Positions 1 to 64,000 of a stretch of DNA of 64,000 bases are shown here, piece after piece. How positions within the stretch are numbered: the stretch's first letter is position 1; every line of letters begins with the position of its first letter. The stretch lies in the NCBI GenBank assembly GCA_024399065.1, contig JAKSIB010000005.1, forward strand, positions 62,001 to 126,000, given 5' to 3'. A program made the translations under genes and the position numbers. The DNA comes from Fibrobacter sp. (GTDB lineage: Bacteria; Fibrobacterota; Fibrobacteria; Fibrobacterales; Fibrobacteraceae). Under the pieces are notes generated by a model, which made no database searches, was not told where the DNA came from, and saw nothing but the letters and a program-made list of their open reading frames with translations.

Positions 1-2
1 AT

Positions 3-1397
3 ATAACTAACATTAAGCCATGCAACACAAATCATATGTTCTATTCTTGTGGTAAACTAGAAACCTTGACTATGGATATAAGTAATATAACGGATGCCCA
101 GTTTATGTTTGCCCATTGTAATCTAAGAGTATCTGTAAATCAGGAATTCATGGGCTTCATGCAAAAATTATCTAATGCATCATATATGTTTTATGACTGT
201 AATGGCATTGATGCAATTGATTTTGAACACAACACTATAGTTGATGCATCATATATGTTTAGTAATTGCCATAATTTACCTCAGGTAGATAAGGTCAATG
301 TTCCGATGGCAACAAATGTATCGCACATGTTTGATAAATGTGATGCTTTGACGACCATCGAGGAAATGGTAGTTACTGAAGCGATTGACGCATCATACTT
401 ATTCTCTGGTTGCAGCGCATTAACCGAAATACGGAAATTTGTATCATCGAATAAGCTTGACAATGTAGCTAGTATGTTCGTTGAATGCACTAATTTAACC
501 AGTATCCCGGAATTTGACACATCTGGTGTGACAAATATGGGAAATATGTTCTCTTATTGCGAAAATCTGGCTGAAATTCCGGAATTGGACACATCTAATG
601 TGATAACTATGGAAAGAATGTTCTTCAGGTGTTTCGCATTACAAGCTATCCCGGAATTGGACACATCTAATGTAACAACTATGAGACAGATGTTTGTTTA
701 TTGTGATAACATCTTGACTATCCCGGAATTGGACACATCTAATGTAACAACTATGAGCCAGATGTTCCATGGTTGCAGTAAGTTAAGAGAGGTTCCTCAT
801 TTAAATACATCGAATGTTATTAATATGTATGGAATGTTTGATAATGGTGATGGGTTTAAGCCAAACAATACTTCATTGGCAAGTCTACCTGAACTGGATA
901 CGTCTAATGTAACAGATATGTCATATATGTTTAGGGGATGCAAGGGACTTACCGATGTTCCGCATTTTGACACTCGTAATGTAACGGAGATGTATAATAT
1001 GTTCTCTGGCTGCACTAAATTGCAACATGTGCCTGATTTTAATACATCTAAATGCAAGGCTATGCGATCTATGTTCTATAATTGTAGTAGCTTACTGACT
1101 GCACCGAATTTTGATACATCTAACTGCCAATTTATAAATAGGATGTTCTATGGCTGCACATCATTAACCGCTGTACCACTATATGATTTATCTGCTGCAA
1201 CCAGTATATATAGTATGTTCTATAATTGTAAGTCAGTGGCTAGTGGAGCCCTTGCGTTATATCAAAAGGGTTTCCCCTCCGTCGTATGGCCATCTGAGCG
1301 ATCTGATATGTTCTACAATTGTGGCATAAATACAGATACGGGATTGGAGGAATTAAAGCAGATACCGAAAACGTATGGTGGCTTACTGGTAGCATAA
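3..1397 (+). CDS. BspA-type leucine-rich repeat protein, 5' end outside window
   Basis: The frame is open from the first bases, and residues before the first ATG (position 36) already fit the repeat, so the true start lies upstream of the window. The protein is built almost wholly of about 24-residue units of the form LDTSNVTxMxxMFxxC, the BspA/DUF285 class of leucine-rich repeats known from bacterial surface proteins. The last stretch (NCGxNxxTG, then IPxxxGG) resembles the end of the second LRR protein at 23357-24376, so the two are relatives. No signal peptide or anchor can be judged without the N-terminus. A role in adsorption or as secreted cargo is inference. It ends just before a strong terminator shared with the opposing clamp gene. 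Confidence 0.85.
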   Translation: MTNIKPCNTNHMFYSCGKLETLTMDISNITDAQFMFAHCNLRVSVNQEFMGFMQKLSNASYMFYDCNGIDAIDFEHNTIVDASYMFSNCHNLPQVDKVNVPMATNVSHMFDKCDALTTIEEMVVTEAIDASYLFSGCSALTEIRKFVSSNKLDNVASMFVECTNLTSIPEFDTSGVTNMGNMFSYCENLAEIPELDTSNVITMERMFFRCFALQAIPELDTSNVTTMRQMFVYCDNILTIPELDTSNVTTMSQMFHGCSKLREVPHLNTSNVINMYGMFDNGDGFKPNNTSLASLPELDTSNVTDMSYMFRGCKGLTDVPHFDTRNVTEMYNMFSGCTKLQHVPDFNTSKCKAMRSMFYNCSSLLTAPNFDTSNCQFINRMFYGCTSLTAVPLYDLSAATSIYSMFYNCKSVASGALALYQKGFPSVVWPSERSDMFYNCGINTDTGLEELKQIPKTYGGLLVA

Positions 1398-1411
1398 TAA
1401 AGCCATTATTT

Positions 1412-1447
1412 AAATAGACCAGCTATTATATAGCTGGTCTATTTTTT
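1412..1447. terminator. Bidirectional rho-independent terminator
   Basis: A perfect 14-base-pair stem (1412-1425 with 1431-1444) with loop TTATA has an A-run on one side and a T-run on the other. It can stop both the LRR gene (+) and the replication operon (-), which converge here. Confidence 0.9.
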
Positions 1448-1455
1448 CAGATAAC

Positions 1456-2304
1456 TTACACAACAAGATCGTAATTACTAATCGCCGCCGCAGATACTTC
1501 AGATGCACCGACAAACAATCGGATAGGATCATCAGGATTGGCGCCCGGAATAGCAGCATGAGCCTTTAATGCCGTCATAACCGTCTGGGCATTGGTAACA
1601 TTCCTGATATCGATGTCATATTGCGCCCCAATACCCTTCAATATGCTGAAATACATTGCAGGGAACATAATGACCTTACCCGGCAAGAATACACGCTTTA
1701 CCAATGCATCATCAATATATCGTGTACAATTGGAATCGATCAGATAGGTAATTTGCTGTGACAGCTTACCTTTCATATAAAACTTAACACGGTCATCCAC
1801 CATTAGCGTAATAAAGCGGCATCCCGGAACCAACTTGATCTTCTTGTCAAAATCCTTCAGCATCCCCTCATCCATGGCAATCTCGGCCACACGTTTCATC
1901 GGATCGGCGTCACGGCTACGAGGGGTATTTCTATCCATAGGCTTAAAACACGATGGGTCAGCAGTAATTGTACGGCAAGTAATGTCAGATGACGAAAACT
2001 TAATATACTCATAGAAGCGGCCGCTCATCGAAACTTCCTTATCAACACTAACACTGCCTGTCGTCGGATAATTGATAGCTTCGGCATATTTCACAAATTC
2101 AGACAAGGAAAAAATATTGACATTTTCACAGTCAAAATTCAGATCGGCAGGGCCAGCCGATAAATGTGTGAACAAAGCCTGTCCGGGAACTGTAATGCGG
2201 CAACGGCCATCCTTTTTATACAACAGGGTTTGTTGCGGCTTTGCGACAGCCACAACTTTTTTCAACAGGTCAAAAAATTGCTGACTAAATGTAATATTGT
2301 TCAT
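1456..2304 (-). CDS. Sliding clamp (DNA polymerase processivity factor, gp45-like)
   Basis: This 282-residue protein is predicted to be the ring that tethers the phage DNA polymerase to DNA; in T4-like phages gp45 also activates late transcription. No catalytic motif is expected. The call rests on the gp45-like pattern in the first 120 residues (an acidic strand, a segment like FSLSEFVKYAEAI, then alternating beta strands) and on its place as last gene of a minus-strand operon with primase, SSB, helicase and UvsX. T4 gp45 is 228 residues, so this one has extra sequence around residues 125-150. The start has a GGTGAGG ribosome site six bases before ATG. No clamp-loader or polymerase gene of T4 type is visible in the window. 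Confidence 0.6.
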   Translation of the reverse strand: MNNITFSQQFFDLLKKVVAVAKPQQTLLYKKDGRCRITVPGQALFTHLSAGPADLNFDCENVNIFSLSEFVKYAEAINYPTTGSVSVDKEVSMSGRFYEYIKFSSSDITCRTITADPSCFKPMDRNTPRSRDADPMKRVAEIAMDEGMLKDFDKKIKLVPGCRFITLMVDDRVKFYMKGKLSQQITYLIDSNCTRYIDDALVKRVFLPGKVIMFPAMYFSILKGIGAQYDIDIRNVTNAQTVMTALKAHAAIPGANPDDPIRLFVGASEVSAAAISNYDLVV

Positions 2305-2334
2305 AAAAACCTCACCATCAAATATATGAAAATC

Positions 2335-4443
2335 CTATTTATATTGCAAACCGGTGTGTCCAAACCGAATCAGCATCGTTTCGGCCTTATTCCAATCCAG
2401 CGAATTAGTACTTGGCACAAAATCAGCGCACATACTAGAATCCACTTCAATTTGCAACATCTTAGTCCCAAGACGCTTCATCATCATGGAAATTGCATAT
2501 GGGACATAGGAACGTCCATCACCCAATACATGAAATGACTTTAATTCCTTCAGCAGCGGCAAATACCCGCCCCTGATAGCAACAAACGGTCCATCCAGCA
2601 CAGCAACCTCATGGCATCCCACAGCAGACTTGGTTCCTATAACCCTTCGGGCCAACTCAGGGTTGACATCGGAATACAGAGAATACATTCCGTATGTACT
2701 AGGGCAATTCACCCACGACCCATTAGGCAAGAAATACTCATAGCCAAACGGTGCAACTGCCGCATATTCATCCGGCACAGCACGAAGCTTATTAAAGAAA
2801 TTGGAATCCGGGACCATCGATGAACCGGCAACCAATATAATCCACGCAGGATCCACTTTTGGCGGCAACGACATAATAGTATGAGCTCTTTTCGCTATAT
2901 TAAGGAATACGGAAAATATAGGTTGCTCAGACCGTTTGAAATACGTCACGGTATCCTTCGTATAGAAGATGCAGTCATTCGGTTCACGACTATACTTTGT
3001 ATAAATACCAATACTTTCGGTTCTATTATACACAATAGTAACGATTTCAGGCACATTAGATTCTCGAAGCAGTCGATTCGGAGTTATTTTTACCTTGGCA
3101 GCCTCAGTAATGCCAAGCATACGTCGAACCTGATTTCGTTCAGATTCAATTTTGATCGTGTTCGCAATAGCCTGTTTTTTACGTTCTTCCTGTTCGAAAT
3201 CCTTACGTTCGATAGCGGCTCGTATGGACAATTCAAGTTCATCATCTACCGGCTTATACGGAATCGGCATACTGCGAAGCTTGCGCCTAACGGCACGAAG
3301 GTGGCTCAAATCATTATGATTTGTTTTGTCCAGAGTCTTCCTGTCCTTATAGACCTTATATTCAAACACCGGATCGACATCAACCCCACTAGCTATAACA
3401 GCATCAACCTCTTCTTTAATCCACCCCATGTAGGACGGTGTAAATTGCTTCGCAGTTTTTTTCAGCGCACGGCGTTCCTCAGTCGTAATCGGGGCGGAAT
3501 TGATTCCGGCCATAGTACGGCATTTATCCTTTACATACGTATCGATCCAAAAATCAGTTTTGCCAAATTTATTTTTAATATGATTTCGGGAATAGTATGG
3601 CAAATAATCGCCATAGCACGCCTTATTCTGCAATACAACGTACAGCTCATCAAGATCAGACTTTGTGAAGAAATTTTTCGTGATTCGGCCAACCTTAACC
3701 TTTTCCGGGACAAGCTGACGCCCATTCAGCATTAGACGATATGTCCGATCAGATATTTTCATATAATTACGGCATAAATTTACCGTCAATTTATCTGGCA
3801 ATGGAATCTTCCTAAACAATACTGTAGCCGCTTTATTTTTTGCCTTCGCCTCGGCATAGATATTATTCAGATACAGACTAATTTGGTCACGGGTCATTCC
3901 CCTAAACCTACGTTTTCCGTCACGGCGCACAGCCTGTATACAGGTAGCCTTACCGATGCGAACATAATGGCGCAGCCTGCCGATTTTTAATCCAAGAAAT
4001 GCAGCGCAATCTTTCATCGGCATTTTTGGCGGAAGCCATCGAACCATCTTACTAGGCACGTAATTCTTTATGAAATAATCATAATCCTTATAATAAATAA
4101 ACTTGCCATATTCGTCCGCAGGCTGTTCAGTAATATATCCCTGCTTCACAAGGCGTAAATATGTTCGTTCATTTACATCCAAATCAGCTATAATTTCAGC
4201 AGGTCTCCATTTAGCCATTGGATGATTCTTATTAGGCGGCTCAATACCATATGACCTCAACTTAGCCATGGCCCGTTCAAAGTTATACACTTTTAGGCCA
4301 TTAAGCCCGGGCTGCTTAAACGGAATATCATTTAAGAAATCGGTATCTGTAAGTAAACTAATCGGCCGCCCAATATGTTTAGCTATCGTACTCACCGGTA
4401 CGAATTCACTTTCACCACCCTTATATCGAAGATCACCAAGCAT
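2335..4443 (-). CDS. Tandem helix-turn-helix array fused to glycosyltransferase-like domain
   Basis: This 702-residue protein matches no family I can name with certainty. Residues 1-280 appear to hold three or four MerR/excisionase-like helix-turn-helix modules, each a short helix pair followed by a basic 'wing' (for example around WRPAEIIADLDVNERTYLRL, PMKDCAAFLGLKIGRLRHYV and LCRNYMKISDRTYRLML). A basic, helical linker follows. Residues from about 460 look like a GT-A glycosyltransferase: a strand ending WIILVAGSSMVPD, then VLDGPFVAIRGGYL, then LGDGRSYVPYAISMMMKRLG. No classical DxD is obvious, so activity is uncertain. It lies three bases after the primase stop and upstream of the clamp. 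It could glycosylate DNA bases or a DNA-bound protein, or be a regulator with an inactive GT fold. Confidence 0.45.
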   Translation of the reverse strand: MLGDLRYKGGESEFVPVSTIAKHIGRPISLLTDTDFLNDIPFKQPGLNGLKVYNFERAMAKLRSYGIEPPNKNHPMAKWRPAEIIADLDVNERTYLRLVKQGYITEQPADEYGKFIYYKDYDYFIKNYVPSKMVRWLPPKMPMKDCAAFLGLKIGRLRHYVRIGKATCIQAVRRDGKRRFRGMTRDQISLYLNNIYAEAKAKNKAATVLFRKIPLPDKLTVNLCRNYMKISDRTYRLMLNGRQLVPEKVKVGRITKNFFTKSDLDELYVVLQNKACYGDYLPYYSRNHIKNKFGKTDFWIDTYVKDKCRTMAGINSAPITTEERRALKKTAKQFTPSYMGWIKEEVDAVIASGVDVDPVFEYKVYKDRKTLDKTNHNDLSHLRAVRRKLRSMPIPYKPVDDELELSIRAAIERKDFEQEERKKQAIANTIKIESERNQVRRMLGITEAAKVKITPNRLLRESNVPEIVTIVYNRTESIGIYTKYSREPNDCIFYTKDTVTYFKRSEQPIFSVFLNIAKRAHTIMSLPPKVDPAWIILVAGSSMVPDSNFFNKLRAVPDEYAAVAPFGYEYFLPNGSWVNCPSTYGMYSLYSDVNPELARRVIGTKSAVGCHEVAVLDGPFVAIRGGYLPLLKELKSFHVLGDGRSYVPYAISMMMKRLGTKMLQIEVDSSMCADFVPSTNSLDWNKAETMLIRFGHTGLQYK

Positions 4444-4445
4444 AT

Positions 4446-5594
4446 TTAAAAAACAACTCCTATTCGTCTAGCCGCCGAGAGGCGGTCTCTCGCAATTTTA
4501 CGGGCCGCCATCTTTTCTTCCCTAGCCTTCTTCTCTACATCACCGAATTTCAACGCAAACAAAATATCTGACCCTTCTGGACGCATACTATACTTCTGGA
4601 TGTAAGCAGGATCAACATACCCACTGGAATCTAACGGCATTTCACCGGCCATTACTGCCCCGTTTATATCCTTCGCCTTAATATCATTCCAATCAAACCA
4701 TCCGAATCCTTTCTTAGTCGTGTCAACCATAGCTTTCTGGCCGGGAGGGTCGTTGTCCCAAATAATAGTACATTTATCCTTATTTGCAGCAATCTGCGGA
4801 TTATCGTTCAATACTTCGCCAAGATGCTGGATACCACCTATAGCAATGGAATTACGAATAAACGTAGAGTCGATAGTACCTTCAAGAATATAAAACGGCT
4901 TCGAGAAATCAACAAAGTCTATATTATAAGCCGTGCGTTTTACACCTTCAAAATTTCGGTAACGTAGCGTATTATTCGGATCGATAGCTCTGGCATCAAA
5001 CTGATTCCATGCACCGCCAAAACGATAGAACGGTATGATAATACGATCACGATATTCATTACCAATTGGATAACCACTACTGTTCAGAATTAAATTACCA
5101 GCCGGGTCTCGTTGTAAAAAACGCTTATCATTAAGACATACAAACCATTTTTCGTATACCATCGGCCTAATTTTTCGGTCAATACAAATTTGTTTACCCT
5201 GAACCGCTAACGGATGGTTGCATGTAATTGGGATAATTTCACCATCCATGAATGGCAGGCCAATTTTTTTAGCCTCACTTACTGGCACTTCCTTTTTCTG
5301 TTTCGGCTTACTATCACTATCGAATCCAAGCAGCAACATTCGTCCAAATCGATCTTCATCATGTTCCTTGATATACTGCATAAAATGTTGGCTCACACCA
5401 CACTTATAGCATATATAACGCCACGTATCCTTGTAAACGTATGCTTTTTTCTTGTTTGGAAAATTCAAATCGCCGCACGTAGGACACACAAAGTTGAAAC
5501 AGTCTGATTTTTCAACCAGAACTTGCCCGCCGAACATTTCATTCACGGCATCTTCATATTCCGTATCAGGTATATTTTCGTACGAAAAACTCAT
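4446..5594 (-). CDS. DnaG-type DNA primase
   Basis: The primase makes RNA primers for lagging-strand synthesis, working with the replicative helicase encoded at 8244-9758. An N-terminal CHC2-type zinc ribbon is visible with Cys37, Cys40, Cys62 and Cys65. The TOPRIM core follows in the second half, with the acidic signatures YILEGTIDSTF and IIWDNDPPG around residues 240-290. The C-terminus is basic. At 382 residues it is close to T4 gp61 (342) and shorter than cellular DnaG, lacking the C-terminal helicase-interaction domain. It is separated from the SSB gene by a terminator, so it may have its own promoter in the AT-rich gap 5595-5615. The next gene starts three bases after its stop. Confidence 0.85.
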   Translation of the reverse strand: MSFSYENIPDTEYEDAVNEMFGGQVLVEKSDCFNFVCPTCGDLNFPNKKKAYVYKDTWRYICYKCGVSQHFMQYIKEHDEDRFGRMLLLGFDSDSKPKQKKEVPVSEAKKIGLPFMDGEIIPITCNHPLAVQGKQICIDRKIRPMVYEKWFVCLNDKRFLQRDPAGNLILNSSGYPIGNEYRDRIIIPFYRFGGAWNQFDARAIDPNNTLRYRNFEGVKRTAYNIDFVDFSKPFYILEGTIDSTFIRNSIAIGGIQHLGEVLNDNPQIAANKDKCTIIWDNDPPGQKAMVDTTKKGFGWFDWNDIKAKDINGAVMAGEMPLDSSGYVDPAYIQKYSMRPEGSDILFALKFGDVEKKAREEKMAARKIARDRLSAARRIGVVF

Positions 5595-5608
5595 GCACCA
5601 AATATATT

Positions 5609-5645
5609 AAAAAATGAGGATGGTGCCAAATTTAGCACCACCCTC
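5609..5645 (-). terminator. Terminator after the SSB gene
   Basis: On the minus strand an 11-base-pair stem (5645-5635 with 5626-5616, one G-U pair) is followed by ATTTTTT. It would separate SSB transcription from the primase gene. Confidence 0.85.
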
Positions 5646-5667
5646 GGTTTCCAACTACTACTTCAAT

Positions 5668-6825
5668 TTAGAACGGCAGTTCGTCATCATCAGAAGAAGA
5701 CGGCGGGAGCTGATTTGCCATAGGCTGGGCGGCCGGTGCAGCTGTTCGAGGAGCAGCGATAGCGGCGGCAGCCAGCAAAGCAGCGTCATTATTTACCTGC
5801 GCAGGCTGTGCGGCAGGAGCCGGTGCTGCAGTCGGTGCAACAGGAGCGCCAGTTCCGAGGAACTGAGAAGCATCAACTACAGTGGTACGGGGTTCAACAG
5901 CCGGCTTGTATGCAGTTGCCTGCTGATATCCGCCAGTCGGAACATCGTTAGTGATAGCGTCGGCCTTTTCCTGAGCCTTACGTTCGGTAGCTTCCCAGAA
6001 TTCACGAATAGCGGCGGCAGCTTCCTGTTCGGTAGGAACGCCTTCGAGATACTTGGTCAAATCATGACACTGGTTCAGGATTTCGATCATCTCGTTGTTT
6101 GTTCCAGCCAACGGTGTTGCTTCGTCTTCATATTCAGAACCTTCATAGGTAGGCATGCCCTTAGCTTCATCCCAAGTGACCATGACAGTAAAGTCTACGC
6201 CATTAGTCGGGGAGTGCGGGATAAAGCGGCGCTTTTCCTTCTTCTTACGATCACGAATACTACCGGGTGCATTGGCAGAATCTGTAGTGGTTTCAGCACT
6301 GTCGTCAAACGGTGCACGAAGCATACGATCCATAGCGTCACTATGACGCCACACCTTAACCAAGCCGTTGTTGTTCGGTTCATTGTCGTCCTGACGGATC
6401 AGAACGTTGGTATACCATTCTTCACGGGCGAGCATCTTGGTGAGTTCCTTGGCACGTTCGTCCTTCTTGCCATAAAGCTTAACAACTGCGTCGTAACGGT
6501 TCCAGATGTCAGCACAAATAGGACAGCTGGTTACACCCGGAACAGACATGCGGCACTTCACTTCACGGAAAACACCATTCATAGCAAGACGATGGGTCTT
6601 GACATTAACGCCCGGATAAAGATTATTCTTGAGACCTTCGATGCCCTGAGGGAGCACACGAATAGTTGCATCATAGCCCGGATGCTTTGCGGAAACACGG
6701 GGACGCCACTGATTAGGATCAGCATTAGCGGAACCGCCACCACGTACATTAGGAATGACTGGAGCAGCATTGATGGTCAAGAAATCATCAAACGAAGCAT
6801 TAGCATTAGGAATCTGAGTATTCAT
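5668..6825 (-). CDS. Single-stranded DNA-binding protein (gp32-like)
   Basis: This 385-residue protein is predicted to coat single-stranded DNA during replication and recombination. It resembles T4 gp32: an N-terminal region starting MNTQIPNANASFDDFL, a core with an aromatic and basic OB-like region, and a zinc-site candidate near residues 95-105 (C-x7-C-x2-C, in CRMSVPGVTSCPIC). A long Ala/Pro-rich disordered segment ends in the acidic tip DDDELPF, the usual SSB partner-binding tail. gp32 is 301 residues; the extra length is the linker. A perfect sigma70 consensus promoter lies upstream, and a long purine-rich, apparently unstructured leader precedes the start (6830-6865), similar in kind to the leader through which gp32 represses its own mRNA. 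Confidence 0.8.
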   Translation of the reverse strand: MNTQIPNANASFDDFLTINAAPVIPNVRGGGSANADPNQWRPRVSAKHPGYDATIRVLPQGIEGLKNNLYPGVNVKTHRLAMNGVFREVKCRMSVPGVTSCPICADIWNRYDAVVKLYGKKDERAKELTKMLAREEWYTNVLIRQDDNEPNNNGLVKVWRHSDAMDRMLRAPFDDSAETTTDSANAPGSIRDRKKKEKRRFIPHSPTNGVDFTVMVTWDEAKGMPTYEGSEYEDEATPLAGTNNEMIEILNQCHDLTKYLEGVPTEQEAAAAIREFWEATERKAQEKADAITNDVPTGGYQQATAYKPAVEPRTTVVDASQFLGTGAPVAPTAAPAPAAQPAQVNNDAALLAAAAIAAPRTAAPAAQPMANQLPPSSSDDDELPF

Positions 6826-6921
6826 GTATTACCTTACCTTTTCTTATCTTTTTCTTTTTCTGTTCTTTTTTATCTATCTTGTCCGCAGTGTACCCGTTGC
6901 CGGTTAACTGCCAATGTATAA

Positions 6922-6950
6922 ATTATACTATTTATTATTTTCAGTGTCAA
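6922..6950 (-). promoter_or_regulatory. Sigma70 consensus promoter for SSB
   Basis: The minus strand reads TTGACA, 17 bases, TATAAT: an exact consensus match. It lies across the end of the 214-residue gene and points to the SSB gene. Confidence 0.85.
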
Positions 6951-7572
6951 ATTTTGAATATGTGAGCTGAGCAAAGGCTTCAGATCGTTTAAGAGCCTTG
7001 TCAACCTGTTCACTAAGATTTTCCGGCAACTCAAAGTCAAGATCGTCCTTATGTTCTTCTTTCAGGGCGTCGGTGACTTCATCCATCAAGCTGTCAAAAT
7101 CCCAAGATACTTGCTTAGCAATAACATTATTGATAACACACAGGTCGGAGAACTTAGATGCATATCCTTCAAGCTTTTCAGAATCGGTGACCTGCGTATT
7201 GTTCGGGTCATATTCTTCGTCGATATGGACCTTTCCGTCTGTGTCCTTGGCAAGCATTTCTGCAGGATTCTCGACGAAATGCGCACGGTCGATTTCTTCA
7301 TCATCACGTTCATATTCATGGGCTCGGCTTAAATAATCCTTACCAATAAATCGATTTCGCTTCTGTACTTCAGCCAGCCAAGTGTTATACGCCTCAGTCT
7401 TTACCAGAACTTTTGTACCGCCATCACCCACACCATTGCCGTCAGTACCAATGTTGCAAATAGCATTCGTAATCGTTTCAATAGTTTCCTTGTTGGCGGC
7501 AGCTTTTTCAGCCTCGGCCATATCGTTTTTCGTCATGACGTCATTATAATTTGAAAACTTAAACTTGCTCAT
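6928..7572 (-). CDS. Acidic protein of unknown function upstream of SSB
   Basis: This 214-residue protein is very acidic and has no family I recognise. It is largely helical by eye, with a Gly-rich turn near residue 45 and acidic clusters at about 85-125 and 165-190. It has a strong ribosome site (GGAG) that overlaps the stop of the small gene before it, so the two are coupled. In T4 the helicase loader gp59 sits beside gp32 and has a similar length (217), but gp59 is basic and no shared motif is seen, so that name is not used. A role in replication is inferred from position only. Confidence 0.7.
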   Translation of the reverse strand: MSKFKFSNYNDVMTKNDMAEAEKAAANKETIETITNAICNIGTDGNGVGDGGTKVLVKTEAYNTWLAEVQKRNRFIGKDYLSRAHEYERDDEEIDRAHFVENPAEMLAKDTDGKVHIDEEYDPNNTQVTDSEKLEGYASKFSDLCVINNVIAKQVSWDFDSLMDEVTDALKEEHKDDLDFELPENLSEQVDKALKRSEAFAQLTYSKFDTENNK

Positions 7573-7576
7573 ATAA

Positions 7577-7696
7577 CTACTCCAATATATCAGCTATGAA
7601 TACAAACAGGCCTTGAATCAGCATCACAATTTCATCGCCAATATTGGCAAAAAACTCAAGAAACCTAGATTTATTAGATTCGCTACGTTTCGTCAT
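7577..7696 (-). CDS. 39-residue protein with hydrophobic C-terminus
   Basis: This small gene starts with the ATG of a TAATG overlap with the stop of the 167-residue gene, and ends five bases before the next start, so it is tightly packed into the operon. The product begins with a polar, basic stretch (MTKRSESNKSRFLEF) and continues with a hydrophobic segment (EIVMLIQGLFVFIADIL) that could be a single membrane helix or a buried amphipathic helix. The packing and the GGAG site in its last codons (used by the next gene) support it as a real gene. Function unknown. Confidence 0.65.
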   Translation of the reverse strand: MTKRSESNKSRFLEFFANIGDEIVMLIQGLFVFIADILE

Positions 7697-8199
7697 TACA
7701 TCAACCCCGCCATGATTTCAGCTTCTTCATCAGGATCATCTTCAAGCAAACGTTCTTCATACGACTTTTCTTCCGCCGGAGCGCCAGTCACAATGTCATT
7801 ATCATCATCTTCCGCATTTTTTGCACGCTTACTTGTCGAATTCACAACAACCATTTCAAGTTCCTGTTCACTAATTTCTATAGATCGCTCCCTAGCAAGC
7901 AACAGTTTGATGTCCGTATCCAGAATTGCGCTTAGCTTCACGGCATCAACCATTGTTTCAACGGCAACCAGAATGTCAAACATCCCGAACCCTTTAGAGG
8001 CGTACGTTTTATACAAATCCCAGATAGCCGCATTCAGTTTTTCCTTATTCTTCTTAATGATATTTTCAGGCATATTCAGGATAATACAGCTATCGCCATC
8101 AAAACGTGGTTTCATTAGATATTCATCCAATTTGGCCACAATTCCGGCAACAGATGTATCTAGCTTATCCTTCTTGCCATCAGTCAAATTTTCTAACAT
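7696..8199 (-). CDS. Unknown acidic-tailed protein, operon with helicase
   Basis: This 167-residue protein is not recognised. Residues 1-115 look helical and mixed in charge; residues 115-167 are an acidic disordered tail rich in D and E. It lies between the helicase gene and the 39-residue gene. Its start codon lies inside the 3' arm of an 11-base-pair hairpin (8191-8232), and no strong Shine-Dalgarno site is seen, so translation may be regulated. Confidence 0.65.
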   Translation of the reverse strand: MLENLTDGKKDKLDTSVAGIVAKLDEYLMKPRFDGDSCIILNMPENIIKKNKEKLNAAIWDLYKTYASKGFGMFDILVAVETMVDAVKLSAILDTDIKLLLARERSIEISEQELEMVVVNSTSKRAKNAEDDDNDIVTGAPAEEKSYEERLLEDDPDEEAEIMAGLM

Positions 8200-8232
8200 A
8201 GTTAGTACCCATTACTAAAAGCTATGTTAGAA
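8191..8232 (-). promoter_or_regulatory. Hairpin covering a start codon
   Basis: TTCTAACATAG and its reverse complement CTATGTTAGAA are separated by 20 bases. On the mRNA the second arm contains the ATG of the 167-residue gene, so the stem would hide the start codon. Confidence 0.6.
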
Positions 8233-8243
8233 ATTAGATCATT

Positions 8244-9758
8244 CTACACGTAGTTTCCTATACCATCGGCCGGAGTACCTGCGGACCCAACGACTTCATC
8301 AATAGTCTTCTGCGGCACCGTAGTCTGGTTCTGGATTCGTTCACGACGACGTGGTGGCGCACCATTAGGCCTATTCACCGGCTGCGGAGATATTGACGCC
8401 TGTACCGTTTCGAATTCGATTCGGGCAGCCTCTTCGGCATGCAATTCATCTTCAGTGGCCGTAAACCAACGCATTGTACTAAAATCACAACGGGTTTTGA
8501 ATGGAATTTCATTGGGGCCCATTCGATTCTTCTTGATCCAGTGCGCATACATACCGAGTGACGCCAATACAGGGTCCTTCGTAATGGTTATGATCAAGTC
8601 ACCGGTTTCAGAATAAGCGGAAGAACCACTGACTGATTCCAGACCGGCGTCAATATTAGAATAACCGGTACGATTAAACTGGATAGCCGACAACCCAGCT
8701 ATATTACGTTCAATGCATAACTCACGGATCTGTTCGGCCTTAGCCTGTCCATCCAAATACTGACTTTGTTCCGAAATCGCACCAGACTTATTTGGCTTCA
8801 TGATGCCAATATAGTCGATAACAAGTAAATCAATTTTCTTACCTGTAGTTGCCGTAAACGAATCAACCAACGCCTCGATATCATTGGTCGTAGTCGTCGT
8901 CCTCATGTGCTTGATTTTCAATGTACCGAAATGTTCAGCGTCAGGATTCTTCGAATCATACATCATCTGGCGGCATTCGTCAGGCGTTAAATTGCAGACG
9001 TCTCCCTGCTTGACACCGGTAACATTAGCCGTAATTCGGCGCCACACGTATGCTTCAGACAATTCAAGCGTAATATACAGCACATTATAGCCTAAACGAA
9101 CGGCATGGCCGGCCTCACTACATAAAATAAGTGACTTACCTACGTTCGGCTGTCCCACATATAGAGTAAGAGCTTGGCGAGGATATCCACCCTTACTATC
9201 GTCGCCTTCAACCGGAGTCGTATAATGGTTAACCTCAGCAACACCTGACGGGATCGCATTGACAGTTTCACGCAACCTACGTTGAGCCTCTTCAATGTCA
9301 TCAACCAAGTCAAGACCTAAATTCATGTGAAGACTAAAATTGATTCGTTCCTTGAACATCGGGATGATGTTTTTAACGTCTTCAAGGCGATTTTCATTCA
9401 TGGCAATCGCTTGCTCACGAATAAGCATTGATAGCGATGCCTCTTGATAAAAGTTTTCGATCAACGACACACAGTATGACTGTGTGACAGGCGGTATTTC
9501 TGAATTACAAATTGTAAGAATTTTATTACGAACTTCTTCACCAAGACCATGCTTTTCAACACCCAACAGTAATTCCTGACCGGACGGCTGCCTGCCATAT
9601 TTTCGAACAAACCCACGAATCAGACGAACGATGGTCTTATTAGTTTCATCCTTGTATAGGCCAATTTCCATCAATTTAGCCATTTTCACCGAAATTGTGG
9701 CATCAGTAAAGTATGTTCTAAGCACCCAGTCCTCACGGGTCAAGTCATACACAGCCAT
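8244..9758 (-). CDS. Replicative DNA helicase (DnaB/gp41 family)
   Basis: This hexameric helicase is predicted to unwind the fork and to partner with the primase encoded downstream. It has a helical N-terminal domain (about residues 1-150) and a RecA-like core with Walker A GQPNVGKS near residue 205, the conserved strand YITLELSE, a Walker B region LLVIDYIGIM near residue 315, and the SGSSAYSETGD segment typical of DnaB sensor motifs. Length (504) is close to T4 gp41 (475). The C-terminal 70 residues are Pro/Arg/Thr-rich and probably disordered. The ribosome site is AAAGGAAG. A terminator separates it from uvsX. Confidence 0.92.
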   Translation of the reverse strand: MAVYDLTREDWVLRTYFTDATISVKMAKLMEIGLYKDETNKTIVRLIRGFVRKYGRQPSGQELLLGVEKHGLGEEVRNKILTICNSEIPPVTQSYCVSLIENFYQEASLSMLIREQAIAMNENRLEDVKNIIPMFKERINFSLHMNLGLDLVDDIEEAQRRLRETVNAIPSGVAEVNHYTTPVEGDDSKGGYPRQALTLYVGQPNVGKSLILCSEAGHAVRLGYNVLYITLELSEAYVWRRITANVTGVKQGDVCNLTPDECRQMMYDSKNPDAEHFGTLKIKHMRTTTTTNDIEALVDSFTATTGKKIDLLVIDYIGIMKPNKSGAISEQSQYLDGQAKAEQIRELCIERNIAGLSAIQFNRTGYSNIDAGLESVSGSSAYSETGDLIITITKDPVLASLGMYAHWIKKNRMGPNEIPFKTRCDFSTMRWFTATEDELHAEEAARIEFETVQASISPQPVNRPNGAPPRRRERIQNQTTVPQKTIDEVVGSAGTPADGIGNYV

Positions 9759-9832
9759 ATATCACTTCCTTTAATTTCACATAAGTACGTGACAAGTTTA
9801 GAAATTCAACACACAAAATCCAAATTAGAACA

Positions 9833-9861
9833 AACCGGGGCTGTTTAGCGCAGCCCCGGTT
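9833..9861 (-). terminator. Terminator-like hairpin after uvsX
   Basis: An 11-base-pair perfect stem (AACCGGGGCTG with its complement) with a 7-base loop follows uvsX. The T-tract after it on the minus strand is weak, so it may act partly as an mRNA 3' end or attenuator. Confidence 0.65.
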
Positions 9862-9882
9862 GAACGTCAGGTAAGGAACAAA

Positions 9883-11157
9883 TTAGTTTTCTTCATTTTC
9901 ATCGACCTCAAGACTACGGAGCATTTCAGCAGTCTTGGCAACCTCGGCGTCCATTGCGGCACGAGCCTTCTGTTCAGCAGCAGCCAATTCGTCTTCATCG
10001 AATTCGATTTCTTCATCAACACGGAGGCAAGGCGGACGATACTTATACGTAGCCTTAACATACTCATTGATAGGTTCCAGAATGGTACCGATGGTGTTCT
10101 TGCCACGTAACTGGCTCAACTTGCAGACCAGCCACTGTGATGGATCCTTATTCGGGTCCTTAATCACATAGCACTTCTTCCTAGTCTTTGTGCCATCCTT
10201 TTCAAGCGGCACGGTCAAATCAGGGTACTTAGACGCCTTAAATTCTTCGATCAAGCCGGCATCCATAGCGATCTGATGCAAACCGTAGTAACGGTCAAGA
10301 CCATATTTATAGTCTAGATAAATCGGCGCACGCAGACCTTGCTTGACAAGACGACTCTTAGTTACAGTAGCATGAAGAACAACACCGAGAACTTCCTTAC
10401 TATCCTTTTCAGAAGCCTTTTCGAAGGTCTTGAACAGGTTCAAAATAATGGAAGCACTAAACTTAGCACCTTCACCACCAGCAATCTTTTCAGGATTACC
10501 GAACATTGCACCCGGATCCATGTAAACATGGTTCGTAATGAACATCGGGATACCTAAATTTGCGCAACGGTTGGTAATAGATCGATACATACCGGCCAAC
10601 TGCTTAGCCTTGGTCATGTCCTGCTTGATTTCACCCTTAGTTGCGTCATTGATGGCCTTTTCCGTGGATAACTGACCCTGAGAGTCAAGGATGAATGCCA
10701 CCTTACGCTTAATTTCAATACTATCGCCACGGTCTTCTTCAAGTGCATCGATAATGCCATTGACCGAAATAAAGAACTGTTCAACGGTAGTCGGTTCCTT
10801 AATAAGTCGATAATGACCCGGGATAAAACCGTTCTGAGTTTCCAAATCTTCTTCAGTAGTTTCACCTTCAGTATCATAATAGAAGATGTAATATCCTTCC
10901 TGAAGCAGGTTATAGCAGTAATTGTTTTTTCCGATATAAGATTTACCACTACCCTGCTGACCTGCTACCATGATAAAGCGGTTACGGGGGAACCCGCCGA
11001 AAATATCACCACACAGCAACCCATTCAGGGCATATGAACCAGAATCCACAAATCCGAAATCCGGATGACGCATACGCTTATCCGCATAACGGTCATTCAC
11101 CTTGATACCATTCAAGAATGAAAAATCATCATCAGCAATACTTTTCTTTGTTGCCAT
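9883..11157 (-). CDS. uvsX: UvsX/RecA-type recombinase
   Basis: This 424-residue recombinase is predicted to form filaments on single-stranded DNA and drive strand invasion and recombination-dependent replication. The core carries Walker A GQQGSGKS near residue 65, the strand YIFYYDTEGE with the catalytic Glu, and Walker B VAFILDSQGQ near residue 160. A lysine-rich segment and an acidic C-terminal tail (DEEIEFDEDELAAAEQ, ending EVDENEEN) match the UvsX pattern. The ATG at 11157 is preferred to an in-frame GTG at 11169 because GAGG lies eight bases before it. SSB and UvsW, its usual partners in T4, are also in the window. Confidence 0.9.
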   Translation of the reverse strand: MATKKSIADDDFSFLNGIKVNDRYADKRMRHPDFGFVDSGSYALNGLLCGDIFGGFPRNRFIMVAGQQGSGKSYIGKNNYCYNLLQEGYYIFYYDTEGETTEEDLETQNGFIPGHYRLIKEPTTVEQFFISVNGIIDALEEDRGDSIEIKRKVAFILDSQGQLSTEKAINDATKGEIKQDMTKAKQLAGMYRSITNRCANLGIPMFITNHVYMDPGAMFGNPEKIAGGEGAKFSASIILNLFKTFEKASEKDSKEVLGVVLHATVTKSRLVKQGLRAPIYLDYKYGLDRYYGLHQIAMDAGLIEEFKASKYPDLTVPLEKDGTKTRKKCYVIKDPNKDPSQWLVCKLSQLRGKNTIGTILEPINEYVKATYKYRPPCLRVDEEIEFDEDELAAAEQKARAAMDAEVAKTAEMLRSLEVDENEEN

Positions 11158-11189
11158 ATTAGTCCTCACTTACGTTTTTTACATCAAAA

Positions 11190-11218
11190 AATGTAGTAAG
11201 AACATTTTTTTATGTCAA
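11190..11218 (-). promoter_or_regulatory. Sigma70-type promoter for uvsX
   Basis: On the minus strand TTGACA, 17 bases, TACATT. The -10 box overlaps a short inverted repeat (TACAT...ATGTA) that could be an operator. Confidence 0.65.
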
Positions 11219-11230
11219 ATTTTCACAAGT

Positions 11231-12127
11231 TTACGGTGTAAGCAAGTCTTTTCCACCCTTTAATGACGTCCAAACATCATTTTTTGACATCACCGGATGC
11301 ATAAAAATAGTCGAATTCGCAAAATACACCTTAGACCAAGGCAATTTTGCATCACCCAATTCAAAAGGACGCCTACAAAACACTATAAAAGGATCAAAAC
11401 TATTGACTTTGTTAGAATTTAACACTTCAGGCCACCCCTGTACGGACAAAACAGCGCAGTTTTGTTGTATCATCGTAACTGAAAATCGAGGTGGATGGCC
11501 ATTACTTTTGACTAAAACGCTATATTTGCCATTTTTATTATGCAAAAACAGGTTTCTGCGGTCATCACGAAGAACTTTCAGGTATTCTTCCAAATTGATG
11601 TACCCGACTAATGGCAAATTTTTAGGCATATGCGTATTCAATTCATAATATCGAGCAATAACAGGTTCGAACAATTTACCATTATTCAAATCCAGATGTG
11701 TCATGATATCAAAAATTCCACGAATATCCTTATGGGCCTCCGCATTAAACGAAATGGCCTGCTTATTACTATCCATCATAAGATAGATGCTTTCATACCT
11801 GAACGGCGACACAAATGTAAACCCACACTCAGGCAGTCTAGAACCTGACGGAAAATAATTCAGTGCTTCCGCAATATCCCTGACACCAGTCGATTTCGCA
11901 ACGATCGAGTCATTAACCACATACAAATCAACAGTTCGACCATTTAGCCTATACGCCGGCATAGCAATGCCATTATCATTCTTGTAAGTATCAGATTCAA
12001 TAACAACATGCGACAACGGATGGCCGGCATTATCCAGCATACCGAATTCTTTTGCAACATCCATGTAGTCAGTCTTGTAGTCCTTTACATAAACAAGCTG
12101 CTTATTCCCGACATGCTGCAGTATCAT
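11231..12127 (-). CDS. Unknown protein, last gene of structural operon
   Basis: This 298-residue protein is not recognised. It is rich in beta-prone, aromatic segments, has no signal peptide and no clear motif. Its ATG overlaps the stop of the baseplate gene before it (TAATG), with AGGGG as ribosome site, so it is translationally coupled to that gene. Position suggests a tail or baseplate part, or an assembly factor. Confidence 0.7.
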   Translation of the reverse strand: MILQHVGNKQLVYVKDYKTDYMDVAKEFGMLDNAGHPLSHVVIESDTYKNDNGIAMPAYRLNGRTVDLYVVNDSIVAKSTGVRDIAEALNYFPSGSRLPECGFTFVSPFRYESIYLMMDSNKQAISFNAEAHKDIRGIFDIMTHLDLNNGKLFEPVIARYYELNTHMPKNLPLVGYINLEEYLKVLRDDRRNLFLHNKNGKYSVLVKSNGHPPRFSVTMIQQNCAVLSVQGWPEVLNSNKVNSFDPFIVFCRRPFELGDAKLPWSKVYFANSTIFMHPVMSKNDVWTSLKGGKDLLTP

Positions 12128-14460
12128 TATTGGCCCCTATCTTTGAAAGTTAGATAAATGTATTCATGACGATGCGTCGGCAACAAAATGCATAGCTTAA
12201 CTTTAATCGTATTCATGCCCTCGTCAAACGATACCGAGCTCAGGTCAGGATCGATCGTTACACGGGGTTCATACTTCGCTACAACCTGCATACATTCCTT
12301 GATAATTTCATCAGTATCATCAAGTGTGGCAATCGTAAATATACGGCGTTCAATAGTCGAACCAAATCGATAATTGAACAGTCGTTCCCCCTTATTAGTT
12401 AAGAGGCATGAATACAAGTTTTGGATAAGACTAGTTTCATCAGTGATTTCAGCAAAATTGTTGAAGCCGAGATCACGATTATACGTCGCAGATACACTGA
12501 CTCGTTTATCCTCGTTTACACCCGGCCTAATCTTATCTGCCAGAATAGTATTACGGTAATATGCGTCATTTTTAATGTATAGGTTGTACGGTTTCGTCAA
12601 GTCAATTAGGGTACCGTTAGGTAAAACACTCTTGACCACGATGGAAACGTTTCCCGTAACTGTATCCGGGACCACCACGTCAATGTAGTTTGAATTACCC
12701 GATACAATCACACCCTTGACCCCATCAAAATACACTTCATTATTAAACACGTAATTGCCAAATGACCCGCTATAATCACTCACCAGCAATCGGATCGTTT
12801 CGCCCCCAATCGCAGACGACGTACCGATCGATATGTTAAACGTTTCAGGCTTCATAATAGCCTTTTCACCAGACGTAATAAGCAAATACGGGTGGAACTG
12901 AACATTTTCGGTAGAATTAAACGTGATTGACGGATTACCTTTATTCTTGATCATGACAGCAATCGCCGCCGGATACTGATACGTATTATTAAGCCATTTC
13001 TTGACTATATCCGCATTCAATTCCAATTCAATATAATTGTTATACCCGTCCATTCGGCCATTGTTAACAACCATAGATGCCACTGGAATGTTGGTCACAT
13101 ATTTAGACAGTTCGCCATACGTCATCCCAGTATCCCATTCACTAGACGACATTTGATACACAACAATATCACCTGAACTATAATTCATCCCAGACACATA
13201 CATTCCTAAAGTTCCAACACCCTCTAGAGTATTCAGGTGTCCGACAGCAAACTTCATAGCAACAATCGTATTCATGTTACCTCGTGACGAGATCAATGTC
13301 GGATTAGAACTGAATTCCGGTATTCCACCCTCAACGACATACGTATCAACTATAGGTTCAGCTTTCAACGTATTTATTGTATGGGCATATTCGGACGCAT
13401 TATCCAGTACAATTTTATGGCCACCTGCAGATGTTTCAATAGTAGGGAAATTTACCGGTATCGATTTAGATGGCAATACAGGGGTATTGTAAACACGAGC
13501 CTGAACATCTAACTTACGGGTAGCCCCAGTACATAAAAATGTATATGTATTGGGTTCAGATGATGAATCGACAGAATCAACTTTAATGTTGGTAAAGATC
13601 CCTCGTTCATTAGCGGTGGCCCCATCATAATCAAATGTGAAAAAGTCTCCCTCTTCAGCCTGTAATGATGCTGATGAAATCGTTGCAGTTCCCGAATCAG
13701 GGTCAATATGCAACGTCTCCACATTATAATAGGATACAAGTTCCCACTTTTCGGCACGGCCGATTTTATTATAGCTAACATCAGGCGTGTTTGGGTTATA
13801 ATGCTTTGTCTGATACGAAAAGCTGGTTGGGTTTATTCGCTTAATCAAAAATGTGCCCATGAACCTACCACCATTCTCGCCAAGAATATGATTCGTAGTT
13901 GTCAACGTAGACGTCGACGAACCAGCCACAGGCAATCCAGTAATGGTAATAGCGTCACCAGTTTCAAACCCATGCGGTTCCGCCGTAATTACAGTCACTG
14001 ATGTTCCGGTTGATGTAACTGAACGGATTTCGATATCACTAATTTGACGTTCGATGATCAAATTTCGTGGATTTTTTGTACTCACACTAGGCAACATAGA
14101 AGCGCCGCTAACTGTTATCGATTCGCATTCACGATAATGCCTATCGATTCCGTGTAGCACAAATGTATTCACACCGGCTACAAGAGGATATCGTATTTCT
14201 GTGTTAAAATTTTCGCCGTGGTCAGAATCAATACGAGGCGGTCTAAGTGCCGAATCCCAGTCGTCATACTCTGCCACACCAGATGTTTCCATCAACCCAT
14301 AATGGGCGGTGGTTGTGTACGCCTGTGCGGAATCCTCATAATTCAAGAACAACCTTGCTCGGTATACATCATCCAGAATATTATCGGGTAAAGTAATCGA
14401 ATACGACAGTGATCCCGGATTAACGGTCATACTAGCATTTACGTCAATAAAATTAATCAT
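12127..14460 (-). CDS. Baseplate wedge protein with C-terminal gp25/GPW domain
   Basis: This 777-residue protein ends in a gp25/GPW-type domain (about residues 665-777), marked by LLTNKGERLFNYRFGSTIE and YEPRVTIDPDLSS. In contractile tails gp25 joins the baseplate wedge to the sheath. Before it is a probable IPT/TIG-like Ig fold (about 540-620: GGETIRLLVSDYSG, then VVVPDTVTGNVSIVVKSV). The middle (about 385-530) resembles a carbohydrate-binding-type beta sandwich (DNRLRE-like, weak). T4 gp25 alone is 132 residues, so this is a fusion. The ATG at 14460 has GAGGG before it and overlaps the stop of the gene before. An in-frame TTG five codons upstream is less likely. Confidence 0.8.
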   Translation of the reverse strand: MINFIDVNASMTVNPGSLSYSITLPDNILDDVYRARLFLNYEDSAQAYTTTAHYGLMETSGVAEYDDWDSALRPPRIDSDHGENFNTEIRYPLVAGVNTFVLHGIDRHYRECESITVSGASMLPSVSTKNPRNLIIERQISDIEIRSVTSTGTSVTVITAEPHGFETGDAITITGLPVAGSSTSTLTTTNHILGENGGRFMGTFLIKRINPTSFSYQTKHYNPNTPDVSYNKIGRAEKWELVSYYNVETLHIDPDSGTATISSASLQAEEGDFFTFDYDGATANERGIFTNIKVDSVDSSSEPNTYTFLCTGATRKLDVQARVYNTPVLPSKSIPVNFPTIETSAGGHKIVLDNASEYAHTINTLKAEPIVDTYVVEGGIPEFSSNPTLISSRGNMNTIVAMKFAVGHLNTLEGVGTLGMYVSGMNYSSGDIVVYQMSSSEWDTGMTYGELSKYVTNIPVASMVVNNGRMDGYNNYIELELNADIVKKWLNNTYQYPAAIAVMIKNKGNPSITFNSTENVQFHPYLLITSGEKAIMKPETFNISIGTSSAIGGETIRLLVSDYSGSFGNYVFNNEVYFDGVKGVIVSGNSNYIDVVVPDTVTGNVSIVVKSVLPNGTLIDLTKPYNLYIKNDAYYRNTILADKIRPGVNEDKRVSVSATYNRDLGFNNFAEITDETSLIQNLYSCLLTNKGERLFNYRFGSTIERRIFTIATLDDTDEIIKECMQVVAKYEPRVTIDPDLSSVSFDEGMNTIKVKLCILLPTHRHEYIYLTFKDRGQ

Positions 14461-17400
14461 ATAACGAACCCTCAATTCGGTCTTCCTCGGACTGAACCTT
14501 TTTCAATGATGTACGCTCAGTCGTCTTGGACTTAGTATCCTGTTCAGTGTGTTCATCTAAATCACGATCAAGACTTGAAAATGACTTACGTTTAAAATCA
14601 CCGAACGCCCTACTCATCTGAGACGCATAATCAACCAGTTTATTTACATGAGTGACAATGCGACCAAGTTTCGATAGTTCAGGGACGACATCAAGAATAA
14701 TACCAATACCTTTGGGCACATCGTCTTGTTCAATCTCGCTGACAGCAAGAACGATATCATCAAGAGATATCCCATCAATCAGAGATTCTATTGCAGTTTT
14801 CGCCCATGCATCAAAATCATTACGGGTATCGCTAATAACATTCAGCATAGTAGTCGATCCACGAACAATCACATGCTTAGAATTACCGATTATCGAATCA
14901 TAGGTATCACGCAAATTAAGCTTGGCAAATCGATATATAACACCGTAATTAGATCCAGATGCTTCATCGAAAAACGCCAAAAAATCACGAATCAATGACA
15001 AGCAAACACTATTTTTAAAACACGCAGCCTTATCATCGTACGGCACCCCGTTATTCGATTGAATACGTTGATACACTTCGTATCTAGCATCTACGCTAGT
15101 ACGCATTTGTCGAAGCAGTGATAATGGTTCCGCCAATTGAGTTTGATATGCAGCCAATTCATCAGGCGTAGCCTTGGGGTTTTGGCTACGATACTCTGAA
15201 ACTTTCTGTTTCATGTCATCATCCGACATAACACAATATTTTTTAAAAATAGCATCAATGGCATCAACATCACCAACTAAGCGGTTAACCATAGCGGCAA
15301 AATTATTAAACCACATGTCACGAATTAAGTTCACCTTATCGGCTGAACTAAAGAATTCACCTTTAGTTGCCGCATTAACAGCACTAACATGGTCAACAGC
15401 ATCTTTCCTACCAAATAGCACATCATCAAATAAATGCAATGCAAATGATTCGTCATTTTGTACAAGATAATCATAATACGGCATCATATCAAAATCATTA
15501 TCTTGCAGCATAGTCATAACTCGCTTAGCTTCATCAAGACCGGCATTTGAGTTCGTAATCAAACGGAATGTATCCACAACCAACGATTCGGGCATTTCAA
15601 GATTCTGAGCGACCATAGAGCAAATAGTTTTTGCCAACGGATCAAGCTGAATTACCATTTCCGATAAGAGATTTTTAACGTTCATCACAATATCGGATGA
15701 ATTACTTACACCTCGACGATGAGATACGACATCATTGACTGTCCGGATTTGGTTCCTATTATTATCATACACGCTAACGTAATTATTATAGATAGAATCA
15801 ATGCTAGACGCCATAGAATACAATGCGTCAACAACCTTTTCCGCACTCATGAATTGATCCGTATCATATCCGGCAGCTTCCAACTGTGAAAACAATGATG
15901 GATACAATTCGCCATTCACAACACGAATGATTCTCGCACGAATATCATCAATTAGAGCATGGGCGTATATGTGTTCAGCAGCGTCATGCTTAGAATTTTC
16001 CTTTGTACCGGGCGTTGAAATTGCCATATACGGGACCCTACCATACATTCCTTCAATCATATCATATGCAATAGGTGTCTGATCAGTAGTCAAAAACACT
16101 TCAATAATATCACGAATAATTGTAGAATAACTGGTTAGCGACGTGAAAATAACTGACGCTTCAGATGTAGAATCAATTTCAGGGAATGTCAACGCATCCA
16201 TAGGCATGGAATGTTCAACAGCATTGTTGGCATCACTTACGAGACGCATCCACCCCATAATCTTGGAATAAGCCCTATAACTGCGCTTAATTGCGCTCAT
16301 ACAGCGCTTAACCATTACAGAATCCGAACGTTCTGCATCAGACACACGCATATCCACTAAATCGGAGTGTCCCTGACTAACAGATCCCTCTTCAGCATTA
16401 TTGCGACCACCGTCATCAGAATCATCAGACGAATCCCCGATACGATTAGTTGCATCAATATCAGTCAAGTCAACAGCAACAAATTGATCGGCGAAAATAT
16501 TATGAACGACCTCAGTAGCTGTGTTTCCCTTTTCATCTTTGATTGGATTACCTTCTGCGTCAACTTTATCAATAACATGGTCAAGTTCAGTTAACTGCAG
16601 AACAAAAGCCTTTGAATATGGATACGCCATATTAAATTCGCTAACATTCCTATGGCGGCGCCCAATACGTCCCTCAGACCATGTCGTGCCTTGTCTAAAT
16701 TGAGCATATAGAGTTTCAGCGTCAGCGCTCAAATCAACAATTTGCCCATCTACGTTAACCGGCTTAGCAAATTTTTGTAAAACAGCAAAAAAACCGGGTA
16801 TAGCACCACCTCGTCTTATCCCATTAAAAAATGCGGACGAGCCAAAAATACGTAAAGAAAACTTTGCGTTAGCATCAGTCAATTCTGTACTAGACGGTAA
16901 TTTAAGCGATCCATATACCTTGGCACACGTTGTCATTTTTTGGAAATCATATCCGTTTATCAACGCAGTGATAGCGTCCGTAACAGTCCCCGAATCACTA
17001 TTATCAACGTATGAATCAATGGCATCACGCAGCGTAAGATTAATCTGACGTCCTAACTGGTTGTTAAACCCCTTATTCGCCAAAGACACATTTTTATTCA
17101 TACGGTCTTTACCAGTAACTATCTGCATGCCAATACTTTTAGCCAAAGAACGTAAACTACCATTGGCGGCATTGACAGACAAGCCGCTATTCTCTTTGCC
17201 AGATTTATTCCAATATAGGTTACCCGTATCGATAACATTATTAAAATACGCTGCTAAAGCGCTTGCTACATTACGGTTACCATATATTTTTTGCAATTCA
17301 CGTTCATTATTATCCACTTGAGTGTTCAACGCATCGCCACTCAATCCTGTAGTGTTAGCATACTTATCAATATCAATAAGCGGTTCCAGCCAATTCATGA

Positions 17401-17554
17401 CCATAGTTGAGTTAATCTCGGGAACTTCACCACCATTGTTATAATTTTGCTTAGCTCGATCCGCCCAGATATTAAGCAAGGTCATCAGGTCATAGTTAAT
17501 GTACTTCAATACATCACCGGTGGACAGTTGTTTTATAATTTCCTCGTCTTTCAT
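14453..17554 (-). CDS. Large unknown protein, probable virion component
   Basis: This 1033-residue protein is mostly helical and polar, with no family I recognise. The C-terminal 50 residues are charged and probably disordered (DRDLDEHTEQDTKSKTTERT). It lies directly before the gp25 fusion in an operon that starts at the late promoter at 18563, which argues for a tail or baseplate role. The start has AAGGTGATTGT before ATG. Confidence 0.75.
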   Translation of the reverse strand: MKDEEIIKQLSTGDVLKYINYDLMTLLNIWADRAKQNYNNGGEVPEINSTMVMNWLEPLIDIDKYANTTGLSGDALNTQVDNNERELQKIYGNRNVASALAAYFNNVIDTGNLYWNKSGKENSGLSVNAANGSLRSLAKSIGMQIVTGKDRMNKNVSLANKGFNNQLGRQINLTLRDAIDSYVDNSDSGTVTDAITALINGYDFQKMTTCAKVYGSLKLPSSTELTDANAKFSLRIFGSSAFFNGIRRGGAIPGFFAVLQKFAKPVNVDGQIVDLSADAETLYAQFRQGTTWSEGRIGRRHRNVSEFNMAYPYSKAFVLQLTELDHVIDKVDAEGNPIKDEKGNTATEVVHNIFADQFVAVDLTDIDATNRIGDSSDDSDDGGRNNAEEGSVSQGHSDLVDMRVSDAERSDSVMVKRCMSAIKRSYRAYSKIMGWMRLVSDANNAVEHSMPMDALTFPEIDSTSEASVIFTSLTSYSTIIRDIIEVFLTTDQTPIAYDMIEGMYGRVPYMAISTPGTKENSKHDAAEHIYAHALIDDIRARIIRVVNGELYPSLFSQLEAAGYDTDQFMSAEKVVDALYSMASSIDSIYNNYVSVYDNNRNQIRTVNDVVSHRRGVSNSSDIVMNVKNLLSEMVIQLDPLAKTICSMVAQNLEMPESLVVDTFRLITNSNAGLDEAKRVMTMLQDNDFDMMPYYDYLVQNDESFALHLFDDVLFGRKDAVDHVSAVNAATKGEFFSSADKVNLIRDMWFNNFAAMVNRLVGDVDAIDAIFKKYCVMSDDDMKQKVSEYRSQNPKATPDELAAYQTQLAEPLSLLRQMRTSVDARYEVYQRIQSNNGVPYDDKAACFKNSVCLSLIRDFLAFFDEASGSNYGVIYRFAKLNLRDTYDSIIGNSKHVIVRGSTTMLNVISDTRNDFDAWAKTAIESLIDGISLDDIVLAVSEIEQDDVPKGIGIILDVVPELSKLGRIVTHVNKLVDYASQMSRAFGDFKRKSFSSLDRDLDEHTEQDTKSKTTERTSLKKVQSEEDRIEGSLYD

Positions 17555-17563
17555 ACAATCACC

Positions 17564-18538
17564 TTACTTTTCCTTGGGTAAACGATTCATATTTGCGTCA
17601 GCATATTCTCCATATCCAGCCACAAGACTATTAAACATATCGTTGGTATGATCATCTAAGTCACCAACCGTGATGGATCCAACCAATGCATGTGCATCAG
17701 GAATAACCTCTTCATATTCTTCGCCATCATCAACAACAACCCCAACATGGCATTTGACATAATCGATTAGTCCAAACATAGCCAATGTAGGGTCATAGTT
17801 ATACACATTATCAATCAAGCGAATTGTGTTACCGCTAGTCATAAGCGCCTTATTGGATGTCATTGACTGCATAGATACATCAGCCGCTTTACTGGTAACG
17901 AATCCACCATATTTCTCGCTGGTATACTGATATACAGGCAACGATTGCTCCAGCACTTCCAGCGAGCATCTCAGCAATGTATCAGCATCTAGCTCAGACT
18001 TGAGTGTTTCAATAAACAGAGTTTGGAATTTCGAAGCATCCAGTTCAGTCAACATCTGATGACGGGTATTCAGAAAAATCTGGACCAGCTCACGGTTACA
18101 TATAATGTATTGAATACGCTTAGCGTCAGCTTTAGATATGCCAAGTAGTTTCAACAGCATATACCAATCAGCACTTTCGCCTTCATATTGGTTTGGGGCA
18201 TAAAAATATTCCGGGTATAAAACGTTTCTTCGCTTACCATCAGAACCCTTAAATCCTCTAGCCAGCATAACAATAAATTCAGCTATAGACACTTTAGCCA
18301 GCGATTTATCGAACACCCTGATATTGGCATCCGACGCAACGACATTCTCGGAAACATGCAGCAACCGCATCAACTGGTCACGATCTTCCAAAGTAATCAT
18401 CGTGCCTCTTTTATCTCTAGCAGCAAGCTCATTATATTTTGCAGCGAATTCATCACCACTTATCTGAGAACCATACAAAAATGCGTTCAACATTTGGGCC
18501 CAAATATTTCCTAGTGTCGCAGCGGTATACGTATCCAT
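17564..18538 (-). CDS. Unknown protein, first gene of a late operon
   Basis: This 324-residue protein is not recognised. It is helical, and near the C-terminus it has an acidic patch (VVDDGEEYEEVIPDAH). The ATG at 18538 is chosen over a TTG two codons earlier because AGGGAT lies at the right distance. It has a TATAAACT late-promoter motif 24 bases upstream and is followed nine bases later by the 1033-residue gene. Confidence 0.75.
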   Translation of the reverse strand: MDTYTAATLGNIWAQMLNAFLYGSQISGDEFAAKYNELAARDKRGTMITLEDRDQLMRLLHVSENVVASDANIRVFDKSLAKVSIAEFIVMLARGFKGSDGKRRNVLYPEYFYAPNQYEGESADWYMLLKLLGISKADAKRIQYIICNRELVQIFLNTRHQMLTELDASKFQTLFIETLKSELDADTLLRCSLEVLEQSLPVYQYTSEKYGGFVTSKAADVSMQSMTSNKALMTSGNTIRLIDNVYNYDPTLAMFGLIDYVKCHVGVVVDDGEEYEEVIPDAHALVGSITVGDLDDHTNDMFNSLVAGYGEYADANMNRLPKEK

Positions 18539-18562
18539 AAGCAAATCCCTATTGTTACAGGT

Positions 18563-18570
18563 AGTTTATA
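18563..18570 (-). promoter_or_regulatory. Late-promoter motif TATAAACT
   Basis: An exact TATAAACT preceded by T lies on the minus strand, 24 bases before the start of the 324-residue gene and just after the terminator of the gene before. Confidence 0.7.
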
Positions 18571-18591
18571 AGATTCGACGGGATTTGAAAC

Positions 18592-18616
18592 AAAAAGCCC
18601 ACACTTTCATGTGGGC
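18592..18616 (-). terminator. Rho-independent terminator
   Basis: On the minus strand GCCCACA, a 6-base loop, TGTGGGC and TTTTT. It ends the dnaJ/120-residue/307-residue gene group. Confidence 0.88.
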
Positions 18617-18633
18617 CGTGGGTTCGCTATGGT

Positions 18634-19557
18634 CTATGGTAATTCAGGTAGTTCCATACTAGGTGGTGCGTCATCATAGTCAGACTCATCATCTTCGGCT
18701 TTCGCAATCGATTCCTCAAGATCATTCAGATACTTATAGAATAATGAATAGCTTTCAACCATATCATCCGATTCAGTCTCGAATATATCAGTCGGAATCC
18801 ATCGTTCATCCAGATACATCTTGGCCCGTTCGTAATATTCATAGTCATTCGGGATCCACACGTCATAGACATAGCCTAAATCAGTGACCAGCATCCCTAT
18901 ACGAATAATCTCCGGATATCCACCATACAAAACAACTTCCTTCATATTCGTCGGGACTTTAGTCTCGTCAATCGGATTTTCAGAAAAATCCTTATATGTA
19001 CGAATCGACTTGGAAATAGTGGAATCTACAGAAAATACATCGTAACTATATTTTCCCGGGACAAACATATTACCACTAGATTTAACAGTACCATTAGAGA
19101 TGGCAATGCCAAAAAGCTTTGAACTTACGTCAGTATCCTCGATCAGAGGATTCTTCTGAATATACTTGGTGGCAAATTTACCTACATTCACATTTTTAGG
19201 CACAAATCCAAGCGAATACGCCGTAGAGCAATCCTTCATGGCGACACTTGCAATAAAAGTACCGCCAAGATCGTCAAAGACGGCATCATAAGCATCACTT
19301 CCGGCAATACGTTCATTGGTAGACAGAATGAACGGAATTCCATTATAGACATAAATGGTATACCGTTCAGTCTTCATATCGCCGATAACGCCCGTATTGA
19401 CATATACATGCACAGGCTTGTAATGTTCAGATTCATCAGTTCGTAGGTCCACTACCAACTTCTTGAAATCCTCTATCATATCGGCGCCGTCGTAGTCACT
19501 CATGAAAACACTCATGGTCGGTACGACGGTAGTTAGTCCACGGTAAACATTATTCAT
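18634..19557 (-). CDS. Unknown protein with acidic C-terminus
   Basis: This 307-residue protein is not recognised. It is beta-rich in the first 220 residues and ends in an acidic, Pro-containing tail (DDESDYDDAPPSMELPELP). The ATG at 19557 overlaps the end of the gene before (ATGAATAA), so they are coupled; an in-frame TTG five codons upstream has no ribosome site. A strong terminator follows. Position among structural genes suggests a virion or assembly role. Confidence 0.7.
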   Translation of the reverse strand: MNNVYRGLTTVVPTMSVFMSDYDGADMIEDFKKLVVDLRTDESEHYKPVHVYVNTGVIGDMKTERYTIYVYNGIPFILSTNERIAGSDAYDAVFDDLGGTFIASVAMKDCSTAYSLGFVPKNVNVGKFATKYIQKNPLIEDTDVSSKLFGIAISNGTVKSSGNMFVPGKYSYDVFSVDSTISKSIRTYKDFSENPIDETKVPTNMKEVVLYGGYPEIIRIGMLVTDLGYVYDVWIPNDYEYYERAKMYLDERWIPTDIFETESDDMVESYSLFYKYLNDLEESIAKAEDDESDYDDAPPSMELPELP

Positions 19558-19912
19558 TGACAAGCAATCCAAGCGATTCGTTAACAGAGGTCAGAAGGGA
19601 ACCGAGGGTTGAACCCGGGGCAGTTGCGCCGGATTCAAGACGGCCAATATAATCATCAATCGCATTAAGGATATCACCAGACACGGTAGCCGTATCATAT
19701 TCAATCTTAATATCCTTCTTAACAGTGGGGACCCCATCTTCAACCGTCAATCCAGCCTTTTCAGCTTCTTCATTCGAAACATGGACACTATCGATGAATG
19801 CGTCAAATGCCAAGCGCACGGCCAGCGTAGACGGCAATCGATATGCGTTACGTTCAATATTCCAACGGTCAATAATACCCAACTTGATTTTCTTAGTCTT
19901 AATAGTCTTCAT
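19550..19912 (-). CDS. Small unknown protein in structural operon
   Basis: This 120-residue protein is not recognised. It has a basic N-terminus (MKTIKTKKIKLGIIDRW) and a helical body with moderate acidity. The ATG at 19912 has AGGG before it and is preferred to a TTG two codons upstream. It lies between dnaJ and the 307-residue gene. Size and place would suit a tail-assembly chaperone or small baseplate part, but no motif shows this. Confidence 0.65.
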   Translation of the reverse strand: MKTIKTKKIKLGIIDRWNIERNAYRLPSTLAVRLAFDAFIDSVHVSNEEAEKAGLTVEDGVPTVKKDIKIEYDTATVSGDILNAIDDYIGRLESGATAPGSTLGSLLTSVNESLGLLVNE

Positions 19913-19936
19913 AGACAAACCCTATGTCATTTTCCT

Positions 19937-20896
19937 TTAAATTATATCATTAAACCTGTTATTACGGATTTCAGTAAACATATTAGTATCCGAATCTGTT
20001 TTTTTCAGGGTAACATTGAATCGAATCAAGAACCCGGATACCTTCTTGATGAACGGAACACCCGTTATATCTTCAGGCGCCACGACCACATTGAACTCTC
20101 GGCCATTACCGGCGTCAACCTTAACACATGTTCCCAGTACAAGATCTTCAGGGTACATTTCAACAGTCGTATCGATCACATTGTCGGTTGCGTCATACGA
20201 ACATTTACCACATGGCGTGACATTAAACTTGACATGGAGATTGCCATTTTCACCACCATTAGATCCATTATTGCCATCACCACGCAAGTCCAGCTTCAAT
20301 ACACCCGGCATGTAATTAATTGGTTTGACAACCGTCTTTGTAACACTGCCAGAACCATTACACACATCGCACTTTTCTTCCGTCTTGTATCCGGTGCCGT
20401 CACAACCGATGCATTTACGCTTACGGCCCTTAAAATGGATCATTCCATAGCCACCACAATGAGGGCAAACATGATGTATTTTGGCACCAGTACCGGCACA
20501 TTCTAGGCATTCACTATGGCGGGTGAATGTGATCGGCATTGCCGGCACCCCAGTCATAAACATGTCGACCGGCAAATTGACTGTCAAGTCAATATCCGTC
20601 CCATGCTTCATGTTTTTGGGTTTTATAGGTTTTTTGCCAAAGTTTTTGGCAACTTCCGGACGTCCAAAAACTGATGCCAGCATATCAAAGTCGGCTGCAA
20701 ACGCATTGGATTCGTCATATTTCCTACGATCCTCAGGCGTCTTGATAATTTTATAAGCCTCATTCAGCTTAACCATCATGGAATCATCCCCATTATTCTT
20801 GTCAGGATGATATTTTTTAGCCAATATTTTGTACTGTTTCGCTATTTCAGCATCGGTAGCCGTTGGGCTAACCCCAAGAATCTCGTAAACACTCAT
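19937..20896 (-). CDS. dnaJ: DnaJ-type co-chaperone (Hsp40)
   Basis: This 319-residue protein would stimulate the ATPase of host DnaK and help protein folding or virion assembly. It has a J-domain with HPD at residues 30-32, and a zinc-binding cysteine-rich region with four CxxCxGxG-like repeats (CLECAGTG, CPHCGGYG, CIGCDGTG, CDVCNGSG) at about 125-195. A substrate-binding beta domain follows. It is shorter than E. coli DnaJ (376), mainly because the Gly/Phe linker is nearly absent. The start codon is unusual: its first two bases are the last two bases of an IS605-type element (20895-22352), and only the G is native. Removing the element would still give an ATG, because the target ends in AT. 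Confidence 0.93.
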   Translation of the reverse strand: MSVYEILGVSPTATDAEIAKQYKILAKKYHPDKNNGDDSMMVKLNEAYKIIKTPEDRRKYDESNAFAADFDMLASVFGRPEVAKNFGKKPIKPKNMKHGTDIDLTVNLPVDMFMTGVPAMPITFTRHSECLECAGTGAKIHHVCPHCGGYGMIHFKGRKRKCIGCDGTGYKTEEKCDVCNGSGSVTKTVVKPINYMPGVLKLDLRGDGNNGSNGGENGNLHVKFNVTPCGKCSYDATDNVIDTTVEMYPEDLVLGTCVKVDAGNGREFNVVVAPEDITGVPFIKKVSGFLIRFNVTLKKTDSDTNMFTEIRNNRFNDII

Positions 20897-21000
20897 GAAC
20901 TACCCTCCCACTAAAGATGGGTGGGTTTCCCCGTGTCCATCTGTGGCATTACAAGCTTCCTGCTCAAGGTGTGCAACCACACCAGTGTCAACAGGCTTAA
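20895..21000 (-). ncRNA. Predicted TnpB guide RNA (reRNA/omega RNA) of element 1
   Basis: In this family the guide RNA comes from the right end of the element, overlapping the end of tnpB and reading into flanking DNA. The region ends in the conserved hairpin and GTAGTTCAT; the flank, and so the guide, would begin GAGTGTTTACGAG, the first codons of dnaJ. The 5' limit is approximate. Confidence 0.5.
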
Positions 21001-22147
21001 TGGTTCCATCCATTCCCTCAGTCCCTGAGGTATTTCCACTTAAACGTATGCGATTCCCTTCATTCAGTATGTTGATAGCTGCGTTCTGGTCTCTATCTAG
21101 CCAAGTGCCACAATTCGGGCAAGTCCACTCTCTATCAGATAGAGTCAGGGTGGTATTCTTGTAACCGCAGCAGTGGCATAGCTTGCTGGACGGATAGAAC
21201 GAACCTACCTTGACATAGTATCTACCGTGCCAGTAGGACTTGTAGGCAACCATATCACAGAACCTACCGAACGATGCATCGGCTATTGCCTTGGCTAACT
21301 TATGGTTCTTCAACATATTTGACGGCTTCAGGTCTTCAGAGTAGATGTATTGGTTCTCTACAACTAACTGCTTGCTGACCTTGTGCTGGAAATCAATTCT
21401 CTGGTTTCGTATCTTCTCGTGTACCAGAGCGACACGGTGCTTCTGCTTCCGATAGTTATTTGAGCCTTTGGTGCAATGTGACAGCTTACGCTGTTCCTTT
21501 GCTAACTTTTGCTCACTCTTTCGGAAATATTTTGGATTGTCAATGACGCATCCATCGCTGTCTATCAAGAAATCCTTGATGCCGAGGTCGAAACCAACCT
21601 CATTTTGATTAGGAGGCAGTTTCAGCCGTTCATCATCCATTTCTACTAGGATGGAACAGAAATACTTACCCGTAGTTGACTTGGATATCGTCAGGCTGCA
21701 TACTTTGGTTATGGGCAATGACGTGAAATCATAATCTTGCCTAAACTTAACCAATCCCGCCTTCGGTATGAATATCCTATCGTTTCGTACACCTCGGATT
21801 AGCTTACCTATGATTTTCGACATCATCGCATTACGATAAGATTGTCTATCACTCTTCTTCTTGAACTTTGGGTAGTTAGCCTTCTTGTCAAAGAATTTCT
21901 GATAGGCTTCCTTGGCATCCATATAGACGTTTGCCATACCTTGGCTGTCGGCTTCCCGCATCCAAGGCCACTCCTCCTTGAACGACGCCAACTTCGGTGT
22001 AAATGACATCCGAGTTTCCTCGTATATAGCTTGCTTCAAGGCAATGAACTGGTTGTATATGAAACGGCAAGTGCCGAAGGTTCTATTGAAGAACCTCTCC
22101 TGCCGTTTAGTTGGATACAACCTTATCTTGAATGCCTTGTTTATCAT
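20900..22147 (-). CDS. tnpB: TnpB, RNA-guided nuclease of IS200/IS605 family
   Basis: This 415-residue TnpB would cut DNA next to a short target-adjacent motif as directed by an RNA from the element's right end, helping the element persist. The RuvC catalytic residues look intact: Asp in GFDLGIKDFLID, Glu in YSEDLKPSNM and Asp in DRDQNAAINIL. A four-cysteine zinc finger (CHCCG...CPNCG) lies between the last two. The ATG at 22147 starts MINKAFKIRLYPT, the usual TnpB opening. The C-terminal 35 residues run into the right end, and the stop TAG lies in the terminal sequence. It is closely similar to the TnpB at 30944-32191. A predicted pseudoknot covers its leader. Confidence 0.95.
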   Translation of the reverse strand: MINKAFKIRLYPTKRQERFFNRTFGTCRFIYNQFIALKQAIYEETRMSFTPKLASFKEEWPWMREADSQGMANVYMDAKEAYQKFFDKKANYPKFKKKSDRQSYRNAMMSKIIGKLIRGVRNDRIFIPKAGLVKFRQDYDFTSLPITKVCSLTISKSTTGKYFCSILVEMDDERLKLPPNQNEVGFDLGIKDFLIDSDGCVIDNPKYFRKSEQKLAKEQRKLSHCTKGSNNYRKQKHRVALVHEKIRNQRIDFQHKVSKQLVVENQYIYSEDLKPSNMLKNHKLAKAIADASFGRFCDMVAYKSYWHGRYYVKVGSFYPSSKLCHCCGYKNTTLTLSDREWTCPNCGTWLDRDQNAAINILNEGNRIRLSGNTSGTEGMDGTIKPVDTGVVAHLEQEACNATDGHGETHPSLVGG

Positions 22148-22155
22148 ATACAAAA

Positions 22156-22241
22156 ATGGCCCATTGAGGACTAAACTGGCATTCAATTCCCCAACAGGCC
22201 ACAAAATTCTTGTTTCCGATAGGACAATAGAGAATGCCAGT
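22156..22241 (-). ncRNA. Predicted H-type pseudoknot leader of tnpB, copy 1
   Basis: On the minus strand, ACTGGCATTC (22241-22232) pairs with GAATGCCAGT (22184-22175). GTGGCCTGTTGGGG (22202-22189), inside that loop, pairs with CCTCAATGGGCCAT (22169-22156) downstream: 14 pairs, four of them G-U. The second strand of helix 2 ends nine bases before the tnpB ATG. TATAAACG lies about 20 bases upstream (22262-22269). Copies 2 and 3 keep the pairing with different bases. Confidence 0.7.
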
Positions 22242-22351
22242 AATCCATTGTTCTACCTATACGTTTATACATTGTAGAAAAATATTTCAGATATGGCAAG
22301 TCGGCTATCATCTCACGGGCTAAAGACCCGTAAGTTTTCTCGCCGACAAAT

Positions 22352-22359
22352 TATAAACT
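22352..22359 (+). promoter_or_regulatory. Late-promoter motif TATAAACT at element edge
   Basis: TATAAACT lies 25 bases before the 189-residue gene. The first T is the terminal base of element 1 and ATAAACT is native flank. Confidence 0.7.
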
Positions 22360-22384
22360 ACATCAAAAGAACATTGGGTGACTT

Positions 22385-22954
22385 ATGGCTAAGAATTCAA
22401 AAGGAATCACTGCAGCACAAAATATGAAAAACTGGGTTGATCTAACTGGGGTCGTCCAGAAAAAACACCAAAACAAGCTAAAAAATGGCAAATACCCACG
22501 TATGGGATTCCCGGAATGGAATTTCGACAGCGCCGTTGGCCACAGTCACCCTATGGGAACCGACGCTGGATCAGGAAACGGCGGATTTGCCGGCGGGGCA
22601 AGCCTTACCGCTGGATTTGCACCGTCAGCGGTAGCAACCAGTTCAGGCCCAGTCGCCGCAGCACCATGTGGCGAATCGATCGAACCGTCCGACTTCAACG
22701 CAATCCTTGAACATTTCAAGGCAGAAAATCCGACATCGGCCGTAGTCGATAAAATCAAAGATATGTTCAATGCGTCACAGGATGGAAATTTGACACCTCT
22801 TATCCATGATTCTGAAGGCGTCGATACTGTTGCAGACATGGAAAATCGACCAACGGACGACACCCAGACATCAGCGTTGGCAGCAGCATGTGAAGCTGTC
22901 TTATACGCATTCAAGGCATACACTGGAGTCGATTACTTCAATTACAGAAAATGA
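22385..22954 (+). CDS. Small Gly/Ala-rich protein, probable virion component
   Basis: This 189-residue protein is not recognised. It has a basic N-terminus, a Gly/Ala-rich low-complexity centre (about residues 58-95) and an acidic helical C-terminal half. A late-promoter motif stands before it. Its stop codon is TGA, of which the last two bases are given by the end of the neighbouring IS-derived element; exact removal of that element would give TAA at the same codon, so the protein is unchanged either way. Confidence 0.7.
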   Translation: MAKNSKGITAAQNMKNWVDLTGVVQKKHQNKLKNGKYPRMGFPEWNFDSAVGHSHPMGTDAGSGNGGFAGGASLTAGFAPSAVATSSGPVAAAPCGESIEPSDFNAILEHFKAENPTSAVVDKIKDMFNASQDGNLTPLIHDSEGVDTVADMENRPTDDTQTSALAAACEAVLYAFKAYTGVDYFNYRK

Positions 22955-23033
22955 ACTACCACCCACTAAAGATGGGTGGGTTTCCCCGAGCCCATCTGTG
23001 GCATTACAGGCTTCCTGCTCAAGGTGTGCAACC
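22951..23033 (-). ncRNA. Solo right end / predicted guide RNA without tnpB
   Basis: This 83-base segment is homologous to the guide-RNA region of elements 1 and 2, keeps hairpin CCCATCTTTAGTGGG, and has no tnpB next to it. A transcript reading leftward would carry the guide TTTCTGTAATTGAAG from the end of the 189-residue gene. It lies downstream of the terminator at 23110-23183, so its source of transcription is unclear. Confidence 0.5.
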
Positions 23034-23109
23034 TCAAGTCTCTGAACCATAACTTTCCGCAGTCTGCTGTGTGGCAAAGCCATACAGCAACAAGCTGCTG
23101 GCCCATATT

Positions 23110-23183
23110 AAAAAATCTGGTCCATTCTGAATAGGTTAAGTAGTCATAAGACCATCAAAACTCATTCATCAGAATAGGGCCAG
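23110..23183 (-). terminator. Terminator of the LRR cargo operon
   Basis: On the minus strand two arms (23183-23169, CTGGCCCTATTCTGA, and 23130-23117, TCAGAATGGACCAG) pair with one bulge and are followed by ATTTTTT. The loop is long (38 bases). Confidence 0.65.
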
Positions 23184-23210
23184 TTTGTATGAAATATTGT
23201 TTACAGCCGA

Positions 23211-23339
23211 TTACTCTAGATTGGGTCGGTCCGAAATCATATCCAATTGATTCCTGTCCGGTTCCTCACGCTTCTGTTTCATCTCAGCAATACGTTGCTT
23301 GAACTTGGCTATTACTCGCTCTTTCGTTTCTTGATTCAT
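23211..23339 (-). CDS. 42-residue charged protein, LRR cargo operon
   Basis: The product is strongly charged and helical (MNQETKERVIAKFKQRIAEM, then KQKREEPDRNQLDM). It starts 18 bases after the LRR gene's stop and has an excellent ribosome site (TAGGAG, seven bases before ATG), which is the main evidence. A terminator follows. Function unknown; it is part of the element's cargo. Confidence 0.65.
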   Translation of the reverse strand: MNQETKERVIAKFKQRIAEMKQKREEPDRNQLDMISDRPNLE

Positions 23340-23356
23340 GATGATTTCTCCTACAG

Positions 23357-24376
23357 TTATTTTTTCATATCTCCACCCCAATATACTGGGATTTGAGAAC
23401 GTTCAATCTTGGCCTGCTCTGATGCATACTCGCCTGTTTCTGGATTGTAGCCGCAATTAGTGAAACAGTCACTATAAGATCTAGCGACTACTGCATTATT
23501 GTAGAAATCAAGCATTCCGGCCTCGACAGATGTGCAGCCTCGAAACATAGTATTCATTTTCGTCACATTGGATGTATCAAGCCGTGGAATGCTTGTTAGA
23601 GATGTGCATCTATAAAACATAAAACTAGTATTCGTCACATTGGATGTATCAAGTTGTGGAATGCTTGTCAGAGATGTGCAGTCTCGAAACATATCATACA
23701 TAGTTGTCACATTGGATGTATCAAGCTGTGGAATGCTTGTCAGAGATGTGCAGCCCCAAAACATGTCTTCCATATCCGTCACATTGGATGTATCAAGCTG
23801 TGGAATACTTGTTAGAGATGTGCAGCCCCAAAACATACGAGTCATACTCGTCACATTGGATGTATCAAGTTGTGGAATGCTTGTCAGAGATGTGCAGTCT
23901 CGAAACATACCATACATACTCGTCACATTGGATGTATCAAGCTGTGGAATGCTTGTTAGTAATGTGCATCCTTGAAACATACTCTCCATATCCGCCACAC
24001 TGGATGTATCAGCAAACGCAAGGAATGAATATTCTATTCCAGTATATGTCCTATACCAGTCCTCGGTATCAAGAGTCACGTCCACCACAAGTGAAGGCTT
24101 GCTATTCTCAACAACAGATACCGACACCTGACTTTCTTCCAGTTCATATATTTCCGCCAAAATACTAGGCGTGGTAAGGGTCTCAACAGCGTCCTCGTAT
24201 GACATCTCAAGTTCATCCAGCATTTCCTCGGTAATCATATACTTTGCCCTATATGTCCTAGGCGGAAGAATAATCGGTTCTGGTCCGGGTGGAACGGGCG
24301 TAGGGGAAGGAGTGGGCTGGTATGCTTGGTTTTCTAACCACATAACGTAAGCCATATGCATCAATGTTGGAGCCAT
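23357..24376 (-). CDS. BspA-type leucine-rich repeat protein, element cargo
   Basis: This 339-residue protein has three parts: a short N-terminal region with a Pro-rich stretch (PTPSPTPVPPGPEP), a domain at about 40-140, and seven BspA-type repeats of 24 residues (LTSIPQLDTSNVTxMxxMFxxC). The repeats are nearly identical in DNA as 72-base tandem units, a sign of recent expansion. The end (NCGYNPETG, then IPxxWGG) is like that of the LRR gene at the start of the window. No clear signal peptide or membrane anchor is seen. The start has AGGA and a late-promoter motif 32 bases upstream. It lies inside IS605-type ends, so it appears to be carried by a mobile element. A role in host binding is inference. 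Confidence 0.85.
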   Translation of the reverse strand: MAPTLMHMAYVMWLENQAYQPTPSPTPVPPGPEPIILPPRTYRAKYMITEEMLDELEMSYEDAVETLTTPSILAEIYELEESQVSVSVVENSKPSLVVDVTLDTEDWYRTYTGIEYSFLAFADTSSVADMESMFQGCTLLTSIPQLDTSNVTSMYGMFRDCTSLTSIPQLDTSNVTSMTRMFWGCTSLTSIPQLDTSNVTDMEDMFWGCTSLTSIPQLDTSNVTTMYDMFRDCTSLTSIPQLDTSNVTNTSFMFYRCTSLTSIPRLDTSNVTKMNTMFRGCTSVEAGMLDFYNNAVVARSYSDCFTNCGYNPETGEYASEQAKIERSQIPVYWGGDMKK

Positions 24377-24408
24377 AATATCATCCTATTGCTTGACATC
24401 ATATAGAT

Positions 24409-24416
24409 AGTTTATA
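24409..24416 (-). promoter_or_regulatory. Late-promoter motif TATAAACT before LRR gene
   Basis: An exact TATAAACT lies 32 bases before the LRR start and inside the mobile element. Confidence 0.6.
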
Positions 24417-24526
24417 CGTTAGTCAACTAGATTGACCATACATTCAAATTTTCAGCAAGGATATAATCAGCATCAGTGAGTTTTCTTGCTACGACTATTA
24501 TAATGTATGATTGATTATCAACAAGA

Positions 24527-24547
24527 AACCCCCTCATTGAGGGGGTT
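24527..24547 (-). terminator. Terminator of the 2103-residue gene
   Basis: A 9-base-pair perfect stem (AACCCCCTC with GAGGGGGTT) with a 3-base loop lies 14 bases after the stop. Only a short T-run follows. Confidence 0.8.
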
Positions 24548-24560
24548 ATTTCATTGTGTT

Positions 24561-27500
24561 TTAATCGTCGTATTCAGAATTATATACGGGTTCTTTTTCC
24601 GTCTTGTTTATTTTTTTGGGTTTCGGTTCAGTTTGTTTAGGTTGCGATGATTTCATGGACTTCTGACGCTTTGCGGGTTGCTTACCAACGACAGTGGAAA
24701 CGTCATCAATATCCTCTGTATCCACAACGGAATTACGTGGTTCCGATCCAGCAGCATGTACTTCAATTTGATACTCTTCACCAGAATCATCAACAACAGT
24801 TACACTAGACTCATCCGAATCATCGGATTCCGGCGCTGATTCAGGATCATTTGTAGATACGGGTCTAACAACCGGATTACGCACCTTATTCGCACGGCCA
24901 GAAGATTTAGCTTTCTTGGCATTAGTCGGGGTGGTAGTCTTAACCGGCGTCGGAACCTCTTCTTCGTCATCATCCTCGTCACCGTCATCAGCGTTAACGT
25001 CATAATGGTCGTTCTTAAATTTCAGTTCATCAAACTTCACCTCGCCCTTACTAGCAAGCTCAGTAATATATTGATCAACTGCATCAGAAAGCACTGCAAC
25101 ATCATCACTAGGTACAGCAGCAATCACATGAGCAATGATGCCAACCATTAAATTGCCATAAATAACCCCAAAAGGATCTATAGATACCATCTGGCATTTC
25201 GGATATGCCTGAATCTTGCCATTATCCATCAATGCAGCGATCAACTTTTTAATCTTGCTATCGTCAACGTCAGGACGTTCAGACATGACGGCAATCTGCT
25301 TATTTATATCGATGCCGGTATCATATGCAACAATAACCATATTAAGGTAAGGAATAACCGTCGTAATGTTCGCATGTTCATTCAAATCACCGGCCGATTC
25401 AGCAAGTTTCAATGCTTCGGACACAAAGTTTCTAAATGTGCGTTCATCGTACGATTCATTGAACATAGTAACAACAAAATCAGAACTGCCCACGGAATTC
25501 CTAATGTACCCAACCGAAGCTAACTCACGCATGACATTCTCAAAACCGGCGTCAGTCATTGCATTGAATGCCGTCGGGCCAAGACGCATGTGTCCGATAC
25601 GCTTAACAGTTGCTTCAGACGGCTTGATCGATCCAATCGCAACCGAATTTCCACCATTACTAAAGGATTCGGTAAACTTGGTGTACAACAATTGTGCACG
25701 TTGACCCATCGTAGAATCCGAATCACCATTACTGTACAATTCCCTCAGCAAAGCAACAATTGTTTTATACTGGTCAGACTTTGTATCTCCAAAGAATCCA
25801 TGTGGCAAACCAGATTCAGTGTCCAACTCAGTCAAAGATTCAAATATAGCATACATTTGCTGGCCGATTTTAGTACTCAGCAACTCATCACTATTATCAG
25901 ATGACCCGAAATACAAACTAGCAAAATGGTCAGCCATGTCTAATGAAACGGCATCAGGAATAGAAGCCAACACACTACACACGGAATACGCCCATTCCAA
26001 ATCAATGGCATTAGCTCTGTCAGCGGTTCGTGTAGGAGTAATCTTATTCATCTGCACAAGCATACGTTCCATATCTGAATGGAAATTTTGGTCATTTTTA
26101 CCATGGTCAGACGCATACTGAATCATACGGGCACGATTTTTATCAATCATCACATGAGCGGCTGCTTTTTGACCGGCATGGGTACCAGCTGCCACAATGT
26201 ATGATATAGGCGTATCCAGATCAGCAACCAAACGCTTGATCGAATCATTAACTACTTCACGAGTTTCAGTTGTCTCACGGCTATTTTCAGTCACATCACT
26301 TGTCGAATACACGGCAGAAAGAACTTTTTGGCCAACTACACGGCGAAGACTCTTTACAACAGCAATGATATCATCTTTCGTTATGTCAGCCGGTTCATTA
26401 ACTTCATGCGACAATTTATCACCGCCAAGGAAACCCATGATCGTATTCAACGACATTTGTTCACCGGCAGATGCAGCATCAGCCATAGCAATAGTCTGCT
26501 GTCCGTCATCATTCTGCTGGATTTCAAAAACACGTCCATTTTTGACACGTTCCTTAGACCCACCCTTTGTTGCATCCGACCCATCAGTCTTGGAATAATT
26601 CTTTACGTATGGATAAACAGGCTGTCCATTCATTACAGTAGTAAGGAACGTCATTAACTGATTGTAATCAGAATCCCCATTACGTTCATCATCAATCAAC
26701 GCATTAATCGCTTCACGCTGTAAATCGTTATCAGCCATATTACCATATAGGATATCGTTTCTAGCCATATTCTTATAAATAGAAGCTTCGCTACGGTCTA
26801 AACGGGTATTAGCATTATAACGTTCATCTGTTATACTACGATCAAAGGTTCCTATCATCAAACCTACAGAATATGCAAAATCAGCCAATTCCGGATTCGA
26901 TTCCATTTCAGTAACCATATTATCGTAATATGATTCATGGGCATTAGCCACTGCACCGGTTGGAGCGTTACTATATTTTTTCACGCCACGGAAACGGGCA
27001 CGGGCAAAGGCATCTATTGCATTATCTTCACTGTCGTTAAAATCGCCATGTTTCTGAATACCGTTGACATTATTAACAAATCGACTTAACGTTTCCTTAG
27101 AATCGGGTGTCAACACTCCACCTAAATACGACAATACAGATACAGCCGATGAAGCCCATCCATAAGTATCATCCGAATAAGTTTCATCCGTTGTAGCTGA
27201 CTCCAATTTTTCAATTGCATAATCAGCGGCTGATATCGAAACTGGATTTCCACTATTCTTTTCGATAATACGCCTAATAGATTTCAATGAGCTCACCAAG
27301 TCCCTTACAGTATCCGCATACATATTGTATTTCGAGAAGATAAAGGTTCCGATCACTAAAATAATTTGTGCAACGGCAGTGTCATCAGACATAGTGAACG
27401 GTAACACTTTACCATTACGATTCAACTTCTTAATAATCATCGACGCAGTATCGATAGCCGCACAAGCTCGCTTTAAACTTTCACCAGAAACACGACTGCT

Positions 27501-30500
27501 TGCAACAACGTCACCGATCAAATGAAGATCAACATCAGTAGTATTCATCACCAATGCATTCAATTTATCAACGGATTCATTATATAATGCTTCACGTTCG
27601 GCCCAGCCGGTTTTATACGTTTCGATTTCACGTTTGATTTCACTTGCCGTGCCATTATCGTTGTCTTCAACCGCTTCTTCATAGGCAGTTTCATACCCCT
27701 TGATAATGTGACCATACTCGATCTTATCACGTTTCGCTGAATATATATCATCACACAATGACACGATCTGGGTTGCATACTTAGTAGCGACTCCAGTATG
27801 TTCGTCAAGTTCTTGCTTAGTTTGCGCAAGTGCGGTTTTAAATTCATTCGCATTGTACGATTTAGTATTATCAGTATAATTCAGCTCACGAACAGGGTCT
27901 GGGTTAACGTCAAAGTTATCCGCATATTCAGTCGGATCAATAGCGTCATTAACATCTTCCAAACTAGCGGCATTGTAAATACGGCTCATCTGGCGAATTT
28001 TTTCAATGACTGCACGTAATGTAGAACAGGTACAATCAACAGCCGAGAATACACTTCGCATTGGCTTGCCATCTTCGACATCAACGCTTGCCATAGTATT
28101 GGCGGTCATGATAATCTGAGAGATATCAGCCATTGTCAAGCCAGATGATAAAATTTCATGATGAATATTAACCAATGTATTAGACACATTACCGGTTTCA
28201 TCTATGACAGCGGAAATAATACGTTCAGCACGTTCACTAAGATTAGATGCAATGTTTACCAGCGTAGCGTCTAATGTACTATTCGCAGTATCAACCTGAT
28301 TTCTAGCCAATTCGGTTTTAGTTCCATCCGGATTGATCAAGCTATACACCAAATACTGTTTGATATCAGGTAACAATTCCTTCACGTCATTGATATGTTT
28401 ACCTAACGTTCCATCCAGTCGATAACCAGCTAGAGTACTAATGCGTGAAAAGACATTCTTAATTGATTGTTCAACTCGTCCGGCGTCAGCAGAATCGTTA
28501 TCACGCATTACTGACTGGACCAGCATTTGCATTGGCATCAAACGTTCGGCAACAACAACGGCATTGGCTGCTGCAACCACATGGCCAGCAGTTTTTTCAT
28601 CAATTTCAGATGTTTCAACTGAATTCAACAATTTCAGTAACGAATCCGCCCTTGATACGCCTTTCAGAATTTTAGGCGTATTATCGACAATTTTATCCTG
28701 ACGGAATAAACGACCGGCGATAGCCATTTTCATATTGGCAATGCATTCACGGATTCGATCGTCAGGAATCTTATCATTAAACATAAGATTCACATTAGGA
28801 ATATTTGCGTCAATGCCATCACGAACAATACTAGATGTTTTTAAAATACCAAATTCACGTAATGCGTCTCGTAAAGACTGGCATGTATTGTTAATACGTT
28901 TACAGTAATTATCGATGACAGAAAGTCTGGCCATAGAATCATACTCAAACCGGTCTTTACGGCTATCGCCCGTATCTGGGCCAACAGGGTACGTCATTCC
29001 GGCAATAGCAGCCATTTGTTCATAATCAGAGTCAGTGTATTTTTCCGACGCCATGTGAAGACGTTTTAGATCATTCTGAAAATTGACATTGCCTAAACGT
29101 TCAGTCTTCCTTTGCTGCAGTAAATTGATTTCGGATGACGACGGTCGTTCAGCAGCGGCGATCTCATGGCCCAAATGTTCCGATAGGCCTGACATACCCT
29201 GTACATCAGCAAGAGTATTCCCGGACAAAGTCGTGTATGGAACCAATCCATGAATCAAATACCACGATTTCGTCTTTTCACCGGATACGCCAGTTTTTAC
29301 CAACGCTGGGGCAATATATTCACGATTTGCATCGTCATAATTCACTTCTGCAATCGGAGTGTTGCTTACTAATTGACCGGAAGCCGATTGTTCAAACCCC
29401 TTAGTAATTACAAATGCTTCTCCATTATTTGCAATCAACGATGAAAATGTTTCACCATTATTAGTAAGACCCGTACGATTAGCGTCAATTGTTCGATTTG
29501 TTGTATCCTCAGAACCCAAGCACGGGTTTCCACTTACATTAGAAATCGTAATATCAGCTTCACCAAGCTTACCACTTACCGAACCATTCATATCATACAA
29601 AAATTCTTTCTTGATACGATTCAAGATATGCGGCACATAAGAATTGGCCTGAATGTTATGTCCAGCCGGTCTCGGGAAGATATTCAAAAAATCATCATAA
29701 TCATCAATTGAATCAATAAAGTCAATGATGGCAAGACGGACGTTATTAGCCTGAATTGTATCGGAAGCCAATGTTTCAAAAATAGCATCGATCGATGCAC
29801 CAAGGTCGGTGGCCAACATAGTAGTCTTATATGACGGCAGAATATTGAGCTCATGCAAAATATATCCAAGGAAATACAGCATATCCTTTGATTCGATATT
29901 AGCACTACTGTCTGATTTTTTATTGTCTTTATGAAGGTCCGACGCAATCAATTCGCCTTTATTGGCAGCAAACATCTTGAACACTTCACCAGCGGTACAT
30001 TTTGTCTTAGCCGTAATGAGTCCGAGCTGGGTATCATTACCTTTGCTAGGATCCTTTACCACTATCGTTTCACTACCCGGTTCGGATTTAGACATTCGTT
30101 CTATACCACGATACAACAGTTCAGATGAATCAGATGATTGCGAACTAACTGACGCATTAACATAGGCACGCAGCATATTTCCGGCAGCAACCCATACGGC
30201 AGCATCATAATCAGACTCGCTGCAACCAGTAAAACCGGCTTTTTCAGCTGCATTCACTAACTTTGTTATAAAAAACTCGGCGGTCTTAATAATTTTTGTC
30301 ACACCGTTCATGTGTGTGGCCCATGAATTCTGCGTTGCGCCGTAATCATCAGCAACTTCCATACCCGGTGCCGTAGGAGTATGAATCTCAAGCGTTTCAT
30401 ACACTGCTTCAGACATAGCATGGGCCGCTTTTACCAATTCAGATCTCGATGCGTCGGCCGTCGAAATGATATATTTATAGATTAGCGGTTCAACCGGGCC

Positions 30501-30872
30501 CGATGCACTAGAATCTCCTATACTGGCCAAGCGCATATCAAACTTTTTCGCACATGCATCGATAAATTTTGCGATACATGGGATAATCAACGCAGCTAAA
30601 AATAAATATTGGCGTGAATTTTTAACACGATTGTCGATACCATTTCCAAACAAACTGGTCATCATAGTATCTGAATCTACTGGAGGTAGTGCATCTGCTT
30701 CTTTAATAATCAAATCAAATAATTTTGAGAAATTACTAAAACTCGACAAATGATTGTACGATGTATGCGTGGACTGATCTTGCTTTACATCGCCAAGGAC
30801 AGCATCAATGGCATGCTTAAATGTGTTAAAGTTATTACTTACATCAAAATTACTTTCGAAAAGCGATATCAT
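24561..30872 (-). CDS. Very large unknown protein, probable virion component
   Basis: This 2103-residue protein is the largest in the window. It is mostly helical and polar, with long coiled-coil-like stretches (for example around residues 1030-1110) and no enzyme motif I can see. The last 190 residues are disordered, with an acidic run (DDGDEDDDEEE) and then Lys/Pro/Ser-rich sequence. ATG 30872 is chosen over an in-frame TTG nine codons upstream because AGGGA lies before it and a late promoter lies 26 bases upstream. No protease, transglycosylase or polymerase signature was found. Late control and size suggest an internal head protein, a tape measure or another structural protein; a tape measure would usually have more hydrophobic segments. 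Confidence 0.75.
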   Translation of the reverse strand: MISLFESNFDVSNNFNTFKHAIDAVLGDVKQDQSTHTSYNHLSSFSNFSKLFDLIIKEADALPPVDSDTMMTSLFGNGIDNRVKNSRQYLFLAALIIPCIAKFIDACAKKFDMRLASIGDSSASGPVEPLIYKYIISTADASRSELVKAAHAMSEAVYETLEIHTPTAPGMEVADDYGATQNSWATHMNGVTKIIKTAEFFITKLVNAAEKAGFTGCSESDYDAAVWVAAGNMLRAYVNASVSSQSSDSSELLYRGIERMSKSEPGSETIVVKDPSKGNDTQLGLITAKTKCTAGEVFKMFAANKGELIASDLHKDNKKSDSSANIESKDMLYFLGYILHELNILPSYKTTMLATDLGASIDAIFETLASDTIQANNVRLAIIDFIDSIDDYDDFLNIFPRPAGHNIQANSYVPHILNRIKKEFLYDMNGSVSGKLGEADITISNVSGNPCLGSEDTTNRTIDANRTGLTNNGETFSSLIANNGEAFVITKGFEQSASGQLVSNTPIAEVNYDDANREYIAPALVKTGVSGEKTKSWYLIHGLVPYTTLSGNTLADVQGMSGLSEHLGHEIAAAERPSSSEINLLQQRKTERLGNVNFQNDLKRLHMASEKYTDSDYEQMAAIAGMTYPVGPDTGDSRKDRFEYDSMARLSVIDNYCKRINNTCQSLRDALREFGILKTSSIVRDGIDANIPNVNLMFNDKIPDDRIRECIANMKMAIAGRLFRQDKIVDNTPKILKGVSRADSLLKLLNSVETSEIDEKTAGHVVAAANAVVVAERLMPMQMLVQSVMRDNDSADAGRVEQSIKNVFSRISTLAGYRLDGTLGKHINDVKELLPDIKQYLVYSLINPDGTKTELARNQVDTANSTLDATLVNIASNLSERAERIISAVIDETGNVSNTLVNIHHEILSSGLTMADISQIIMTANTMASVDVEDGKPMRSVFSAVDCTCSTLRAVIEKIRQMSRIYNAASLEDVNDAIDPTEYADNFDVNPDPVRELNYTDNTKSYNANEFKTALAQTKQELDEHTGVATKYATQIVSLCDDIYSAKRDKIEYGHIIKGYETAYEEAVEDNDNGTASEIKREIETYKTGWAEREALYNESVDKLNALVMNTTDVDLHLIGDVVASSRVSGESLKRACAAIDTASMIIKKLNRNGKVLPFTMSDDTAVAQIILVIGTFIFSKYNMYADTVRDLVSSLKSIRRIIEKNSGNPVSISAADYAIEKLESATTDETYSDDTYGWASSAVSVLSYLGGVLTPDSKETLSRFVNNVNGIQKHGDFNDSEDNAIDAFARARFRGVKKYSNAPTGAVANAHESYYDNMVTEMESNPELADFAYSVGLMIGTFDRSITDERYNANTRLDRSEASIYKNMARNDILYGNMADNDLQREAINALIDDERNGDSDYNQLMTFLTTVMNGQPVYPYVKNYSKTDGSDATKGGSKERVKNGRVFEIQQNDDGQQTIAMADAASAGEQMSLNTIMGFLGGDKLSHEVNEPADITKDDIIAVVKSLRRVVGQKVLSAVYSTSDVTENSRETTETREVVNDSIKRLVADLDTPISYIVAAGTHAGQKAAAHVMIDKNRARMIQYASDHGKNDQNFHSDMERMLVQMNKITPTRTADRANAIDLEWAYSVCSVLASIPDAVSLDMADHFASLYFGSSDNSDELLSTKIGQQMYAIFESLTELDTESGLPHGFFGDTKSDQYKTIVALLRELYSNGDSDSTMGQRAQLLYTKFTESFSNGGNSVAIGSIKPSEATVKRIGHMRLGPTAFNAMTDAGFENVMRELASVGYIRNSVGSSDFVVTMFNESYDERTFRNFVSEALKLAESAGDLNEHANITTVIPYLNMVIVAYDTGIDINKQIAVMSERPDVDDSKIKKLIAALMDNGKIQAYPKCQMVSIDPFGVIYGNLMVGIIAHVIAAVPSDDVAVLSDAVDQYITELASKGEVKFDELKFKNDHYDVNADDGDEDDDEEEVPTPVKTTTPTNAKKAKSSGRANKVRNPVVRPVSTNDPESAPESDDSDESSVTVVDDSGEEYQIEVHAAGSEPRNSVVDTEDIDDVSTVVGKQPAKRQKSMKSSQPKQTEPKPKKINKTEKEPVYNSEYDD

Positions 30873-30898
30873 ATATCCCTGCCACAGTAGTTTACACA

Positions 30899-30906
30899 AG
30901 TTTATA
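30899..30906 (-). promoter_or_regulatory. Late-promoter motif TATAAACT
   Basis: TTATAAACTTG on the minus strand, 26 bases before the start of the 2103-residue gene. Confidence 0.7.
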
Positions 30907-30938
30907 ACATTGTGCCAGATATTTTAGCATGGCTGATT

Positions 30939-31044
30939 ATGAACTACCCACCCACTAAAGATGGGTGGGTTTCCCCGTGCCCATCTGTGGAATTACAGGA
31001 TTCCTGCTCAAGGTATGCAACCACACCAGTGTCAACAGGCTTTA
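30939..31044 (-). ncRNA. Predicted TnpB guide RNA of element 2
   Basis: This is the right-end region homologous to that of element 1, overlapping the end of tnpB. The flank that would serve as guide begins AATCAGCCATGCTAAA. The 5' limit is approximate. Confidence 0.5.
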
Positions 31045-32191
31045 GCGATTCATCGCTTCCCTTAGTCCGTGAGGTATTTCGACTTAAACGAATGCGATTT
31101 CCTTCGTTCAGTATGTTGAGAGCTGCGTTCTGGTCTCTATCTAGCCAAGTACCACAATTCGGGCAAGACCACTCTCTATCAGCTAGAGTCAGCGTGGTGT
31201 TCTTGTAACCACAGCAGTGGCATAGCTTGCTGGAAGGATAGAACGAACCTACCTTGATGTAGTATCTACCGTACCAGAATGCCTTGTAAGCAACCATATT
31301 GCAGAACCGTCCAAATGACGCATCTGCAATAGCCTTGGCTAACTTGTGGTTCTTCAACATATTTGACGGCTTCAGGTCTTCGGAGTAGATGTATTGGTTC
31401 TCTACTATCAGTCTCTTGCTGACCTTGTGCTGGAAATCAATTCTCTGGTTTCTTATCTTTTCGTGTACCAGAGCGACACGATGCTTCTGCTTCCGATAGT
31501 TATGCGAGCCTTTGGTACAATGCGACAGCTTACGCTGTTCCTTTGCCAACTTTTGCTCACTCTTTCGGAAATACTTTGGATTTTCTATAACGCAACCATC
31601 GCTGTCTATAAGGAAATCCTTGATACCGAGATCAAAGCCTATCTCGTTATCATTCGGTGGCAGCTTCATCCGGTCATCATCCATTTCCACTAGGATGGAG
31701 CAGAAATACTTGCCTGTTGGGGACTTGGATATCGTCAAACTGCATACTTTGGCTATAGGCAATGACTTGAAATCATAGTCCTGTCGGAACTTGACCAATC
31801 CGGCCTTCGGAATGAATATGCGGTCATTCCTAACACCACGAATCAATGTTTCAATGGTCTTAGGCATCATTGCATTGCGGTAAGACTGCTTATCACATTT
31901 CTTCTTGAACTTCGGGTAACGTGATTTGCCATCAAAGAACTTCTGGTATGCACCCTTGGCATCCATATAGGCATTAGCCATTCCCTGACTGTCGGCTTCC
32001 CTCATCCAAGGCCATTCCTCCTTGAACGAGGCCAACTTAGGCGTAAATGATATACGAGACTCTTCAAAGATTGACTTCTTCAAGTCTATGAACTGGTTAT
32101 AGATGAAACGGCAAGTGCCGAAGGTCTTGTTGAAGAACTTCTCCTGTCTTACTGTCGGGTACAACCGTATCTTGAATGCCTTGTTTATCAT
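30944..32191 (-). CDS. tnpB: TnpB, RNA-guided nuclease, second copy
   Basis: This 415-residue TnpB is nearly the same as the one at 20900-22147, with scattered substitutions. RuvC residues are intact: Asp in GFDLGIKDFLID, Glu in YSEDLKPSNM, Asp in DRDQNAALNIL. The zinc finger CHCCG...CPNCG is intact. The stop TAG lies in the right end. The open frame without decay in both copies suggests the nuclease is still under selection or recently arrived. Its predicted pseudoknot leader has different bases but the same pairing as in element 1. Confidence 0.95.
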   Translation of the reverse strand: MINKAFKIRLYPTVRQEKFFNKTFGTCRFIYNQFIDLKKSIFEESRISFTPKLASFKEEWPWMREADSQGMANAYMDAKGAYQKFFDGKSRYPKFKKKCDKQSYRNAMMPKTIETLIRGVRNDRIFIPKAGLVKFRQDYDFKSLPIAKVCSLTISKSPTGKYFCSILVEMDDDRMKLPPNDNEIGFDLGIKDFLIDSDGCVIENPKYFRKSEQKLAKEQRKLSHCTKGSHNYRKQKHRVALVHEKIRNQRIDFQHKVSKRLIVENQYIYSEDLKPSNMLKNHKLAKAIADASFGRFCNMVAYKAFWYGRYYIKVGSFYPSSKLCHCCGYKNTTLTLADREWSCPNCGTWLDRDQNAALNILNEGNRIRLSRNTSRTKGSDESLKPVDTGVVAYLEQESCNSTDGHGETHPSLVGG

Positions 32192-32199
32192 ATACAGAA

Positions 32200-32282
32200 A
32201 TGGCTAGTAGCGGACTAATTTGGCGTTCATTCCACTACCAGCCATCAAAAACTCTTTGATTTCGTGGATTGGAGAACGCCAA
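32200..32282 (-). ncRNA. Predicted H-type pseudoknot leader of tnpB, copy 2
   Basis: On the minus strand, TTGGCGTTC (32282-32274) pairs with GAACGCCAA (32228-32220). ATGGCTGGTAGTGG (32245-32232) pairs with CCGCTACTAGCCAT (32213-32200): 14 pairs with two G-U. Compared with copy 1, bases change on both sides of the helices so pairing is kept. TATAAATT lies 19 bases upstream (32301-32308). Confidence 0.7.
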
Positions 32283-32308
32283 TTATCCTATCCACCATAT
32301 AATTTATA

Positions 32309-32467
32309 TTACTTATTTTGCGTTTTAGTTATGTTACCCTTGTCATCCACCATACATACACCCATCTTGGATTTTCTCATCATAGCAGCATCGATGCCAG
32401 TCATTCCATTCTTGGAAATCATTTCTTCAATGACCTTATCCGTGTCCAATTTCAATTGTTTATCCAT
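32309..32467 (-). CDS. Possible 52-residue protein inside element 2
   Basis: The open frame (MDKQLKLDTDKVIEEMISKN, then GMTGIDAAMMRKSKMGVCMV and DDKGNITKTQNK) looks like a real protein in composition, with a predicted helix and a small beta hairpin. The ribosome site is weak and element 1 lacks it. It may be cargo of the element or a remnant. Function unknown. Confidence 0.45.
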   Translation of the reverse strand: MDKQLKLDTDKVIEEMISKNGMTGIDAAMMRKSKMGVCMVDDKGNITKTQNK

Positions 32468-32564
32468 ACGACATACCACATTAAATATATCATTAAACTA
32501 TATTATTTTCATCCGCAATTCATCTCACGGGCTAAAGACCCGTGAGTTTTCTTGCTACATCTAT

Positions 32565-32572
32565 TATAAACT
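32565..32572 (+). promoter_or_regulatory. Late-promoter motif TATAAACT at element edge
   Basis: TATAAACT lies 26 bases before the 1067-residue gene. Its first T is the terminal base of element 2. Confidence 0.7.
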
Positions 32573-32598
32573 TAGGGAAAACATGCCGGTGGGATTTT

Positions 32599-35500
32599 AT
32601 GGTTATTAATCAAAACATTTTAAATGCCGCATTTCCGAATAATAAAGATGCGCAGCAGCAGTTCTCAACGATTGCAGAAAAGTACGGTAATATTTTAGAT
32701 ACATACTTCGACCTCGACAGCAACGACGACACTTATATGAATGATTTGATCGAATGCGCCAACGAACTTAACAAATGGGGTATTTTAACAAACGGAACCG
32801 CATTTAAACTATTCGGTTTTATCAACGATATTTGCGGCGGTGTTGTACCAGATAACCTAAGCGAAGATACGTTGCTTGATATCAACGATATTATATCGTC
32901 TAGAGGCGTATCTGATCGATCAGCGGAAATTTATTCGAATTATATCAATTCGATACTTCATGATAGTCTACTTGGAGTACAGACAAACATTCACGACATA
33001 ATTAACGAAACATCTCGGTCCGGATTCAATATATTAACCCCACCGGAACCAATCACAGGTGACGCTACAGAAGATTCATCATCGCAAATTCTGTCGAATT
33101 ATGGTATTACTGCGCCGGCCACAAAAATATTGGATGCATTTAAACAGAATTCCACTGATGACGATACTGCGGCCAGAAAATATGTATTATTTGAAAAATG
33201 GACAACTACGCCGTCGGGTGAAAAAATACCCAAACAACAACAATCGCATATTCAAGCTTGCTTGAATAAATTGACGTCATTATCCGATAATGAATTAAAA
33301 GAGCTGTGCAATACAAATCCTAACCCGAATAAATTGCGTACACTGCTATCCCAATTGACAATTACGCCACAGACATTACTGTCTACAATAAAAAACAGTG
33401 GCAACGAAAATCATGCACAGCAACCTAAACAGCCAACTGAACCCCCAGCCGGTGGTGGCCAAGACAAACCAAAACAGGCTATTGTATCCGATTACGCTCA
33501 ACAGATTGCACAATTTATTGCAGATTCAGGCAAATACGTTTCAAACATAGATGCCAAGGACTTAGCAACGAAAATCGTCGGATCCAATATTCCAATTGAC
33601 GAAATGATCAGCATTTTCAGTAATTCGGATGCAAAAACCGAATCTGATCTACAGACACTTATCAAACACAAGACAGAAAATTCCATCAATGACTTAACCA
33701 CGGCAAATTTACTAAGCAAGGCGTTCGGCGAACGGCCAGCTAATATCGATTCATTCGTTACCCAGATGCCGGTTCTATATACTGGCGTTGATCAGCTACC
33801 GTTGTATATTTTGAACGCAGAAACTATTAAACGCATCCAGAAAATTGCAGCCAACATCAAAAGCCTTGCAAACAGTAAAGACTGCGGATTTAACGACAAT
33901 ATCGCAAATGCTATACAATTCCTTATCGATATGCCTGATAAAACGCAGCACGAGTCATATCCGGTTGCTAACATAAAGCAAATAATCAAACAAATGCAAG
34001 ATAACAATACATTGGCAGATATAAGCGCAAATGGCACAGTAATCGAGAAAATTTGCTTGTCGAAATCGAATAATACACTAAGTGAATTTAACAAATGGGT
34101 AACAGCAATCAAAAATGCTGGTATCGATTTGTCAACCGCAGATGCAAGCATAATTGACTTTGTTAAAAAACTAAATGCCACCGATGATTTAACTAAAAAA
34201 TCGACACAGACTGAGCTGGGCAAATTATTGAAACAATCGACGCCCCCACTGGCGCCAGCAAACCCAACACCACCAGTAAATCCACAAACGAAGACTGTAA
34301 AGTTAGCAGATTTGTTTAACACCGATATCAAATCAAATCCGAGTTTCGTCAAAGCCATTACCGAATACATGAGGAAGCATGGCAATACAACCGGAGAAAT
34401 AACAGGTACACAGGATGAAATAAACGTCATTGTAACAGAAATTCGCAACTTGGCTAATCAAAATAATCCTACGGGTACAATTCAGACACCGGTAAAGCCT
34501 GTAACGCCTGCAGTTCAACCGCAGCAAACCAATCCTACTGCGCCAGTTGCACCAACAACACCTACGGCACCGGCTACACCGGCTGCGCCAGTTGCTCCGA
34601 CAGCCCCAACATCGCCAGCAGCTCCAGCAGCTCCGGCAGCTCCAGCAGCTCCGGCCGTACAGTCTCCGTCTGCACCCGCATCTCAGACCGGTACACAGCC
34701 TGCATCAATCCCGGCCCCGGGTCCTGCAAACCAGACAACAAGTCCAGACCCACGCACAACATATCAACCTGTATATGATGCGATTAAAGCACATGCAATG
34801 TCTCCACAACAGGCTGACCTAGCATCAACTATGGCAGATGATATTTTTATGCACCCCGGTCATGATGCTGATGCATATTTCAAATTGGTGAACATGACCA
34901 GTTCGATGTACCCGGTAATTTTTGACCTACTGGATAAAGCGGACCCTGCCAATGGACATAAAGAAACTATGGCGCCATCTGAAGCCAATACCAATGATTT
35001 GAGTACGGTCGAGTTCATAAATAATCCAATGAGCCAGCACAAACCGAAACGCAAATTATTCACCGATTTTACAAAACCGGCAGGCATGACGATGGGTTCA
35101 GCTGACATCTGGGACGCACCAATAATCGAATCAATGGGTTTCCCATTTGTCAACTTTAGTAACGAAACAGTCCGTGACGTACTCACCGGTGACGACAAGG
35201 CCAAAAAATCGGCATACAACAAGCTAAAGTCGATACTGAAGGACATCAATATTGCCAACAAGCATGTCGGTGGTATTTTTGACTTCTTTACCGATAAGCC
35301 AATCAAGCTTCTCAAGGAATTTGCCGGAAAGGGTAACCGTTGTAAGCCTAATTGGCTCAGAGTAGAGACTAACGATCTTAACTCAGCATCACCGGATTCA
35401 CTGATAATGGTCACCCCGATCAAGCAGTTTACACGAAAACTGGAATACAATAAACCACAGCAGGTTACAATGACTATGCTAACCCAGTTCTACAAGCTTC

Positions 35501-35802
35501 TCGACGTTGACGCCATTCTAAAAGCAGACCCGTCCATCATCAAGAAATACATGGGCATGACTGTCGACGAGCTGGCCAACCAGTATGAAGCAAACGGTAA
35601 TCAAATGCCGTACTATCTGCTTTATCCGAAGCTCGGGAATGGCATAAGCTACGAAATATACGATAAGTCTACGGGATCAATATTCAGTTCCATCTTCAGA
35701 ACAAAACAGAACTGCAAGGCAGTAAAAGTCAAGTTCAAGGGACATGATGGCCGATTCATAATGCCCAAAAGCGTAGCAAATGCACTATACACAGAAACTT
35801 AA
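32599..35802 (+). CDS. Large unknown protein with Pro/Ala linker and shared C-terminal domain
   Basis: This 1067-residue protein is not recognised. The first 640 residues are helical and polar. A Pro/Ala/Thr-rich linker follows (about 640-730, with PAAPAAPAAPAAPA). The C-terminal 270 residues resemble the C-terminus of the next protein (35900-38983): both have a LxQFYxxL segment, then a helical stretch, then P(Y)YLLxP. The ATG at 32599 is chosen over an upstream in-frame ATG (32542) because the latter lies before the late promoter and inside the element end. A terminator follows. Late control suggests a virion protein. Confidence 0.75.
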   Translation: MVINQNILNAAFPNNKDAQQQFSTIAEKYGNILDTYFDLDSNDDTYMNDLIECANELNKWGILTNGTAFKLFGFINDICGGVVPDNLSEDTLLDINDIISSRGVSDRSAEIYSNYINSILHDSLLGVQTNIHDIINETSRSGFNILTPPEPITGDATEDSSSQILSNYGITAPATKILDAFKQNSTDDDTAARKYVLFEKWTTTPSGEKIPKQQQSHIQACLNKLTSLSDNELKELCNTNPNPNKLRTLLSQLTITPQTLLSTIKNSGNENHAQQPKQPTEPPAGGGQDKPKQAIVSDYAQQIAQFIADSGKYVSNIDAKDLATKIVGSNIPIDEMISIFSNSDAKTESDLQTLIKHKTENSINDLTTANLLSKAFGERPANIDSFVTQMPVLYTGVDQLPLYILNAETIKRIQKIAANIKSLANSKDCGFNDNIANAIQFLIDMPDKTQHESYPVANIKQIIKQMQDNNTLADISANGTVIEKICLSKSNNTLSEFNKWVTAIKNAGIDLSTADASIIDFVKKLNATDDLTKKSTQTELGKLLKQSTPPLAPANPTPPVNPQTKTVKLADLFNTDIKSNPSFVKAITEYMRKHGNTTGEITGTQDEINVIVTEIRNLANQNNPTGTIQTPVKPVTPAVQPQQTNPTAPVAPTTPTAPATPAAPVAPTAPTSPAAPAAPAAPAAPAVQSPSAPASQTGTQPASIPAPGPANQTTSPDPRTTYQPVYDAIKAHAMSPQQADLASTMADDIFMHPGHDADAYFKLVNMTSSMYPVIFDLLDKADPANGHKETMAPSEANTNDLSTVEFINNPMSQHKPKRKLFTDFTKPAGMTMGSADIWDAPIIESMGFPFVNFSNETVRDVLTGDDKAKKSAYNKLKSILKDINIANKHVGGIFDFFTDKPIKLLKEFAGKGNRCKPNWLRVETNDLNSASPDSLIMVTPIKQFTRKLEYNKPQQVTMTMLTQFYKLLDVDAILKADPSIIKKYMGMTVDELANQYEANGNQMPYYLLYPKLGNGISYEIYDKSTGSIFSSIFRTKQNCKAVKVKFKGHDGRFIMPKSVANALYTET

Positions 35803-35807
35803 AAAAT

Positions 35808-35832
35808 AGCACCGGATTTCCGGTGCTTTTTT
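35808..35832 (+). terminator. Rho-independent terminator
   Basis: AGCACCGG, loop ATTT, CCGGTGCT and TTTTTT directly after the 1067-residue gene. Confidence 0.92.
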
Positions 35833-35866
35833 AATTATCATGACCTGTATTTATTGGGGCAAACAT

Positions 35867-35874
35867 TATAAACT
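35867..35874 (+). promoter_or_regulatory. Late-promoter motif TATAAACT
   Basis: TTATAAACTTAGG lies 25 bases before the 1027-residue gene, just after a terminator. Confidence 0.72.
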
Positions 35875-35899
35875 TAGGTAAAACTACCTAAGGGCTATT

Positions 35900-38800
35900 A
35901 TGAAAGACAATACCTTACAGAAACTGATTGTTGGTTCAACACGTTCCTGTGGCGACGAAATTACAATCGAAGGCTATGATCCTCAGTATCATGCAAGTAT
36001 CCGTTCTATCATGGAATCGGTTGATCAGAAAAAACTGAATATCGTCATCGATGAATGTGATGATGCATCTAACCCGGGTTTCCGAATCACGGCGGTGAAT
36101 GAATCTACTGATATGGTAAATGTCATTCGTAATATTCTAGAAGCAGAATCATCCGTAGTCAGCGTATCTCAAGAAGATATAAACGCCGGCAAGGAAAAAC
36201 TAGCTCGTCTAAAAGACAGTATTGCCAAAGCTGAAGCAAAAGAACTAAATCTTGATACGGCAAAAAAGTTAAATATGGAGTTTACGCCAGCAATACATAA
36301 AGCACTATACACTACCTTAAATCACGGTGATAGCGAAGCACACGATATTAGCAATGAAATCACCACGCTATATAATCAAAAATGGGCCCCATTGTATCGT
36401 CAAATCACCGACACTACACCGTCCAAACAGACATCAATACAGGCGGTCAAACAAGAAATCATCTCCATTAAGAATGAGGTTGACAATAACGCACTAAATG
36501 AACCGGAAGCAGAATCCAAAATTGAAGATATTGTCAATAATCAATCATCTGATTCTAGTAAAAAAACTATTTTGGCCGCACTTTCTAAGCTTGCTAAAAA
36601 GGCTTCCGAAAAGGCTTCCAACACAAAATCAAAGTTTGGCACAGTACTTCAAAACGTTGTTGCCAAATTTAACCAAAATGATGCCGACGAGCTAGACTAT
36701 AACACTAATGACGATGGCGTTACAGCGAAAGATTTTATCGATTCGGTCCAAGACACAATCAAAGCGATTGATTATGCAAAGAATACCGACGACTTAGACA
36801 ATTACGTAAGTAATTTGGAACTCCAATCGTGGGAAGCTGAAGCGAAAAAAACAGACAATGTCGATCTTCAGCAAGCTATTGACAAAGTCAAGGCAGCAAT
36901 CGAACAAAAGCATAATAAGTTTGTTGCTAAAGAAGGTAAACAAGCTAACATCGCTAACATCAGGCTAGATGATCCGCAGGATGATACAGTAGACGCAGAA
37001 ACCAAGCAAACTGCCGGCGGCAATGCACAATCTGAACAGGCAAATCAGCAAGAAGACCAATCATTTAAACAAATGGTTGAACAACTCGGCAATAAAATCG
37101 AAACACATGAAGGATCATCTGAAGACCAAATTGATCAGGATTTCATTGATTCGTTCAACGCAAAAGCTGATCAAATCGTTGGTGAAATTTCGCAAAAAGT
37201 ACATACCGAAGAACAGCTAAAAGACGCTATCGAAGGTTTTAAAAATCTTAATAAAATCATTTCAGAAGAAGGAGCATACGCACCAATGAACCCAGCATTG
37301 CAGAAAATCAACGGCGCAATACAGCAGAAATCCGCTGACCTAAATAAGGCAAATAATAACCCTCAGGACCAAAAAGCTGCCGAACCAAAGGTTGACGAGA
37401 TCACGCCTACCGAAGAAACACCCGAGGAATTAGTTAAGCCTACTGACGACACACCTGCAGAAGAAAACCCAGTCGAGCCAAAGGTTAACGAAACCAAGCC
37501 TACCGAAGGCAAAATACCCGAGGAAACAGTCAAGCCAGCTGGAGACAAACCTGCAGAAGAAACTAAGGTAGCAGAGACAAAGGAACCTGCTAAAAAGGAA
37601 GAACCTGTTAATATCGAACCACCGGCATCATCTGAACAACCGGCGCCGGAAAAAGCCTATGAACCAAATGAGTTCGATGAAACATACCCAGCGATATCAA
37701 AAGCAATCAAGCGTATGTCAGCCGGCAATGTAGACACAATGAATGATCTACGAGACAAGATCCAGAACAGCAAGGTATTGGAAAATGACGAATGGAAAAA
37801 CGCCACCAATAATTTCACCGACAGTGCGCTTGTCGCCCAGAAGCTGATCCCGACCATCGCAAAGCATTTCGGAATCACACTGAATCGTTCAGTGGATAAT
37901 GAAGGCAACCTTCACGAAGAATCGTCTAGCCAAACAGTAAAGCACGGACGTTTCGTTGTGCCACAGGGTTGGAACAAACAGCCTGAAGATTACGGTCAGG
38001 CTGCAGTGGTAACCCAGTTTGGTTTACCTATGCTAAATCTTGATTCCGAAACCATCAAAGACCTGAATAGGGAAGATTTCGATAAGGACCTCATGAAGGA
38101 CTTTATCAAGGAATATCACCCGACCGCTATTGCAAATGCACTTGGAACCGGCAAAGGAAAAGCTCACCAGCGCTTGATGGCAATCCTTCAGTGCAAGGGT
38201 AAGCCATACATTCACCGAATGATCCGTGTAGACAATCCGGAATCAATCGGTGGTGAAAATTCAAGTAAAGTCACTTGCCGTCCAATTGACGAACGTGCCA
38301 AGATGGAATCCATCAACAACATCGTCGCCGCATTGGTAGAAGCAACGGCAGGACAGCACAAGGGAATCATCCTTGAAGCCGCCGAACGCACCCCGAACCG
38401 CAAATATCTTGAAAGTTTTGCCGGTTCCCGTGTGAACGAACTGATTGAATCATTCCGTGCAAACCCGGATACGGCATTGCTGGAAGCATTTGTGTATCAG
38501 AAACAGGATGAACTAGAAGCAGCATTTGATAGTAACCCAATGTTTGAAGCATTCTGGAGTGGATCACAATCTGGTTCCGTAAGCAGTGCATTCAAGGGAC
38601 CTGTCGACGTAGAACTCGGCTATCTTCGCCAATTCTATACAGTAGCAATCGCATCGCCAAACCGTGAATCCGAAAAGAACCTGTACCTAAAATACTTGAC
38701 CGCAGAAGATATCGCTAAGATGAAGGAATCGCTCGGAATCAAGCAGGAAGAAAACAAGAACAAGGAAGAACTGCTCAAGATGTACTTGGGCAAGAATAAC

Positions 38801-38983
38801 AACATTCCTCCATATTACTTGCTGATTCCACGTAAGAATCCCCGTGACTTCCTCCGTATTACCAACAAGGCGGTACTCCGTGGCTATTACGTCGTAAAGC
38901 ATCGTCAAGGTGGAAAGGGAGGCCATTTCGGCGCCTACTTCATCAAGGATGATTGGAAGAAGAACATGTTTGCATTGGGTTAA
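35900..38983 (+). CDS. Large charged protein, paralogous C-terminal domain
   Basis: This 1027-residue protein is not recognised. Residues 1-480 are charged and helical with coiled-coil character. Residues about 490-590 are a Glu/Pro/Lys-rich disordered linker with loose repeats (EPKVxETxPTEExPEE). The C-terminal 430 residues are folded and share with the preceding protein a LxQFY...PYYLLxP region. Short LLEA, LIES and ILEA sequences near residues 820-880 resemble phage prohead-protease sites, but this is only suggestive. It is followed three bases later by the SWIM protein, so both are in one late operon. Confidence 0.75.
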   Translation: MKDNTLQKLIVGSTRSCGDEITIEGYDPQYHASIRSIMESVDQKKLNIVIDECDDASNPGFRITAVNESTDMVNVIRNILEAESSVVSVSQEDINAGKEKLARLKDSIAKAEAKELNLDTAKKLNMEFTPAIHKALYTTLNHGDSEAHDISNEITTLYNQKWAPLYRQITDTTPSKQTSIQAVKQEIISIKNEVDNNALNEPEAESKIEDIVNNQSSDSSKKTILAALSKLAKKASEKASNTKSKFGTVLQNVVAKFNQNDADELDYNTNDDGVTAKDFIDSVQDTIKAIDYAKNTDDLDNYVSNLELQSWEAEAKKTDNVDLQQAIDKVKAAIEQKHNKFVAKEGKQANIANIRLDDPQDDTVDAETKQTAGGNAQSEQANQQEDQSFKQMVEQLGNKIETHEGSSEDQIDQDFIDSFNAKADQIVGEISQKVHTEEQLKDAIEGFKNLNKIISEEGAYAPMNPALQKINGAIQQKSADLNKANNNPQDQKAAEPKVDEITPTEETPEELVKPTDDTPAEENPVEPKVNETKPTEGKIPEETVKPAGDKPAEETKVAETKEPAKKEEPVNIEPPASSEQPAPEKAYEPNEFDETYPAISKAIKRMSAGNVDTMNDLRDKIQNSKVLENDEWKNATNNFTDSALVAQKLIPTIAKHFGITLNRSVDNEGNLHEESSSQTVKHGRFVVPQGWNKQPEDYGQAAVVTQFGLPMLNLDSETIKDLNREDFDKDLMKDFIKEYHPTAIANALGTGKGKAHQRLMAILQCKGKPYIHRMIRVDNPESIGGENSSKVTCRPIDERAKMESINNIVAALVEATAGQHKGIILEAAERTPNRKYLESFAGSRVNELIESFRANPDTALLEAFVYQKQDELEAAFDSNPMFEAFWSGSQSGSVSSAFKGPVDVELGYLRQFYTVAIASPNRESEKNLYLKYLTAEDIAKMKESLGIKQEENKNKEELLKMYLGKNNNIPPYYLLIPRKNPRDFLRITNKAVLRGYYVVKHRQGGKGGHFGAYFIKDDWKKNMFALG

Positions 38984-38986
38984 TCT

Positions 38987-39979
38987 ATGCAGAAAAATTT
39001 GCTGTTATCACAATTAAGCCGATATCATGCTATGCTAGAAGCCACCGCAGCCCAGTTAAGGGCTGCCGGTGACGACAGCAAAAAGCACGACATTTCATGT
39101 AATCTGGTCGGGGTATCCCCTGATCCATCAGGAAACGCCGTCCTCGAATGGAATGCTTCATCGGAATCGAACCCAAACGGCACACCACACAAGGTATATA
39201 TCGATCTCATAACTAAGCCCGGTACAACCTTGTTTTCTCTTGCGCAGGGAACGACAAAGATGTCCGACAAGCAGCAAATCATCAGAAATGCCGATGTAAA
39301 GTATTTCTGTACCTGTAAGGACTTCCAATATGGCGGTCCTTGGTACAATGCAACCCATATAACGAACAGTCTATCCGAAGGTCATACCCCGGAAACAGGC
39401 GAATCGGACAGTAGTCGAAATACACCGCCAGACAAGCGAGATCCGGAGCGCAAGCATCTGTATTGCAAGCATGTCAAGACGGTTTTCACACTTCTAGGTA
39501 CAAATACGCTAACTATCATGAAGATGGCCAAGAATACTGTCGTTCAGCCGCCAAAGCCTGAACAAGCAAAACAAGCCGCTCAGGCGGAACAGTCTGAACC
39601 AAATAAGCCTGTACCGCAAACAGACCCGGCCGATCGCACCGCATCAATGACTGAGGATGAATCCAAGCAAGTTCTAAACAAGCTCGGAATGATAGAATCA
39701 CAGGTAAAGACACCTGAAATCCAAAAGGGACTTGATGACATGGCGGCAAACATTGAACCGGGCCAGATGACCGATGATGTGAAAAACGCTCCATTAAAAG
39801 GTCTAGTTCCCTATGATGAGCCTGATTATGTCGCTAAACAACGTGAGGAGGACGACGCAATGGATACCCAAGAACAAAAACCGTATAGCCAGTTCCCGGA
39901 TTATGAAATGGATGCATCAAACTCCATGTTCGATGTTCCGCTTGATGATGACGAGGAAACTAATCCTCCGGCGCCATAG
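38987..39979 (+). CDS. SWIM-type zinc-finger protein
   Basis: This 330-residue protein carries a SWIM-like zinc site: CTC at about residue 108 and CKH at about residue 160 (pattern CxCx(n)CxH), within an N-terminal domain of about 180 residues. SWIM fingers bind DNA or proteins. The rest is Pro/Gln/Glu/Asp-rich and probably disordered. It is cotranscribed with the 1027-residue gene and its end overlaps by 20 bases the end of the opposing 163-residue gene. The insert between the two halves of the zinc site is long (about 50 residues), so the family call is moderate. Confidence 0.65.
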   Translation: MQKNLLLSQLSRYHAMLEATAAQLRAAGDDSKKHDISCNLVGVSPDPSGNAVLEWNASSESNPNGTPHKVYIDLITKPGTTLFSLAQGTTKMSDKQQIIRNADVKYFCTCKDFQYGGPWYNATHITNSLSEGHTPETGESDSSRNTPPDKRDPERKHLYCKHVKTVFTLLGTNTLTIMKMAKNTVVQPPKPEQAKQAAQAEQSEPNKPVPQTDPADRTASMTEDESKQVLNKLGMIESQVKTPEIQKGLDDMAANIEPGQMTDDVKNAPLKGLVPYDEPDYVAKQREEDDAMDTQEQKPYSQFPDYEMDASNSMFDVPLDDDEETNPPAP

Positions 39980-40451
39980 TGACTAATTCGCAGGGTGTCA
40001 AGTACGTATTATAATTCCATTGATACGTACATCCCACGAAAACACCACCAATCAAATCACGCAGAATCCTAACTGCGTGGTTTTTTGTAATCATACGGAT
40101 AATATCCATATAGATCTTATCGCATTGTGAACGACCAAACGCATTAAATCCCGATCCGGCATAAAGACCGGCAAGCAGGAAAGACGCACAATTATAGTCC
40201 TTAGACCCACATTCAGGGAATAACAAGCCCATAAATGAAGGGAATGGCGATCCACTTATCGTAAACCCCTTATGGATAGTAAAATGGAACGTATCAACCA
40301 TATTATGATGTCCAAACGATAAATTCAACCCAACCTCAAGGTCTTCAGTCAATTTATACCCGTCAGCAACCTTTACCATGGCCAGCTTAGAAAATTCATA
40401 GGATTGTACACTGTAAATTTCGTCATCTTCGGATAAATCAAAGTCGTTCAT
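39960..40451 (-). CDS. Small protein, possibly DUF1353-like
   Basis: This 163-residue protein has the layout of DUF1353: an early beta region with FTIHKGFTISGSPFPSF, then a helical segment SFLLAGLYAGSGFNAFGRSQ with CDKIYMDIIRM. The usual HD pair of that family is replaced by AG, so activity, if any, may differ. An AATAAACT motif lies 24 bases upstream. It converges on the SWIM gene with a short overlap. Confidence 0.6.
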   Translation of the reverse strand: MNDFDLSEDDEIYSVQSYEFSKLAMVKVADGYKLTEDLEVGLNLSFGHHNMVDTFHFTIHKGFTISGSPFPSFMGLLFPECGSKDYNCASFLLAGLYAGSGFNAFGRSQCDKIYMDIIRMITKNHAVRILRDLIGGVFVGCTYQWNYNTYLTPCELVTMAPED

Positions 40452-40475
40452 AAAAACCCACTGGCAATCTGTAAA

Positions 40476-40483
40476 AGTTTATT
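40476..40483 (-). promoter_or_regulatory. Late-promoter-like motif AATAAACT
   Basis: One mismatch to TATAAACT, 24 bases before the 163-residue gene and directly after a terminator. Confidence 0.5.
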
Positions 40484-40496
40484 ATGAAACTAGATC

Positions 40497-40523
40497 AAAA
40501 AAAGGGTTGGCAAACGCCAACCC
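40497..40523 (-). terminator. Rho-independent terminator
   Basis: On the minus strand GGGTTGGC, loop GTTT, GCCAACCC and a run of seven T. It ends the 74-residue gene. Confidence 0.92.
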
Positions 40524-40547
40524 GTAAATATTCTTATGACCTGCAAA

Positions 40548-40772
40548 TTATGCAAACGGATTTTGTAAATTTTTATTTGCAATGGCGGCAAGTTCTGCCA
40601 CGGCCATATCATACCTCTCATCAACTTCTTCATCAGTCATGTCTTCCGGATTCACGACGCTAGATTCATGTAGGACATCGAATGCTTCGCAAATCGTGTT
40701 CACTACAGATTCCATCTTTTCGCTGCCATCACTTAGGCGATTGACATAAGACTTAAACAATGCATTATCCAT
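40548..40772 (-). CDS. 74-residue acidic protein
   Basis: The product is acidic and helical, with no recognised family. Its own late-promoter motif and terminator bracket it, making a one-gene unit. Upstream is the native end of the split polymerase gene, whose stop codon overlaps the promoter. Confidence 0.65.
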   Translation of the reverse strand: MDNALFKSYVNRLSDGSEKMESVVNTICEAFDVLHESSVVNPEDMTDEEVDERYDMAVAELAAIANKNLQNPFA

Positions 40773-40798
40773 AAAACCACCATAGGTTATTTTACATA

Positions 40799-40806
40799 AG
40801 TTTATA
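40799..40806 (-). promoter_or_regulatory. Late-promoter motif TATAAACT
   Basis: TTATAAACTTATG on the minus strand, 26 bases before the 74-residue gene. Its TTATAA includes the last codon and stop of the split polymerase gene. Confidence 0.7.
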
Positions 40807-40880
40807 ATGCAGCGGATAGGTTTTCGCCTGACATAGCATAATCACGTTCCATTTCACGATAAATGGACTTCTCAGTGTAT
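40802..40880 (-). pseudogene. Detached 3' end of the polymerase-like gene
   Basis: On the minus strand this 79-base piece encodes YTEKSIYREMERDYAM, then SGENLSAAL and a stop. Joined to the main part (42628-44108) by exact removal of the element 40881-42627, it gives one open frame of 519 residues (1481 + 79 = 1560 bases). It has no start of its own. Confidence 0.85.
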
Positions 40881-40990
40881 TTGACATACTCCCACGACTA
40901 AAGTCGTGGGATTCTGGGAGTTGCTACGGTGAGCAACATATCCCAAAGGTAGATGCCCCTACCTTACATAAGTTTCGAGCGGCATTCAGG
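40881..40990 (-). ncRNA. Predicted TnpB guide RNA of element 3
   Basis: The right end of the element overlaps the end of tnpB and closes with the terminal hairpin and TCAA. The flank that would serve as guide begins ATACACTGAGAAGTCC, the polymerase gene sequence. The 5' limit is approximate. Confidence 0.5.
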
Positions 40991-42027
40991 TCTCTATCGT
41001 GATGACATCCGCAAACGGGACAAGTCCATTCACGAATAGATACATCCTTTAATAGATGATTCTGATAACCACATTCACTACATAGCTGACTAGAAGGATA
41101 GTATTTATCGGCATACATAACGGTCTTACCAGTCTTGTGTGCCACATACTCCAGTATGTTCAAGAAAGTGTTGAACCCGAAGTCATACATCGACTTCTTG
41201 TACTTCTTGGACATATTAGCTAAGTCTAGCGTCTCGAATACCATCACATCGTAGTCACGGCACATTTGCCGTGCCAGCTTCCAGTGCATGTCCAAACGCT
41301 GATTAGCCACCTTCTCATATAGCTTCTGCAATGTACGCAGCGAACCTCGTTTTCCTTTAGACCTACGGTATTTCTCCGATAAGTTCCTTAAAGAATTGAG
41401 GTTTTTTCGCAGTAGCTTTGACATACTACAATCATCACCATTAGAGGAAACCAAGAAGTCATGTAGACTGAAGTCGAAACCAACGATTTCACCCGATTTA
41501 GTCCATTCTTCGTATACTACTTCTTGCTCTACGACAATGTATATGTAGAAGCCATTACTTTTACGCTTGACGGTCAAGGTCTTGACCTTGCCATTAAAAT
41601 CCCTACTATTCCAATAGGGAAAATCTTTTTTGCCTATCTTAACACGATTAAAATCATGAAACTTATATCCAGCTTGCTTGGTCGTGAACGACCTATACTT
41701 CGCAGTTTTCTGGAAATGCGGTGGATTAGTCTTCTTACCAGCCTTTAGATTGGCGAAGAACAACCGATATGCTCGGTCTATCCTGTCCGTGATGTCTTGA
41801 ATTGCTTGTGAAGGAACCTCATTCCACTCTGGATAGTGTTTCTTTGACTTCGTGAGATGTTTCTGCAACTGATACTTGTTCAACATCTTATGATAGATGC
41901 TATAGTACCTACGGTGCAGAGCAATGCAATGGTTATATATCCGACCAGCAATAACAAGTATGTTGTCGAGATACTTCAAGTCATCCCGATTGTACAGCTT
42001 GTACTTGTATGTCTTCAATTCAACCAT
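40924..42027 (-). CDS. tnpB: TnpB of element 3, distant from the other two
   Basis: This 367-residue TnpB belongs to a different branch from those of elements 1 and 2. RuvC residues: Asp in GFDFSLHDFL, Glu in VFETLDLANM, Asp in HDRDLNAARNL. The zinc finger is CSECG...CPVCG. ATG 42027 (MVELKTYKYKLYN) is preferred to TTG codons just upstream. No Shine-Dalgarno site is seen; the region is occupied by helix 2 of the predicted pseudoknot, and a TATAAACT motif lies upstream of that, so tnpB may be transcribed apart from tnpA. Confidence 0.92.
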   Translation of the reverse strand: MVELKTYKYKLYNRDDLKYLDNILVIAGRIYNHCIALHRRYYSIYHKMLNKYQLQKHLTKSKKHYPEWNEVPSQAIQDITDRIDRAYRLFFANLKAGKKTNPPHFQKTAKYRSFTTKQAGYKFHDFNRVKIGKKDFPYWNSRDFNGKVKTLTVKRKSNGFYIYIVVEQEVVYEEWTKSGEIVGFDFSLHDFLVSSNGDDCSMSKLLRKNLNSLRNLSEKYRRSKGKRGSLRTLQKLYEKVANQRLDMHWKLARQMCRDYDVMVFETLDLANMSKKYKKSMYDFGFNTFLNILEYVAHKTGKTVMYADKYYPSSQLCSECGYQNHLLKDVSIREWTCPVCGCHHDRDLNAARNLCKVGASTFGICCSP

Positions 42028-42038
42028 AGGCAACAAGA

Positions 42039-42118
42039 AATGCCAGTTAGACGCTTATTGTGGTGGTTAGCATCCAACTGGCACTCAAAGTCCGTTCTTG
42101 ATATACGATAACCACCAC
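42039..42118 (-). ncRNA. Predicted H-type pseudoknot leader of tnpB, copy 3
   Basis: On the minus strand, GTGGTGGTTA (42118-42109) pairs with TAACCACCAC (42069-42060). AGTGCCAGTTGGAT (42085-42072) pairs with GTCTAACTGGCATT (42052-42039): 14 pairs with three G-U. Order, helix lengths and distance to tnpB match copies 1 and 2, while the paired bases are unrelated. TATAAACT lies 19 bases upstream. Confidence 0.7.
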
Positions 42119-42136
42119 GAAATCGCATATACTAGA

Positions 42137-42144
42137 AGTTTATA
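42137..42144 (-). promoter_or_regulatory. Late-promoter motif inside element 3, before tnpB leader
   Basis: TTATAAACTT lies on the minus strand between tnpA and tnpB. A transcript starting about ten bases later would begin with the pseudoknot and then tnpB. Confidence 0.55.
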
Positions 42145-42148
42145 ACAT

Positions 42149-42547
42149 TTACAATTTAGATTTCTGGTCTTCTATGTATTTTGTGACCGTTTGCTGGCTA
42201 ATATGTCCAACGGTTTCGCAATAATAGGAACGAGTCCATAATGATTTCATACTAGCCAACAATTGAAATTCTTGCCTCAATATCCTAGAACTATACCCTT
42301 TCAGTCCCTGTACTACATTTGCGATTGACTTAGTTGGCGGACATTTGATGAATATGTGGATGTGGTCTGGCATTACTTCCATAGTATCTATTGTACACGC
42401 CATTTCAGTAGCCTTCGCTACCAAAATCTCCTTCAGCCTAGTTTCTATAGAGCCACGAAGATATTTTCGCCTATATTTTGGACACCATATCACATGATAT
42501 CCTATGTTATATACACAAGTTGCCGAACGATTCCATCTAGCATTCAT
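42149..42547 (-). CDS. tnpA: TnpA, Y1 transposase of IS200/IS605 family
   Basis: This 132-residue enzyme cuts and joins single-stranded DNA at the element ends. The HUH motif is seen in MPDHIHIFIK (HIH, about residues 61-63), and the catalytic Tyr is in TVTKYIEDQ near the C-terminus. Conserved features such as the opening YNIGYHVIWCPKYR and LVAKATEMACTIDTMEVMPDH fit the family, and length is normal (130-155). It is the only tnpA in the window. Its target TTAC differs from that of elements 1 and 2, so it probably does not move them. Confidence 0.95.
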   Translation of the reverse strand: MNARWNRSATCVYNIGYHVIWCPKYRRKYLRGSIETRLKEILVAKATEMACTIDTMEVMPDHIHIFIKCPPTKSIANVVQGLKGYSSRILRQEFQLLASMKSLWTRSYYCETVGHISQQTVTKYIEDQKSKL

Positions 42548-42590
42548 ATCTCAAATATAATACATTCATAAACTAGCTGCAAGGTTCGCA

Positions 42591-44108
42591 TCATCCCACG
42601 GCTAAAGCCGTGGGCTTTCGGTTCAGCGTAAGATTACCCATAGCCTGATCATAGGCTTCATATTCGATTTCGGTCATCGTCGGAATTCCAAGGAAATGCA
42701 GTTCACGATCAACCAGAGCCTTAACCTTATCAGTATATTCCATTGGAACCATGATAGAATCATGCACAGTGCAGAAATGGCAACCAATCTCGGACTTGAT
42801 CTTCGGGCAGATTACATTGAACACGAATACGCTTTCAGTCTTCTGCAGTTCATGGGCCAATGCCTTGTAATTGTTATGCTTGATAGCGTTGATACATTTA
42901 GTCAGTACAGGGAATTCAGTCTTCCAAACCTCTCGAATCAACCTGCGCATTTCCTTGGTATCGTTCGGGTTATATGCCTTACCAAACAGATACTCCATGA
43001 ACCCCTTCTTGGCTTCCTTTCTAGTAATTTCACGGCCGGCTACAGAGGACATCCCTTCAGCAAAAAACTCGTAGATCCTTCCATTAGACAGCAGATGTTC
43101 ATATTTCTGCAATTCATTGAACCAATCCCACATCACGGTATCATAGTTATAGTCATTCCAGAACGGGACCAAATTCACAAAGGTCAATGCTTCCAGATCA
43201 GATTCAGCGGTAAAATGGCCAGCCTTATTATAGCACAGATTCAGCAAACTATATAGACCTGCAGCCTGCGAAGACTTAATATCAACCTCGCCAATTCTAG
43301 ATCCATCACAACGCATAGACGCCAGACGAATCTCACGCTTCAAGCTGGTGACATTAGTATGAATTCGGCCATACTGGTCATGCTTGACATACAATGCATT
43401 CTCATCGGTCTTGGCATTATCAAATCGCTTCTTCTTCTGGCGTTCGATGTTTTCCTTATAGGAAGACATTCCTTTCTGTCGCAAAGACGCAATAGTATCG
43501 TCAAATGCCTTCTCATCTATAGTAAAATGTTCCAGTTCCTCATGACACATGGCCACAATAGGGTCGTTCATGTGTCTTTGCTTGATTTCACCCAAGAACT
43601 TACCCCATTTACGAATCAAACGAGGTGTCTTGATCTTAACTGCACGCATCTTGCCAATAACACGGGCAGACCCATCAACTTCCTTCTTGTTAATGCGGGA
43701 TTCGACAAAATCCTTGTAATAGCGAGCATATTCAGGTTTTAGCCAAATAGCCTTGCACAATCCCTTAGTATCGCATGAACTGACAACATACCCATTGCTT
43801 CTACCTATGAATCCAGCTGATTCGAGGAACTGCAGCACTTTGGTATAGTTATTACCTATAACATTCTTCAACACCACTGCAGAAACATTAACACACCAAT
43901 GAGCAAATGGAACCTTAGATCGGCTAACCCCTTCAGAAATCTTAATAACATCAAGTCGTTCCATCAATCCATGGGTCACTATAGCCAGTGTAATCACACA
44001 GGATTCATAAAATTCTGCTGAAATCTGCTCAAAATCGTAAAATTTACGCAAATCAGTAGATATCAGGTCAGGAAGAACAAACTTAAAAGTAGAAGCAGGG
44101 TCAGTCAT
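42591..44108 (-). CDS. Family-A-like polymerase palm protein, 3' end cut by IS605
   Basis: The 505-residue frame looks like a nucleic-acid polymerase of the family A DNA polymerase / single-subunit RNA polymerase fold. A winged-helix-like region (about 85-130, YTKVLQFLESAGFIG) precedes the palm. Motif A is GRIHTNVTSLKREIRLA followed by GEVDIKSSQAAGL (about residue 274). A motif-B-like helix is RKEAKKGFMEYLFGKAYN (about 360), and motif C is CTVHDSIMVP (about 449). No exonuclease domain is seen. The last ten residues (NRKPTALAVG) come from the left-end hairpin of the element; the native end is at 40802-40880. The catalytic core is before the insertion, so the shortened protein may still work. 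It is transcribed leftward from the divergent control region. Confidence 0.6.
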   Translation of the reverse strand: MTDPASTFKFVLPDLISTDLRKFYDFEQISAEFYESCVITLAIVTHGLMERLDVIKISEGVSRSKVPFAHWCVNVSAVVLKNVIGNNYTKVLQFLESAGFIGRSNGYVVSSCDTKGLCKAIWLKPEYARYYKDFVESRINKKEVDGSARVIGKMRAVKIKTPRLIRKWGKFLGEIKQRHMNDPIVAMCHEELEHFTIDEKAFDDTIASLRQKGMSSYKENIERQKKKRFDNAKTDENALYVKHDQYGRIHTNVTSLKREIRLASMRCDGSRIGEVDIKSSQAAGLYSLLNLCYNKAGHFTAESDLEALTFVNLVPFWNDYNYDTVMWDWFNELQKYEHLLSNGRIYEFFAEGMSSVAGREITRKEAKKGFMEYLFGKAYNPNDTKEMRRLIREVWKTEFPVLTKCINAIKHNNYKALAHELQKTESVFVFNVICPKIKSEIGCHFCTVHDSIMVPMEYTDKVKALVDRELHFLGIPTMTEIEYEAYDQAMGNLTLNRKPTALAVG

Positions 44109-44117
44109 GTTAGCCCA

Positions 44118-44146
44118 AAGATAATAATCAACACTTAAGCTGTCAA
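44118..44146 (-). promoter_or_regulatory. Sigma70-type promoter for the polymerase-like gene
   Basis: On the minus strand TTGACA, 17 bases, TATCTT, just before the start codon. A CATAAACT sequence at 44148-44155 lies next to it but is 39 bases from the ATG. Confidence 0.6.
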
Positions 44147-44159
44147 GAGTTTATGAAAG

Positions 44160-44400
44160 ATTGAAACGAAAACTATATCAAAATATCAAACTAAAACATC
44201 AAACCATCTATCAACCTATCCAAACTATTGACAAAGATCAACCAAACAACCAACCATCCCACCCCTCAAACAAAACCAAATAATTGTTTCCAGAAGACAA
44301 AGGTAATAAAGAATAAACCAAAATCCAAACCAAAGGACAAAGGAAGATAGTCGACTATCCTATCCAGTCTAGCGAAGCAAACCAAATAATTGTTTCCAGT
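44160..44400. other. Divergent control region, G-poor, with repeats and palindrome
   Basis: The 350-base gap between the leftward and rightward gene blocks has no gene. From about 44160 to 44340 the plus strand is almost only A, C and T (for example CCAAACAACCAACCATCCC). It holds a 21-base direct repeat and a 14-base perfect palindrome, and it is flanked by outward sigma70-type promoters. It could be a replication origin or a regulatory hub; the sequence alone does not decide. Confidence 0.5.
44273..44399 (+). repeat. 21-base direct repeats with palindrome between
   Basis: AAACCAAATAATTGTTTCCAG occurs at 44273-44293 and again, without mismatch, at 44379-44399. Between them GATAGTCGACTATC (44346-44359) is a perfect palindrome. 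Confidence 0.8.
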
Positions 44401-44429
44401 TTGACAATAAGGAAGGAGTTTACTATTAT
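44401..44429 (+). promoter_or_regulatory. Sigma70-type promoter for the rightward early operon
   Basis: TTGACA, 17 bases, TATTAT, followed by AT-rich sequence and the first gene start at 44457. It directly follows the second direct repeat. Confidence 0.78.
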
Positions 44430-44456
44430 ATATGTATATTGATTAAGAGGTTTACT

Positions 44457-45107
44457 ATGGGAGTGATTGCCAGACATTTGGACATTATCTGCATGGACTT
44501 GCATTCGTTGGATGGATACAAGGTTGGGAATAGGCCGGGTATGGCAGTGGATATGTGGCCAGTCTATAGTAATGAAAATCCTGAAGGGGTATGGAAAATA
44601 CTCCGTATGATGACCTTGGTGCGTCCGAATTATAACCCTGAATATGTGTGTAATGAAGCTGTCCCGTATTTCTTGGGTGCTTTGGACCATAAGATTACGC
44701 ATGACATGAATGAATTGCTGGATGGGGTAGACGTAAAGTCGATTGGGGATATCAGGGAGGCGTTGTTCTATTCTGGTAAGCGAGTTAAGCCTGAAAATGT
44801 GTTCTTTCAGACCCAGTGCCAGTATCAGCATCACAAACATTACAATCTTCTTACAGGAATGGACCATAAGGATGTGACCGCTGGGATGGTTGATCAGGGA
44901 TCGACTGTTCCGGTTGACTCGGACTTGAGGTTCTGGTTCATTACACCTGAGGCGTATAATCCGGCTATTTTTGGTGATCGTAGTGATGAAAGCTGTGATA
45001 AGGCTGCTGAATATTATAATGGCCGTGGGTGTGTTGCCTTGTTCAATGATATGGTTGTTCCTCAAGTTCCCGTCATGAGGGGGAATTATGACGGTAGTTC
45101 GATTTAA
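44457..45107 (+). CDS. Unknown protein, first gene of early rightward operon
   Basis: This 216-residue protein is not recognised. It is rich in His, Asp and aromatic residues (QCQYQHHKHYNLL; MDLHSLDGYK), but no known metal-site pattern is clear. The ATG at 44457 has AGAGG before it; a TTG six codons earlier is less likely. Its end overlaps the start of the UvsW gene by 20 bases, so they are coupled. Position suggests a role in early takeover, replication or recombination. Confidence 0.7.
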   Translation: MGVIARHLDIICMDLHSLDGYKVGNRPGMAVDMWPVYSNENPEGVWKILRMMTLVRPNYNPEYVCNEAVPYFLGALDHKITHDMNELLDGVDVKSIGDIREALFYSGKRVKPENVFFQTQCQYQHHKHYNLLTGMDHKDVTAGMVDQGSTVPVDSDLRFWFITPEAYNPAIFGDRSDESCDKAAEYYNGRGCVALFNDMVVPQVPVMRGNYDGSSI

Positions 45108-46836
45108 GTATTATGACCAAGTCGATACGTATGTGAGCATAGAGGGATGTGATGCCAAGGAGTATCGCAAGGTAAATAATTTTATTTATACGTCCATGAC
45201 GTTCTATGATACGAAGAAGGCGCATGGATGGGAGGTTCAGGAAGGGTTTTGCGATGCGTCTGAGCATTTTTACGATAACCATACCAATTTACTGCCGATA
45301 GGATTGATTCCGAGGGTTAGTAAGTTGTTAAAGACACGTTTAGGGTGTTCGATCAGGCTGGATGATGAAATCCATAAGATGTACATTCCACCAAAGGGTC
45401 TGGTTACTGAGCATGATGTTCGTGCCTATGCAGCCACATTGAAGCTGCATAACCGTGAAAAGGGGTTCGAGATTAAGCCGTATCTGCATCAGTACAAGTT
45501 GGCTGAGCGTGCGTTGAATGGACGCCGAATTTCGCTATTGGCATGTACAAGTGCTGGTAAGTCGCTGTCTATGTGCATTATTGCCAGATATCTGATGGAA
45601 CGTGAGCATAAGAAAATTTTGATCGTGGTTCCGTCGACAAATTTAGTAGAACAATTGTATTCAGATTTTTACAATGATTATGGGTGGGATGACGCTGGCC
45701 GCCATTGCACCTTGATTCACAGTACCTCCAAGGATAAGTTATCCAAGAAAGAGTTGGAGGAACTGCGTAAGATGAATATCGGCGAAGAAAAGCTGCTGAA
45801 GGACATTACGATTTCTACATGGCAGTCTCTTCAGTATAAGTCTGATGAGTTCTTTTCTGTGTTTACTGCGGTATTGGTTGACGAGGCCCATTCTACAAGG
45901 GGTGTAAAGCTTCGTGATATTTTAGCTAAGTGTGTTAATGCGAATGACTTTAAGGTTGGCGTATCCGGTACACTGCCTGATGATGGGATTGATGCTGGAT
46001 ACATTGAATCTCAGCTCGGCCGTAAGGAAGAAATAGTTCGATTGCGTGAGTTGGTGCTTGCCGGAATTTTGACGCCGGTTCAAGTGAATGCGCTGTACAT
46101 ACCTTACCCGCACAAGAACCGTGCAATGATTTGCTCCCAGAAATATGATGATGAGGCTGCTATTGTTAACACTAATAGTTCTCGCCGTGATGTGATGGAT
46201 ATGTTGATTAAAGGTGGCCGTATCAACAAGGAACAGAATACGGTAATCTTGTTCAAGGGTATCCAGAATTTGGAGCTGATGCATGACTTTCTGAAGGAAA
46301 AACACCCGGATTTTAATTATAGTGTGATTAAGGGTGAGATCTCTGCGTTGGAACGAGAAAATATCCGTAAGTCGATTGAATATTCGACCGGAAACATTAT
46401 TCTGGCTACATACGGATGTATGAAGCAGGGTGTGAATATTAAGTTGCTGCATAATCTGGTGATGGCTGATCCTGCTAAATCGGCTTACATGGTGGTGCAG
46501 TCTATCGGTCGAATTGTTCGCCCGCATAAGGATAAGAAGATGGCGTTCGTTTATGATTTTGTAGATGACGCATCCTATTATTACATGCCTCGACGAGGCG
46601 GTCCGCCGAAGATGAAGACTAACTATATGATCCGACATTTTTTTGAACGTGAGGGGTATTATGCCAAGGATGACATCCCGGTCAATGAAATTCGTTTGGA
46701 TGGTTTGTATGAGGCATCTATAGATATGACTATGATTGCCGAACGCAAGAAAAAAGCTGCTGATGCGGCTGCTGCTAAGGCTGCTAAGTCTATTAGCAAG
46801 AAGAAGAATGGTTTGAAGAAAAAATTTTTCCTGTAG
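45088..46836 (+). CDS. uvsW: UvsW-like SF2 helicase
   Basis: This 582-residue helicase is predicted to unwind branched recombination and replication intermediates and R-loops, as T4 UvsW does. An N-terminal domain (about 130 residues) precedes the motor. Motif I is CTSAGKS (about 155), motif Ia IVVPSTNLVEQL, motif II VDEAHST (about 265), motif III GVSGTLPDD and motif VI QSIGRIVRPHKD (about 470). The C-terminus is Lys/Ala-rich. Length is close to T4 UvsW (503) with a basic tail added. A ribosome site (GAGGGGG) lies inside the end of the gene before. It works in the same pathway as UvsX, SSB and gp46 in the window. Confidence 0.9.
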   Translation: MTVVRFKYYDQVDTYVSIEGCDAKEYRKVNNFIYTSMTFYDTKKAHGWEVQEGFCDASEHFYDNHTNLLPIGLIPRVSKLLKTRLGCSIRLDDEIHKMYIPPKGLVTEHDVRAYAATLKLHNREKGFEIKPYLHQYKLAERALNGRRISLLACTSAGKSLSMCIIARYLMEREHKKILIVVPSTNLVEQLYSDFYNDYGWDDAGRHCTLIHSTSKDKLSKKELEELRKMNIGEEKLLKDITISTWQSLQYKSDEFFSVFTAVLVDEAHSTRGVKLRDILAKCVNANDFKVGVSGTLPDDGIDAGYIESQLGRKEEIVRLRELVLAGILTPVQVNALYIPYPHKNRAMICSQKYDDEAAIVNTNSSRRDVMDMLIKGGRINKEQNTVILFKGIQNLELMHDFLKEKHPDFNYSVIKGEISALERENIRKSIEYSTGNIILATYGCMKQGVNIKLLHNLVMADPAKSAYMVVQSIGRIVRPHKDKKMAFVYDFVDDASYYYMPRRGGPPKMKTNYMIRHFFEREGYYAKDDIPVNEIRLDGLYEASIDMTMIAERKKKAADAAAAKAAKSISKKKNGLKKKFFL

Positions 46837-46842
46837 AGTATT

Positions 46843-48267
46843 ATGGCTGGATTAAAGTTAAGAGAACCTGCGATTACGTCGTACCCATATGTCAGCAAGC
46901 GTGTGCTTATTGTAGACTGGGCGTCGTTGTCTTATCATCAGATGTTTTCCATGAACACCAAGTCGTCCCAGAAGCGTCTTGGCGTGATGACTGAAGATGA
47001 AGAAATGATTGTATGGCGCACAAAGATGTTCAACCGAATGGTTGAATATGTCAAGCTGTTCAATCCACTGCACATTGTATTGTGCTTGGAGGGTAAGGCT
47101 GCTTGGCGAAAGGGGTATGTGCGTGATTTTTACAGTGAACATACGAACGTGTATTTTGATAAGACGTCGTATTATGTTCAGAGTTATAATCAGGCGTATC
47201 AGGTAACAAAAGTTGCCGATGCTTTTAACGTGGTGAAGATTCCTGTTAAGCAATTTTCTATGTTTGAATCGTTGCGCTGCAAGAAGCTTGGGGAACTCCC
47301 GGTTGATAAGCAGAATATGTTGTGGGATATTTCTACGTCAACAGGTACGCCTATTATCCCGTCATACAAGGGCAAGCGCAAGGCGGCTTATTGGCCGTTC
47401 ATGACCGATAAGCGTACGTGGATGAATTACAAGGATGAGTTCGCTAAAGAACTTGCACCGATGTTCAGGGCCCGTGCGGTAAAATGTGACTGTGCCGAAG
47501 GCGACGATATGATTTATGCTTCGGTTCAAAAGTTTGCTGGCGATGCGGATGATGTTATCATATTGACCCGTGACTCGGATATGTCCCAGATTGGACATCC
47601 GAAGGTAAAGATTTTTAACCACGAGACTGGTAATTTTACCAAGTGCATTGATCCTAAGAAATATCTGGATGCCAAGGTATTGGCTGGTGATTCTTCGGAT
47701 AATATACCGGGTATGGCTTTTGTTGATAAGAAGACTGGTTCGATTGTGAAGACCAAGGCGAACATGATTGGGGAGGGCGATGCTACCACGTTGATGGATA
47801 ATTGCCCAAACATATATTCTGTTGCTAAGGCCAACGGTTGGGATGAACAATACCTTAGAAACCGTAAACTGATCGATTTGTCTATGGTTCCTGACGAGAT
47901 CAAGATGAAGATTGATATGGAGCTATCTGTCGACGAGCCCGAGGTTGGGCCTTTGGACAAGTGTACCGAATGGGGTGTCCCTAAGACCAAAATTGACTAT
48001 TATCAGCTGCTGAAGACGTTTGGCTTTTATGCGTTATTGCCGTATGATTATGTGATTGCCAATCCGTCAAAATTCAGGGGTGAACTGTTTGCTGAACAGG
48101 AAAAGGAAGACCAGCAGGCTGAACTAGATGTAAATGTGGTTGAACTCGATGATGTTGCCGGAAAGTTCGCTTCACCTGATTTTAATCTTGATACTGGTAA
48201 TTCTGCCGATGATGGATTTGGCTGGGACTCCGGTAGTGCCAATGATGGTGGCTTTAGCATCTTTTGA
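46843..48267 (+). CDS. rnh: RNase H / 5'-3' flap exonuclease (T4 Rnh family)
   Basis: This 474-residue nuclease is predicted to remove RNA primers and flaps on the lagging strand. FEN-family acidic residues are seen in VLIVDWASLSYH (about 22-33), DCAEGDDMIYA (about 213), ILTRDSDMSQI (about 240) and LAGDSSDNIPG (about 282), the last starting the helix-hairpin-helix region. It is longer than T4 RNase H (305), mainly by inserts in the middle and an acidic C-terminal tail (DDGFGWDSGSANDGG), which may bind SSB or another partner. It is seven bases after uvsW. Confidence 0.88.
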   Translation: MAGLKLREPAITSYPYVSKRVLIVDWASLSYHQMFSMNTKSSQKRLGVMTEDEEMIVWRTKMFNRMVEYVKLFNPLHIVLCLEGKAAWRKGYVRDFYSEHTNVYFDKTSYYVQSYNQAYQVTKVADAFNVVKIPVKQFSMFESLRCKKLGELPVDKQNMLWDISTSTGTPIIPSYKGKRKAAYWPFMTDKRTWMNYKDEFAKELAPMFRARAVKCDCAEGDDMIYASVQKFAGDADDVIILTRDSDMSQIGHPKVKIFNHETGNFTKCIDPKKYLDAKVLAGDSSDNIPGMAFVDKKTGSIVKTKANMIGEGDATTLMDNCPNIYSVAKANGWDEQYLRNRKLIDLSMVPDEIKMKIDMELSVDEPEVGPLDKCTEWGVPKTKIDYYQLLKTFGFYALLPYDYVIANPSKFRGELFAEQEKEDQQAELDVNVVELDDVAGKFASPDFNLDTGNSADDGFGWDSGSANDGGFSIF

Positions 48268-48296
48268 TGTAATTTAATCATCGAAAGTGAGGATCT

Positions 48297-49856
48297 ATGA
48301 TTTCAGAAAAGATTAATTGTTTGGTACGTGTTAATGGAAATAACGCAGCTGATTTTAATGAATGGCTGGAATACCATATTGCACTTGGATTTGATGGTAT
48401 CTTTGTATTTGATACTGGAATGCGTACTTGGCTTGAAGGTGTCTGTGACAAATATAGAGGCTTAGTTGTTCTGGTGCCTCGTGAAGATTGGCGTCTGAAA
48501 CGAACTATTATCAACAGTTATTCTCGACGTCGTCAGGCACCGGAATGGTTTATCAGTCTTGATGATGATGAATATTTGTGGCTTGACATGAAGAATTACA
48601 AGAATGTGCGTGAGTTGTTGACTAAGTACGGCAATGATGCGTTGTCTATTTATGTGAAGTACCTGTCATCCGAAAAACCTATGCGTAATCGTGTTGGAAC
48701 AATGATCGATTGTTTTACCCATTCTAGACCGGATCCTCAGGGTTTCGTTGCGCCGAATGCTATGACGCCGAATACTGCTGTTACATTTGTTAAGATTACT
48801 AAGGAATGGCTGCGTACAAAGTCTACCGATTTAATGGTGAACCCTATTACCCCGAGTGCAACCAGATGGATTGATACTAGTGGCATGCATATGAATTACG
48901 GCCGCATTTCTGCGTATTTGGGTAGCAAGACATATTCGCCTGTGTCATTCCCGGTTCGATGCTATAAATATGCTTTGAAGTCTGGCATTGAGATGGAATT
49001 CAAGGAAGGTACCTGTCCGTCTGGTTATGTGGTATCTGATCTTAGTATGCAGGAAGCTCGTGCCAGATTGCTGCGGATTCCTGTTAATCCTGAAACTGAA
49101 ACGTTGTTTGCTAAATCTGACTCTGCGTTGTCTGCCGATACGGTTGTTGTACGTGAACCGTCTGCCGATTTGAAAAGTGAACTGATGCTCCCGATAACTG
49201 CTGGTAAGATCGATGAAATGATCCTCGGCGGTAAGTATTTTGAGGATGTCGTTGAATTCTTGAACAGCAAGAATGCATCGTTTGATTCTGATGTGTTGTC
49301 TAAAGTATTTAACCGTGAACGTGAAATGATAATTTCTAGTTCTGGCATTTATCGCAAGCTGTATGAATTGATCAATGCTGGCGTTAATGACATGGATATC
49401 TTGCATGAATTGAAGGTAAGCAAGATGTCTCTGGCCCGTATGAAGAATTGTCTGACGGTATTAGACATCGCTGGATATGATGAAGAGAAGGCTGCTGCAG
49501 CGGCGGCCGACCGTCAAGTCATGGCTGCTGAAGCTGAAAAGATTGTCGCTGCGGATAATATGAAGGAATTGACGGCTGCGTTCGAGGAAAGTGTGTCTGC
49601 CACTAAGATGACGGCGGAGGAACATGCTGAATTTGAAGCTATTGAGACTGAAAAGAAGGCCAAGAAAAAGGCTAGTTCTAAGAAGTCTAGAGCCAAGAAG
49701 AAGAAGGCTGACGCTGAAACACAGGCTGTTTTGGATTCACAACCCGAAGTGAAGCCTGAAGAACCTGTAATGCCTAAAGACACTGGCATTAATGATGATC
49801 CTGATAGTACCGACCTTCTTGCCAACGTCGATCTTAGTGCGTTCATGAATAAGTAG
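48297..49856 (+). CDS. Glycosyltransferase (GT-A fold, GT2_4/GT92-like)
   Basis: The first 260 residues match the DUF23/GT92-like glycosyltransferases: NCLVRVNGNNAADFNEWLEYHIALGFDGIFVFD at the start and WFISLDDDEYLWLD, with the sugar-nucleotide/metal-binding acidic cluster, near residue 83. HMNYG at about 200 fits the later conserved His. The C-terminal 250 residues are helical, with an Ala/Lys/Glu-rich coiled region ending in a basic patch (KKASSKKSRAKKKK) that could bind DNA, then an acidic tip. It lies inside an operon of DNA-replication enzymes, not with virion genes, so DNA glycosylation is a fair guess; a protein or cell-surface target is possible. Confidence 0.7.
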   Translation: MISEKINCLVRVNGNNAADFNEWLEYHIALGFDGIFVFDTGMRTWLEGVCDKYRGLVVLVPREDWRLKRTIINSYSRRRQAPEWFISLDDDEYLWLDMKNYKNVRELLTKYGNDALSIYVKYLSSEKPMRNRVGTMIDCFTHSRPDPQGFVAPNAMTPNTAVTFVKITKEWLRTKSTDLMVNPITPSATRWIDTSGMHMNYGRISAYLGSKTYSPVSFPVRCYKYALKSGIEMEFKEGTCPSGYVVSDLSMQEARARLLRIPVNPETETLFAKSDSALSADTVVVREPSADLKSELMLPITAGKIDEMILGGKYFEDVVEFLNSKNASFDSDVLSKVFNREREMIISSSGIYRKLYELINAGVNDMDILHELKVSKMSLARMKNCLTVLDIAGYDEEKAAAAAADRQVMAAEAEKIVAADNMKELTAAFEESVSATKMTAEEHAEFEAIETEKKAKKKASSKKSRAKKKKADAETQAVLDSQPEVKPEEPVMPKDTGINDDPDSTDLLANVDLSAFMNK

Positions 49857-49893
49857 GTTTGACGGTCGGCGCCATTGTTTCTATTATTTGAGT

Positions 49894-50070
49894 ATGGCTG
49901 ATAACATACCACCAATGATTGAATTGTTTCCTGCCGAGGAATTCGGCAGGATGTTGATGAATATAGACAGGTTTGATATGGAAAATCCTAAACCTGATAA
50001 AGTAAACGTCGATAAGTTGGCTGATCTTGTTGATGAAGTTTCCGAGCATATTATCGAGGATAATTTATAA
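49894..50070 (+). CDS. 58-residue acidic protein upstream of gp46
   Basis: The product is acidic and helical (for example MADNIPPMIELFPAEEFG and VNVDKLADLVDEV). ATG 49894 is preferred to TTG two codons earlier. The stop and the next ATG overlap (TAATG), tying it to the gp46-like gene. No family recognised; it may be a partner of the recombination nuclease. Confidence 0.6.
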   Translation: MADNIPPMIELFPAEEFGRMLMNIDRFDMENPKPDKVNVDKLADLVDEVSEHIIEDNL

Positions 50071-52328
50071 TGCATAAAATTGTGTTTAAAGAATTGACAT
50101 TCCGTAATTTTATGTCTTACGGAAATAACGTAAATAAGTTTACGTTTACTGATGGCTTGATTTGGCTGCATGGCGATAATGGTTTTGGCAAGTCCACTAT
50201 AGTTGAAGCCATGATGTTCGCCTTGTTTGGTGTATCATACAGAGGCGGCAATAAGGCTGATTTGCGCAATTCAAAGAATTGCATTCGTGATGAAAACTGG
50301 ACTGATCCTATTCCTGATACTGAAGTGAATCTGGTGTTTGATATGGTTTCGCAAACCGAAACTGAATCATACCGTGTCATGCGTTCTCTGGTTGGCAAAA
50401 AGGATACTACAAAATTTGTCATTGAAAAGTTGGAAGGTGACCAGTGGGTTGTTCAGAATAAGCGTGCCGGGTATAGTCAGAAGGATTTTGAAGAGGGTAT
50501 CCTCCAATTCAATGATGTTTTGTTCAAGAACGTCATTGCGATGAATACACAGGAAACCATTCCGTTTATTATGATGCCGGCGGCAAAGAAGCGTGAGCTC
50601 CTTGAATCTATTATTGCCATGTCGTTTGATAAGTGGAAAAAGTGCAATGGTAAAAAGTCGTCTGAAGCAACCATGGCGTTTGGTATCGCTGAATCTGATA
50701 TCCGACAGTATGGCGATGAAATTGCCAACCTGAATACGATTTATCAGAAGATGAAGGATGAACGTGCTACTAACGTTGCTGACATGAAAGACACTGTCGC
50801 TAAGCTTAGAAGCGATAATGATACGCTTAATGAACAGATGTCTGAACTGAACAAACAGAAAGATGCGCTTGAGGCAGAATTGACTGAATTGCGTAGGCAG
50901 TTGGATACTGAATATAGCGTCACACAGGAGATTCAGTCGTTGGAGTTGCTTTCCGATGATATTCAGCACTTGGATAACCTTCGTGCCGAGGAAGCTGATT
51001 ATGCCAAGCAGTACGATGAGAATTTGGCTACATATAATGCCATGGATCCTGCCGGTGTCAAGGCTGCGAAGGACGCTGCCCATCAAGAATACATCGATGC
51101 GTTGCATGATAATAGTCATGAACGGAACATTGCGTCTATCAACGCTATGATTACTATGCTTACTGATCAGTGTAATCAGATTATTGCGGATGGTAAGCGG
51201 CAAATTCCGGGTGAGCCGTGTCCTACATGTGGTAAGCCACGTACCGAAGAAGAGGCTGAAGAGGCGAAAATTAAACTGCGTGCTCAGCTTACTGAGAAAA
51301 AAGCTGAATTAAAGGGCCAGCAGGCTAAGCTTGATGCTGAAGTTGCTGCGCTTGAAGAATATAAATCACGAGTTTCGGCTCTTCAGGATGCTGATAACGC
51401 TGCAGCTGAACGATATGATGCGGTAGTTTCCTACAATAATACATCAGTTCAGCCTATTTTGCGTTACAAAGAGTCTATTTCTGCTAAAATAAAAGGCGTT
51501 TTGAATCGAATGACTCAAAGCGGCATAAATGATGTTGCGAAAGCGGTAGAAAAATTGACTGAGTTGCGTGCAGTTAAAGATGGGTTTGTAAAGATTCGTG
51601 CGGATTTTGATGCAAAAGCCCCGGGAATGGTGGATTTTATGTCAAAAATCTCTACGATTATTGCTAAAGTCGATTCTAATAACCAGAATATTTATCGTCT
51701 GGAAGATGATATTAGACATGCCGAGGAGAATACTGATGATTCTATCGCTGAAATGGAACGTCGTATACAGGCTGCCGAATCAAATAGACGGGATGCCGAG
51801 AATCGGTTGCACGACGCCAGTGATACATTAGCCATTTGCAAAGCGATCACGGCAATATGTGCTGATACGGGCTTGAAACAGATGCTGTTTAGTTATTTTG
51901 TGCCTGAATTTAACAAGGCTGTTCAGAAGAATCTTATTCAGGCGAATCTGCCGTTTATCATTACATTTGATGATTCGATGAATTTTACGTTTACAAGCAT
52001 CCCGGGTTTGGCATCACGTTATGAAATGCTTTCTCAGGGTCAGAAGCGTAAGGTCGGCTTTGCGATTTCTATGGCGTTCAGGGACTTTGTTTCGCTTATC
52101 GGTAATTTCTCTGTTAATTTCTTGTCGTTGGATGAGGTCCTTGACATTTCGACTGATGACAACGCCATGAGGGAAATGCTTGATCTTGTTAAGTCTATGG
52201 TCGCTGATATTGGGTGCGCAGTCGTGATAACGCATCGAGGCGCCGCCGTGGCAGACAAGTTCGATTATTCACTAGGTGTTACGTACGATGGGTTGTATTC
52301 TCGCCTAGAGGATCTGAAGGAAGCTTAA
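50070..52328 (+). CDS. SbcC/Rad50-type recombination ATPase (gp46-like)
   Basis: This 752-residue SMC-like ATPase is predicted to work with an Mre11/gp47-type nuclease to process DNA ends for recombination. Walker A GDNGFGKS is at residues 35-42. Two long coiled-coil arms flank a zinc hook CPTCG near residue 382. The ABC signature LSQGQKRKVGFAISMAF and Walker B FLSLDEVLD follow near 650-690, with a switch His in VVITHRG. Length is close to T4 gp46 (560) with longer coils. No gp47-like nuclease gene is next to it, which is unusual. It is the last gene of the early operon, followed by a terminator. Confidence 0.92.
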   Translation: MHKIVFKELTFRNFMSYGNNVNKFTFTDGLIWLHGDNGFGKSTIVEAMMFALFGVSYRGGNKADLRNSKNCIRDENWTDPIPDTEVNLVFDMVSQTETESYRVMRSLVGKKDTTKFVIEKLEGDQWVVQNKRAGYSQKDFEEGILQFNDVLFKNVIAMNTQETIPFIMMPAAKKRELLESIIAMSFDKWKKCNGKKSSEATMAFGIAESDIRQYGDEIANLNTIYQKMKDERATNVADMKDTVAKLRSDNDTLNEQMSELNKQKDALEAELTELRRQLDTEYSVTQEIQSLELLSDDIQHLDNLRAEEADYAKQYDENLATYNAMDPAGVKAAKDAAHQEYIDALHDNSHERNIASINAMITMLTDQCNQIIADGKRQIPGEPCPTCGKPRTEEEAEEAKIKLRAQLTEKKAELKGQQAKLDAEVAALEEYKSRVSALQDADNAAAERYDAVVSYNNTSVQPILRYKESISAKIKGVLNRMTQSGINDVAKAVEKLTELRAVKDGFVKIRADFDAKAPGMVDFMSKISTIIAKVDSNNQNIYRLEDDIRHAEENTDDSIAEMERRIQAAESNRRDAENRLHDASDTLAICKAITAICADTGLKQMLFSYFVPEFNKAVQKNLIQANLPFIITFDDSMNFTFTSIPGLASRYEMLSQGQKRKVGFAISMAFRDFVSLIGNFSVNFLSLDEVLDISTDDNAMREMLDLVKSMVADIGCAVVITHRGAAVADKFDYSLGVTYDGLYSRLEDLKEA

Positions 52329-52332
52329 TATT

Positions 52333-52355
52333 ACCCGCCGAAAGGCGGGTTTTTT
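52333..52355 (+). terminator. Rho-independent terminator ending the early operon
   Basis: ACCCGCC, loop GAAA, GGCGGGT followed by TTTTT directly after the gp46-like gene. Confidence 0.95.
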
Positions 52356-52364
52356 GATGTAGAT

Positions 52365-52372
52365 TATAAACT
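52365..52372 (+). promoter_or_regulatory. Late-promoter motif TATAAACT
   Basis: TTATAAACTGTAG lies 25 bases before the 1683-residue gene, directly after the early terminator. Confidence 0.75.
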
Positions 52373-52397
52373 GTAGTCGTAAAAGTGAGATAATACG

Positions 52398-55300
52398 ATG
52401 GCAGAACCATTATTTGATTTTGAACAATGCTACCTAAACAAGGTGTTACATACTGAGATCAATGTAGATATCAGTGGGTTGAACCTGAAGTCTAATCCAA
52501 GTTCTACTGCGGATAATGAAGATGGTAGCGCTGATGAAGTGAACATGAACCAGTACATTACAAATAATGTGATGTACCGTGTTTCTCGAATGGTTGTGAC
52601 GACTGCAGCTGGTTCTTTTATTGCTGGCGAACAGGATACCATACGTTTTAATATCACTTACCAGAATCCTGACAATCCTAGCGATGATTCGACCGCTTCC
52701 CCGGATACCCCTAAGTCTGCCGCAGAACTTGAAGGTGAAGATTTTGATGATATGACCAAGATGTATCGAAATGTATACACTGGCATTGGGTATTCAATCG
52801 ATGATTTGTGCGCAGCCGATATTTTGCACATACCCGAATCAAAACGCATGATGGAACCTACGCTGATTAATAGCGGTGTACAGGAAGATGGTATTACCCG
52901 ATTGAAGATCACATTTAGGCACGAAAGTAATGGTGCAATGACTAATGATCCTGTAAGTCAGGTTGTTATTTATGTAACACCTCGATTTAGATTGCAGAAT
53001 CCGTATTTGGCTGCACTTAGCCGCAATAATCATCCTGCATATGGAACAGATTTTGATTCGGCACCATATTATGCGGTTCCGTCGCAGAGCCCTGCGTTTA
53101 CAAACGTTGATCAGAATATATGGCATATGAAATCAGTCAAGGATTTGCAGCGTCTGTATGGTGCGATTGGCCTGATGGATTCAGGCGAACGTTATCCGGG
53201 CTTTGAATGGTATTCGGATCAGCAATCGTCGGACCCTACCGCTGTTATTTGGTATGATACTTTCAGGCATCGTATAAAGGCTATGGCTGATATCATGAAT
53301 GAATATGGGATCGGTATTGATGTCACGTATTATGATGATAATTATAAAGATGAAAAGCCTGACACTTTAAAGGACGCCACAAAGGCTGAATGGAAACGAA
53401 ACCCGTTTAGAGCCCAGTCAAAACATTATAAATATTTGATGGCATTGGATAAGCTGGATTGGACAAAGACATATATTCCGACTAATGCTACGTTCTCACA
53501 GGTCTATGGAAGCGGTGCCTTGAAAAAATTCTTTGACAAGGCATTAGAGAGAGGCGTTATAGCTGACATGAGTGGAAGTGGTGTGACTGCCGTTGTACCG
53601 AATATGGTGGATGTTTTCAAGTCATACTATTATCAGGCGAATGAATTGGCGGATGCTTTCAACAGCAAGTATTTTAGCTTGTATGGAAAGTTAATGGATT
53701 TTAAGGGAGTCCAGACATTCATGAGTTCATCGCTAAAGCGGAAGTTACGCAAAGAGCGATTGGCCTATAAGGTTAGTGCTGTTGATGAAGGACTCAGTCC
53801 ATCTTTTGCTGTTGATTTGACGTCATTCTATAAAATGCTACTGAGTAGTGGAGTTAATGGCAATTATGCTACTGATTGGAAAACTGGTTCGACAACGCTT
53901 GATAAATCTAATCAGTCTGGGCACATATTGCCACGAGCGTTATCACAGTGCTATGAGATATCCCGTGTGGTTCATATAGACTTGTCTGATCAGACTAGTC
54001 CTAAAATGGTGTTTGAAACGTATCCGGCTGATTTGTTAGTGACATCAAATAAAAAAACATCTGATGTACGTGATTTGCTGTATTCGACTACCGCAGACCG
54101 AATTCGTAGCCATACGATGGGCGCCGATTCCGTATATTATGACTGGGTTATTGATACGGAAGAAATGACGTTGGATGAAGTAAAGGAACAACTGGCGGAA
54201 TATTATACGTCAGTATATAATAAGCTTCGTGACCTTGATGACGATGATGAAGGCTATGCCATATTTTATCCAAACGAAGTTGTTGTAAATATTTATGATC
54301 CTGAAGATACATCATCTGATAATGACGATAAGGATATCATTCAAGTTAATATTCCATATTCAGAAACGGCTTCATTGCATGCCGAAGTAATGCCGACGTT
54401 TGATGAATTAAAAAGATATGCGGTAGAGGCGTATAATGTTCAGCATAATCAAAAACCGGCCAACGCCAGTGAAACGTATGGGTTAGTTGAATTTAATGGT
54501 TCGTGCTTACAGTATATAAAGAAGTGCATCGCATACATGAATGCGTTGACTGATCCAAGTACGGTTGCCGATATGGATGTCAAAACAATTGCGTGTGATC
54601 TTACTGAGGATGCTAATCGTACGTATCAGGTCATCAAATGGTCTGAATGTAGTACGCCGGGTAATCCGATTTCATATCTCGATTATGACCCATGCTATAA
54701 AATAGAAGAAAACGTAAGTAAACTAACGAATCTAGATATCGACCATTGTGTTAATTTTGCTGAAGATACTATGGCTGAAGTCATTGATGAAATTGAAAGT
54801 ATTTTGACGCTTCAGTCGTTAGTGTTAGGGGCGGCATATCTTGTGTGGGCTAAGGTTCGTGTCAAACATTTGGAACGTGAATATAACAGACTCATGAATA
54901 TCATTGATAAGATCAAATGGTATCAGTTATATACAAATGAATCTGTATTCGAAAACAAGACGTTTGTTGGCGATAGGGGTAAGTTTGGCAATAAACTGTA
55001 TATTCACATGCCGGGCCGACTGTTTGTTCCGGTTGAAATGTACAAGAAAGTGCGTAAGAAGTATAAGGTCCTCGGATTTTTTACCAGACATAGAATGGTT
55101 AAGGAATCTATTGGTGTTCGATGGGCGGAAATTAAATTTGTTGATAATAATGTATTCTCCGCATACCCGATTAATAATAATGAAACACGCCAATTCTATC
55201 CGATTGGAAAGTATGCTACGATAACTAAGGCTACTTTATCGGAGGATACCAAGTCTGGTATTCTTGCTGGCAGTCATACATTGTTTACATTTGACGTACC

Positions 55301-57449
55301 GTTAGAAGATGATCCTGATTTGCATTTGACTGGCGGCGATATAACAAAGTTTACTCATGGTGATTTGGTGATGACTGACGCCGACGGTGTCGAATACGGC
55401 GTTGTCTATAAAAATAACTCACAGGTGTTTACGAGTTTTGATGTTGACTTGGATGAATTTGTGTCTGGTGAACAGGTATTTGTTCATGGAATTTATGTGC
55501 CGTTGGATCCAACTGAATCGAATGATGACCAGTCTTCCATTCGTGTTGAATATAAAATGCCGTACATCCCGACGGATAGTGAAATTAAACGTTGGGCATT
55601 TATGAATTATGGACCGTTCGACCAAAGCAAGTATGCTGAACAGAGTCGAGAGGTTCCGGCGGATGGTACCCGTCCTGATGGCTGGCGTATATTTAGACCG
55701 AGTTCAAAACGAATTGGCGATCTTCGAGCCAGTATGGGTATTTATGATGCGGTTGCTATTTTAATGGGTATTTTGCGAAACCACTATGGCGCCAATCGTG
55801 TCGAACTGATCGAAACTATGCGTTCATTAGATGATCAGGAACGTATTTGCAGCGGTTCGGAGGAAAGTAAGTTCCTATCTTGGCATAATTATGGGTTGGC
55901 TGTTAAAATTATGATCAATGACGCCGAAACCGGTATGCCGATTCAGGATAAGACTGAAGATTGGTGGGATTTGATTAACATTGCTGAAGCCTTTACCGAA
56001 GCTTGCCGTAATGGAGCATTTGGTAAGCCTTTGAATGTGGTGTGGTGCGGCCGTTTGGTTATGGGTGCAAATAACTTTGTGTGGGAATTTTTACCTATTG
56101 GTGTCGGCCATAAGGATGCGCCTAAATTCCGTGAGGCTCTGTTGAATCAGGAAGACCCTGTTGCTTCTTTTGGGTATATAGATGTTGATGCGGCTGGGTT
56201 TGTGTATGATCGCAAACCGACTGATAAGGTTCCGTACGTGCTTAGTGGCGGGACTGTGTATAAAAATGCCGAAATAATCAATGGCCATCATTATGTAAGT
56301 CCTAAGAATATTCGTAATTATACAACACCGCATAATTTGGTGTTGCTGAATATACTCGAATTTTTGAATTTGGTGGAAACTAAGATGGGGGCAAATGGGT
56401 CCAAGCTAGAAAACGGGGCGACAATGTCGAGCTGGATGGCTTTGAATCCTGAATCTTACCGTCAGCTTATCATGTATTTTGGTATGACCGGAAGTATTTC
56501 TGCTGCTAAGGCTTTGATTGGTGGCGAATATGTTGAACGATATCAAAATATTGTGGATACTAAGTTCTCTGAAAATTATGTTGTCATGGTAAAGCAGTTC
56601 CTCGGTAATTTGTATGATGACGCTAAGGTACTGATCAATGATATCGGTGATGGTGGTGCATGGATTTCGCTGCGTGATGGTAAGATTCATGTTAAGGTTA
56701 CCGATATGATACCTGACTATAATATGAGTTTTAAACAGCATTTCCATGGAACACAACAGGTAACTCCGTCTAAGCGGCTTCAGGGTATGTGGGTGAAGGG
56801 TGTCTTCTATACGACAGAAGAACTTGAAGCGATGAATTATGAAGTCGAGACCGTAAGCGAATATGCCGTTATCAAGGGATATGGTGTCGATGGCGAGGTA
56901 GAAGGTGGCGATGCTATGACACTCCATGCTTTGCTCGCTTCTCAGATCAAGAAAGAGTTCGATAAAGTAAGGTCTCAGTTTAATGACTATGGCGGCCAAT
57001 TGATGTTTGACCATTATGTTGATGGCCCGAATTATAAAATGGCAACCATGCTGGAAAATGAATTTGGTTTGATTGTAGCACAGGATTTGATGTCATTTGA
57101 TCGTCTGCGTGCTATGATGAATCGAGGCATTATCAATAGCAATGCGCAGATTTCAACTGATGGTACGGTTAACGGAGCCGGCGTCAATGAAGAGGATAGT
57201 ATCAGCGACATAGATAACTGGGGTACTAAAAATAATGGCGATGATGGCGGATATGGCAATGAACAGATGCCAGAATCTATTTACGAAAAGGTCGTATCTA
57301 ATGCCATGCTGAGCGGGGCCCGATATGCTAAGCTTACCGGCGAACATGTACAGGTTAATGCTCGTGTATCCAGTATGACTATTGAACAGATGTACAAACG
57401 AATCCAGCAGGGTCGTTCGTACGTTGCCAATGATATTTTGAGCCGTTAA
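52398..57449 (+). CDS. Very large virion protein with degenerate M15-peptidase-like region
   Basis: This 1683-residue protein is expressed from a late promoter and is probably part of the tail or baseplate. Around residues 1110-1240 it resembles M15/VanY peptidases: a helix with ILRNHYGANRVELIETMRS, then SWHNYGLAVKI and later WEFLPIGVGHKD. In active enzymes the motif is SxHxxGxAxD; here the Asp is Lys, so a zinc site is probably lost and the domain may bind peptidoglycan or be structural. A hydrophobic segment near residues 790-815 (SLVLGAAYLVWAKV) is followed by a basic helix. The C-terminal 60 residues carry Asn/Gly/Asp-rich linkers. The rest is not recognised. Confidence 0.7.
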   Translation: MAEPLFDFEQCYLNKVLHTEINVDISGLNLKSNPSSTADNEDGSADEVNMNQYITNNVMYRVSRMVVTTAAGSFIAGEQDTIRFNITYQNPDNPSDDSTASPDTPKSAAELEGEDFDDMTKMYRNVYTGIGYSIDDLCAADILHIPESKRMMEPTLINSGVQEDGITRLKITFRHESNGAMTNDPVSQVVIYVTPRFRLQNPYLAALSRNNHPAYGTDFDSAPYYAVPSQSPAFTNVDQNIWHMKSVKDLQRLYGAIGLMDSGERYPGFEWYSDQQSSDPTAVIWYDTFRHRIKAMADIMNEYGIGIDVTYYDDNYKDEKPDTLKDATKAEWKRNPFRAQSKHYKYLMALDKLDWTKTYIPTNATFSQVYGSGALKKFFDKALERGVIADMSGSGVTAVVPNMVDVFKSYYYQANELADAFNSKYFSLYGKLMDFKGVQTFMSSSLKRKLRKERLAYKVSAVDEGLSPSFAVDLTSFYKMLLSSGVNGNYATDWKTGSTTLDKSNQSGHILPRALSQCYEISRVVHIDLSDQTSPKMVFETYPADLLVTSNKKTSDVRDLLYSTTADRIRSHTMGADSVYYDWVIDTEEMTLDEVKEQLAEYYTSVYNKLRDLDDDDEGYAIFYPNEVVVNIYDPEDTSSDNDDKDIIQVNIPYSETASLHAEVMPTFDELKRYAVEAYNVQHNQKPANASETYGLVEFNGSCLQYIKKCIAYMNALTDPSTVADMDVKTIACDLTEDANRTYQVIKWSECSTPGNPISYLDYDPCYKIEENVSKLTNLDIDHCVNFAEDTMAEVIDEIESILTLQSLVLGAAYLVWAKVRVKHLEREYNRLMNIIDKIKWYQLYTNESVFENKTFVGDRGKFGNKLYIHMPGRLFVPVEMYKKVRKKYKVLGFFTRHRMVKESIGVRWAEIKFVDNNVFSAYPINNNETRQFYPIGKYATITKATLSEDTKSGILAGSHTLFTFDVPLEDDPDLHLTGGDITKFTHGDLVMTDADGVEYGVVYKNNSQVFTSFDVDLDEFVSGEQVFVHGIYVPLDPTESNDDQSSIRVEYKMPYIPTDSEIKRWAFMNYGPFDQSKYAEQSREVPADGTRPDGWRIFRPSSKRIGDLRASMGIYDAVAILMGILRNHYGANRVELIETMRSLDDQERICSGSEESKFLSWHNYGLAVKIMINDAETGMPIQDKTEDWWDLINIAEAFTEACRNGAFGKPLNVVWCGRLVMGANNFVWEFLPIGVGHKDAPKFREALLNQEDPVASFGYIDVDAAGFVYDRKPTDKVPYVLSGGTVYKNAEIINGHHYVSPKNIRNYTTPHNLVLLNILEFLNLVETKMGANGSKLENGATMSSWMALNPESYRQLIMYFGMTGSISAAKALIGGEYVERYQNIVDTKFSENYVVMVKQFLGNLYDDAKVLINDIGDGGAWISLRDGKIHVKVTDMIPDYNMSFKQHFHGTQQVTPSKRLQGMWVKGVFYTTEELEAMNYEVETVSEYAVIKGYGVDGEVEGGDAMTLHALLASQIKKEFDKVRSQFNDYGGQLMFDHYVDGPNYKMATMLENEFGLIVAQDLMSFDRLRAMMNRGIINSNAQISTDGTVNGAGVNEEDSISDIDNWGTKNNGDDGGYGNEQMPESIYEKVVSNAMLSGARYAKLTGEHVQVNARVSSMTIEQMYKRIQQGRSYVANDILSR

Positions 57450-57463
57450 AACCTGAGCTGACG

Positions 57464-57471
57464 TATAAACT
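57464..57471 (+). promoter_or_regulatory. Late-promoter motif TATAAACT
   Basis: CGTATAAACTGTAAT lies 19 bases before the 539-residue gene. Confidence 0.7.
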
Positions 57472-57490
57472 GTAATAAAAACGGTATTAT

Positions 57491-59110
57491 ATGTCAGCTA
57501 GAGTCATTATTAAGAAATATACAGGTAAGGATGGCGATTTTGGCACAGAAGTGTCATCTATCGGCTTAAAGCGTATTGATACATGTGTGCCTTCAGTATA
57601 TAGTTCTGAAGGATTGGCTCATCCGGGTGAACCGGGGAAGACTATTCCTGCTGATGATGCTAGTGACGCACGTATGTACTGTATCTATCGTCCGGATACT
57701 ATGGATTGTCATGCATATTCGATGGAAAGTGTATTTAAGATCCATTTAATCGAGGCGCCGGATGTTCAGTTGAGTAATATTCGAATTTACCCGGTAGGTG
57801 AAAGACCACGTAATCCGCATCCAGCGATTCTACGAATCGGAAATTCGATTTCATATTCAAGGCCGACAGACAAGAAATCTTCGATTGCGGTTAATGACAT
57901 CTGGGATTATAGCAAGGAACATCCATTCTACCTGACAGTGAGCGGTGTATATGGACAGTGCCCGGATCCTCAGCTAGGCAAGACCGATTATGTTGTCGAA
58001 TATAAGGATTTTGGCTATGGAAATGTGATCTGTCTTGATGGTGTTCGACAGCTTCTTGTTCCGGTTGCTACACGAAGCGATAAGGATCAGGATATTGTCG
58101 TTACGTTTAGGGATAATACATTCTTACCGGCCGATGCTGGGTTCTCTTGTATTGAATTTAGGGCTGCCGTCGAAGATGTCCATCATCCGGGTCTGCTGAT
58201 TCCGGGTGATGTAATTCCAGCAAAGTATGTTGAACTTGATCGTGTGACTGAGGCTGATGGTCGTGTTCGCCCGTATATTAAGCTGAAAGTTAAGGTTAAG
58301 GACGAAGGCATTGATATGATGTCGACAGAACCCGATAATCCATTCCGTTATGGCTTGTTCTATAAGATTCCGGGTGACGACACCGATCCTCGTTTTAATA
58401 CAGGTCATCAGATCATGTGGGTATATATGGATGGGGTTACACCGGGTATGGGTAGTCCGTCATTTGTACCTATTGGCTACGATCCGAACAAGAATCCGCA
58501 TGAGCTGGTGTGGAATAAGTGGTTTACACAGTCTGTAAACGACTCCAATTCGCATGTACTTGATGAAAGTTTGATTGCGCCGCCGGAAAAGCCTGTGGAA
58601 TATTACGACATTGAAGTATTGCCTGACCCTGATTGCCATGGACACATGAGTTACGTTGTTAATGGGGTATTCAGACCACATTTGCATTTTGAAATTAACA
58701 AGATTTACCGCTTCAAGAATCACTCGGGGGCCCAGTTCCCGCTTCGATTCATCGGAAATCCGCATTCACCTGTCGCAAATGCGGTGGATGATGTTATTAC
58801 CGATGGCGTGATTGTTCTAAACGGATGTACCAATAATGAGGAACTTATTGTGAATCCAGAGGCTATCTTGAAGGCTGGTAAATGCGTTAACGCATATCAG
58901 TGTGTTTGTCATCCGGCGTTGGGAAATCATGTGTTCAACCATCAGTTGTTCATGTGCGGGCAGTATAATATGAAGCGTGTGAACGGCGGGATCTATAACC
59001 CGCTCCTTGCTGGCGAGACTGATTATGTCTATCTGCAGCTGGATGTTGCTGGTGATACCGATCCGGGTTATTGCGTGCCTGACATCATGATCGAATATGA
59101 CGAAAATTAG
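57491..59110 (+). CDS. Virion-like protein with cupredoxin-like C-terminal domain
   Basis: This 539-residue protein is beta-rich throughout. The C-terminal part (about 375-539) resembles a cupredoxin: a strand pair HLHFEINKIYRFKNHSGAQF and, later, YQCVCHPALGNHVF, where Cys and His sit as in the copper loop (Y-x-C-x-x-H). Further His residues lie in HGHMSYVV and FNHQLFM. Whether it binds copper cannot be told. The first 370 residues are not recognised but look like stacked beta domains. Its own late-promoter motif supports a structural role, such as a tail or capsid decoration protein. Confidence 0.6.
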   Translation: MSARVIIKKYTGKDGDFGTEVSSIGLKRIDTCVPSVYSSEGLAHPGEPGKTIPADDASDARMYCIYRPDTMDCHAYSMESVFKIHLIEAPDVQLSNIRIYPVGERPRNPHPAILRIGNSISYSRPTDKKSSIAVNDIWDYSKEHPFYLTVSGVYGQCPDPQLGKTDYVVEYKDFGYGNVICLDGVRQLLVPVATRSDKDQDIVVTFRDNTFLPADAGFSCIEFRAAVEDVHHPGLLIPGDVIPAKYVELDRVTEADGRVRPYIKLKVKVKDEGIDMMSTEPDNPFRYGLFYKIPGDDTDPRFNTGHQIMWVYMDGVTPGMGSPSFVPIGYDPNKNPHELVWNKWFTQSVNDSNSHVLDESLIAPPEKPVEYYDIEVLPDPDCHGHMSYVVNGVFRPHLHFEINKIYRFKNHSGAQFPLRFIGNPHSPVANAVDDVITDGVIVLNGCTNNEELIVNPEAILKAGKCVNAYQCVCHPALGNHVFNHQLFMCGQYNMKRVNGGIYNPLLAGETDYVYLQLDVAGDTDPGYCVPDIMIEYDEN

Positions 59111-59137
59111 CGTTCCGAGAAAAAAATAAGGGACATA

Positions 59138-59145
59138 TATAAACT
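59138..59145 (+). promoter_or_regulatory. Late-promoter motif TATAAACT
   Basis: ATATAAACTTTT lies 48 bases before the preferred ATG (59194) of the acidic scaffold-like gene. Confidence 0.65.
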
Positions 59146-59193
59146 TTTAGAAAATTAATAGCCATTGTGGCTGACAGGATAAAGGGAAATACT

Positions 59194-60756
59194 ATGGCAA
59201 ACCTAGAAAACCGTAATAAAAAGGCCATTCTGGACATCTTCTCTCTTGAAGATGCAAGGGGTGTGTGCGAAGCATTGGGTGGTCAGATGGACATGTCTGC
59301 ACCAGTAGAAGATGATACTGAATATACGCTCGATGATATGATGACCGTTAATCCGTCCCCGGATCAGACTTTTGGTGAGTCTTTCATGCAGGGTGAAGAT
59401 GATATGGCATCTCAGGAAACCCAGAAATTTGTTATTGACGAATTTGCTAAGGAAGCTGCTAAGATTCCGGGTAGTACAATCGAAGTAAGCGATATTCCGG
59501 CTCTTGCAACTGTTATTCAGGCCCAGAACGGCATTAAGGGTGATGTCGCTGGCTTCCTTGAAAAGACTATGATGGCTGCTGAACAGCGTCTAACCGCACA
59601 GAATACATCTGACGCATTGCCGGATGGTGCTAGTGCTGCTGACGAATTTGGTGGCGCCAGTGCTGAACCTGTTGATATGGGCATGGGTATGGGTGAAACC
59701 GTTCCTGAAATGGAACCTATTGCTCCTTCTGCAGAACCCACGTTGACTGCTAATGACGATGACGCCCTGAATCTGGATAATTTTGGCTTGGACGAAACTG
59801 ATCCAGCAGGTGCTCCTGCCGAAGATGCAACTGATGATTTGTTGAGCGGCCTTGATGATGCTGATTTCGCTGATGACCTTGGTGACACTGCTGAACTGAC
59901 CGAAACACCTGCTGAGGACGAAGCTCCTGCCGAAGAAGAAAAGCCTGCGGCCGAAGAAGACGAAAAGCCTGCTGAAGAAGAAAAGCCAGCTGAAGAATCT
60001 GATGAAGATGACGCTTTGTTTAGCGGTCTTGATGGTGATGACGAAGAACCGGGTGATGATGATTTTAAGCTGGAAAGCGTTTATACATCTGACAGCCCTG
60101 TATTGGAAACCACAGGCACTGCTCCGGCTGAAGCACCTGCCGCTGAAGTTCCGGCTGAAGAAACCCCGGTTGAAGAAGCTCCTGCTGAAGACGCTCCGGC
60201 TGAAGAAGCTCCGGCTGACGGTGCTGAAAGTTTTGACGAATGCTCTGCTAAGGAAATCAGTGAATGTAAAGCAAAGTTGGAATCGATTCGTGCAAATTAC
60301 ATGGCTAAGTATACCGCTGACCGTGTTGCTTCTCTTGTTGAATCGTATCAGCGTGAACATGCACACGCCGAAAAGCTTGCTAAGTTGGAATCGATTGTTT
60401 CTAATTTCAAGCATAATGAACAGGTTCGTGCTTCTGTTGACGCCAAGAATGCTAAGCTGGAATCTATCGTAGCTAACTATGCTGCCAAGGCAAATGCAAA
60501 GAAGACTGCTGTTGTTGAAGGCATTAGCAAGGCTTCTGCTGCCAAGGCTTCCACTGCTAAGGCATTTGTTGAAAGCGCTACTGCACGACATGAATCGCAT
60601 CTCGAAGTTCAGCGTAAGCTCAATGCTATTGTAGAAGGCGTGAAGGCTAATAAGAGCGTTCAGAAGAAGCTCGATGCTTTAGTTGAAAGTGTTGCTGCTA
60701 AGACTGATCTTCAGAAGAAGCTCGATGCCATTGTTGAAAGCGTTAAGCGTTCTTAA
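59194..60756 (+). CDS. Acidic scaffold/core-like protein with repeated VES/VEG sites
   Basis: This 520-residue protein has three zones: an N-terminal acidic region, a long Glu/Ala/Pro/Asp-rich disordered centre (about 170-345) with many PAEE units, and a Lys/Ala/Glu-rich helical C-terminus (about 345-520). The C-terminus repeats short sites LVES, VVEG, FVES, IVEG, LVES and IVES every 15-35 residues, plus KLESI three times. T4-type prohead proteases cut after Glu in (L/I)xE-A/G, so these could be cleavage sites in a scaffold or internal core protein. ATG 59194 has AAAGGG before it and is preferred to GTG 59167. A terminator follows. Confidence 0.65.
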   Translation: MANLENRNKKAILDIFSLEDARGVCEALGGQMDMSAPVEDDTEYTLDDMMTVNPSPDQTFGESFMQGEDDMASQETQKFVIDEFAKEAAKIPGSTIEVSDIPALATVIQAQNGIKGDVAGFLEKTMMAAEQRLTAQNTSDALPDGASAADEFGGASAEPVDMGMGMGETVPEMEPIAPSAEPTLTANDDDALNLDNFGLDETDPAGAPAEDATDDLLSGLDDADFADDLGDTAELTETPAEDEAPAEEEKPAAEEDEKPAEEEKPAEESDEDDALFSGLDGDDEEPGDDDFKLESVYTSDSPVLETTGTAPAEAPAAEVPAEETPVEEAPAEDAPAEEAPADGAESFDECSAKEISECKAKLESIRANYMAKYTADRVASLVESYQREHAHAEKLAKLESIVSNFKHNEQVRASVDAKNAKLESIVANYAAKANAKKTAVVEGISKASAAKASTAKAFVESATARHESHLEVQRKLNAIVEGVKANKSVQKKLDALVESVAAKTDLQKKLDAIVESVKRS

Positions 60757-60783
60757 TTAACTAAACAGATTTTATCCTGTTAA

Positions 60784-60812
60784 AATGGCGTCCCGTATCG
60801 GGGCGCCATTTG
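60784..60812 (+). terminator. Terminator-like hairpin
   Basis: AAATGGCG and CGCCATTT enclose a further TCCC/GGGG stem. The trailing T-run is short. Confidence 0.75.
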
Positions 60813-60844
60813 TGTTTGAACTAATTTAAACAACATTGAAAACT

Positions 60845-60852
60845 TATAAACT
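60845..60852 (+). promoter_or_regulatory. Late-promoter motif TATAAACT
   Basis: TTATAAACTGTAG lies 23 bases before the 736-residue gene. Confidence 0.73.
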
Positions 60853-60875
60853 GTAGAATAACTAAGGGTTTACAC

Positions 60876-63086
60876 ATGCAGGCTAACGGACATTTTAGTG
60901 GAAAGATGCGTGGTCTTCTTGATAAGGCTACTGAAAAATCTAAGGGCGTTGACGGTGATAAAGGCCAGTTTTACGCTATTATGAAGTCGCATGGTTTCTA
61001 TGATGTCGAGGATGAAGAAAATGGCCTGATGGATTGGCAGCGAGCTCAAGTGCCAGACTATAATCAGCATCGAATATCTGATTTGTGCAAGGCAATAGCT
61101 GAAATGTTTGCTGATTATCTTGGAAATGAAGAGTATGGTGTGTTGGATCCGGGAGTAGAGGGGGTTGTCAATAAACTCGACCAGAGAGGCGCCCAAACTG
61201 CTGCTGAAATGGATGGTATCGGTGGTGCATTAGGTGCATTGACCGGTGGCGCATCTGAAGCTACACGTAAATCATTGTCTCAGATCGTGGCCGCTGTTAT
61301 GGGTGGGTGCCCATTCGATCCTGAAATATTGCCGCCGTTATGTATCGGATTTGATGGATTGCCGATTAGTATGGCAAATGGTTTTAAGATAGGTACTTTT
61401 GTACCTGATTGGACATTTTTGTATGACCATGAGACGTTTAAGTCCAATAAGTTTTATGAAGGATCCGATGGAAAGGTTTGCATTGGTGCTGGCATACGGC
61501 TTAATTTAGGTGGTCCGGCCCGCATACTTGTATTAAAAACGATTTTTTCGGTTCCTACGGTTGACGAGAACGGACAAGCTCAAGGTGACAGTATGAATGG
61601 TGTCACCGCCGAAGAGTTTAAGGTGTTGTATGATGTATCTGATAAGAATTTTTCTGACTTGACGCCTGAGGAACTTGAGTTTGAATTGCGTGAGGGCCAG
61701 TTACAGCTTGCTTATTTTAAGATGGTTAATCTTATTTTATGGGGTGCTATCAAGAATTCAAATAACTGGGCATTTCTGCACTGGGGCTGTATTGCGCATA
61801 ACTCATGCCCAACTGATGTGAAAACTGCGATTTGTAGTTATACACAGACAAATGGTCTGGCGATTGATGTTGACAACTGTCCTGAGTCTGGCATGATATC
61901 GTATCTGGTCAATACAGGTATGGGATATATTATTGGCAAGAGCAAGGCTACTGGATTGATTCTGCTTCCCGGCATGAAATACATGGATGATGCCAAAAAA
62001 GTCATTACTGTTGAGGCGGGTGACGCAAAAATAGGTACTTGGTTTGACGATAACAACGGGTTGCCGAAGGATACTAAATTGGCAAAGGCGCATTTTATAT
62101 TGGCTGCAGACATCTTGTCGCATTTGGTATATGATACTAATCCTAACGCAGAATCGTTGCGTCGCCGCCGTATAGATGAAGCTAATCTGATTTATAAGTG
62201 GTGCGGTATGCCTACGATTAAGTTTGGTGAACCGGTTTCCGCTGAGTTCAAGAGTGTTGCCTTGTGTAAACGCTTTATGGATATTTTGGTTGAAAGTAAA
62301 CCGAAGGTTTATGAAAATAAGAATCCTAAGATCCCGACTGATCCAAATGGAATTGAAGTGGTTAACTGGGCTGAAAAGGGTGCCAATGAATTATCTGCGG
62401 TAACTTTGGGTACCATTAGATATTTATGTGCTAAGGCTGGGTTGCCCGGAACTGTCGTAACGTCCGTGTATCGTAGTCCTGAAGCACAGACAAGGGCAAT
62501 GATTAGCAATTTGCAAAATAATAATGGTAAATGCCCGGTTAATTATGCTCAACGTGGCCGTGCTGTTAATGAAATTTATTACAAGTATAGTAGACAGGTT
62601 AATGGCGGCCAAGTGCGAAAAATCAATGATCCTGCCGTTTTGGAAAAGGTTAGGAATGAAATGATTGGCCTGTGCACAAAGTATGCCAATGAAAATACCC
62701 CGGTATCTAATCATGGTTACAAGCAGGATGTCGTTCAGGCCGTCGATATGGGCCCGAACAGCATGCGTAAGCATTTTAAGTTTTCAGAACAGCAGTTGCG
62801 TAAGTTCGGCGTCGCCTGTTACGATGCGTATAAAGAAAAATACTTGAAGCAGTATCTTGGCCCGGAAGAATATGGCGGTCCTAAGGTAAAAGACCCTGCA
62901 TTCCATATTGAAGTGTATCAGGATAATGAACATCCGCATCCGGCTGGCTGGGTTTCTGACGCCGGTGATTATTCGGATGTTAAGATTCTGCCATCGGTTG
63001 AATTGACTATCGGTGACGAAAATTTACGTAATAAGAATGTGTGGGATTTGATTTTTGTACATGACCAGAACTATAGGCATGGGTAG
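60876..63086 (+). CDS. Tail-associated protein with C-terminal M15-peptidase-like domain
   Basis: This 736-residue protein is late-expressed. Residues about 500-710 look like an M15 (VanY/endolysin-type) peptidase: VVTSVYRSPEAQTRAM, then SNHGYKQDVVQAVDMG with candidate zinc ligands His and Asp, and FHIEVYQ giving the last His. Such domains cut the peptide stem of peptidoglycan, which would fit local wall digestion during infection. The His-to-Asp spacing is longer than usual, so activity is not certain. The first 480 residues are not recognised. The next gene begins seven bases after its stop. Confidence 0.65.
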   Translation: MQANGHFSGKMRGLLDKATEKSKGVDGDKGQFYAIMKSHGFYDVEDEENGLMDWQRAQVPDYNQHRISDLCKAIAEMFADYLGNEEYGVLDPGVEGVVNKLDQRGAQTAAEMDGIGGALGALTGGASEATRKSLSQIVAAVMGGCPFDPEILPPLCIGFDGLPISMANGFKIGTFVPDWTFLYDHETFKSNKFYEGSDGKVCIGAGIRLNLGGPARILVLKTIFSVPTVDENGQAQGDSMNGVTAEEFKVLYDVSDKNFSDLTPEELEFELREGQLQLAYFKMVNLILWGAIKNSNNWAFLHWGCIAHNSCPTDVKTAICSYTQTNGLAIDVDNCPESGMISYLVNTGMGYIIGKSKATGLILLPGMKYMDDAKKVITVEAGDAKIGTWFDDNNGLPKDTKLAKAHFILAADILSHLVYDTNPNAESLRRRRIDEANLIYKWCGMPTIKFGEPVSAEFKSVALCKRFMDILVESKPKVYENKNPKIPTDPNGIEVVNWAEKGANELSAVTLGTIRYLCAKAGLPGTVVTSVYRSPEAQTRAMISNLQNNNGKCPVNYAQRGRAVNEIYYKYSRQVNGGQVRKINDPAVLEKVRNEMIGLCTKYANENTPVSNHGYKQDVVQAVDMGPNSMRKHFKFSEQQLRKFGVACYDAYKEKYLKQYLGPEEYGGPKVKDPAFHIEVYQDNEHPHPAGWVSDAGDYSDVKILPSVELTIGDENLRNKNVWDLIFVHDQNYRHG

Positions 63087-63093
63087 GTAATAT

Positions 63094-63828
63094 ATGTCCA
63101 GATGGTATAAGCAGAAGAAAGAAGAATTTGATAACATGGTGTATGGCTATCTGATTAAGCGTCTGAAAGACCCTATCGATCAGAGTGATGCCTTTTTTAT
63201 GGGTTCAGTTGATGAATTTGGTAATGAACTTAAAAATGAATCGAACTGGGCTTATACAAAGCTGGATAAGTTGTTGATTGCTATTAAACGTTCTCTTGGA
63301 CAGGATGTAATCAATAAATTGCCAAATGATTATAACGATGTGGATACATACAGTTTGATGAATGGCGCCGTAGATCCAAAGGAATATTCCAGTGCATATA
63401 AAGGCGTGATTTCGCTAGTGGAAGAATGCCAGTATCTTCCTCCAGAACAACGTGGCCATGGTGATTATGTGGATGATGACCCTGAGCTGTCGGTCCCGGA
63501 GAGAATTCAGCGTGCATTGACTTGCGCCAATTATCTCATGTTTGCGATATTGAATAATGACGCTATCCCGTCTTCTATTGAATTTAATGATACCGTACTG
63601 CCATCGGTTGAAGCTACTTTCGGCATTCGGTCGATTGGGTCTGATATTGAAACCGCTGATTATTTGAAGGCGGCCGGATTGATTGATTATAAGAATATTA
63701 CTAATCAGGGTTTTGTTCTTGCGGTTCGTTTGGCTAAGTGGATCAAGATGCATAAGCTTTGCGACCGTGGATTTGATAATGTTGATAATTTCAGAAAATC
63801 ATGGGAGAAACTGTCAAATGCAGGCTAA
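63094..63828 (+). CDS. Unknown protein, late operon
   Basis: This 244-residue protein is not recognised. It begins with a basic amphipathic helix (MSRWYKQKKEEFDNMVYGYL), followed by mixed helical segments. It has no signal peptide. It is cotranscribed with the M15-like gene and overlaps the next gene by 11 bases, as in a tail or baseplate gene cluster. Confidence 0.7.
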   Translation: MSRWYKQKKEEFDNMVYGYLIKRLKDPIDQSDAFFMGSVDEFGNELKNESNWAYTKLDKLLIAIKRSLGQDVINKLPNDYNDVDTYSLMNGAVDPKEYSSAYKGVISLVEECQYLPPEQRGHGDYVDDDPELSVPERIQRALTCANYLMFAILNNDAIPSSIEFNDTVLPSVEATFGIRSIGSDIETADYLKAAGLIDYKNITNQGFVLAVRLAKWIKMHKLCDRGFDNVDNFRKSWEKLSNAG

Positions 63829-64000
63829 TTACAATGGTGTTCCGTTATTTTCTGTTACTGAGTCGGATTTCATGTACATCATGGAATGTTCCGAGGTTGG
63901 TGGACGCTTGTTGTCCAAAAATATTCAGGATGAAGCCTTGCGTTCGTACTATATGAATGCTAGAAAGCCCCAATTTGCGGTTTCATTCGACAATGTTGTA
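63818..64000 (+). CDS. Start of a further gene, cut by window end
   Basis: An ATG at 63818 opens a frame that stays open to the end of the window (61 codons; begins MQANYNGVPLFSVTESDFMY). It overlaps the end of the gene before and has GGGAG upstream. Too little is seen to name it. Confidence 0.7.
   Translation, partial: MQANYNGVPLFSVTESDFMYIMECSEVGGRLLSKNIQDEALRSYYMNARKPQFAVSFDNVV

Follow-up and report, generated by a model that had tools for sequence, protein, structure and literature searches.

A kissing-loop mRNA leader shared by tnpB and homing endonuclease genes of Fibrobacter phages, a candidate translational control element

The window considered here, a stretch of 64,000 nucleotides from a contig of Fibrobacter sp., contains three tnpB genes (elements 1 to 3), each with a compact leader lying 5' of the gene on the minus strand. 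The leader folds into two consecutive hairpins, H0 and H2; base-pairing between their apical loops forms a third helix, K. The strands of K are termed K5 (in the H0 loop) and K3 (in the H2 loop), and R1 denotes the covariance model with which further copies were sought. Element 1 has the following features in window coordinates.

22312-22334, minus: left-end hairpin (right-end hairpin, 20907-20926)
22263-22269, minus: TATAAAC, T4-late-like motif 12 nt before H0, putative promoter
22156-22257, minus: whole leader, H0-K-H2 kissing complex (R1 match G000:C5:84145-84256, E 8e-10)
22244-22257, minus: H0 5' strand
22232-22241, minus: K5, pairing with K3
22218-22231, minus: H0 3' strand
22186-22202, minus: H2 5' strand
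22175-22184, minus: K3
22156-22172, minus: H2 3' strand, ending 8 nt before the ATG
20900-22147, minus: tnpB, family A, 415 aa, ATG at 22147

Element 2 is laid out as follows.

32524-32546, minus: left-end hairpin (right-end hairpin, 30951-30970)
32302-32308, minus: TATAAAT, promoter-like motif, putative promoter
32199-32295, minus: whole leader (R1 match, E 2e-10)
32286-32295, minus: H0 5' strand
32274-32282, minus: K5, pairing with K3
32264-32273, minus: H0 3' strand
32229-32246, minus: H2 5' strand
32220-32228, minus: K3
32199-32216, minus: H2 3' strand, ending 7 nt before the ATG
30944-32191, minus: tnpB, family A, ATG at 32191

Element 3 also carries a tnpA gene, upstream of which the R1 search found no leader.

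42595-42614, minus: left-end hairpin (right-end hairpin, 40891-40910)
42149-42547, minus: tnpA, Y1 transposase
42138-42144, minus: TATAAAC, promoter-like motif between tnpA and tnpB, putative promoter
42038-42130, minus: whole leader (R1 match, E 1.5e-15)
42122-42130, minus: H0 5' strand
42110-42118, minus: K5, pairing with K3
42101-42109, minus: H0 3' strand
42069-42086, minus: H2 5' strand
42060-42068, minus: K3
42038-42055, minus: H2 3' strand, ending 10 nt before the ATG
40924-42027, minus: tnpB, family B, ATG at 42027

In these three leaders H0 comprises 9-14 bp, K 9-10 bp and H2 17-18 bp (17, 18 and 18 positions in elements 1, 2 and 3, with a single mismatch each in elements 1 and 2). 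The H0 loop is 12 nt and the H2 loop 12-13 nt long, and the 3' end of H2 lies 7-10 nt from the ATG. Across nearly all of the leaders found, which are ~105 nt in length, the loops measure 12 nt in H0 and 12-14 nt in H2. Little of the primary sequence is invariant, albeit with some loop bases, TT before K5 and WWTA after K3, conserved across unrelated genes. An earlier note on this DNA had reported structures before all three tnpB genes, and these are present where it placed them on the minus strand. It had read each as two helices in H-type pseudoknot order. Both helices are correct, helix 1 corresponding to K and helix 2 to H2, but a third had been missed: H0, which encloses the 5' strand of K. 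Recognition of H0 turns the H-type reading into a kissing complex of two hairpins. A bare H-type pseudoknot, with two interleaved helices and no third, is ruled out, as H0 itself covaries, with double changes in 8 of 8 pairs. The leader displays both features of an intramolecular kissing loop, closed hairpins H0 and H2 and covarying loop-loop pairing.

The best two-helix scores of elements 1 and 3 are beaten by none of 200 dinucleotide shuffles. For element 2, a simple two-helix finder chooses a rival pairing (6/200 shuffles), which is resolved by a three-helix search; the three-helix z-scores are 8.7, 6.4 and 4.1 for elements 1, 2 and 3, respectively. Eight shuffled copies of the 64-kb window yielded no match at the threshold passed by the three real sites, and a two-helix pseudoknot scan of contigs C5 and C15 and most of C31 and C57 returned, away from leaders, only two low-scoring matches (window, plus strand, 56641-56733; L134, minus strand, 1872-1776). 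Among 50 distinct leaders, both-side changes occur in 34 of 35 pairs (521 cells; 0/500 shuffles), and pairing drops to ~40% when the partners are slid by 1-3 columns. RNAalifold recovers H0 and H2 unaided. Helix K was left out of the model used for aligning the leaders; 449 of its 450 cells (99.8%) are Watson-Crick pairs, G-U is absent, and double changes number 122. The contention that covariation marks a selected single-strand structure is borne out, and comparison of the leaders establishes both the fold and its conservation.

The identity of the folding strand follows from H2, where G-U wobbles are common (67 of 424 cells, ~16%) and A-C mismatches are absent; it is therefore the coding-strand copy that folds. 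The lack of G-U among the cells of K would be in keeping with a DNA-level artefact, in which inverted repeats are perfected by template switching (quasi-palindrome correction) with no selection on RNA. Such an origin is highly improbable, given that H2, the longer and closer inverted repeat, retains its wobbles, that loop lengths and AUG distance are constant, and that the leaders serve one functional gene class. In the IS200/IS605 family, the leader strand corresponds to the transposed strand, and G-T wobble is possible in single-stranded DNA, as would suit a structure serving transposition. This too is scarcely credible: IS end hairpins were not found at the homing-endonuclease loci or the 577-aa TnpB loci that carry the leader, its position is fixed relative to the start codon and not to the element ends, and separate end hairpins exist.

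A covariance-model search of the kind proposed in the earlier note found 55 strong R1 copies, 54 of them with a nuclease-type gene downstream: 49 precede TnpB-type genes, 5 homing endonucleases and 1 no gene. The TnpB-type genes span at least six divergent families, and the homing endonucleases are of HNH and PD-(D/E)XK types. All copies found reside in T4-like phage contigs, either from one MAG of the gut bacterium Fibrobacter or among related viral sequences, and a gp23-type capsid gene lies on the same contig as leaders. The place of the leader is thus the initiation region of a selfish nuclease gene in a T4-like phage, and comparison establishes this position and the nuclease association. 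An initial scan of the genome contigs disclosed no relative. No copy was found in T4, Aeh1, Lak-A2 or 167 other Fibrobacterota genomes, and a blastn search of INPHARED phages with the leader gave no match. In a control set of 30 other TnpB-bearing viral records there were two true copies, both upstream of nuclease genes; a set of five named phages had none. A further match, in L184 (E 0.006), is terminator-like and was rejected as false.

These neighbours bear on the relationship of the leader to TnpB. The presence of tnpB downstream of all three copies in the window would be expected if the leader belonged to the TnpB guide-RNA system or were an autoregulatory target of TnpB, readings which are largely refuted and very unlikely. 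The earlier note had entertained guide-RNA processing and TnpA/TnpB binding, which are likewise unsupported, since the leader also stands before HNH and PD-(D/E)XK homing endonuclease genes devoid of detected transposon ends and does not track TnpB family in AU tests. Neither homing endonuclease family is known to use guide RNAs. The TnpB reRNA/omegaRNA, found with tnpB only and at its 3' end, is likewise ruled out, the leader being 5' and not confined to tnpB. IS605-orfB-I (RF03065) is also a structured element linked by name to IS605 orfB/tnpB genes, but has 214 positions; the leader is shorter, at ~105 nt, and also precedes non-TnpB genes. Possible membership of this reported motif can be set aside: an RF03065 search of the genome gave no match even at E 10, cmscan against all families of Rfam 15 gave no match to the leader, and permissive E-values yielded chance matches only. 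In the literature covered, the papers mentioning both TnpB and a kissing loop do not deal with such a leader.

The leader tree intermixes nuclease families, and leaders have therefore been exchanged between unrelated nuclease genes, as comparison of their sequences establishes. The leader behaves as a module swapped among unrelated nuclease genes of Fibrobacter phages.

The leader appears to begin close to a transcription start. In most leaders, 12-16 nt separate H0 from the first T of the TATA motif upstream of it, about the spacing between motif and +1 in T4 late promoters. The window has more copies of TATAAACT than expected, 12 versus 3.4. At the other end, positions -20 to -9 are 12% unpaired in leaders (88% paired) versus 48% for 23 phage genes, whilst the AUG is mostly free (unpaired 0.57). 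At nuclease starts the mean anti-SD energy is -2.6 kcal/mol, compared with about -4.7 in a set of 9 phage genes. No conserved SD is present within H2, and occlusion would therefore be steric. A start codon at the base of the H2 5' strand in 42 of 46 leaders suggested an upstream ORF, yet no leader peptide is claimed; its candidate SD does not outperform shuffled sequence (-2.5 versus -3.2 kcal/mol) and reading-frame stops vary.

On balance, these features favour a leader that acts in cis to control the translation of selfish nucleases, much as RBS hairpins do for the homing endonucleases of T4; this was also the best of the options in the earlier note. We infer a transcript in which the leader extends from about its start to, mostly, 6-16 nt before the AUG. 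With the H0 and H2 loops paired through K (Watson-Crick and usually 9-10 bp long), stacking of the helices would make a rod of ~35 bp. Nuclease translation would then most likely be kept low or conditional by the rod, because H2 covers the -20 to -9 landing zone of the 30S subunit and the genes lack a strong SD adjoining the AUG. The rod would thus do the job of the RBS-sequestering hairpins in T4.

In T4 I-TevI and segB and in Aeh1 mobE, the leader sequesters the RBS (PMC2988022). Together with I-TevII and I-TevIII (PMC2988022), these resemble the Fibrobacter phage leader: in each case a 5' RNA structure occupies the region where translation of a selfish nuclease gene of a T4-like phage initiates, and a late-type promoter, putative in the Fibrobacter phages, lies nearby. 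They consist however of a single hairpin in place of two with kissing loops, whereas the Fibrobacter phage leader has a fold and sequence common to unrelated families including TnpB, and a stem with no conserved SD. In T4 the position of the late promoter leaves half of the stem out of late mRNA. Here the motif is upstream of H0 and its transcripts would therefore keep the structure, which is not bypassed if the presumed start is correct; no relief is visible, and repression, as well as any relief from it, we likewise infer. The hairpin of seg43(25) in Aeromonas phage 25 (PMC2988022) is very stable and directly upstream of a homing endonuclease RBS, its SD not buried, but it is a single hairpin at a single gene with no kissing loop. 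The pseudoknot of T4 gene 32 also acts on translation initiation from a phage mRNA leader; it is small, 67 nt upstream and bound by gp32 (PMC3014915), whilst the leader here abuts the AUG and precedes nucleases.

A structure adjoining the AUG could also act as an activator of translation. A 5'-terminal rod might block 5'-end-dependent decay, or present the start codon like the pseudoknots of some replication genes; H0 would begin near +1, the AUG is mostly free, and initiation-enhancing structures are known at T4 genes 25 and 38 (PMC3014915). Yet the -20 to -9 region is buried, and 5' protection is achievable by simple hairpins, which makes an activator or stabiliser rather unlikely. The conserved loop lengths and wobble-free K exceed the needs of a repressor, for which a plain hairpin suffices, and hint at protein recognition or a mechanical role. 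The kissing rod may, with modest probability, be an operator recognised in trans by a protein of phage or host origin (or by a host ligand), which would place every selfish nuclease of the phage in one regulon. Its fixed geometry (12- and 13-nt loops, wobble-free K), the conserved loop bases across unrelated genes and the density of leaders (six on contig C5, and as many as five strong R1 copies in one viral record) would fit this, but no candidate protein emerged, and little primary sequence is invariant. A related and equally tentative proposal is that promoter and RNA leader form a mobile cassette acquired by any incoming selfish nuclease (TnpB, HNH or PD-(D/E)XK); a single factor of the phage or host would read it, bringing all parasites of a phage genome into one regulon through a kissing-loop operator.

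The leader appears to represent a strongly covarying class of structured RNA that is so far undescribed. Common and exchangeable, it connects two kinds of selfish nuclease, TnpB, which is RNA-guided, and the homing endonucleases, which are protein-guided. It also serves as a search handle: the RNA alone was enough to reach the 577-aa TnpB family D as well as the homing endonuclease genes. The means by which phages and their parasites restrain nuclease expression can now be tested directly.

Each of the three tnpB genes of the window (elements 1, 2 and 3, all on the minus strand) is preceded by a leader comprising a hairpin, H0, a linker of 14–17 nt and a second hairpin, H2, with the loops pairing to each other as helix K. 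The earlier note proposed an H-type pseudoknot of two helices. Both helices, K and H2, are present at all three sites, but the topology does not hold: the 5' strand of K sits inside a third helix, H0, and the fold is therefore one of two hairpins with kissing loops. Nearly all of 46 leaders, each modelled separately and including three whose folds were misfitted by the script (L153, L158 and L176; L-numbers denote extracted loci), have an H0 loop of 12 nt and an H2 loop of 12–14 nt. Two TnpB leaders, L005 and L055, have minimal 7-nt/9-nt loops. The three window leaders have folding energies without K of -37.8 to -41.9 kcal/mol (z -4.4 to -5.2), and the observed three-helix scores are essentially never reached by dinucleotide shuffles.

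In a MAFFT alignment of 21 leaders, 27 of 35 pairs are changed on both sides, and RNAalifold found H0 and H2 unaided. A covariance model, R1, was built from H0 and H2 only and used to align 55 hits, 50 of them distinct. K, though absent from the model, is paired in 449 of 450 cells of the distinct leaders with 122 double changes, bearing out the covariation claimed earlier. Across all three helices, 521 cells are double-changed versus 147 in shuffles; the shuffle control itself ignores relatedness, whereas a slid-partner control retains it, and there the pairing signal collapses. The K pairs are all Watson–Crick, with no G-U. Inverted repeats might also be kept perfect by repair at the DNA level, without selection on RNA, yet such an artefact should have perfected H2 too, and H2 keeps G-U in 67 of 424 cells. 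With G-U tolerated in H2 and A-C absent from it, the coding strand is identified as the one that folds.

Within records, the R1 search was blind to genes, being run over whole records. It gave 37 hits in 20 viral records (E<=1e-6), nine in the MAG, two in 30 other TnpB-bearing viral records and seven in 14 further records; these totals from partial collections are no census, as some records are near copies and most were chosen for TnpB relatives. TnpB-type genes follow 49 of the 55 hits and homing endonucleases five, family counts which rest on profile hits, some of them weak.

Genes found behind the leader
TnpB family A: window elements 1 and 2
TnpB family B: window element 3
TnpB family C: L005 type
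TnpB family D: 577 aa, Cas12f1-like TNB domain, missed by the PF01385 search
TnpB family E: about 405 aa
TnpB family G: L240
TnpB-type, a weakly assigned RuvC-like protein: L179
Homing endonuclease HNH_3: L183
Homing endonuclease NUMOD3: L178
Homing endonuclease, HNH type, phrog_655: L180
Homing endonucleases, DUF7487 (a weak PD-(D/E)XK signal in one of the two): L163, L164

At the one remaining hit, L162 (G066:15448-18556), a full leader has no ORF behind it; what comes next is some 900 nt of apparently non-coding sequence, and no Rfam match was convincing. A protein-independent pattern scan of IMG/VR returned 34 stretches, six with an R1 hit; four are known leaders, and L203 and L220 also lie 5' of TnpB genes. 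L181 (G074:133000-135400), which R1 hits weakly and which shows the three-helix layout, precedes a 285-aa gene which has no nuclease match and an SD-like (Shine–Dalgarno) sequence of its own; it is possibly a solo leader left behind by nuclease loss.

No Rfam family matches the leader; RF03065 (IS605-orfB-I) is absent, so the leader is not that IS605-orfB motif, a question that the earlier note left open. R1 found no copy in T4, Aeh1, Lak-A2, a Parabacteroides phage or Geobacillus virus E3, and none was found in 167 other genomes of the phylum. IS end hairpins are present at the window elements; a crude pattern test found none at homing-endonuclease or family D loci, making a role for the leader in transposition unlikely.

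The window lies on G000:C5, a contig of 164 kb from a Fibrobacter MAG whose RpoB shares 94% and 93% identity with that of Fibrobacter MAGs from the sheep abomasum and the yak reticulum. Its gene content marks the contig as phage DNA: a T4-type major capsid gene is present, as are phage replication genes, the latter recognised by eye. The T4 late motif is TATAAATA; the window has 12 copies of the similar TATAAACT versus 3.4 expected, nearly all of them 5' of genes. The tnpB genes of elements 1–3 encode TnpB-family RNA-guided endonucleases of IS200/IS605 type. A search of 60 related genomes gave a clear relative for each tnpB model in one genome, from outside the genus, and a marginal match in one congener, a rarity which indicates that the window copies are essentially phage-borne here. 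The 577-aa family D gene (L126:4625-6367, minus strand; about 130.4-132.2 kb of the contig) adjoins the capsid gene, resembling T4 segD, which lies between genes 23 and 24. The MAG also has TnpB genes without the leader (L011 at C5:151 kb, L012 on contig C15 and L001 on C31). Elsewhere in the window, the phage genes at 36-1397 and 23357-24376 contain 'LDTSNVT..MFxGC' in tandem repeats that look BspA-like by eye. An orphan right-end hairpin at 22962-22981, a remnant of another element copy, has the core sequence of the right-end hairpins of elements 1 and 2. Element 2 has a 52-aa ORF (32309-32467, minus strand) in the stretch from its left end to the leader; it stops just 5' of the TATAAAT motif.

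The 3' end of H2 lies mostly 6–16 nt before the nuclease AUG, next to which the SD is weak. The -20 to -9 zone is 12% unpaired in leaders versus 48% in 23 phage genes, in a comparison where the leaders were folded with 6 nt of coding sequence and the phage genes with 40 nt. T4-like phages repress homing endonucleases through leader structures (PMC2988022; PMC3014915). By analogy, the rod formed by H0, K and H2 would probably limit nuclease translation. I-TevI differs in promoter placement: in these leaders, whose promoters and transcription starts we infer, the putative T4-late-like promoter motif (TATAAAC/TATAAAT) is upstream of the structure. Relief of repression, if any, would therefore need a factor, helicase activity or co-transcriptional kinetics.

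The leaders do not follow the nuclease families. In the leader tree, whose details are soft as it derives from 109 columns, a single clade is rejected for TnpB families B (AU p 2e-4) and C (3e-7), and supported clades unite the element 2 leader with PD-(D/E)XK-type endonuclease leaders, the element 3 and NUMOD3 leaders each with family C leaders, and an HNH leader with family B leaders. The element 3 leader shares 81% identity with the leader of a family C gene, the two proteins being only distantly related. Non-monophyly, unlike the details of the tree, is strongly supported. Upstream of L175, L177-L181 and L183 stand TATATTT-like or other motifs instead of TATAAAC, so that the same leader appears combined with different putative promoter types. 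Sequence comparison shows the leader to be a module exchanged between unrelated nuclease genes.

Follow-up and report, generated by a model that had tools for sequence, protein, structure and literature searches.

A DUF285/LRR gene bracketed by type-A IS200/IS605-like ends in a Fibrobacter phage contig

The segment at positions 22951-24499 of the window carries both ends of a type-A tnpB element, and these ends bracket an LRR gene. The window is the whole stretch of 64,000 nucleotides that was analysed, and corresponds to positions 62001-126000 of contig C5 in a 3.8-Mb metagenome-assembled Fibrobacter genome (G000:C5:62001-126000). On balance, we take the segment to be an immobile remnant of a type-A tnpB insertion, the interior of which was replaced via microhomology by a segment containing the LRR gene and a second, type-B element. 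Coordinates below refer to the window unless a contig is named.

The phage contig and its tnpB elements

The genes of contig C5 (164 kb) are those of a large phage, including baseplate wedge, primase, helicase, SbcC-like, UvsX-like and exonuclease families. Related DUF285 genes are also present on contigs C31 and C15 of the same assembly, and related elements on C31; these contigs may be further pieces of the C5 phage or of a similar one. The end of C5 falls within a copy of a type-B element (C5:164215-164362), the phage assembly thus being broken at a repeat. The octamer TATAAACT occurs 45 times in C5, as compared with 5-10 times in Markov models, and 29 of the 45 copies lie at most 80 nt upstream of an ORF start. 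Given this overrepresentation and placement, TATAAACT looks like the phage's own promoter element and is likely to be specific to the phage.

Three kinds of tnpB element, designated types A, B and C, are present in the assembly. Those of types A and C to which the segment was compared, and the type-A sites, are as follows.

20895-22352, minus strand: element 1, type A, tnpB-only (tnpB 20900-22204)
30939-32565, minus strand: element 2, type A (tnpB 30944-32191 and a 52-aa ORF adjoining the left end)
C5:54.6-55.8 kb: degraded type-A copy
22350-22359, 32563-32573, C5:54.55 kb, C31:33651 and C31:24174: type-A sites, mostly at AGTTTAT/AAT (slash, element boundary)
40924-42547, minus strand: type-C element (tnpA 42149-42547, Y1; tnpB 40924-42036)

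Type-A copies share TTTAT/AAT (mostly), a left hairpin and a right end terminating in TAGTTCAT/, and copies with 78-91% DNA identity are found in IMG/VR phage contigs. The 52-aa ORF lies between the left end and tnpB at 32312-32467, at C5:54632-54787 and, in an IMG/VR copy (L024), at 1207-1362. This accessory ORF is 83% identical between copies and has no Pfam match. Most type-A sites are AGTTTAT/AAT, located within the promoter-like TATAAACT just upstream of a gene, and TATAAACT is re-created by the left end's first base in the majority of copies, so that the insertion may be harmless. The type-C element (window 40860-42640) is a complete IS605-type element with tnpA, tnpB and the ends TTAC/...TCAA/.

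Two further elements were observed on C31. One (C31:33651-33925; L007:2152-2426) is a ~275-bp ends-only type-A element without tnpB, which includes a left hairpin, a TTGACA...TATATT promoter-like pair, a right-end-RNA-like region and a right end, and could be a standalone source of guide RNA. The other (C31:24060-24174; L032:4060-4174) is a tnpB element with two left-end-like hairpins in tandem.

Type-A ends and the insertion site

The features at the boundaries of the segment are given below.

22385-22954, plus strand: 189-aa phage gene, left flank, its stop changed from TAA to TGA through the insertion
22951-23036, minus strand: type-A right end, ~94% identical to the right ends of elements 1, 2 and 4
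24476-24499, minus strand: first 24 nt of a type-A left end, without the following hairpin, 22/24 identical to element 2
24500-24504, minus strand: target/TAM position, ATTAT
24527-24551: terminator hairpin AACCCCCTCATTGAGGGGGTTATTT, from the sequence

The initial annotation described a right end like those of elements 1 and 2, and this likeness extends to the fourth copy. The subterminal hairpin that an IS200/IS605 mobile unit requires at this end, CCCACCC-ATCTTTA-GTGGGTGG, is intact, and the end terminates in TAGTTCAT. The match of the left end to element 2 was likewise as annotated, and the matching stretch includes the likely guide sequence GAAAAC. When both strands of C5 were scanned, the matches at 24, 22 and 21 positions were all true left ends, and the best match outside an element was 16/24 in the 164 kb; hence, the left-end match of the segment is not due to chance. 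The two ends are in the correct order and orientation, as had been stated.

Exact removal of 22951-24499 had been claimed to rejoin the upstream gene with a TAA stop. Indeed, ...AATTACAGAAA then meets ATAATG..., which gives NYRK-TAA; the present TGA stop derives from the last bases of the right end. The convergent gap after removal is 58 nt, other convergent gaps in C5 being mostly 25-75 nt, and the terminator AACCCCCTCATTGAGGGGGTTATTT comes to lie ~27 nt past the stop of the flanking gene. Taken together, the two ends, the restored stop and the normal gap indicate that the whole stretch is most likely a single insertion site. However, the target in elements 1, 2 and 4, in the C31 copies and in the left end at C5:142 kb is TTTAT, and the ATTAT of the segment departs from these sister copies.

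The same data bear on two alternatives. The segment could consist of two separate type-A remnants, namely a right end beside a type-B remnant and a 24-nt left end, on either side of an LRR gene that was already resident. In favour of this, a phage-type promoter of its own precedes the LRR gene, and a fusion at C5:142.6 kb (see below) shows that a lone left end can persist upstream of an LRR gene. Nevertheless, the order, orientation and spacing of the ends are correct, the stop codon is restored, and the convergent gap is normal only after removal of the whole segment, all of which make two independent remnants unlikely. Alternatively, the segment could be an assembly chimaera across repeated element ends, since repeats do disturb the assembly of this metagenome-assembled genome, as seen from the break of the contig inside another type-B copy at 164362. 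Such an artefact is highly improbable, because the end copies and the type-B remnant of the segment differ by 6-12% from other copies, which is enough for unique placement, and the reading frames are intact.

Gene content of the segment

Between the two ends, the following features were found.

23357-24376, minus strand: DUF285/BspA-type LRR gene, 339 aa, 72-bp repeats (Pfam PF03382, E 7e-39; PF13306)
24409-24416, minus strand: phage promoter-like motif TATAAACT, 33-40 nt upstream of the LRR gene start
23211-23339, minus strand: 42-residue ORF behind the LRR gene, its stop codon within the type-B left end
23030-23214, minus strand: type-B tnpB element remnant, from gapped alignment to the full copy at C5:19.4-20.9 kb and BLAST
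23096-23214, minus strand: type-B left end/leader in the remnant, ATG start 23104-23106
23050-23095, minus strand: 3' part of tnpB in the remnant, after a ~1.14-kb internal deletion

The BspA-type LRR gene reported between the ends is real. Its ORF is intact, with profile scores of 132.7 bits for PF03382 (cut-off 25) and 40.7 for PF13306 (cut-off 27.7). The LRR protein is probably expressed and, as its phage homologues weakly suggest, probably a phage adhesin or tail-type repeat protein. The 42-residue ORF has no Pfam match and, as its stop sits in the type-B left end, probably represents the first part of a longer gene that has been truncated.

The segment was originally thought to contain no tnpB, but a deletion remnant of a different tnpB element is present at 23030-23214. 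Its gapped alignment to the full type-B copy scored 227, as compared with a null maximum of 102. The internal deletion, which removed ~1.14 kb of tnpB, runs between the similar sequences CAGCAgTGTGGC and GGCCTGTGGC, and the remnant passes into the type-A right end within GAGGTTGCA, which is partly common to both types (shared GAGGTTgCA). The type-B left end supplies the stop codon of the 42-residue ORF and also the hairpin formerly read as a terminator. Thus, of the promoter motif and terminator that had been proposed, the motif TATAAACT upstream of the LRR gene stands, whereas the hairpin is the tnpB leader of the type-B element itself. Hence, the interior is not composed of cargo only, as it would be in a passenger derivative, but includes a gutted type-B tnpB.

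Mobility of the segment

Transposition of IS200/IS605 elements requires a hairpin at each end, the left one for binding of TnpA (PMC7290912, PMC5934647). The inner left hairpin had been noted as missing from the segment, and the DNA fold agrees, with z = 0.12 for its left end; the corresponding values are -4.97 (element 2) and -2.70 (left end at C5:142 kb). No Y1 transposase is encoded within the segment, and the sole one found in the assembly (42149-42547) belongs to the type-C element, which has different ends. A cognate TnpA for type A was not found in the assembly; it could be provided by the host strain or a co-infecting phage. The earlier suggestion that the segment may now be fixed is well supported.

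A role of the segment as a source of full guide RNA was also considered. The right-end RNA of ISDra2 is ~150 nt (PMC8612924), and the ~80 nt of type-A right end left in the segment weakens this proposal.

Fusion of another LRR gene to a type-A left end

Another LRR gene adjoins a type-A left end elsewhere in the contig.

C5:142465-144250 (G000:C5:142465-144250; L029:16566-18250): second DUF285/LRR gene fused to an intact type-A left end

After the intact left end (at C5:142470) and its hairpin comes a degraded version of the 5' part of the element's 52-aa ORF; at 142.6 kb, this is joined to the LRR gene at GT(A/T)GATGC, a sequence common to the 52-aa ORF and the LRR gene start. No type-A right end was detected downstream of this gene (score 18, null mean 17.9), and an in-frame TGA cuts off its C-terminus. 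The LRR proteins of the two fusions show 47% identity, rising to 52-53% in the N-terminal region. They share the N-terminus LM(H/R)M..(V/I)MW(L/M)E with each other and with a third protein encoded on C15, the gene for which has no left end. The upstream sequences differ, the LRR gene of the segment having its own TATAAACT promoter and that at C5:142.6 kb being fused to the element ORF. With a different junction and promoter at each locus, the fusions look like separate events, and a left end and an LRR gene have apparently been joined at least twice. As roughly estimated from counts (five left ends and three DUF285 genes in C5), the probability of two LRR/left-end neighbours by chance is well below 0.001. 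The association is thus probably real, but it could reflect cargo transport or, equally well, deletions that fused a tnpB element to an LRR gene in its vicinity.

Searches for relatives

The empty-site pattern, AATTACAGAAA joined to ATAATGTATG, had no match in IMG/VR, and the flanks had no useful relatives in the collections searched. Viral contigs, phage records, GTDB contigs and 80 genomes from the genus yielded no useful relatives of the LRR protein, of its N-terminus or of either flanking gene, the one match of the 189-aa gene (28% identity, E = 2.5e-4) being too weak to use. Among 60 related genomes and 167 genomes of the phylum, the right end of the segment was found only in its own assembly. 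The right-end pattern was absent from GTDB contigs and present in four IMG/VR contigs, all of which had ordinary tnpB elements and lacked homologues of the flanks and of the LRR gene. None of the collections searched yielded a second copy of the bracketed unit, or a related phage in which the site is empty or occupied by tnpB. Thus, there is only one site at which this cargo was seen with both ends: the segment is a single copy, and the second LRR gene has no right end.

Origin of the segment

According to the explanation favoured here, a type-A element (tnpB-only, IS200/IS605-like) would have inserted between two convergent phage genes. Everything between the inner side of the left end and a point within the right end would have been replaced by a new segment. 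This segment would have comprised a phage gene of the DUF285/LRR kind together with its own phage-type promoter, the first part of a further gene, and an inserted type-B tnpB element with an internal deletion. Its pieces would have been joined at short microhomologies, and the resulting element could no longer move. We infer this order of events, the arrival of the LRR gene by recombination instead of riding in with the insertion and, as no relative with an empty or filled site was found, the replacement in place. The position of two of the three LRR genes of this type just inside a type-A left end speaks against this explanation, as it is also expected of a family of passenger-carrying elements.

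The segment had indeed first been interpreted as a passenger-carrying derivative that spreads the LRR gene among phages. In this case, type-A ends would have taken up the LRR gene, and the unit would have been moved to its present site by TnpA acting in trans and would later have lost the left hairpin. Type-A ends in the correct order and orientation do bracket the gene, and removal is clean and leaves the 58-nt gap; moreover, the second LRR gene lies inside an intact left end with a hairpin, and the ends-only element on C31 shows that tnpB-free type-A elements exist. However, the interior is a mosaic, the hairpin is lost, the unit was found only once, and the second fusion, without a right end, has a different junction and promoter. 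In addition, the only TnpA found sits in an element with TTAC/TCAA ends, and the target is ATTAT, not TTTAT. A passenger origin is thus possible but doubtful, and the further claim of spread among phages is unsupported, as no other bracketed copy was found and the only TnpA found in the assembly belongs to the element with different ends. It is also rather improbable, as a general model, that phage-borne IS605-type ends repeatedly capture DUF285/LRR adhesin-like genes and transport them from site to site and from phage to phage, while sister elements act in trans, via the conserved right end, to provide tnpB-guided retention.

Passenger genes in IS200/IS605 elements are seemingly rare in the literature, and a pair of correct ends is no proof of a mobile passenger unit. 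The two separate joins of a left end and an LRR gene in one phage contig suggest that tnpB elements can help to remodel phage repeat-protein genes, even without ferrying these genes as cargo.

Comparison with known systems

The segment shares with tnpB-only IS200/IS605 elements (IS1341-like; elements 1 and 2) the right-end hairpin and TTCAT terminus, the first 24 nt of the left end and their orientation, but it lacks the type-A tnpB and left hairpin, has the ATTAT target and contains the LRR gene and type-B remnant. Like PATE or MITE-like derivatives, it is non-autonomous, with no working tnpA and tnpB. An ends-only IS605 derivative of this kind, described in Halanaerobium, is 271 nt long and keeps its ends without a passenger gene (PMC7290912), whereas the segment is 1.5 kb, carries a gene and has no left hairpin. 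The ~275-bp element on C31 fits this class much better than the segment does.

ISDra2 and IS608 transpose by a peel-and-paste mechanism, and right-end RNA guides TnpB (PMC8612924, PMC5934647). The layout of their ends (cleavage site, guide sequence and subterminal hairpin) is that of the segment, which also keeps the target at its left flank; however, its target differs, and it lacks TnpA, a working TnpB and the left hairpin. The TTAC/...TCAA/ ends of the type-C element follow the IS608 pattern (PMC5934647). The LRR protein has the same 72-bp (24-residue) repeats as phage BspA-type LRR/DUF285 proteins, its phage-encoded relatives being ~40% identical over the repeats, whereas its N-terminal region, unmatched in the phage collection, is matched only in two other genes of the assembly.

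Follow-up and report, generated by a model that had tools for sequence, protein, structure and literature searches.

A TnpB-less right end beside an LRR gene in a large Fibrobacter phage: probable part of a composite, decaying IS200/IS605-type element

The solo right end at positions 22951-23033 (minus strand) is best read as one end of a composite, decaying IS200/IS605-type element that carries an LRR gene as cargo in a large bacteriophage, a reading to which we give a probability of about 70%. It is favoured because the left-end hairpin is broken, the 5' edge is chimeric and the flank departs from the pattern of its relatives, and because our searches found no promoter, target or relatives for it. 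The stretch of DNA analysed, here called the window (64,000 nucleotides), corresponds to bases 62001-126000 of contig C5, which comprises 164,362 bases in a genome bin of 3.82 Mb and carries phage genes for a UvsX-like recombinase, a DnaB-like helicase and a baseplate wedge. The bases C5:1-55 are identical to the 55 bases C31:42224-42278 at the end of a second contig, C31 (42,278 bases). Because of this identity at the contig ends, C5 and C31 are probably neighbours within one phage genome, and we treat them as a single phage of more than 200 kb.

The region 22931-23033 consists of exactly 20 nt of flank, the would-be guide (22931-22950, minus strand) that is read through the right end, and 83 nt common to the right ends of TnpB elements. 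The 83 nt finish with TTCAT and keep an 8-bp DNA hairpin, so that a right end with a subterminal hairpin, as is common to tnpB elements of the IS200/IS605 group (IS1341-type, tnpB-only), is present. The first-pass annotation had placed a guide-RNA-like end within these boundaries, which hold to the base, and it had rightly described that end as lacking TnpB: the ORF upstream on the minus strand encodes a DUF285/BspA-type LRR protein, with no tnpB attached. On the other side, the stop codon of a 189-aa gene (22385-22954, plus strand) overlaps the outer edge of the end. Three right-end copies make up a repeat family in the window (20904-20981, 22959-23036 and 30948-31025; 92-94% identical). A search of all 3.82 Mb of the bin with the solo end gives four further matches, three at E 2.5e-28 and the fourth at 4.9e-14; a fourth right-end copy lies at C5:55749-55835, and C31 has a shorter one. 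Among 50,697 phage records the solo end has no match.

Two TnpB elements lie in the window on the minus strand, element B at 20895-22352 (tnpB at 20900-22147, with the right end at 20895 and the left end extending to 22352) and element A at 30939-32565 (tnpB at 30944-32191). The earlier description of their genes as intact and nearly identical stands in its first part, both being open over their full length and encoding OrfB_IS605 and Cas12f1-like TNB domains, and fails in its second, since the proteins are 88% identical and the genes differ with dN 0.061 and dS 0.80. Fourfold sites differ unevenly along the genes: 37 of 87 do so upstream of the last 85 codons, and 2 of 16 within the last 30; this scarcity of changes at the gene end, compared with the many upstream, argues that the right end is constrained in the TnpB copies. 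A third copy of the element, C, is found at L009:531-1836 (C5:54530-55835) with both ends present and a broken tnpB, which consists of a 266-aa ORF followed by an internal deletion. The right ends of A, B, C and the solo copy are equally distant from one another, each pair agreeing at 79 of 85 positions.

How old, then, is the solo end? Over 84 aligned columns it has one private change, compared with one, two and two in A, B and C, despite the dS of 0.80 between A and B. An old neutral relic should differ more, and the solo copy would thus either have separated recently or have been kept under constraint, the data fitting both. We count this against a relic, together with the retained length, 83 nt lying inside the range of 79-466 nt reported for processed TnpB guide RNAs (PMC10278001), so that length is compatible with a guide RNA.

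A partner for the solo end is found at 24476-24499 (minus strand), where 22 of 24 nt are as in the left end of element A. An HMM built from seven other left ends (A, B, C, the gene-less copy on C31, a second LRR locus called LRR2, the TnpB element of C31 and L016 from IMG/VR) matches 24503-24473 on the minus strand with E 1e-4, the best match outside the training set across C5 and C31 together (206 kb). Similarity to element A stops beyond ACTCAC, and the left-end hairpin is lost, with a DNA fold z of -0.47 compared with -5.03 for element A. The left-end sequence of an IS200/IS605 element is thus present and its subterminal hairpin gone; PATEs, which have near-terminal palindromes at both ends and no transposase gene, differ from this locus in retaining the left palindrome. 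Judged by its sequence, the unit around the LRR gene (LRR1) is a decayed derivative and not a complete IS200/IS605 element. Given the mechanism by which TnpA mobilises such elements, mobility by TnpA has probably gone with the left-end hairpin.

When the insert is removed on paper, the flanks join as TTAT-TTTCTGTAATTG, the predicted empty site, in which TTAT (24503-24500) stands directly beside the guide. The first-pass annotation had claimed a guide next to TTAT in the empty site, and with the partner left end found this is confirmed as a matter of geometry; likewise, the reRNA arrangement, in which the scaffold is followed by a guide matching the joined site beside the motif, is seen here in geometry only. 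This geometry is sound in that a guide of this kind follows from every IS200/IS605 right end, and what remains of the element retains it. IS200/IS605 elements insert after a fixed short motif without target duplication; here the motif itself fits less well. The would-be TAM of the joined site reads ATTAT (24500-24504, minus strand), whereas the base run before the left end is TTTAT in all eight related flanks compared (A, B, C, the C31 gene-less copy, the C31 TnpB element, LRR2, L016 and L013), and the supposed TAM match is not supported. In the joined flanks the 189-aa gene retains a stop codon, TAA for TGA, and a terminator-like hairpin (24527-24547, both strands) would come some 30 nt after it. 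Since the joined site keeps both the stop and the hairpin just beyond, it supports a single insertion between two convergent genes; we infer this event rather than observe it, because an empty-site relative was not found. The element that inserted after TTAT, in the short gap between these genes, would have been of the A/B type, either a TnpB element or a cargo derivative of it.

The interior now holds the DUF285/BspA-type LRR gene LRR1 (23357-24376, minus strand, 339 aa), a 42-aa ORF after it (23211-23339, minus strand) and the gutted remains of another, distinct TnpB element, X. The intact X gene (C5:19363-20730) encodes an open 456-aa TnpB that is 32% identical to A over 393 aligned positions. 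Two pieces of X-type sequence survive on the minus strand, one from the left part of the element (23114-23222; 89% identical over 71 nt to C5:20820-20750, plus 30-38 nt matching C5:20924-20895 and C5:164210-164247) and one of 48 nt from the 3' part of tnpB (23048-23095; 87.5% to C5:19577-19530). At 23030-23041 (minus strand) comes the fusion junction, where AGACTTGAGGTT, as in tnpB X, runs into the A/B-type right end at GGTT, implying that two TnpB 3' regions have been fused to form the 5' edge of the solo scaffold. The junction is observed; the event behind it would be a deletion that joined the X remnant to the A/B-type end and left the 83 nt. Besides A, B and the TnpA-linked TnpB, the phage carries X and one more distinct open TnpB, the latter at L028:4777-6000 (C31), and a further contig of the bin, C15, has four TnpB relatives with E values from 9.8e-27 to 1.0e-23 to X.

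These nested remnants, which show several events at the locus, could also be taken to mean that the LRR gene is an old resident and that the two ends derive from different elements, brought together by coincidence. The three DUF285 paralogues of LRR1 in the same phage and the failure of the searches to find an empty site are consistent with this. Both ends nevertheless belong to one family and stand in the right order and orientation, and joining them puts the terminator-like hairpin just past the 189-aa gene, so that we regard coincidence as unlikely.

DUF285 gives 18 matches in the bin, in four ORFs all on C5 and C31, and two of the four, LRR1 and LRR2, sit behind this type of left end. LRR2 (L010:16470-17998; C5:142470-143998; 455 aa) directly follows an intact left end and retains about 200 bp of the left part of a TnpB element; a right end was not found there. 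The two loci were considered as copies of one LRR transposon, and this was rejected, their left-end junctions being different and the proteins only 44% identical over 294 positions. An LRR gene riding on a left/right-end unit movable by TnpA, with the right end kept as a transposase site and not as RNA, would account for these two of the four DUF285 ORFs and for the kept right-end DNA hairpin, and a TnpA (Y1_Tnp) is encoded on the same contig at 42149-42547 (minus strand), the only Y1_Tnp found in the bin. That TnpA belongs to another type of element, however, with a third TnpB adjoining it at 40924-42036; LRR1 is without the left-end hairpin and LRR2 without the right end, and the two join the left end at different points. 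We consider such a transposon improbable. Elsewhere on the contig, the left-end region of the TnpA/TnpB element recurs as a lone copy, C5:57976-58016 matching window 42591-42631 over 41 bases with 97.6% identity.

In A, B, C and L013 the conserved stretch opens with a 6-bp stem (GGTGTG-CACACC and variants), which L013 retains with two two-sided changes, a weak signal from five sequences. Covariation in these five is correspondingly weak, affecting 2 of 19 pairs, a level reached by 65 of 500 shuffles; L016, which has a stem deletion and tnpB in two frames, and the gene-less copy on C31 were left out of this pair count. The 3' helices are intact in all five. In the solo copy the fusion junction stands where the putative guide RNA would have the left arm of its 5' stem, and the 5' helix is partly unpaired. 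A shifted stem forms at the break, and selection for it was considered and rejected, 1050 of 5000 random phage 20-mers folding as stably. The scaffold had been thought kept; its completeness is not supported, the left arm having been lost at the fusion with the TnpB remnant, and the 5' part of the solo scaffold must be regarded as doubtful. A search of Rfam over 20700-24700 gave no match, and RNAalifold on seven ends gave no clear structure.

Transcription, a target for the guide and retention of the insertion by cutting, all parts of the earlier proposal, found no support either. The region 22300-24700 contains 5 promoter-like sites where 5.1 are expected, which is chance level, and between LRR1 and the solo end the minus strand carries an inverted repeat followed by six T (fold z -2.35), which is part of the left-hand X remnant. 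With TTAT plus 14 nt of guide and up to two mismatches, the sole match in the whole bin is the locus itself, with TCAT, and the empty-site 21-mer has no match in IMG/VR. Its one match in GTDB genome contigs, on a Crocinitomicaceae MAG contig, was rejected as an empty site and taken as chance, since that contig has in common with 22201-24700 only the short matched stretch and one 28-nt match at E 0.71. Searches for empty-site relatives through the neighbouring genes were equally negative: for the 189-aa gene none of 26 pattern stretches in IMG/VR was confirmed, and the 111 genomes of the family, like the 113 of the order, gave besides the bin one weak, distant match (28% identity, E 2.5e-4); for the 2112-aa neighbour none of seven stretches was confirmed. 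For relatives of the LRR protein none of five was.

Could the solo end nevertheless be a working guide RNA, transcribed, loaded in trans by TnpB A or B and directed against genomes without the LRR insertion, so that the cargo would be copied or retained? The same end family supplies two intact TnpBs, the joined flanks give TTAT followed by the guide, and the end shows little private change against a dS of 0.80. In the reports concerned, spread of insertion sequences driven by TnpB against plasmids that lack them has been described (PMC11870625), and one archaeal TnpB tolerates a weak TAM (PMC11043419). Set against this are the lost 5' stem arm, ATTAT in place of TTTAT, promoters at chance level, the inverted repeat and T-run upstream, and a target found neither in the bin nor in IMG/VR, and we think a working guide RNA distinctly unlikely. 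More doubtful still is a nuclease-free homing element acting in trans, in which an A/B-type guide end, once fused with a tnpB remnant of foreign origin, would have given the phage cargo a solo guide RNA with which to borrow its neighbours' TnpB and cut co-infecting genomes that lack the cargo. With TnpA and intact TnpBs present in the phage, the idea of action in trans is open to experiment. We think that the solo end is more likely a by-product of a decaying composite element than a kept device; its end family includes other partial elements, namely the gene-less copy on C31, LRR2 without a right end and the tnpB with an internal deletion.

In ISDra2 TnpB, too, the guide RNA joins the right end to some 16 nt of flank, with its target beside the left-flank motif (PMC8612924, PMC10097598). 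Its bound scaffold, however, is 116 nt long, with four stems and a pseudoknot whose pairing partner is some 100 nt away from the guide (PMC10097598), whereas the solo end is 83 nt long, with its 5' stem broken, and lacks a protein of its own. The gene drive reported for TnpB of IS200/605 elements in plasmids (PMC11870625) has the benefit that the first-pass annotation proposes here, the cutting of insertion-free copies; there the element carries the nuclease, and here it would come from another element. Some IS605-type elements of Haloquadratum lose their core and carry nested elements (PMC3119063), and as in these PATEs and core-deleted forms, where nesting is frequent, TnpB-element ends have here outlasted tnpB. 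The solo locus, by contrast, has lost the hairpin of one end and holds an LRR gene between its ends; the neat gene-less example is that on C31, outside the window. Among the titles and abstract openings listed by the open-access literature searches, none reports phage right ends that lack TnpB and guide it in trans.

Trans-acting guide RNA loci are familiar from IscB systems, where, as at the solo end, they have no adjacent nuclease gene. Those systems use IscB and not TnpB, and they have many such loci in place of one eroded end. Were the solo end to work, any gene could gain RNA-guided retention by capturing a 100-nt TnpB end, and accessory genes of phages could ride on the nuclease of another element. 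If it does not, the locus clearly illustrates how TnpB ends survive the loss of their tnpB, undergo recombination with other TnpB genes and lead a search for guide RNAs astray.

Searches for relatives of the TnpBs gave four loci in IMG/VR; in GTDB contigs none of 109 stretches was confirmed, and among the 167 genomes of the phylum only the bin itself appeared at E<=1e-80. Matches to TnpB in phage records number 397, all below 60% identity; the 3' ends of 11 of these were inspected, were by eye too different to align and enter no count. The gene-less element on C31, of about 265 bp (L012:9655-9922; C31:33651-33920), lies between two phage genes with a left-end hairpin and a right end of the same family, and from its sequence it is a PATE-like derivative. 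The left end of the C31 TnpB element carries an extra right-end-like stretch (C31:24107-24078). In element A an ORF of about 52 aa lies between the left end and tnpB (window 32309-32467, minus strand), and it is present also in the left parts of C and LRR2.
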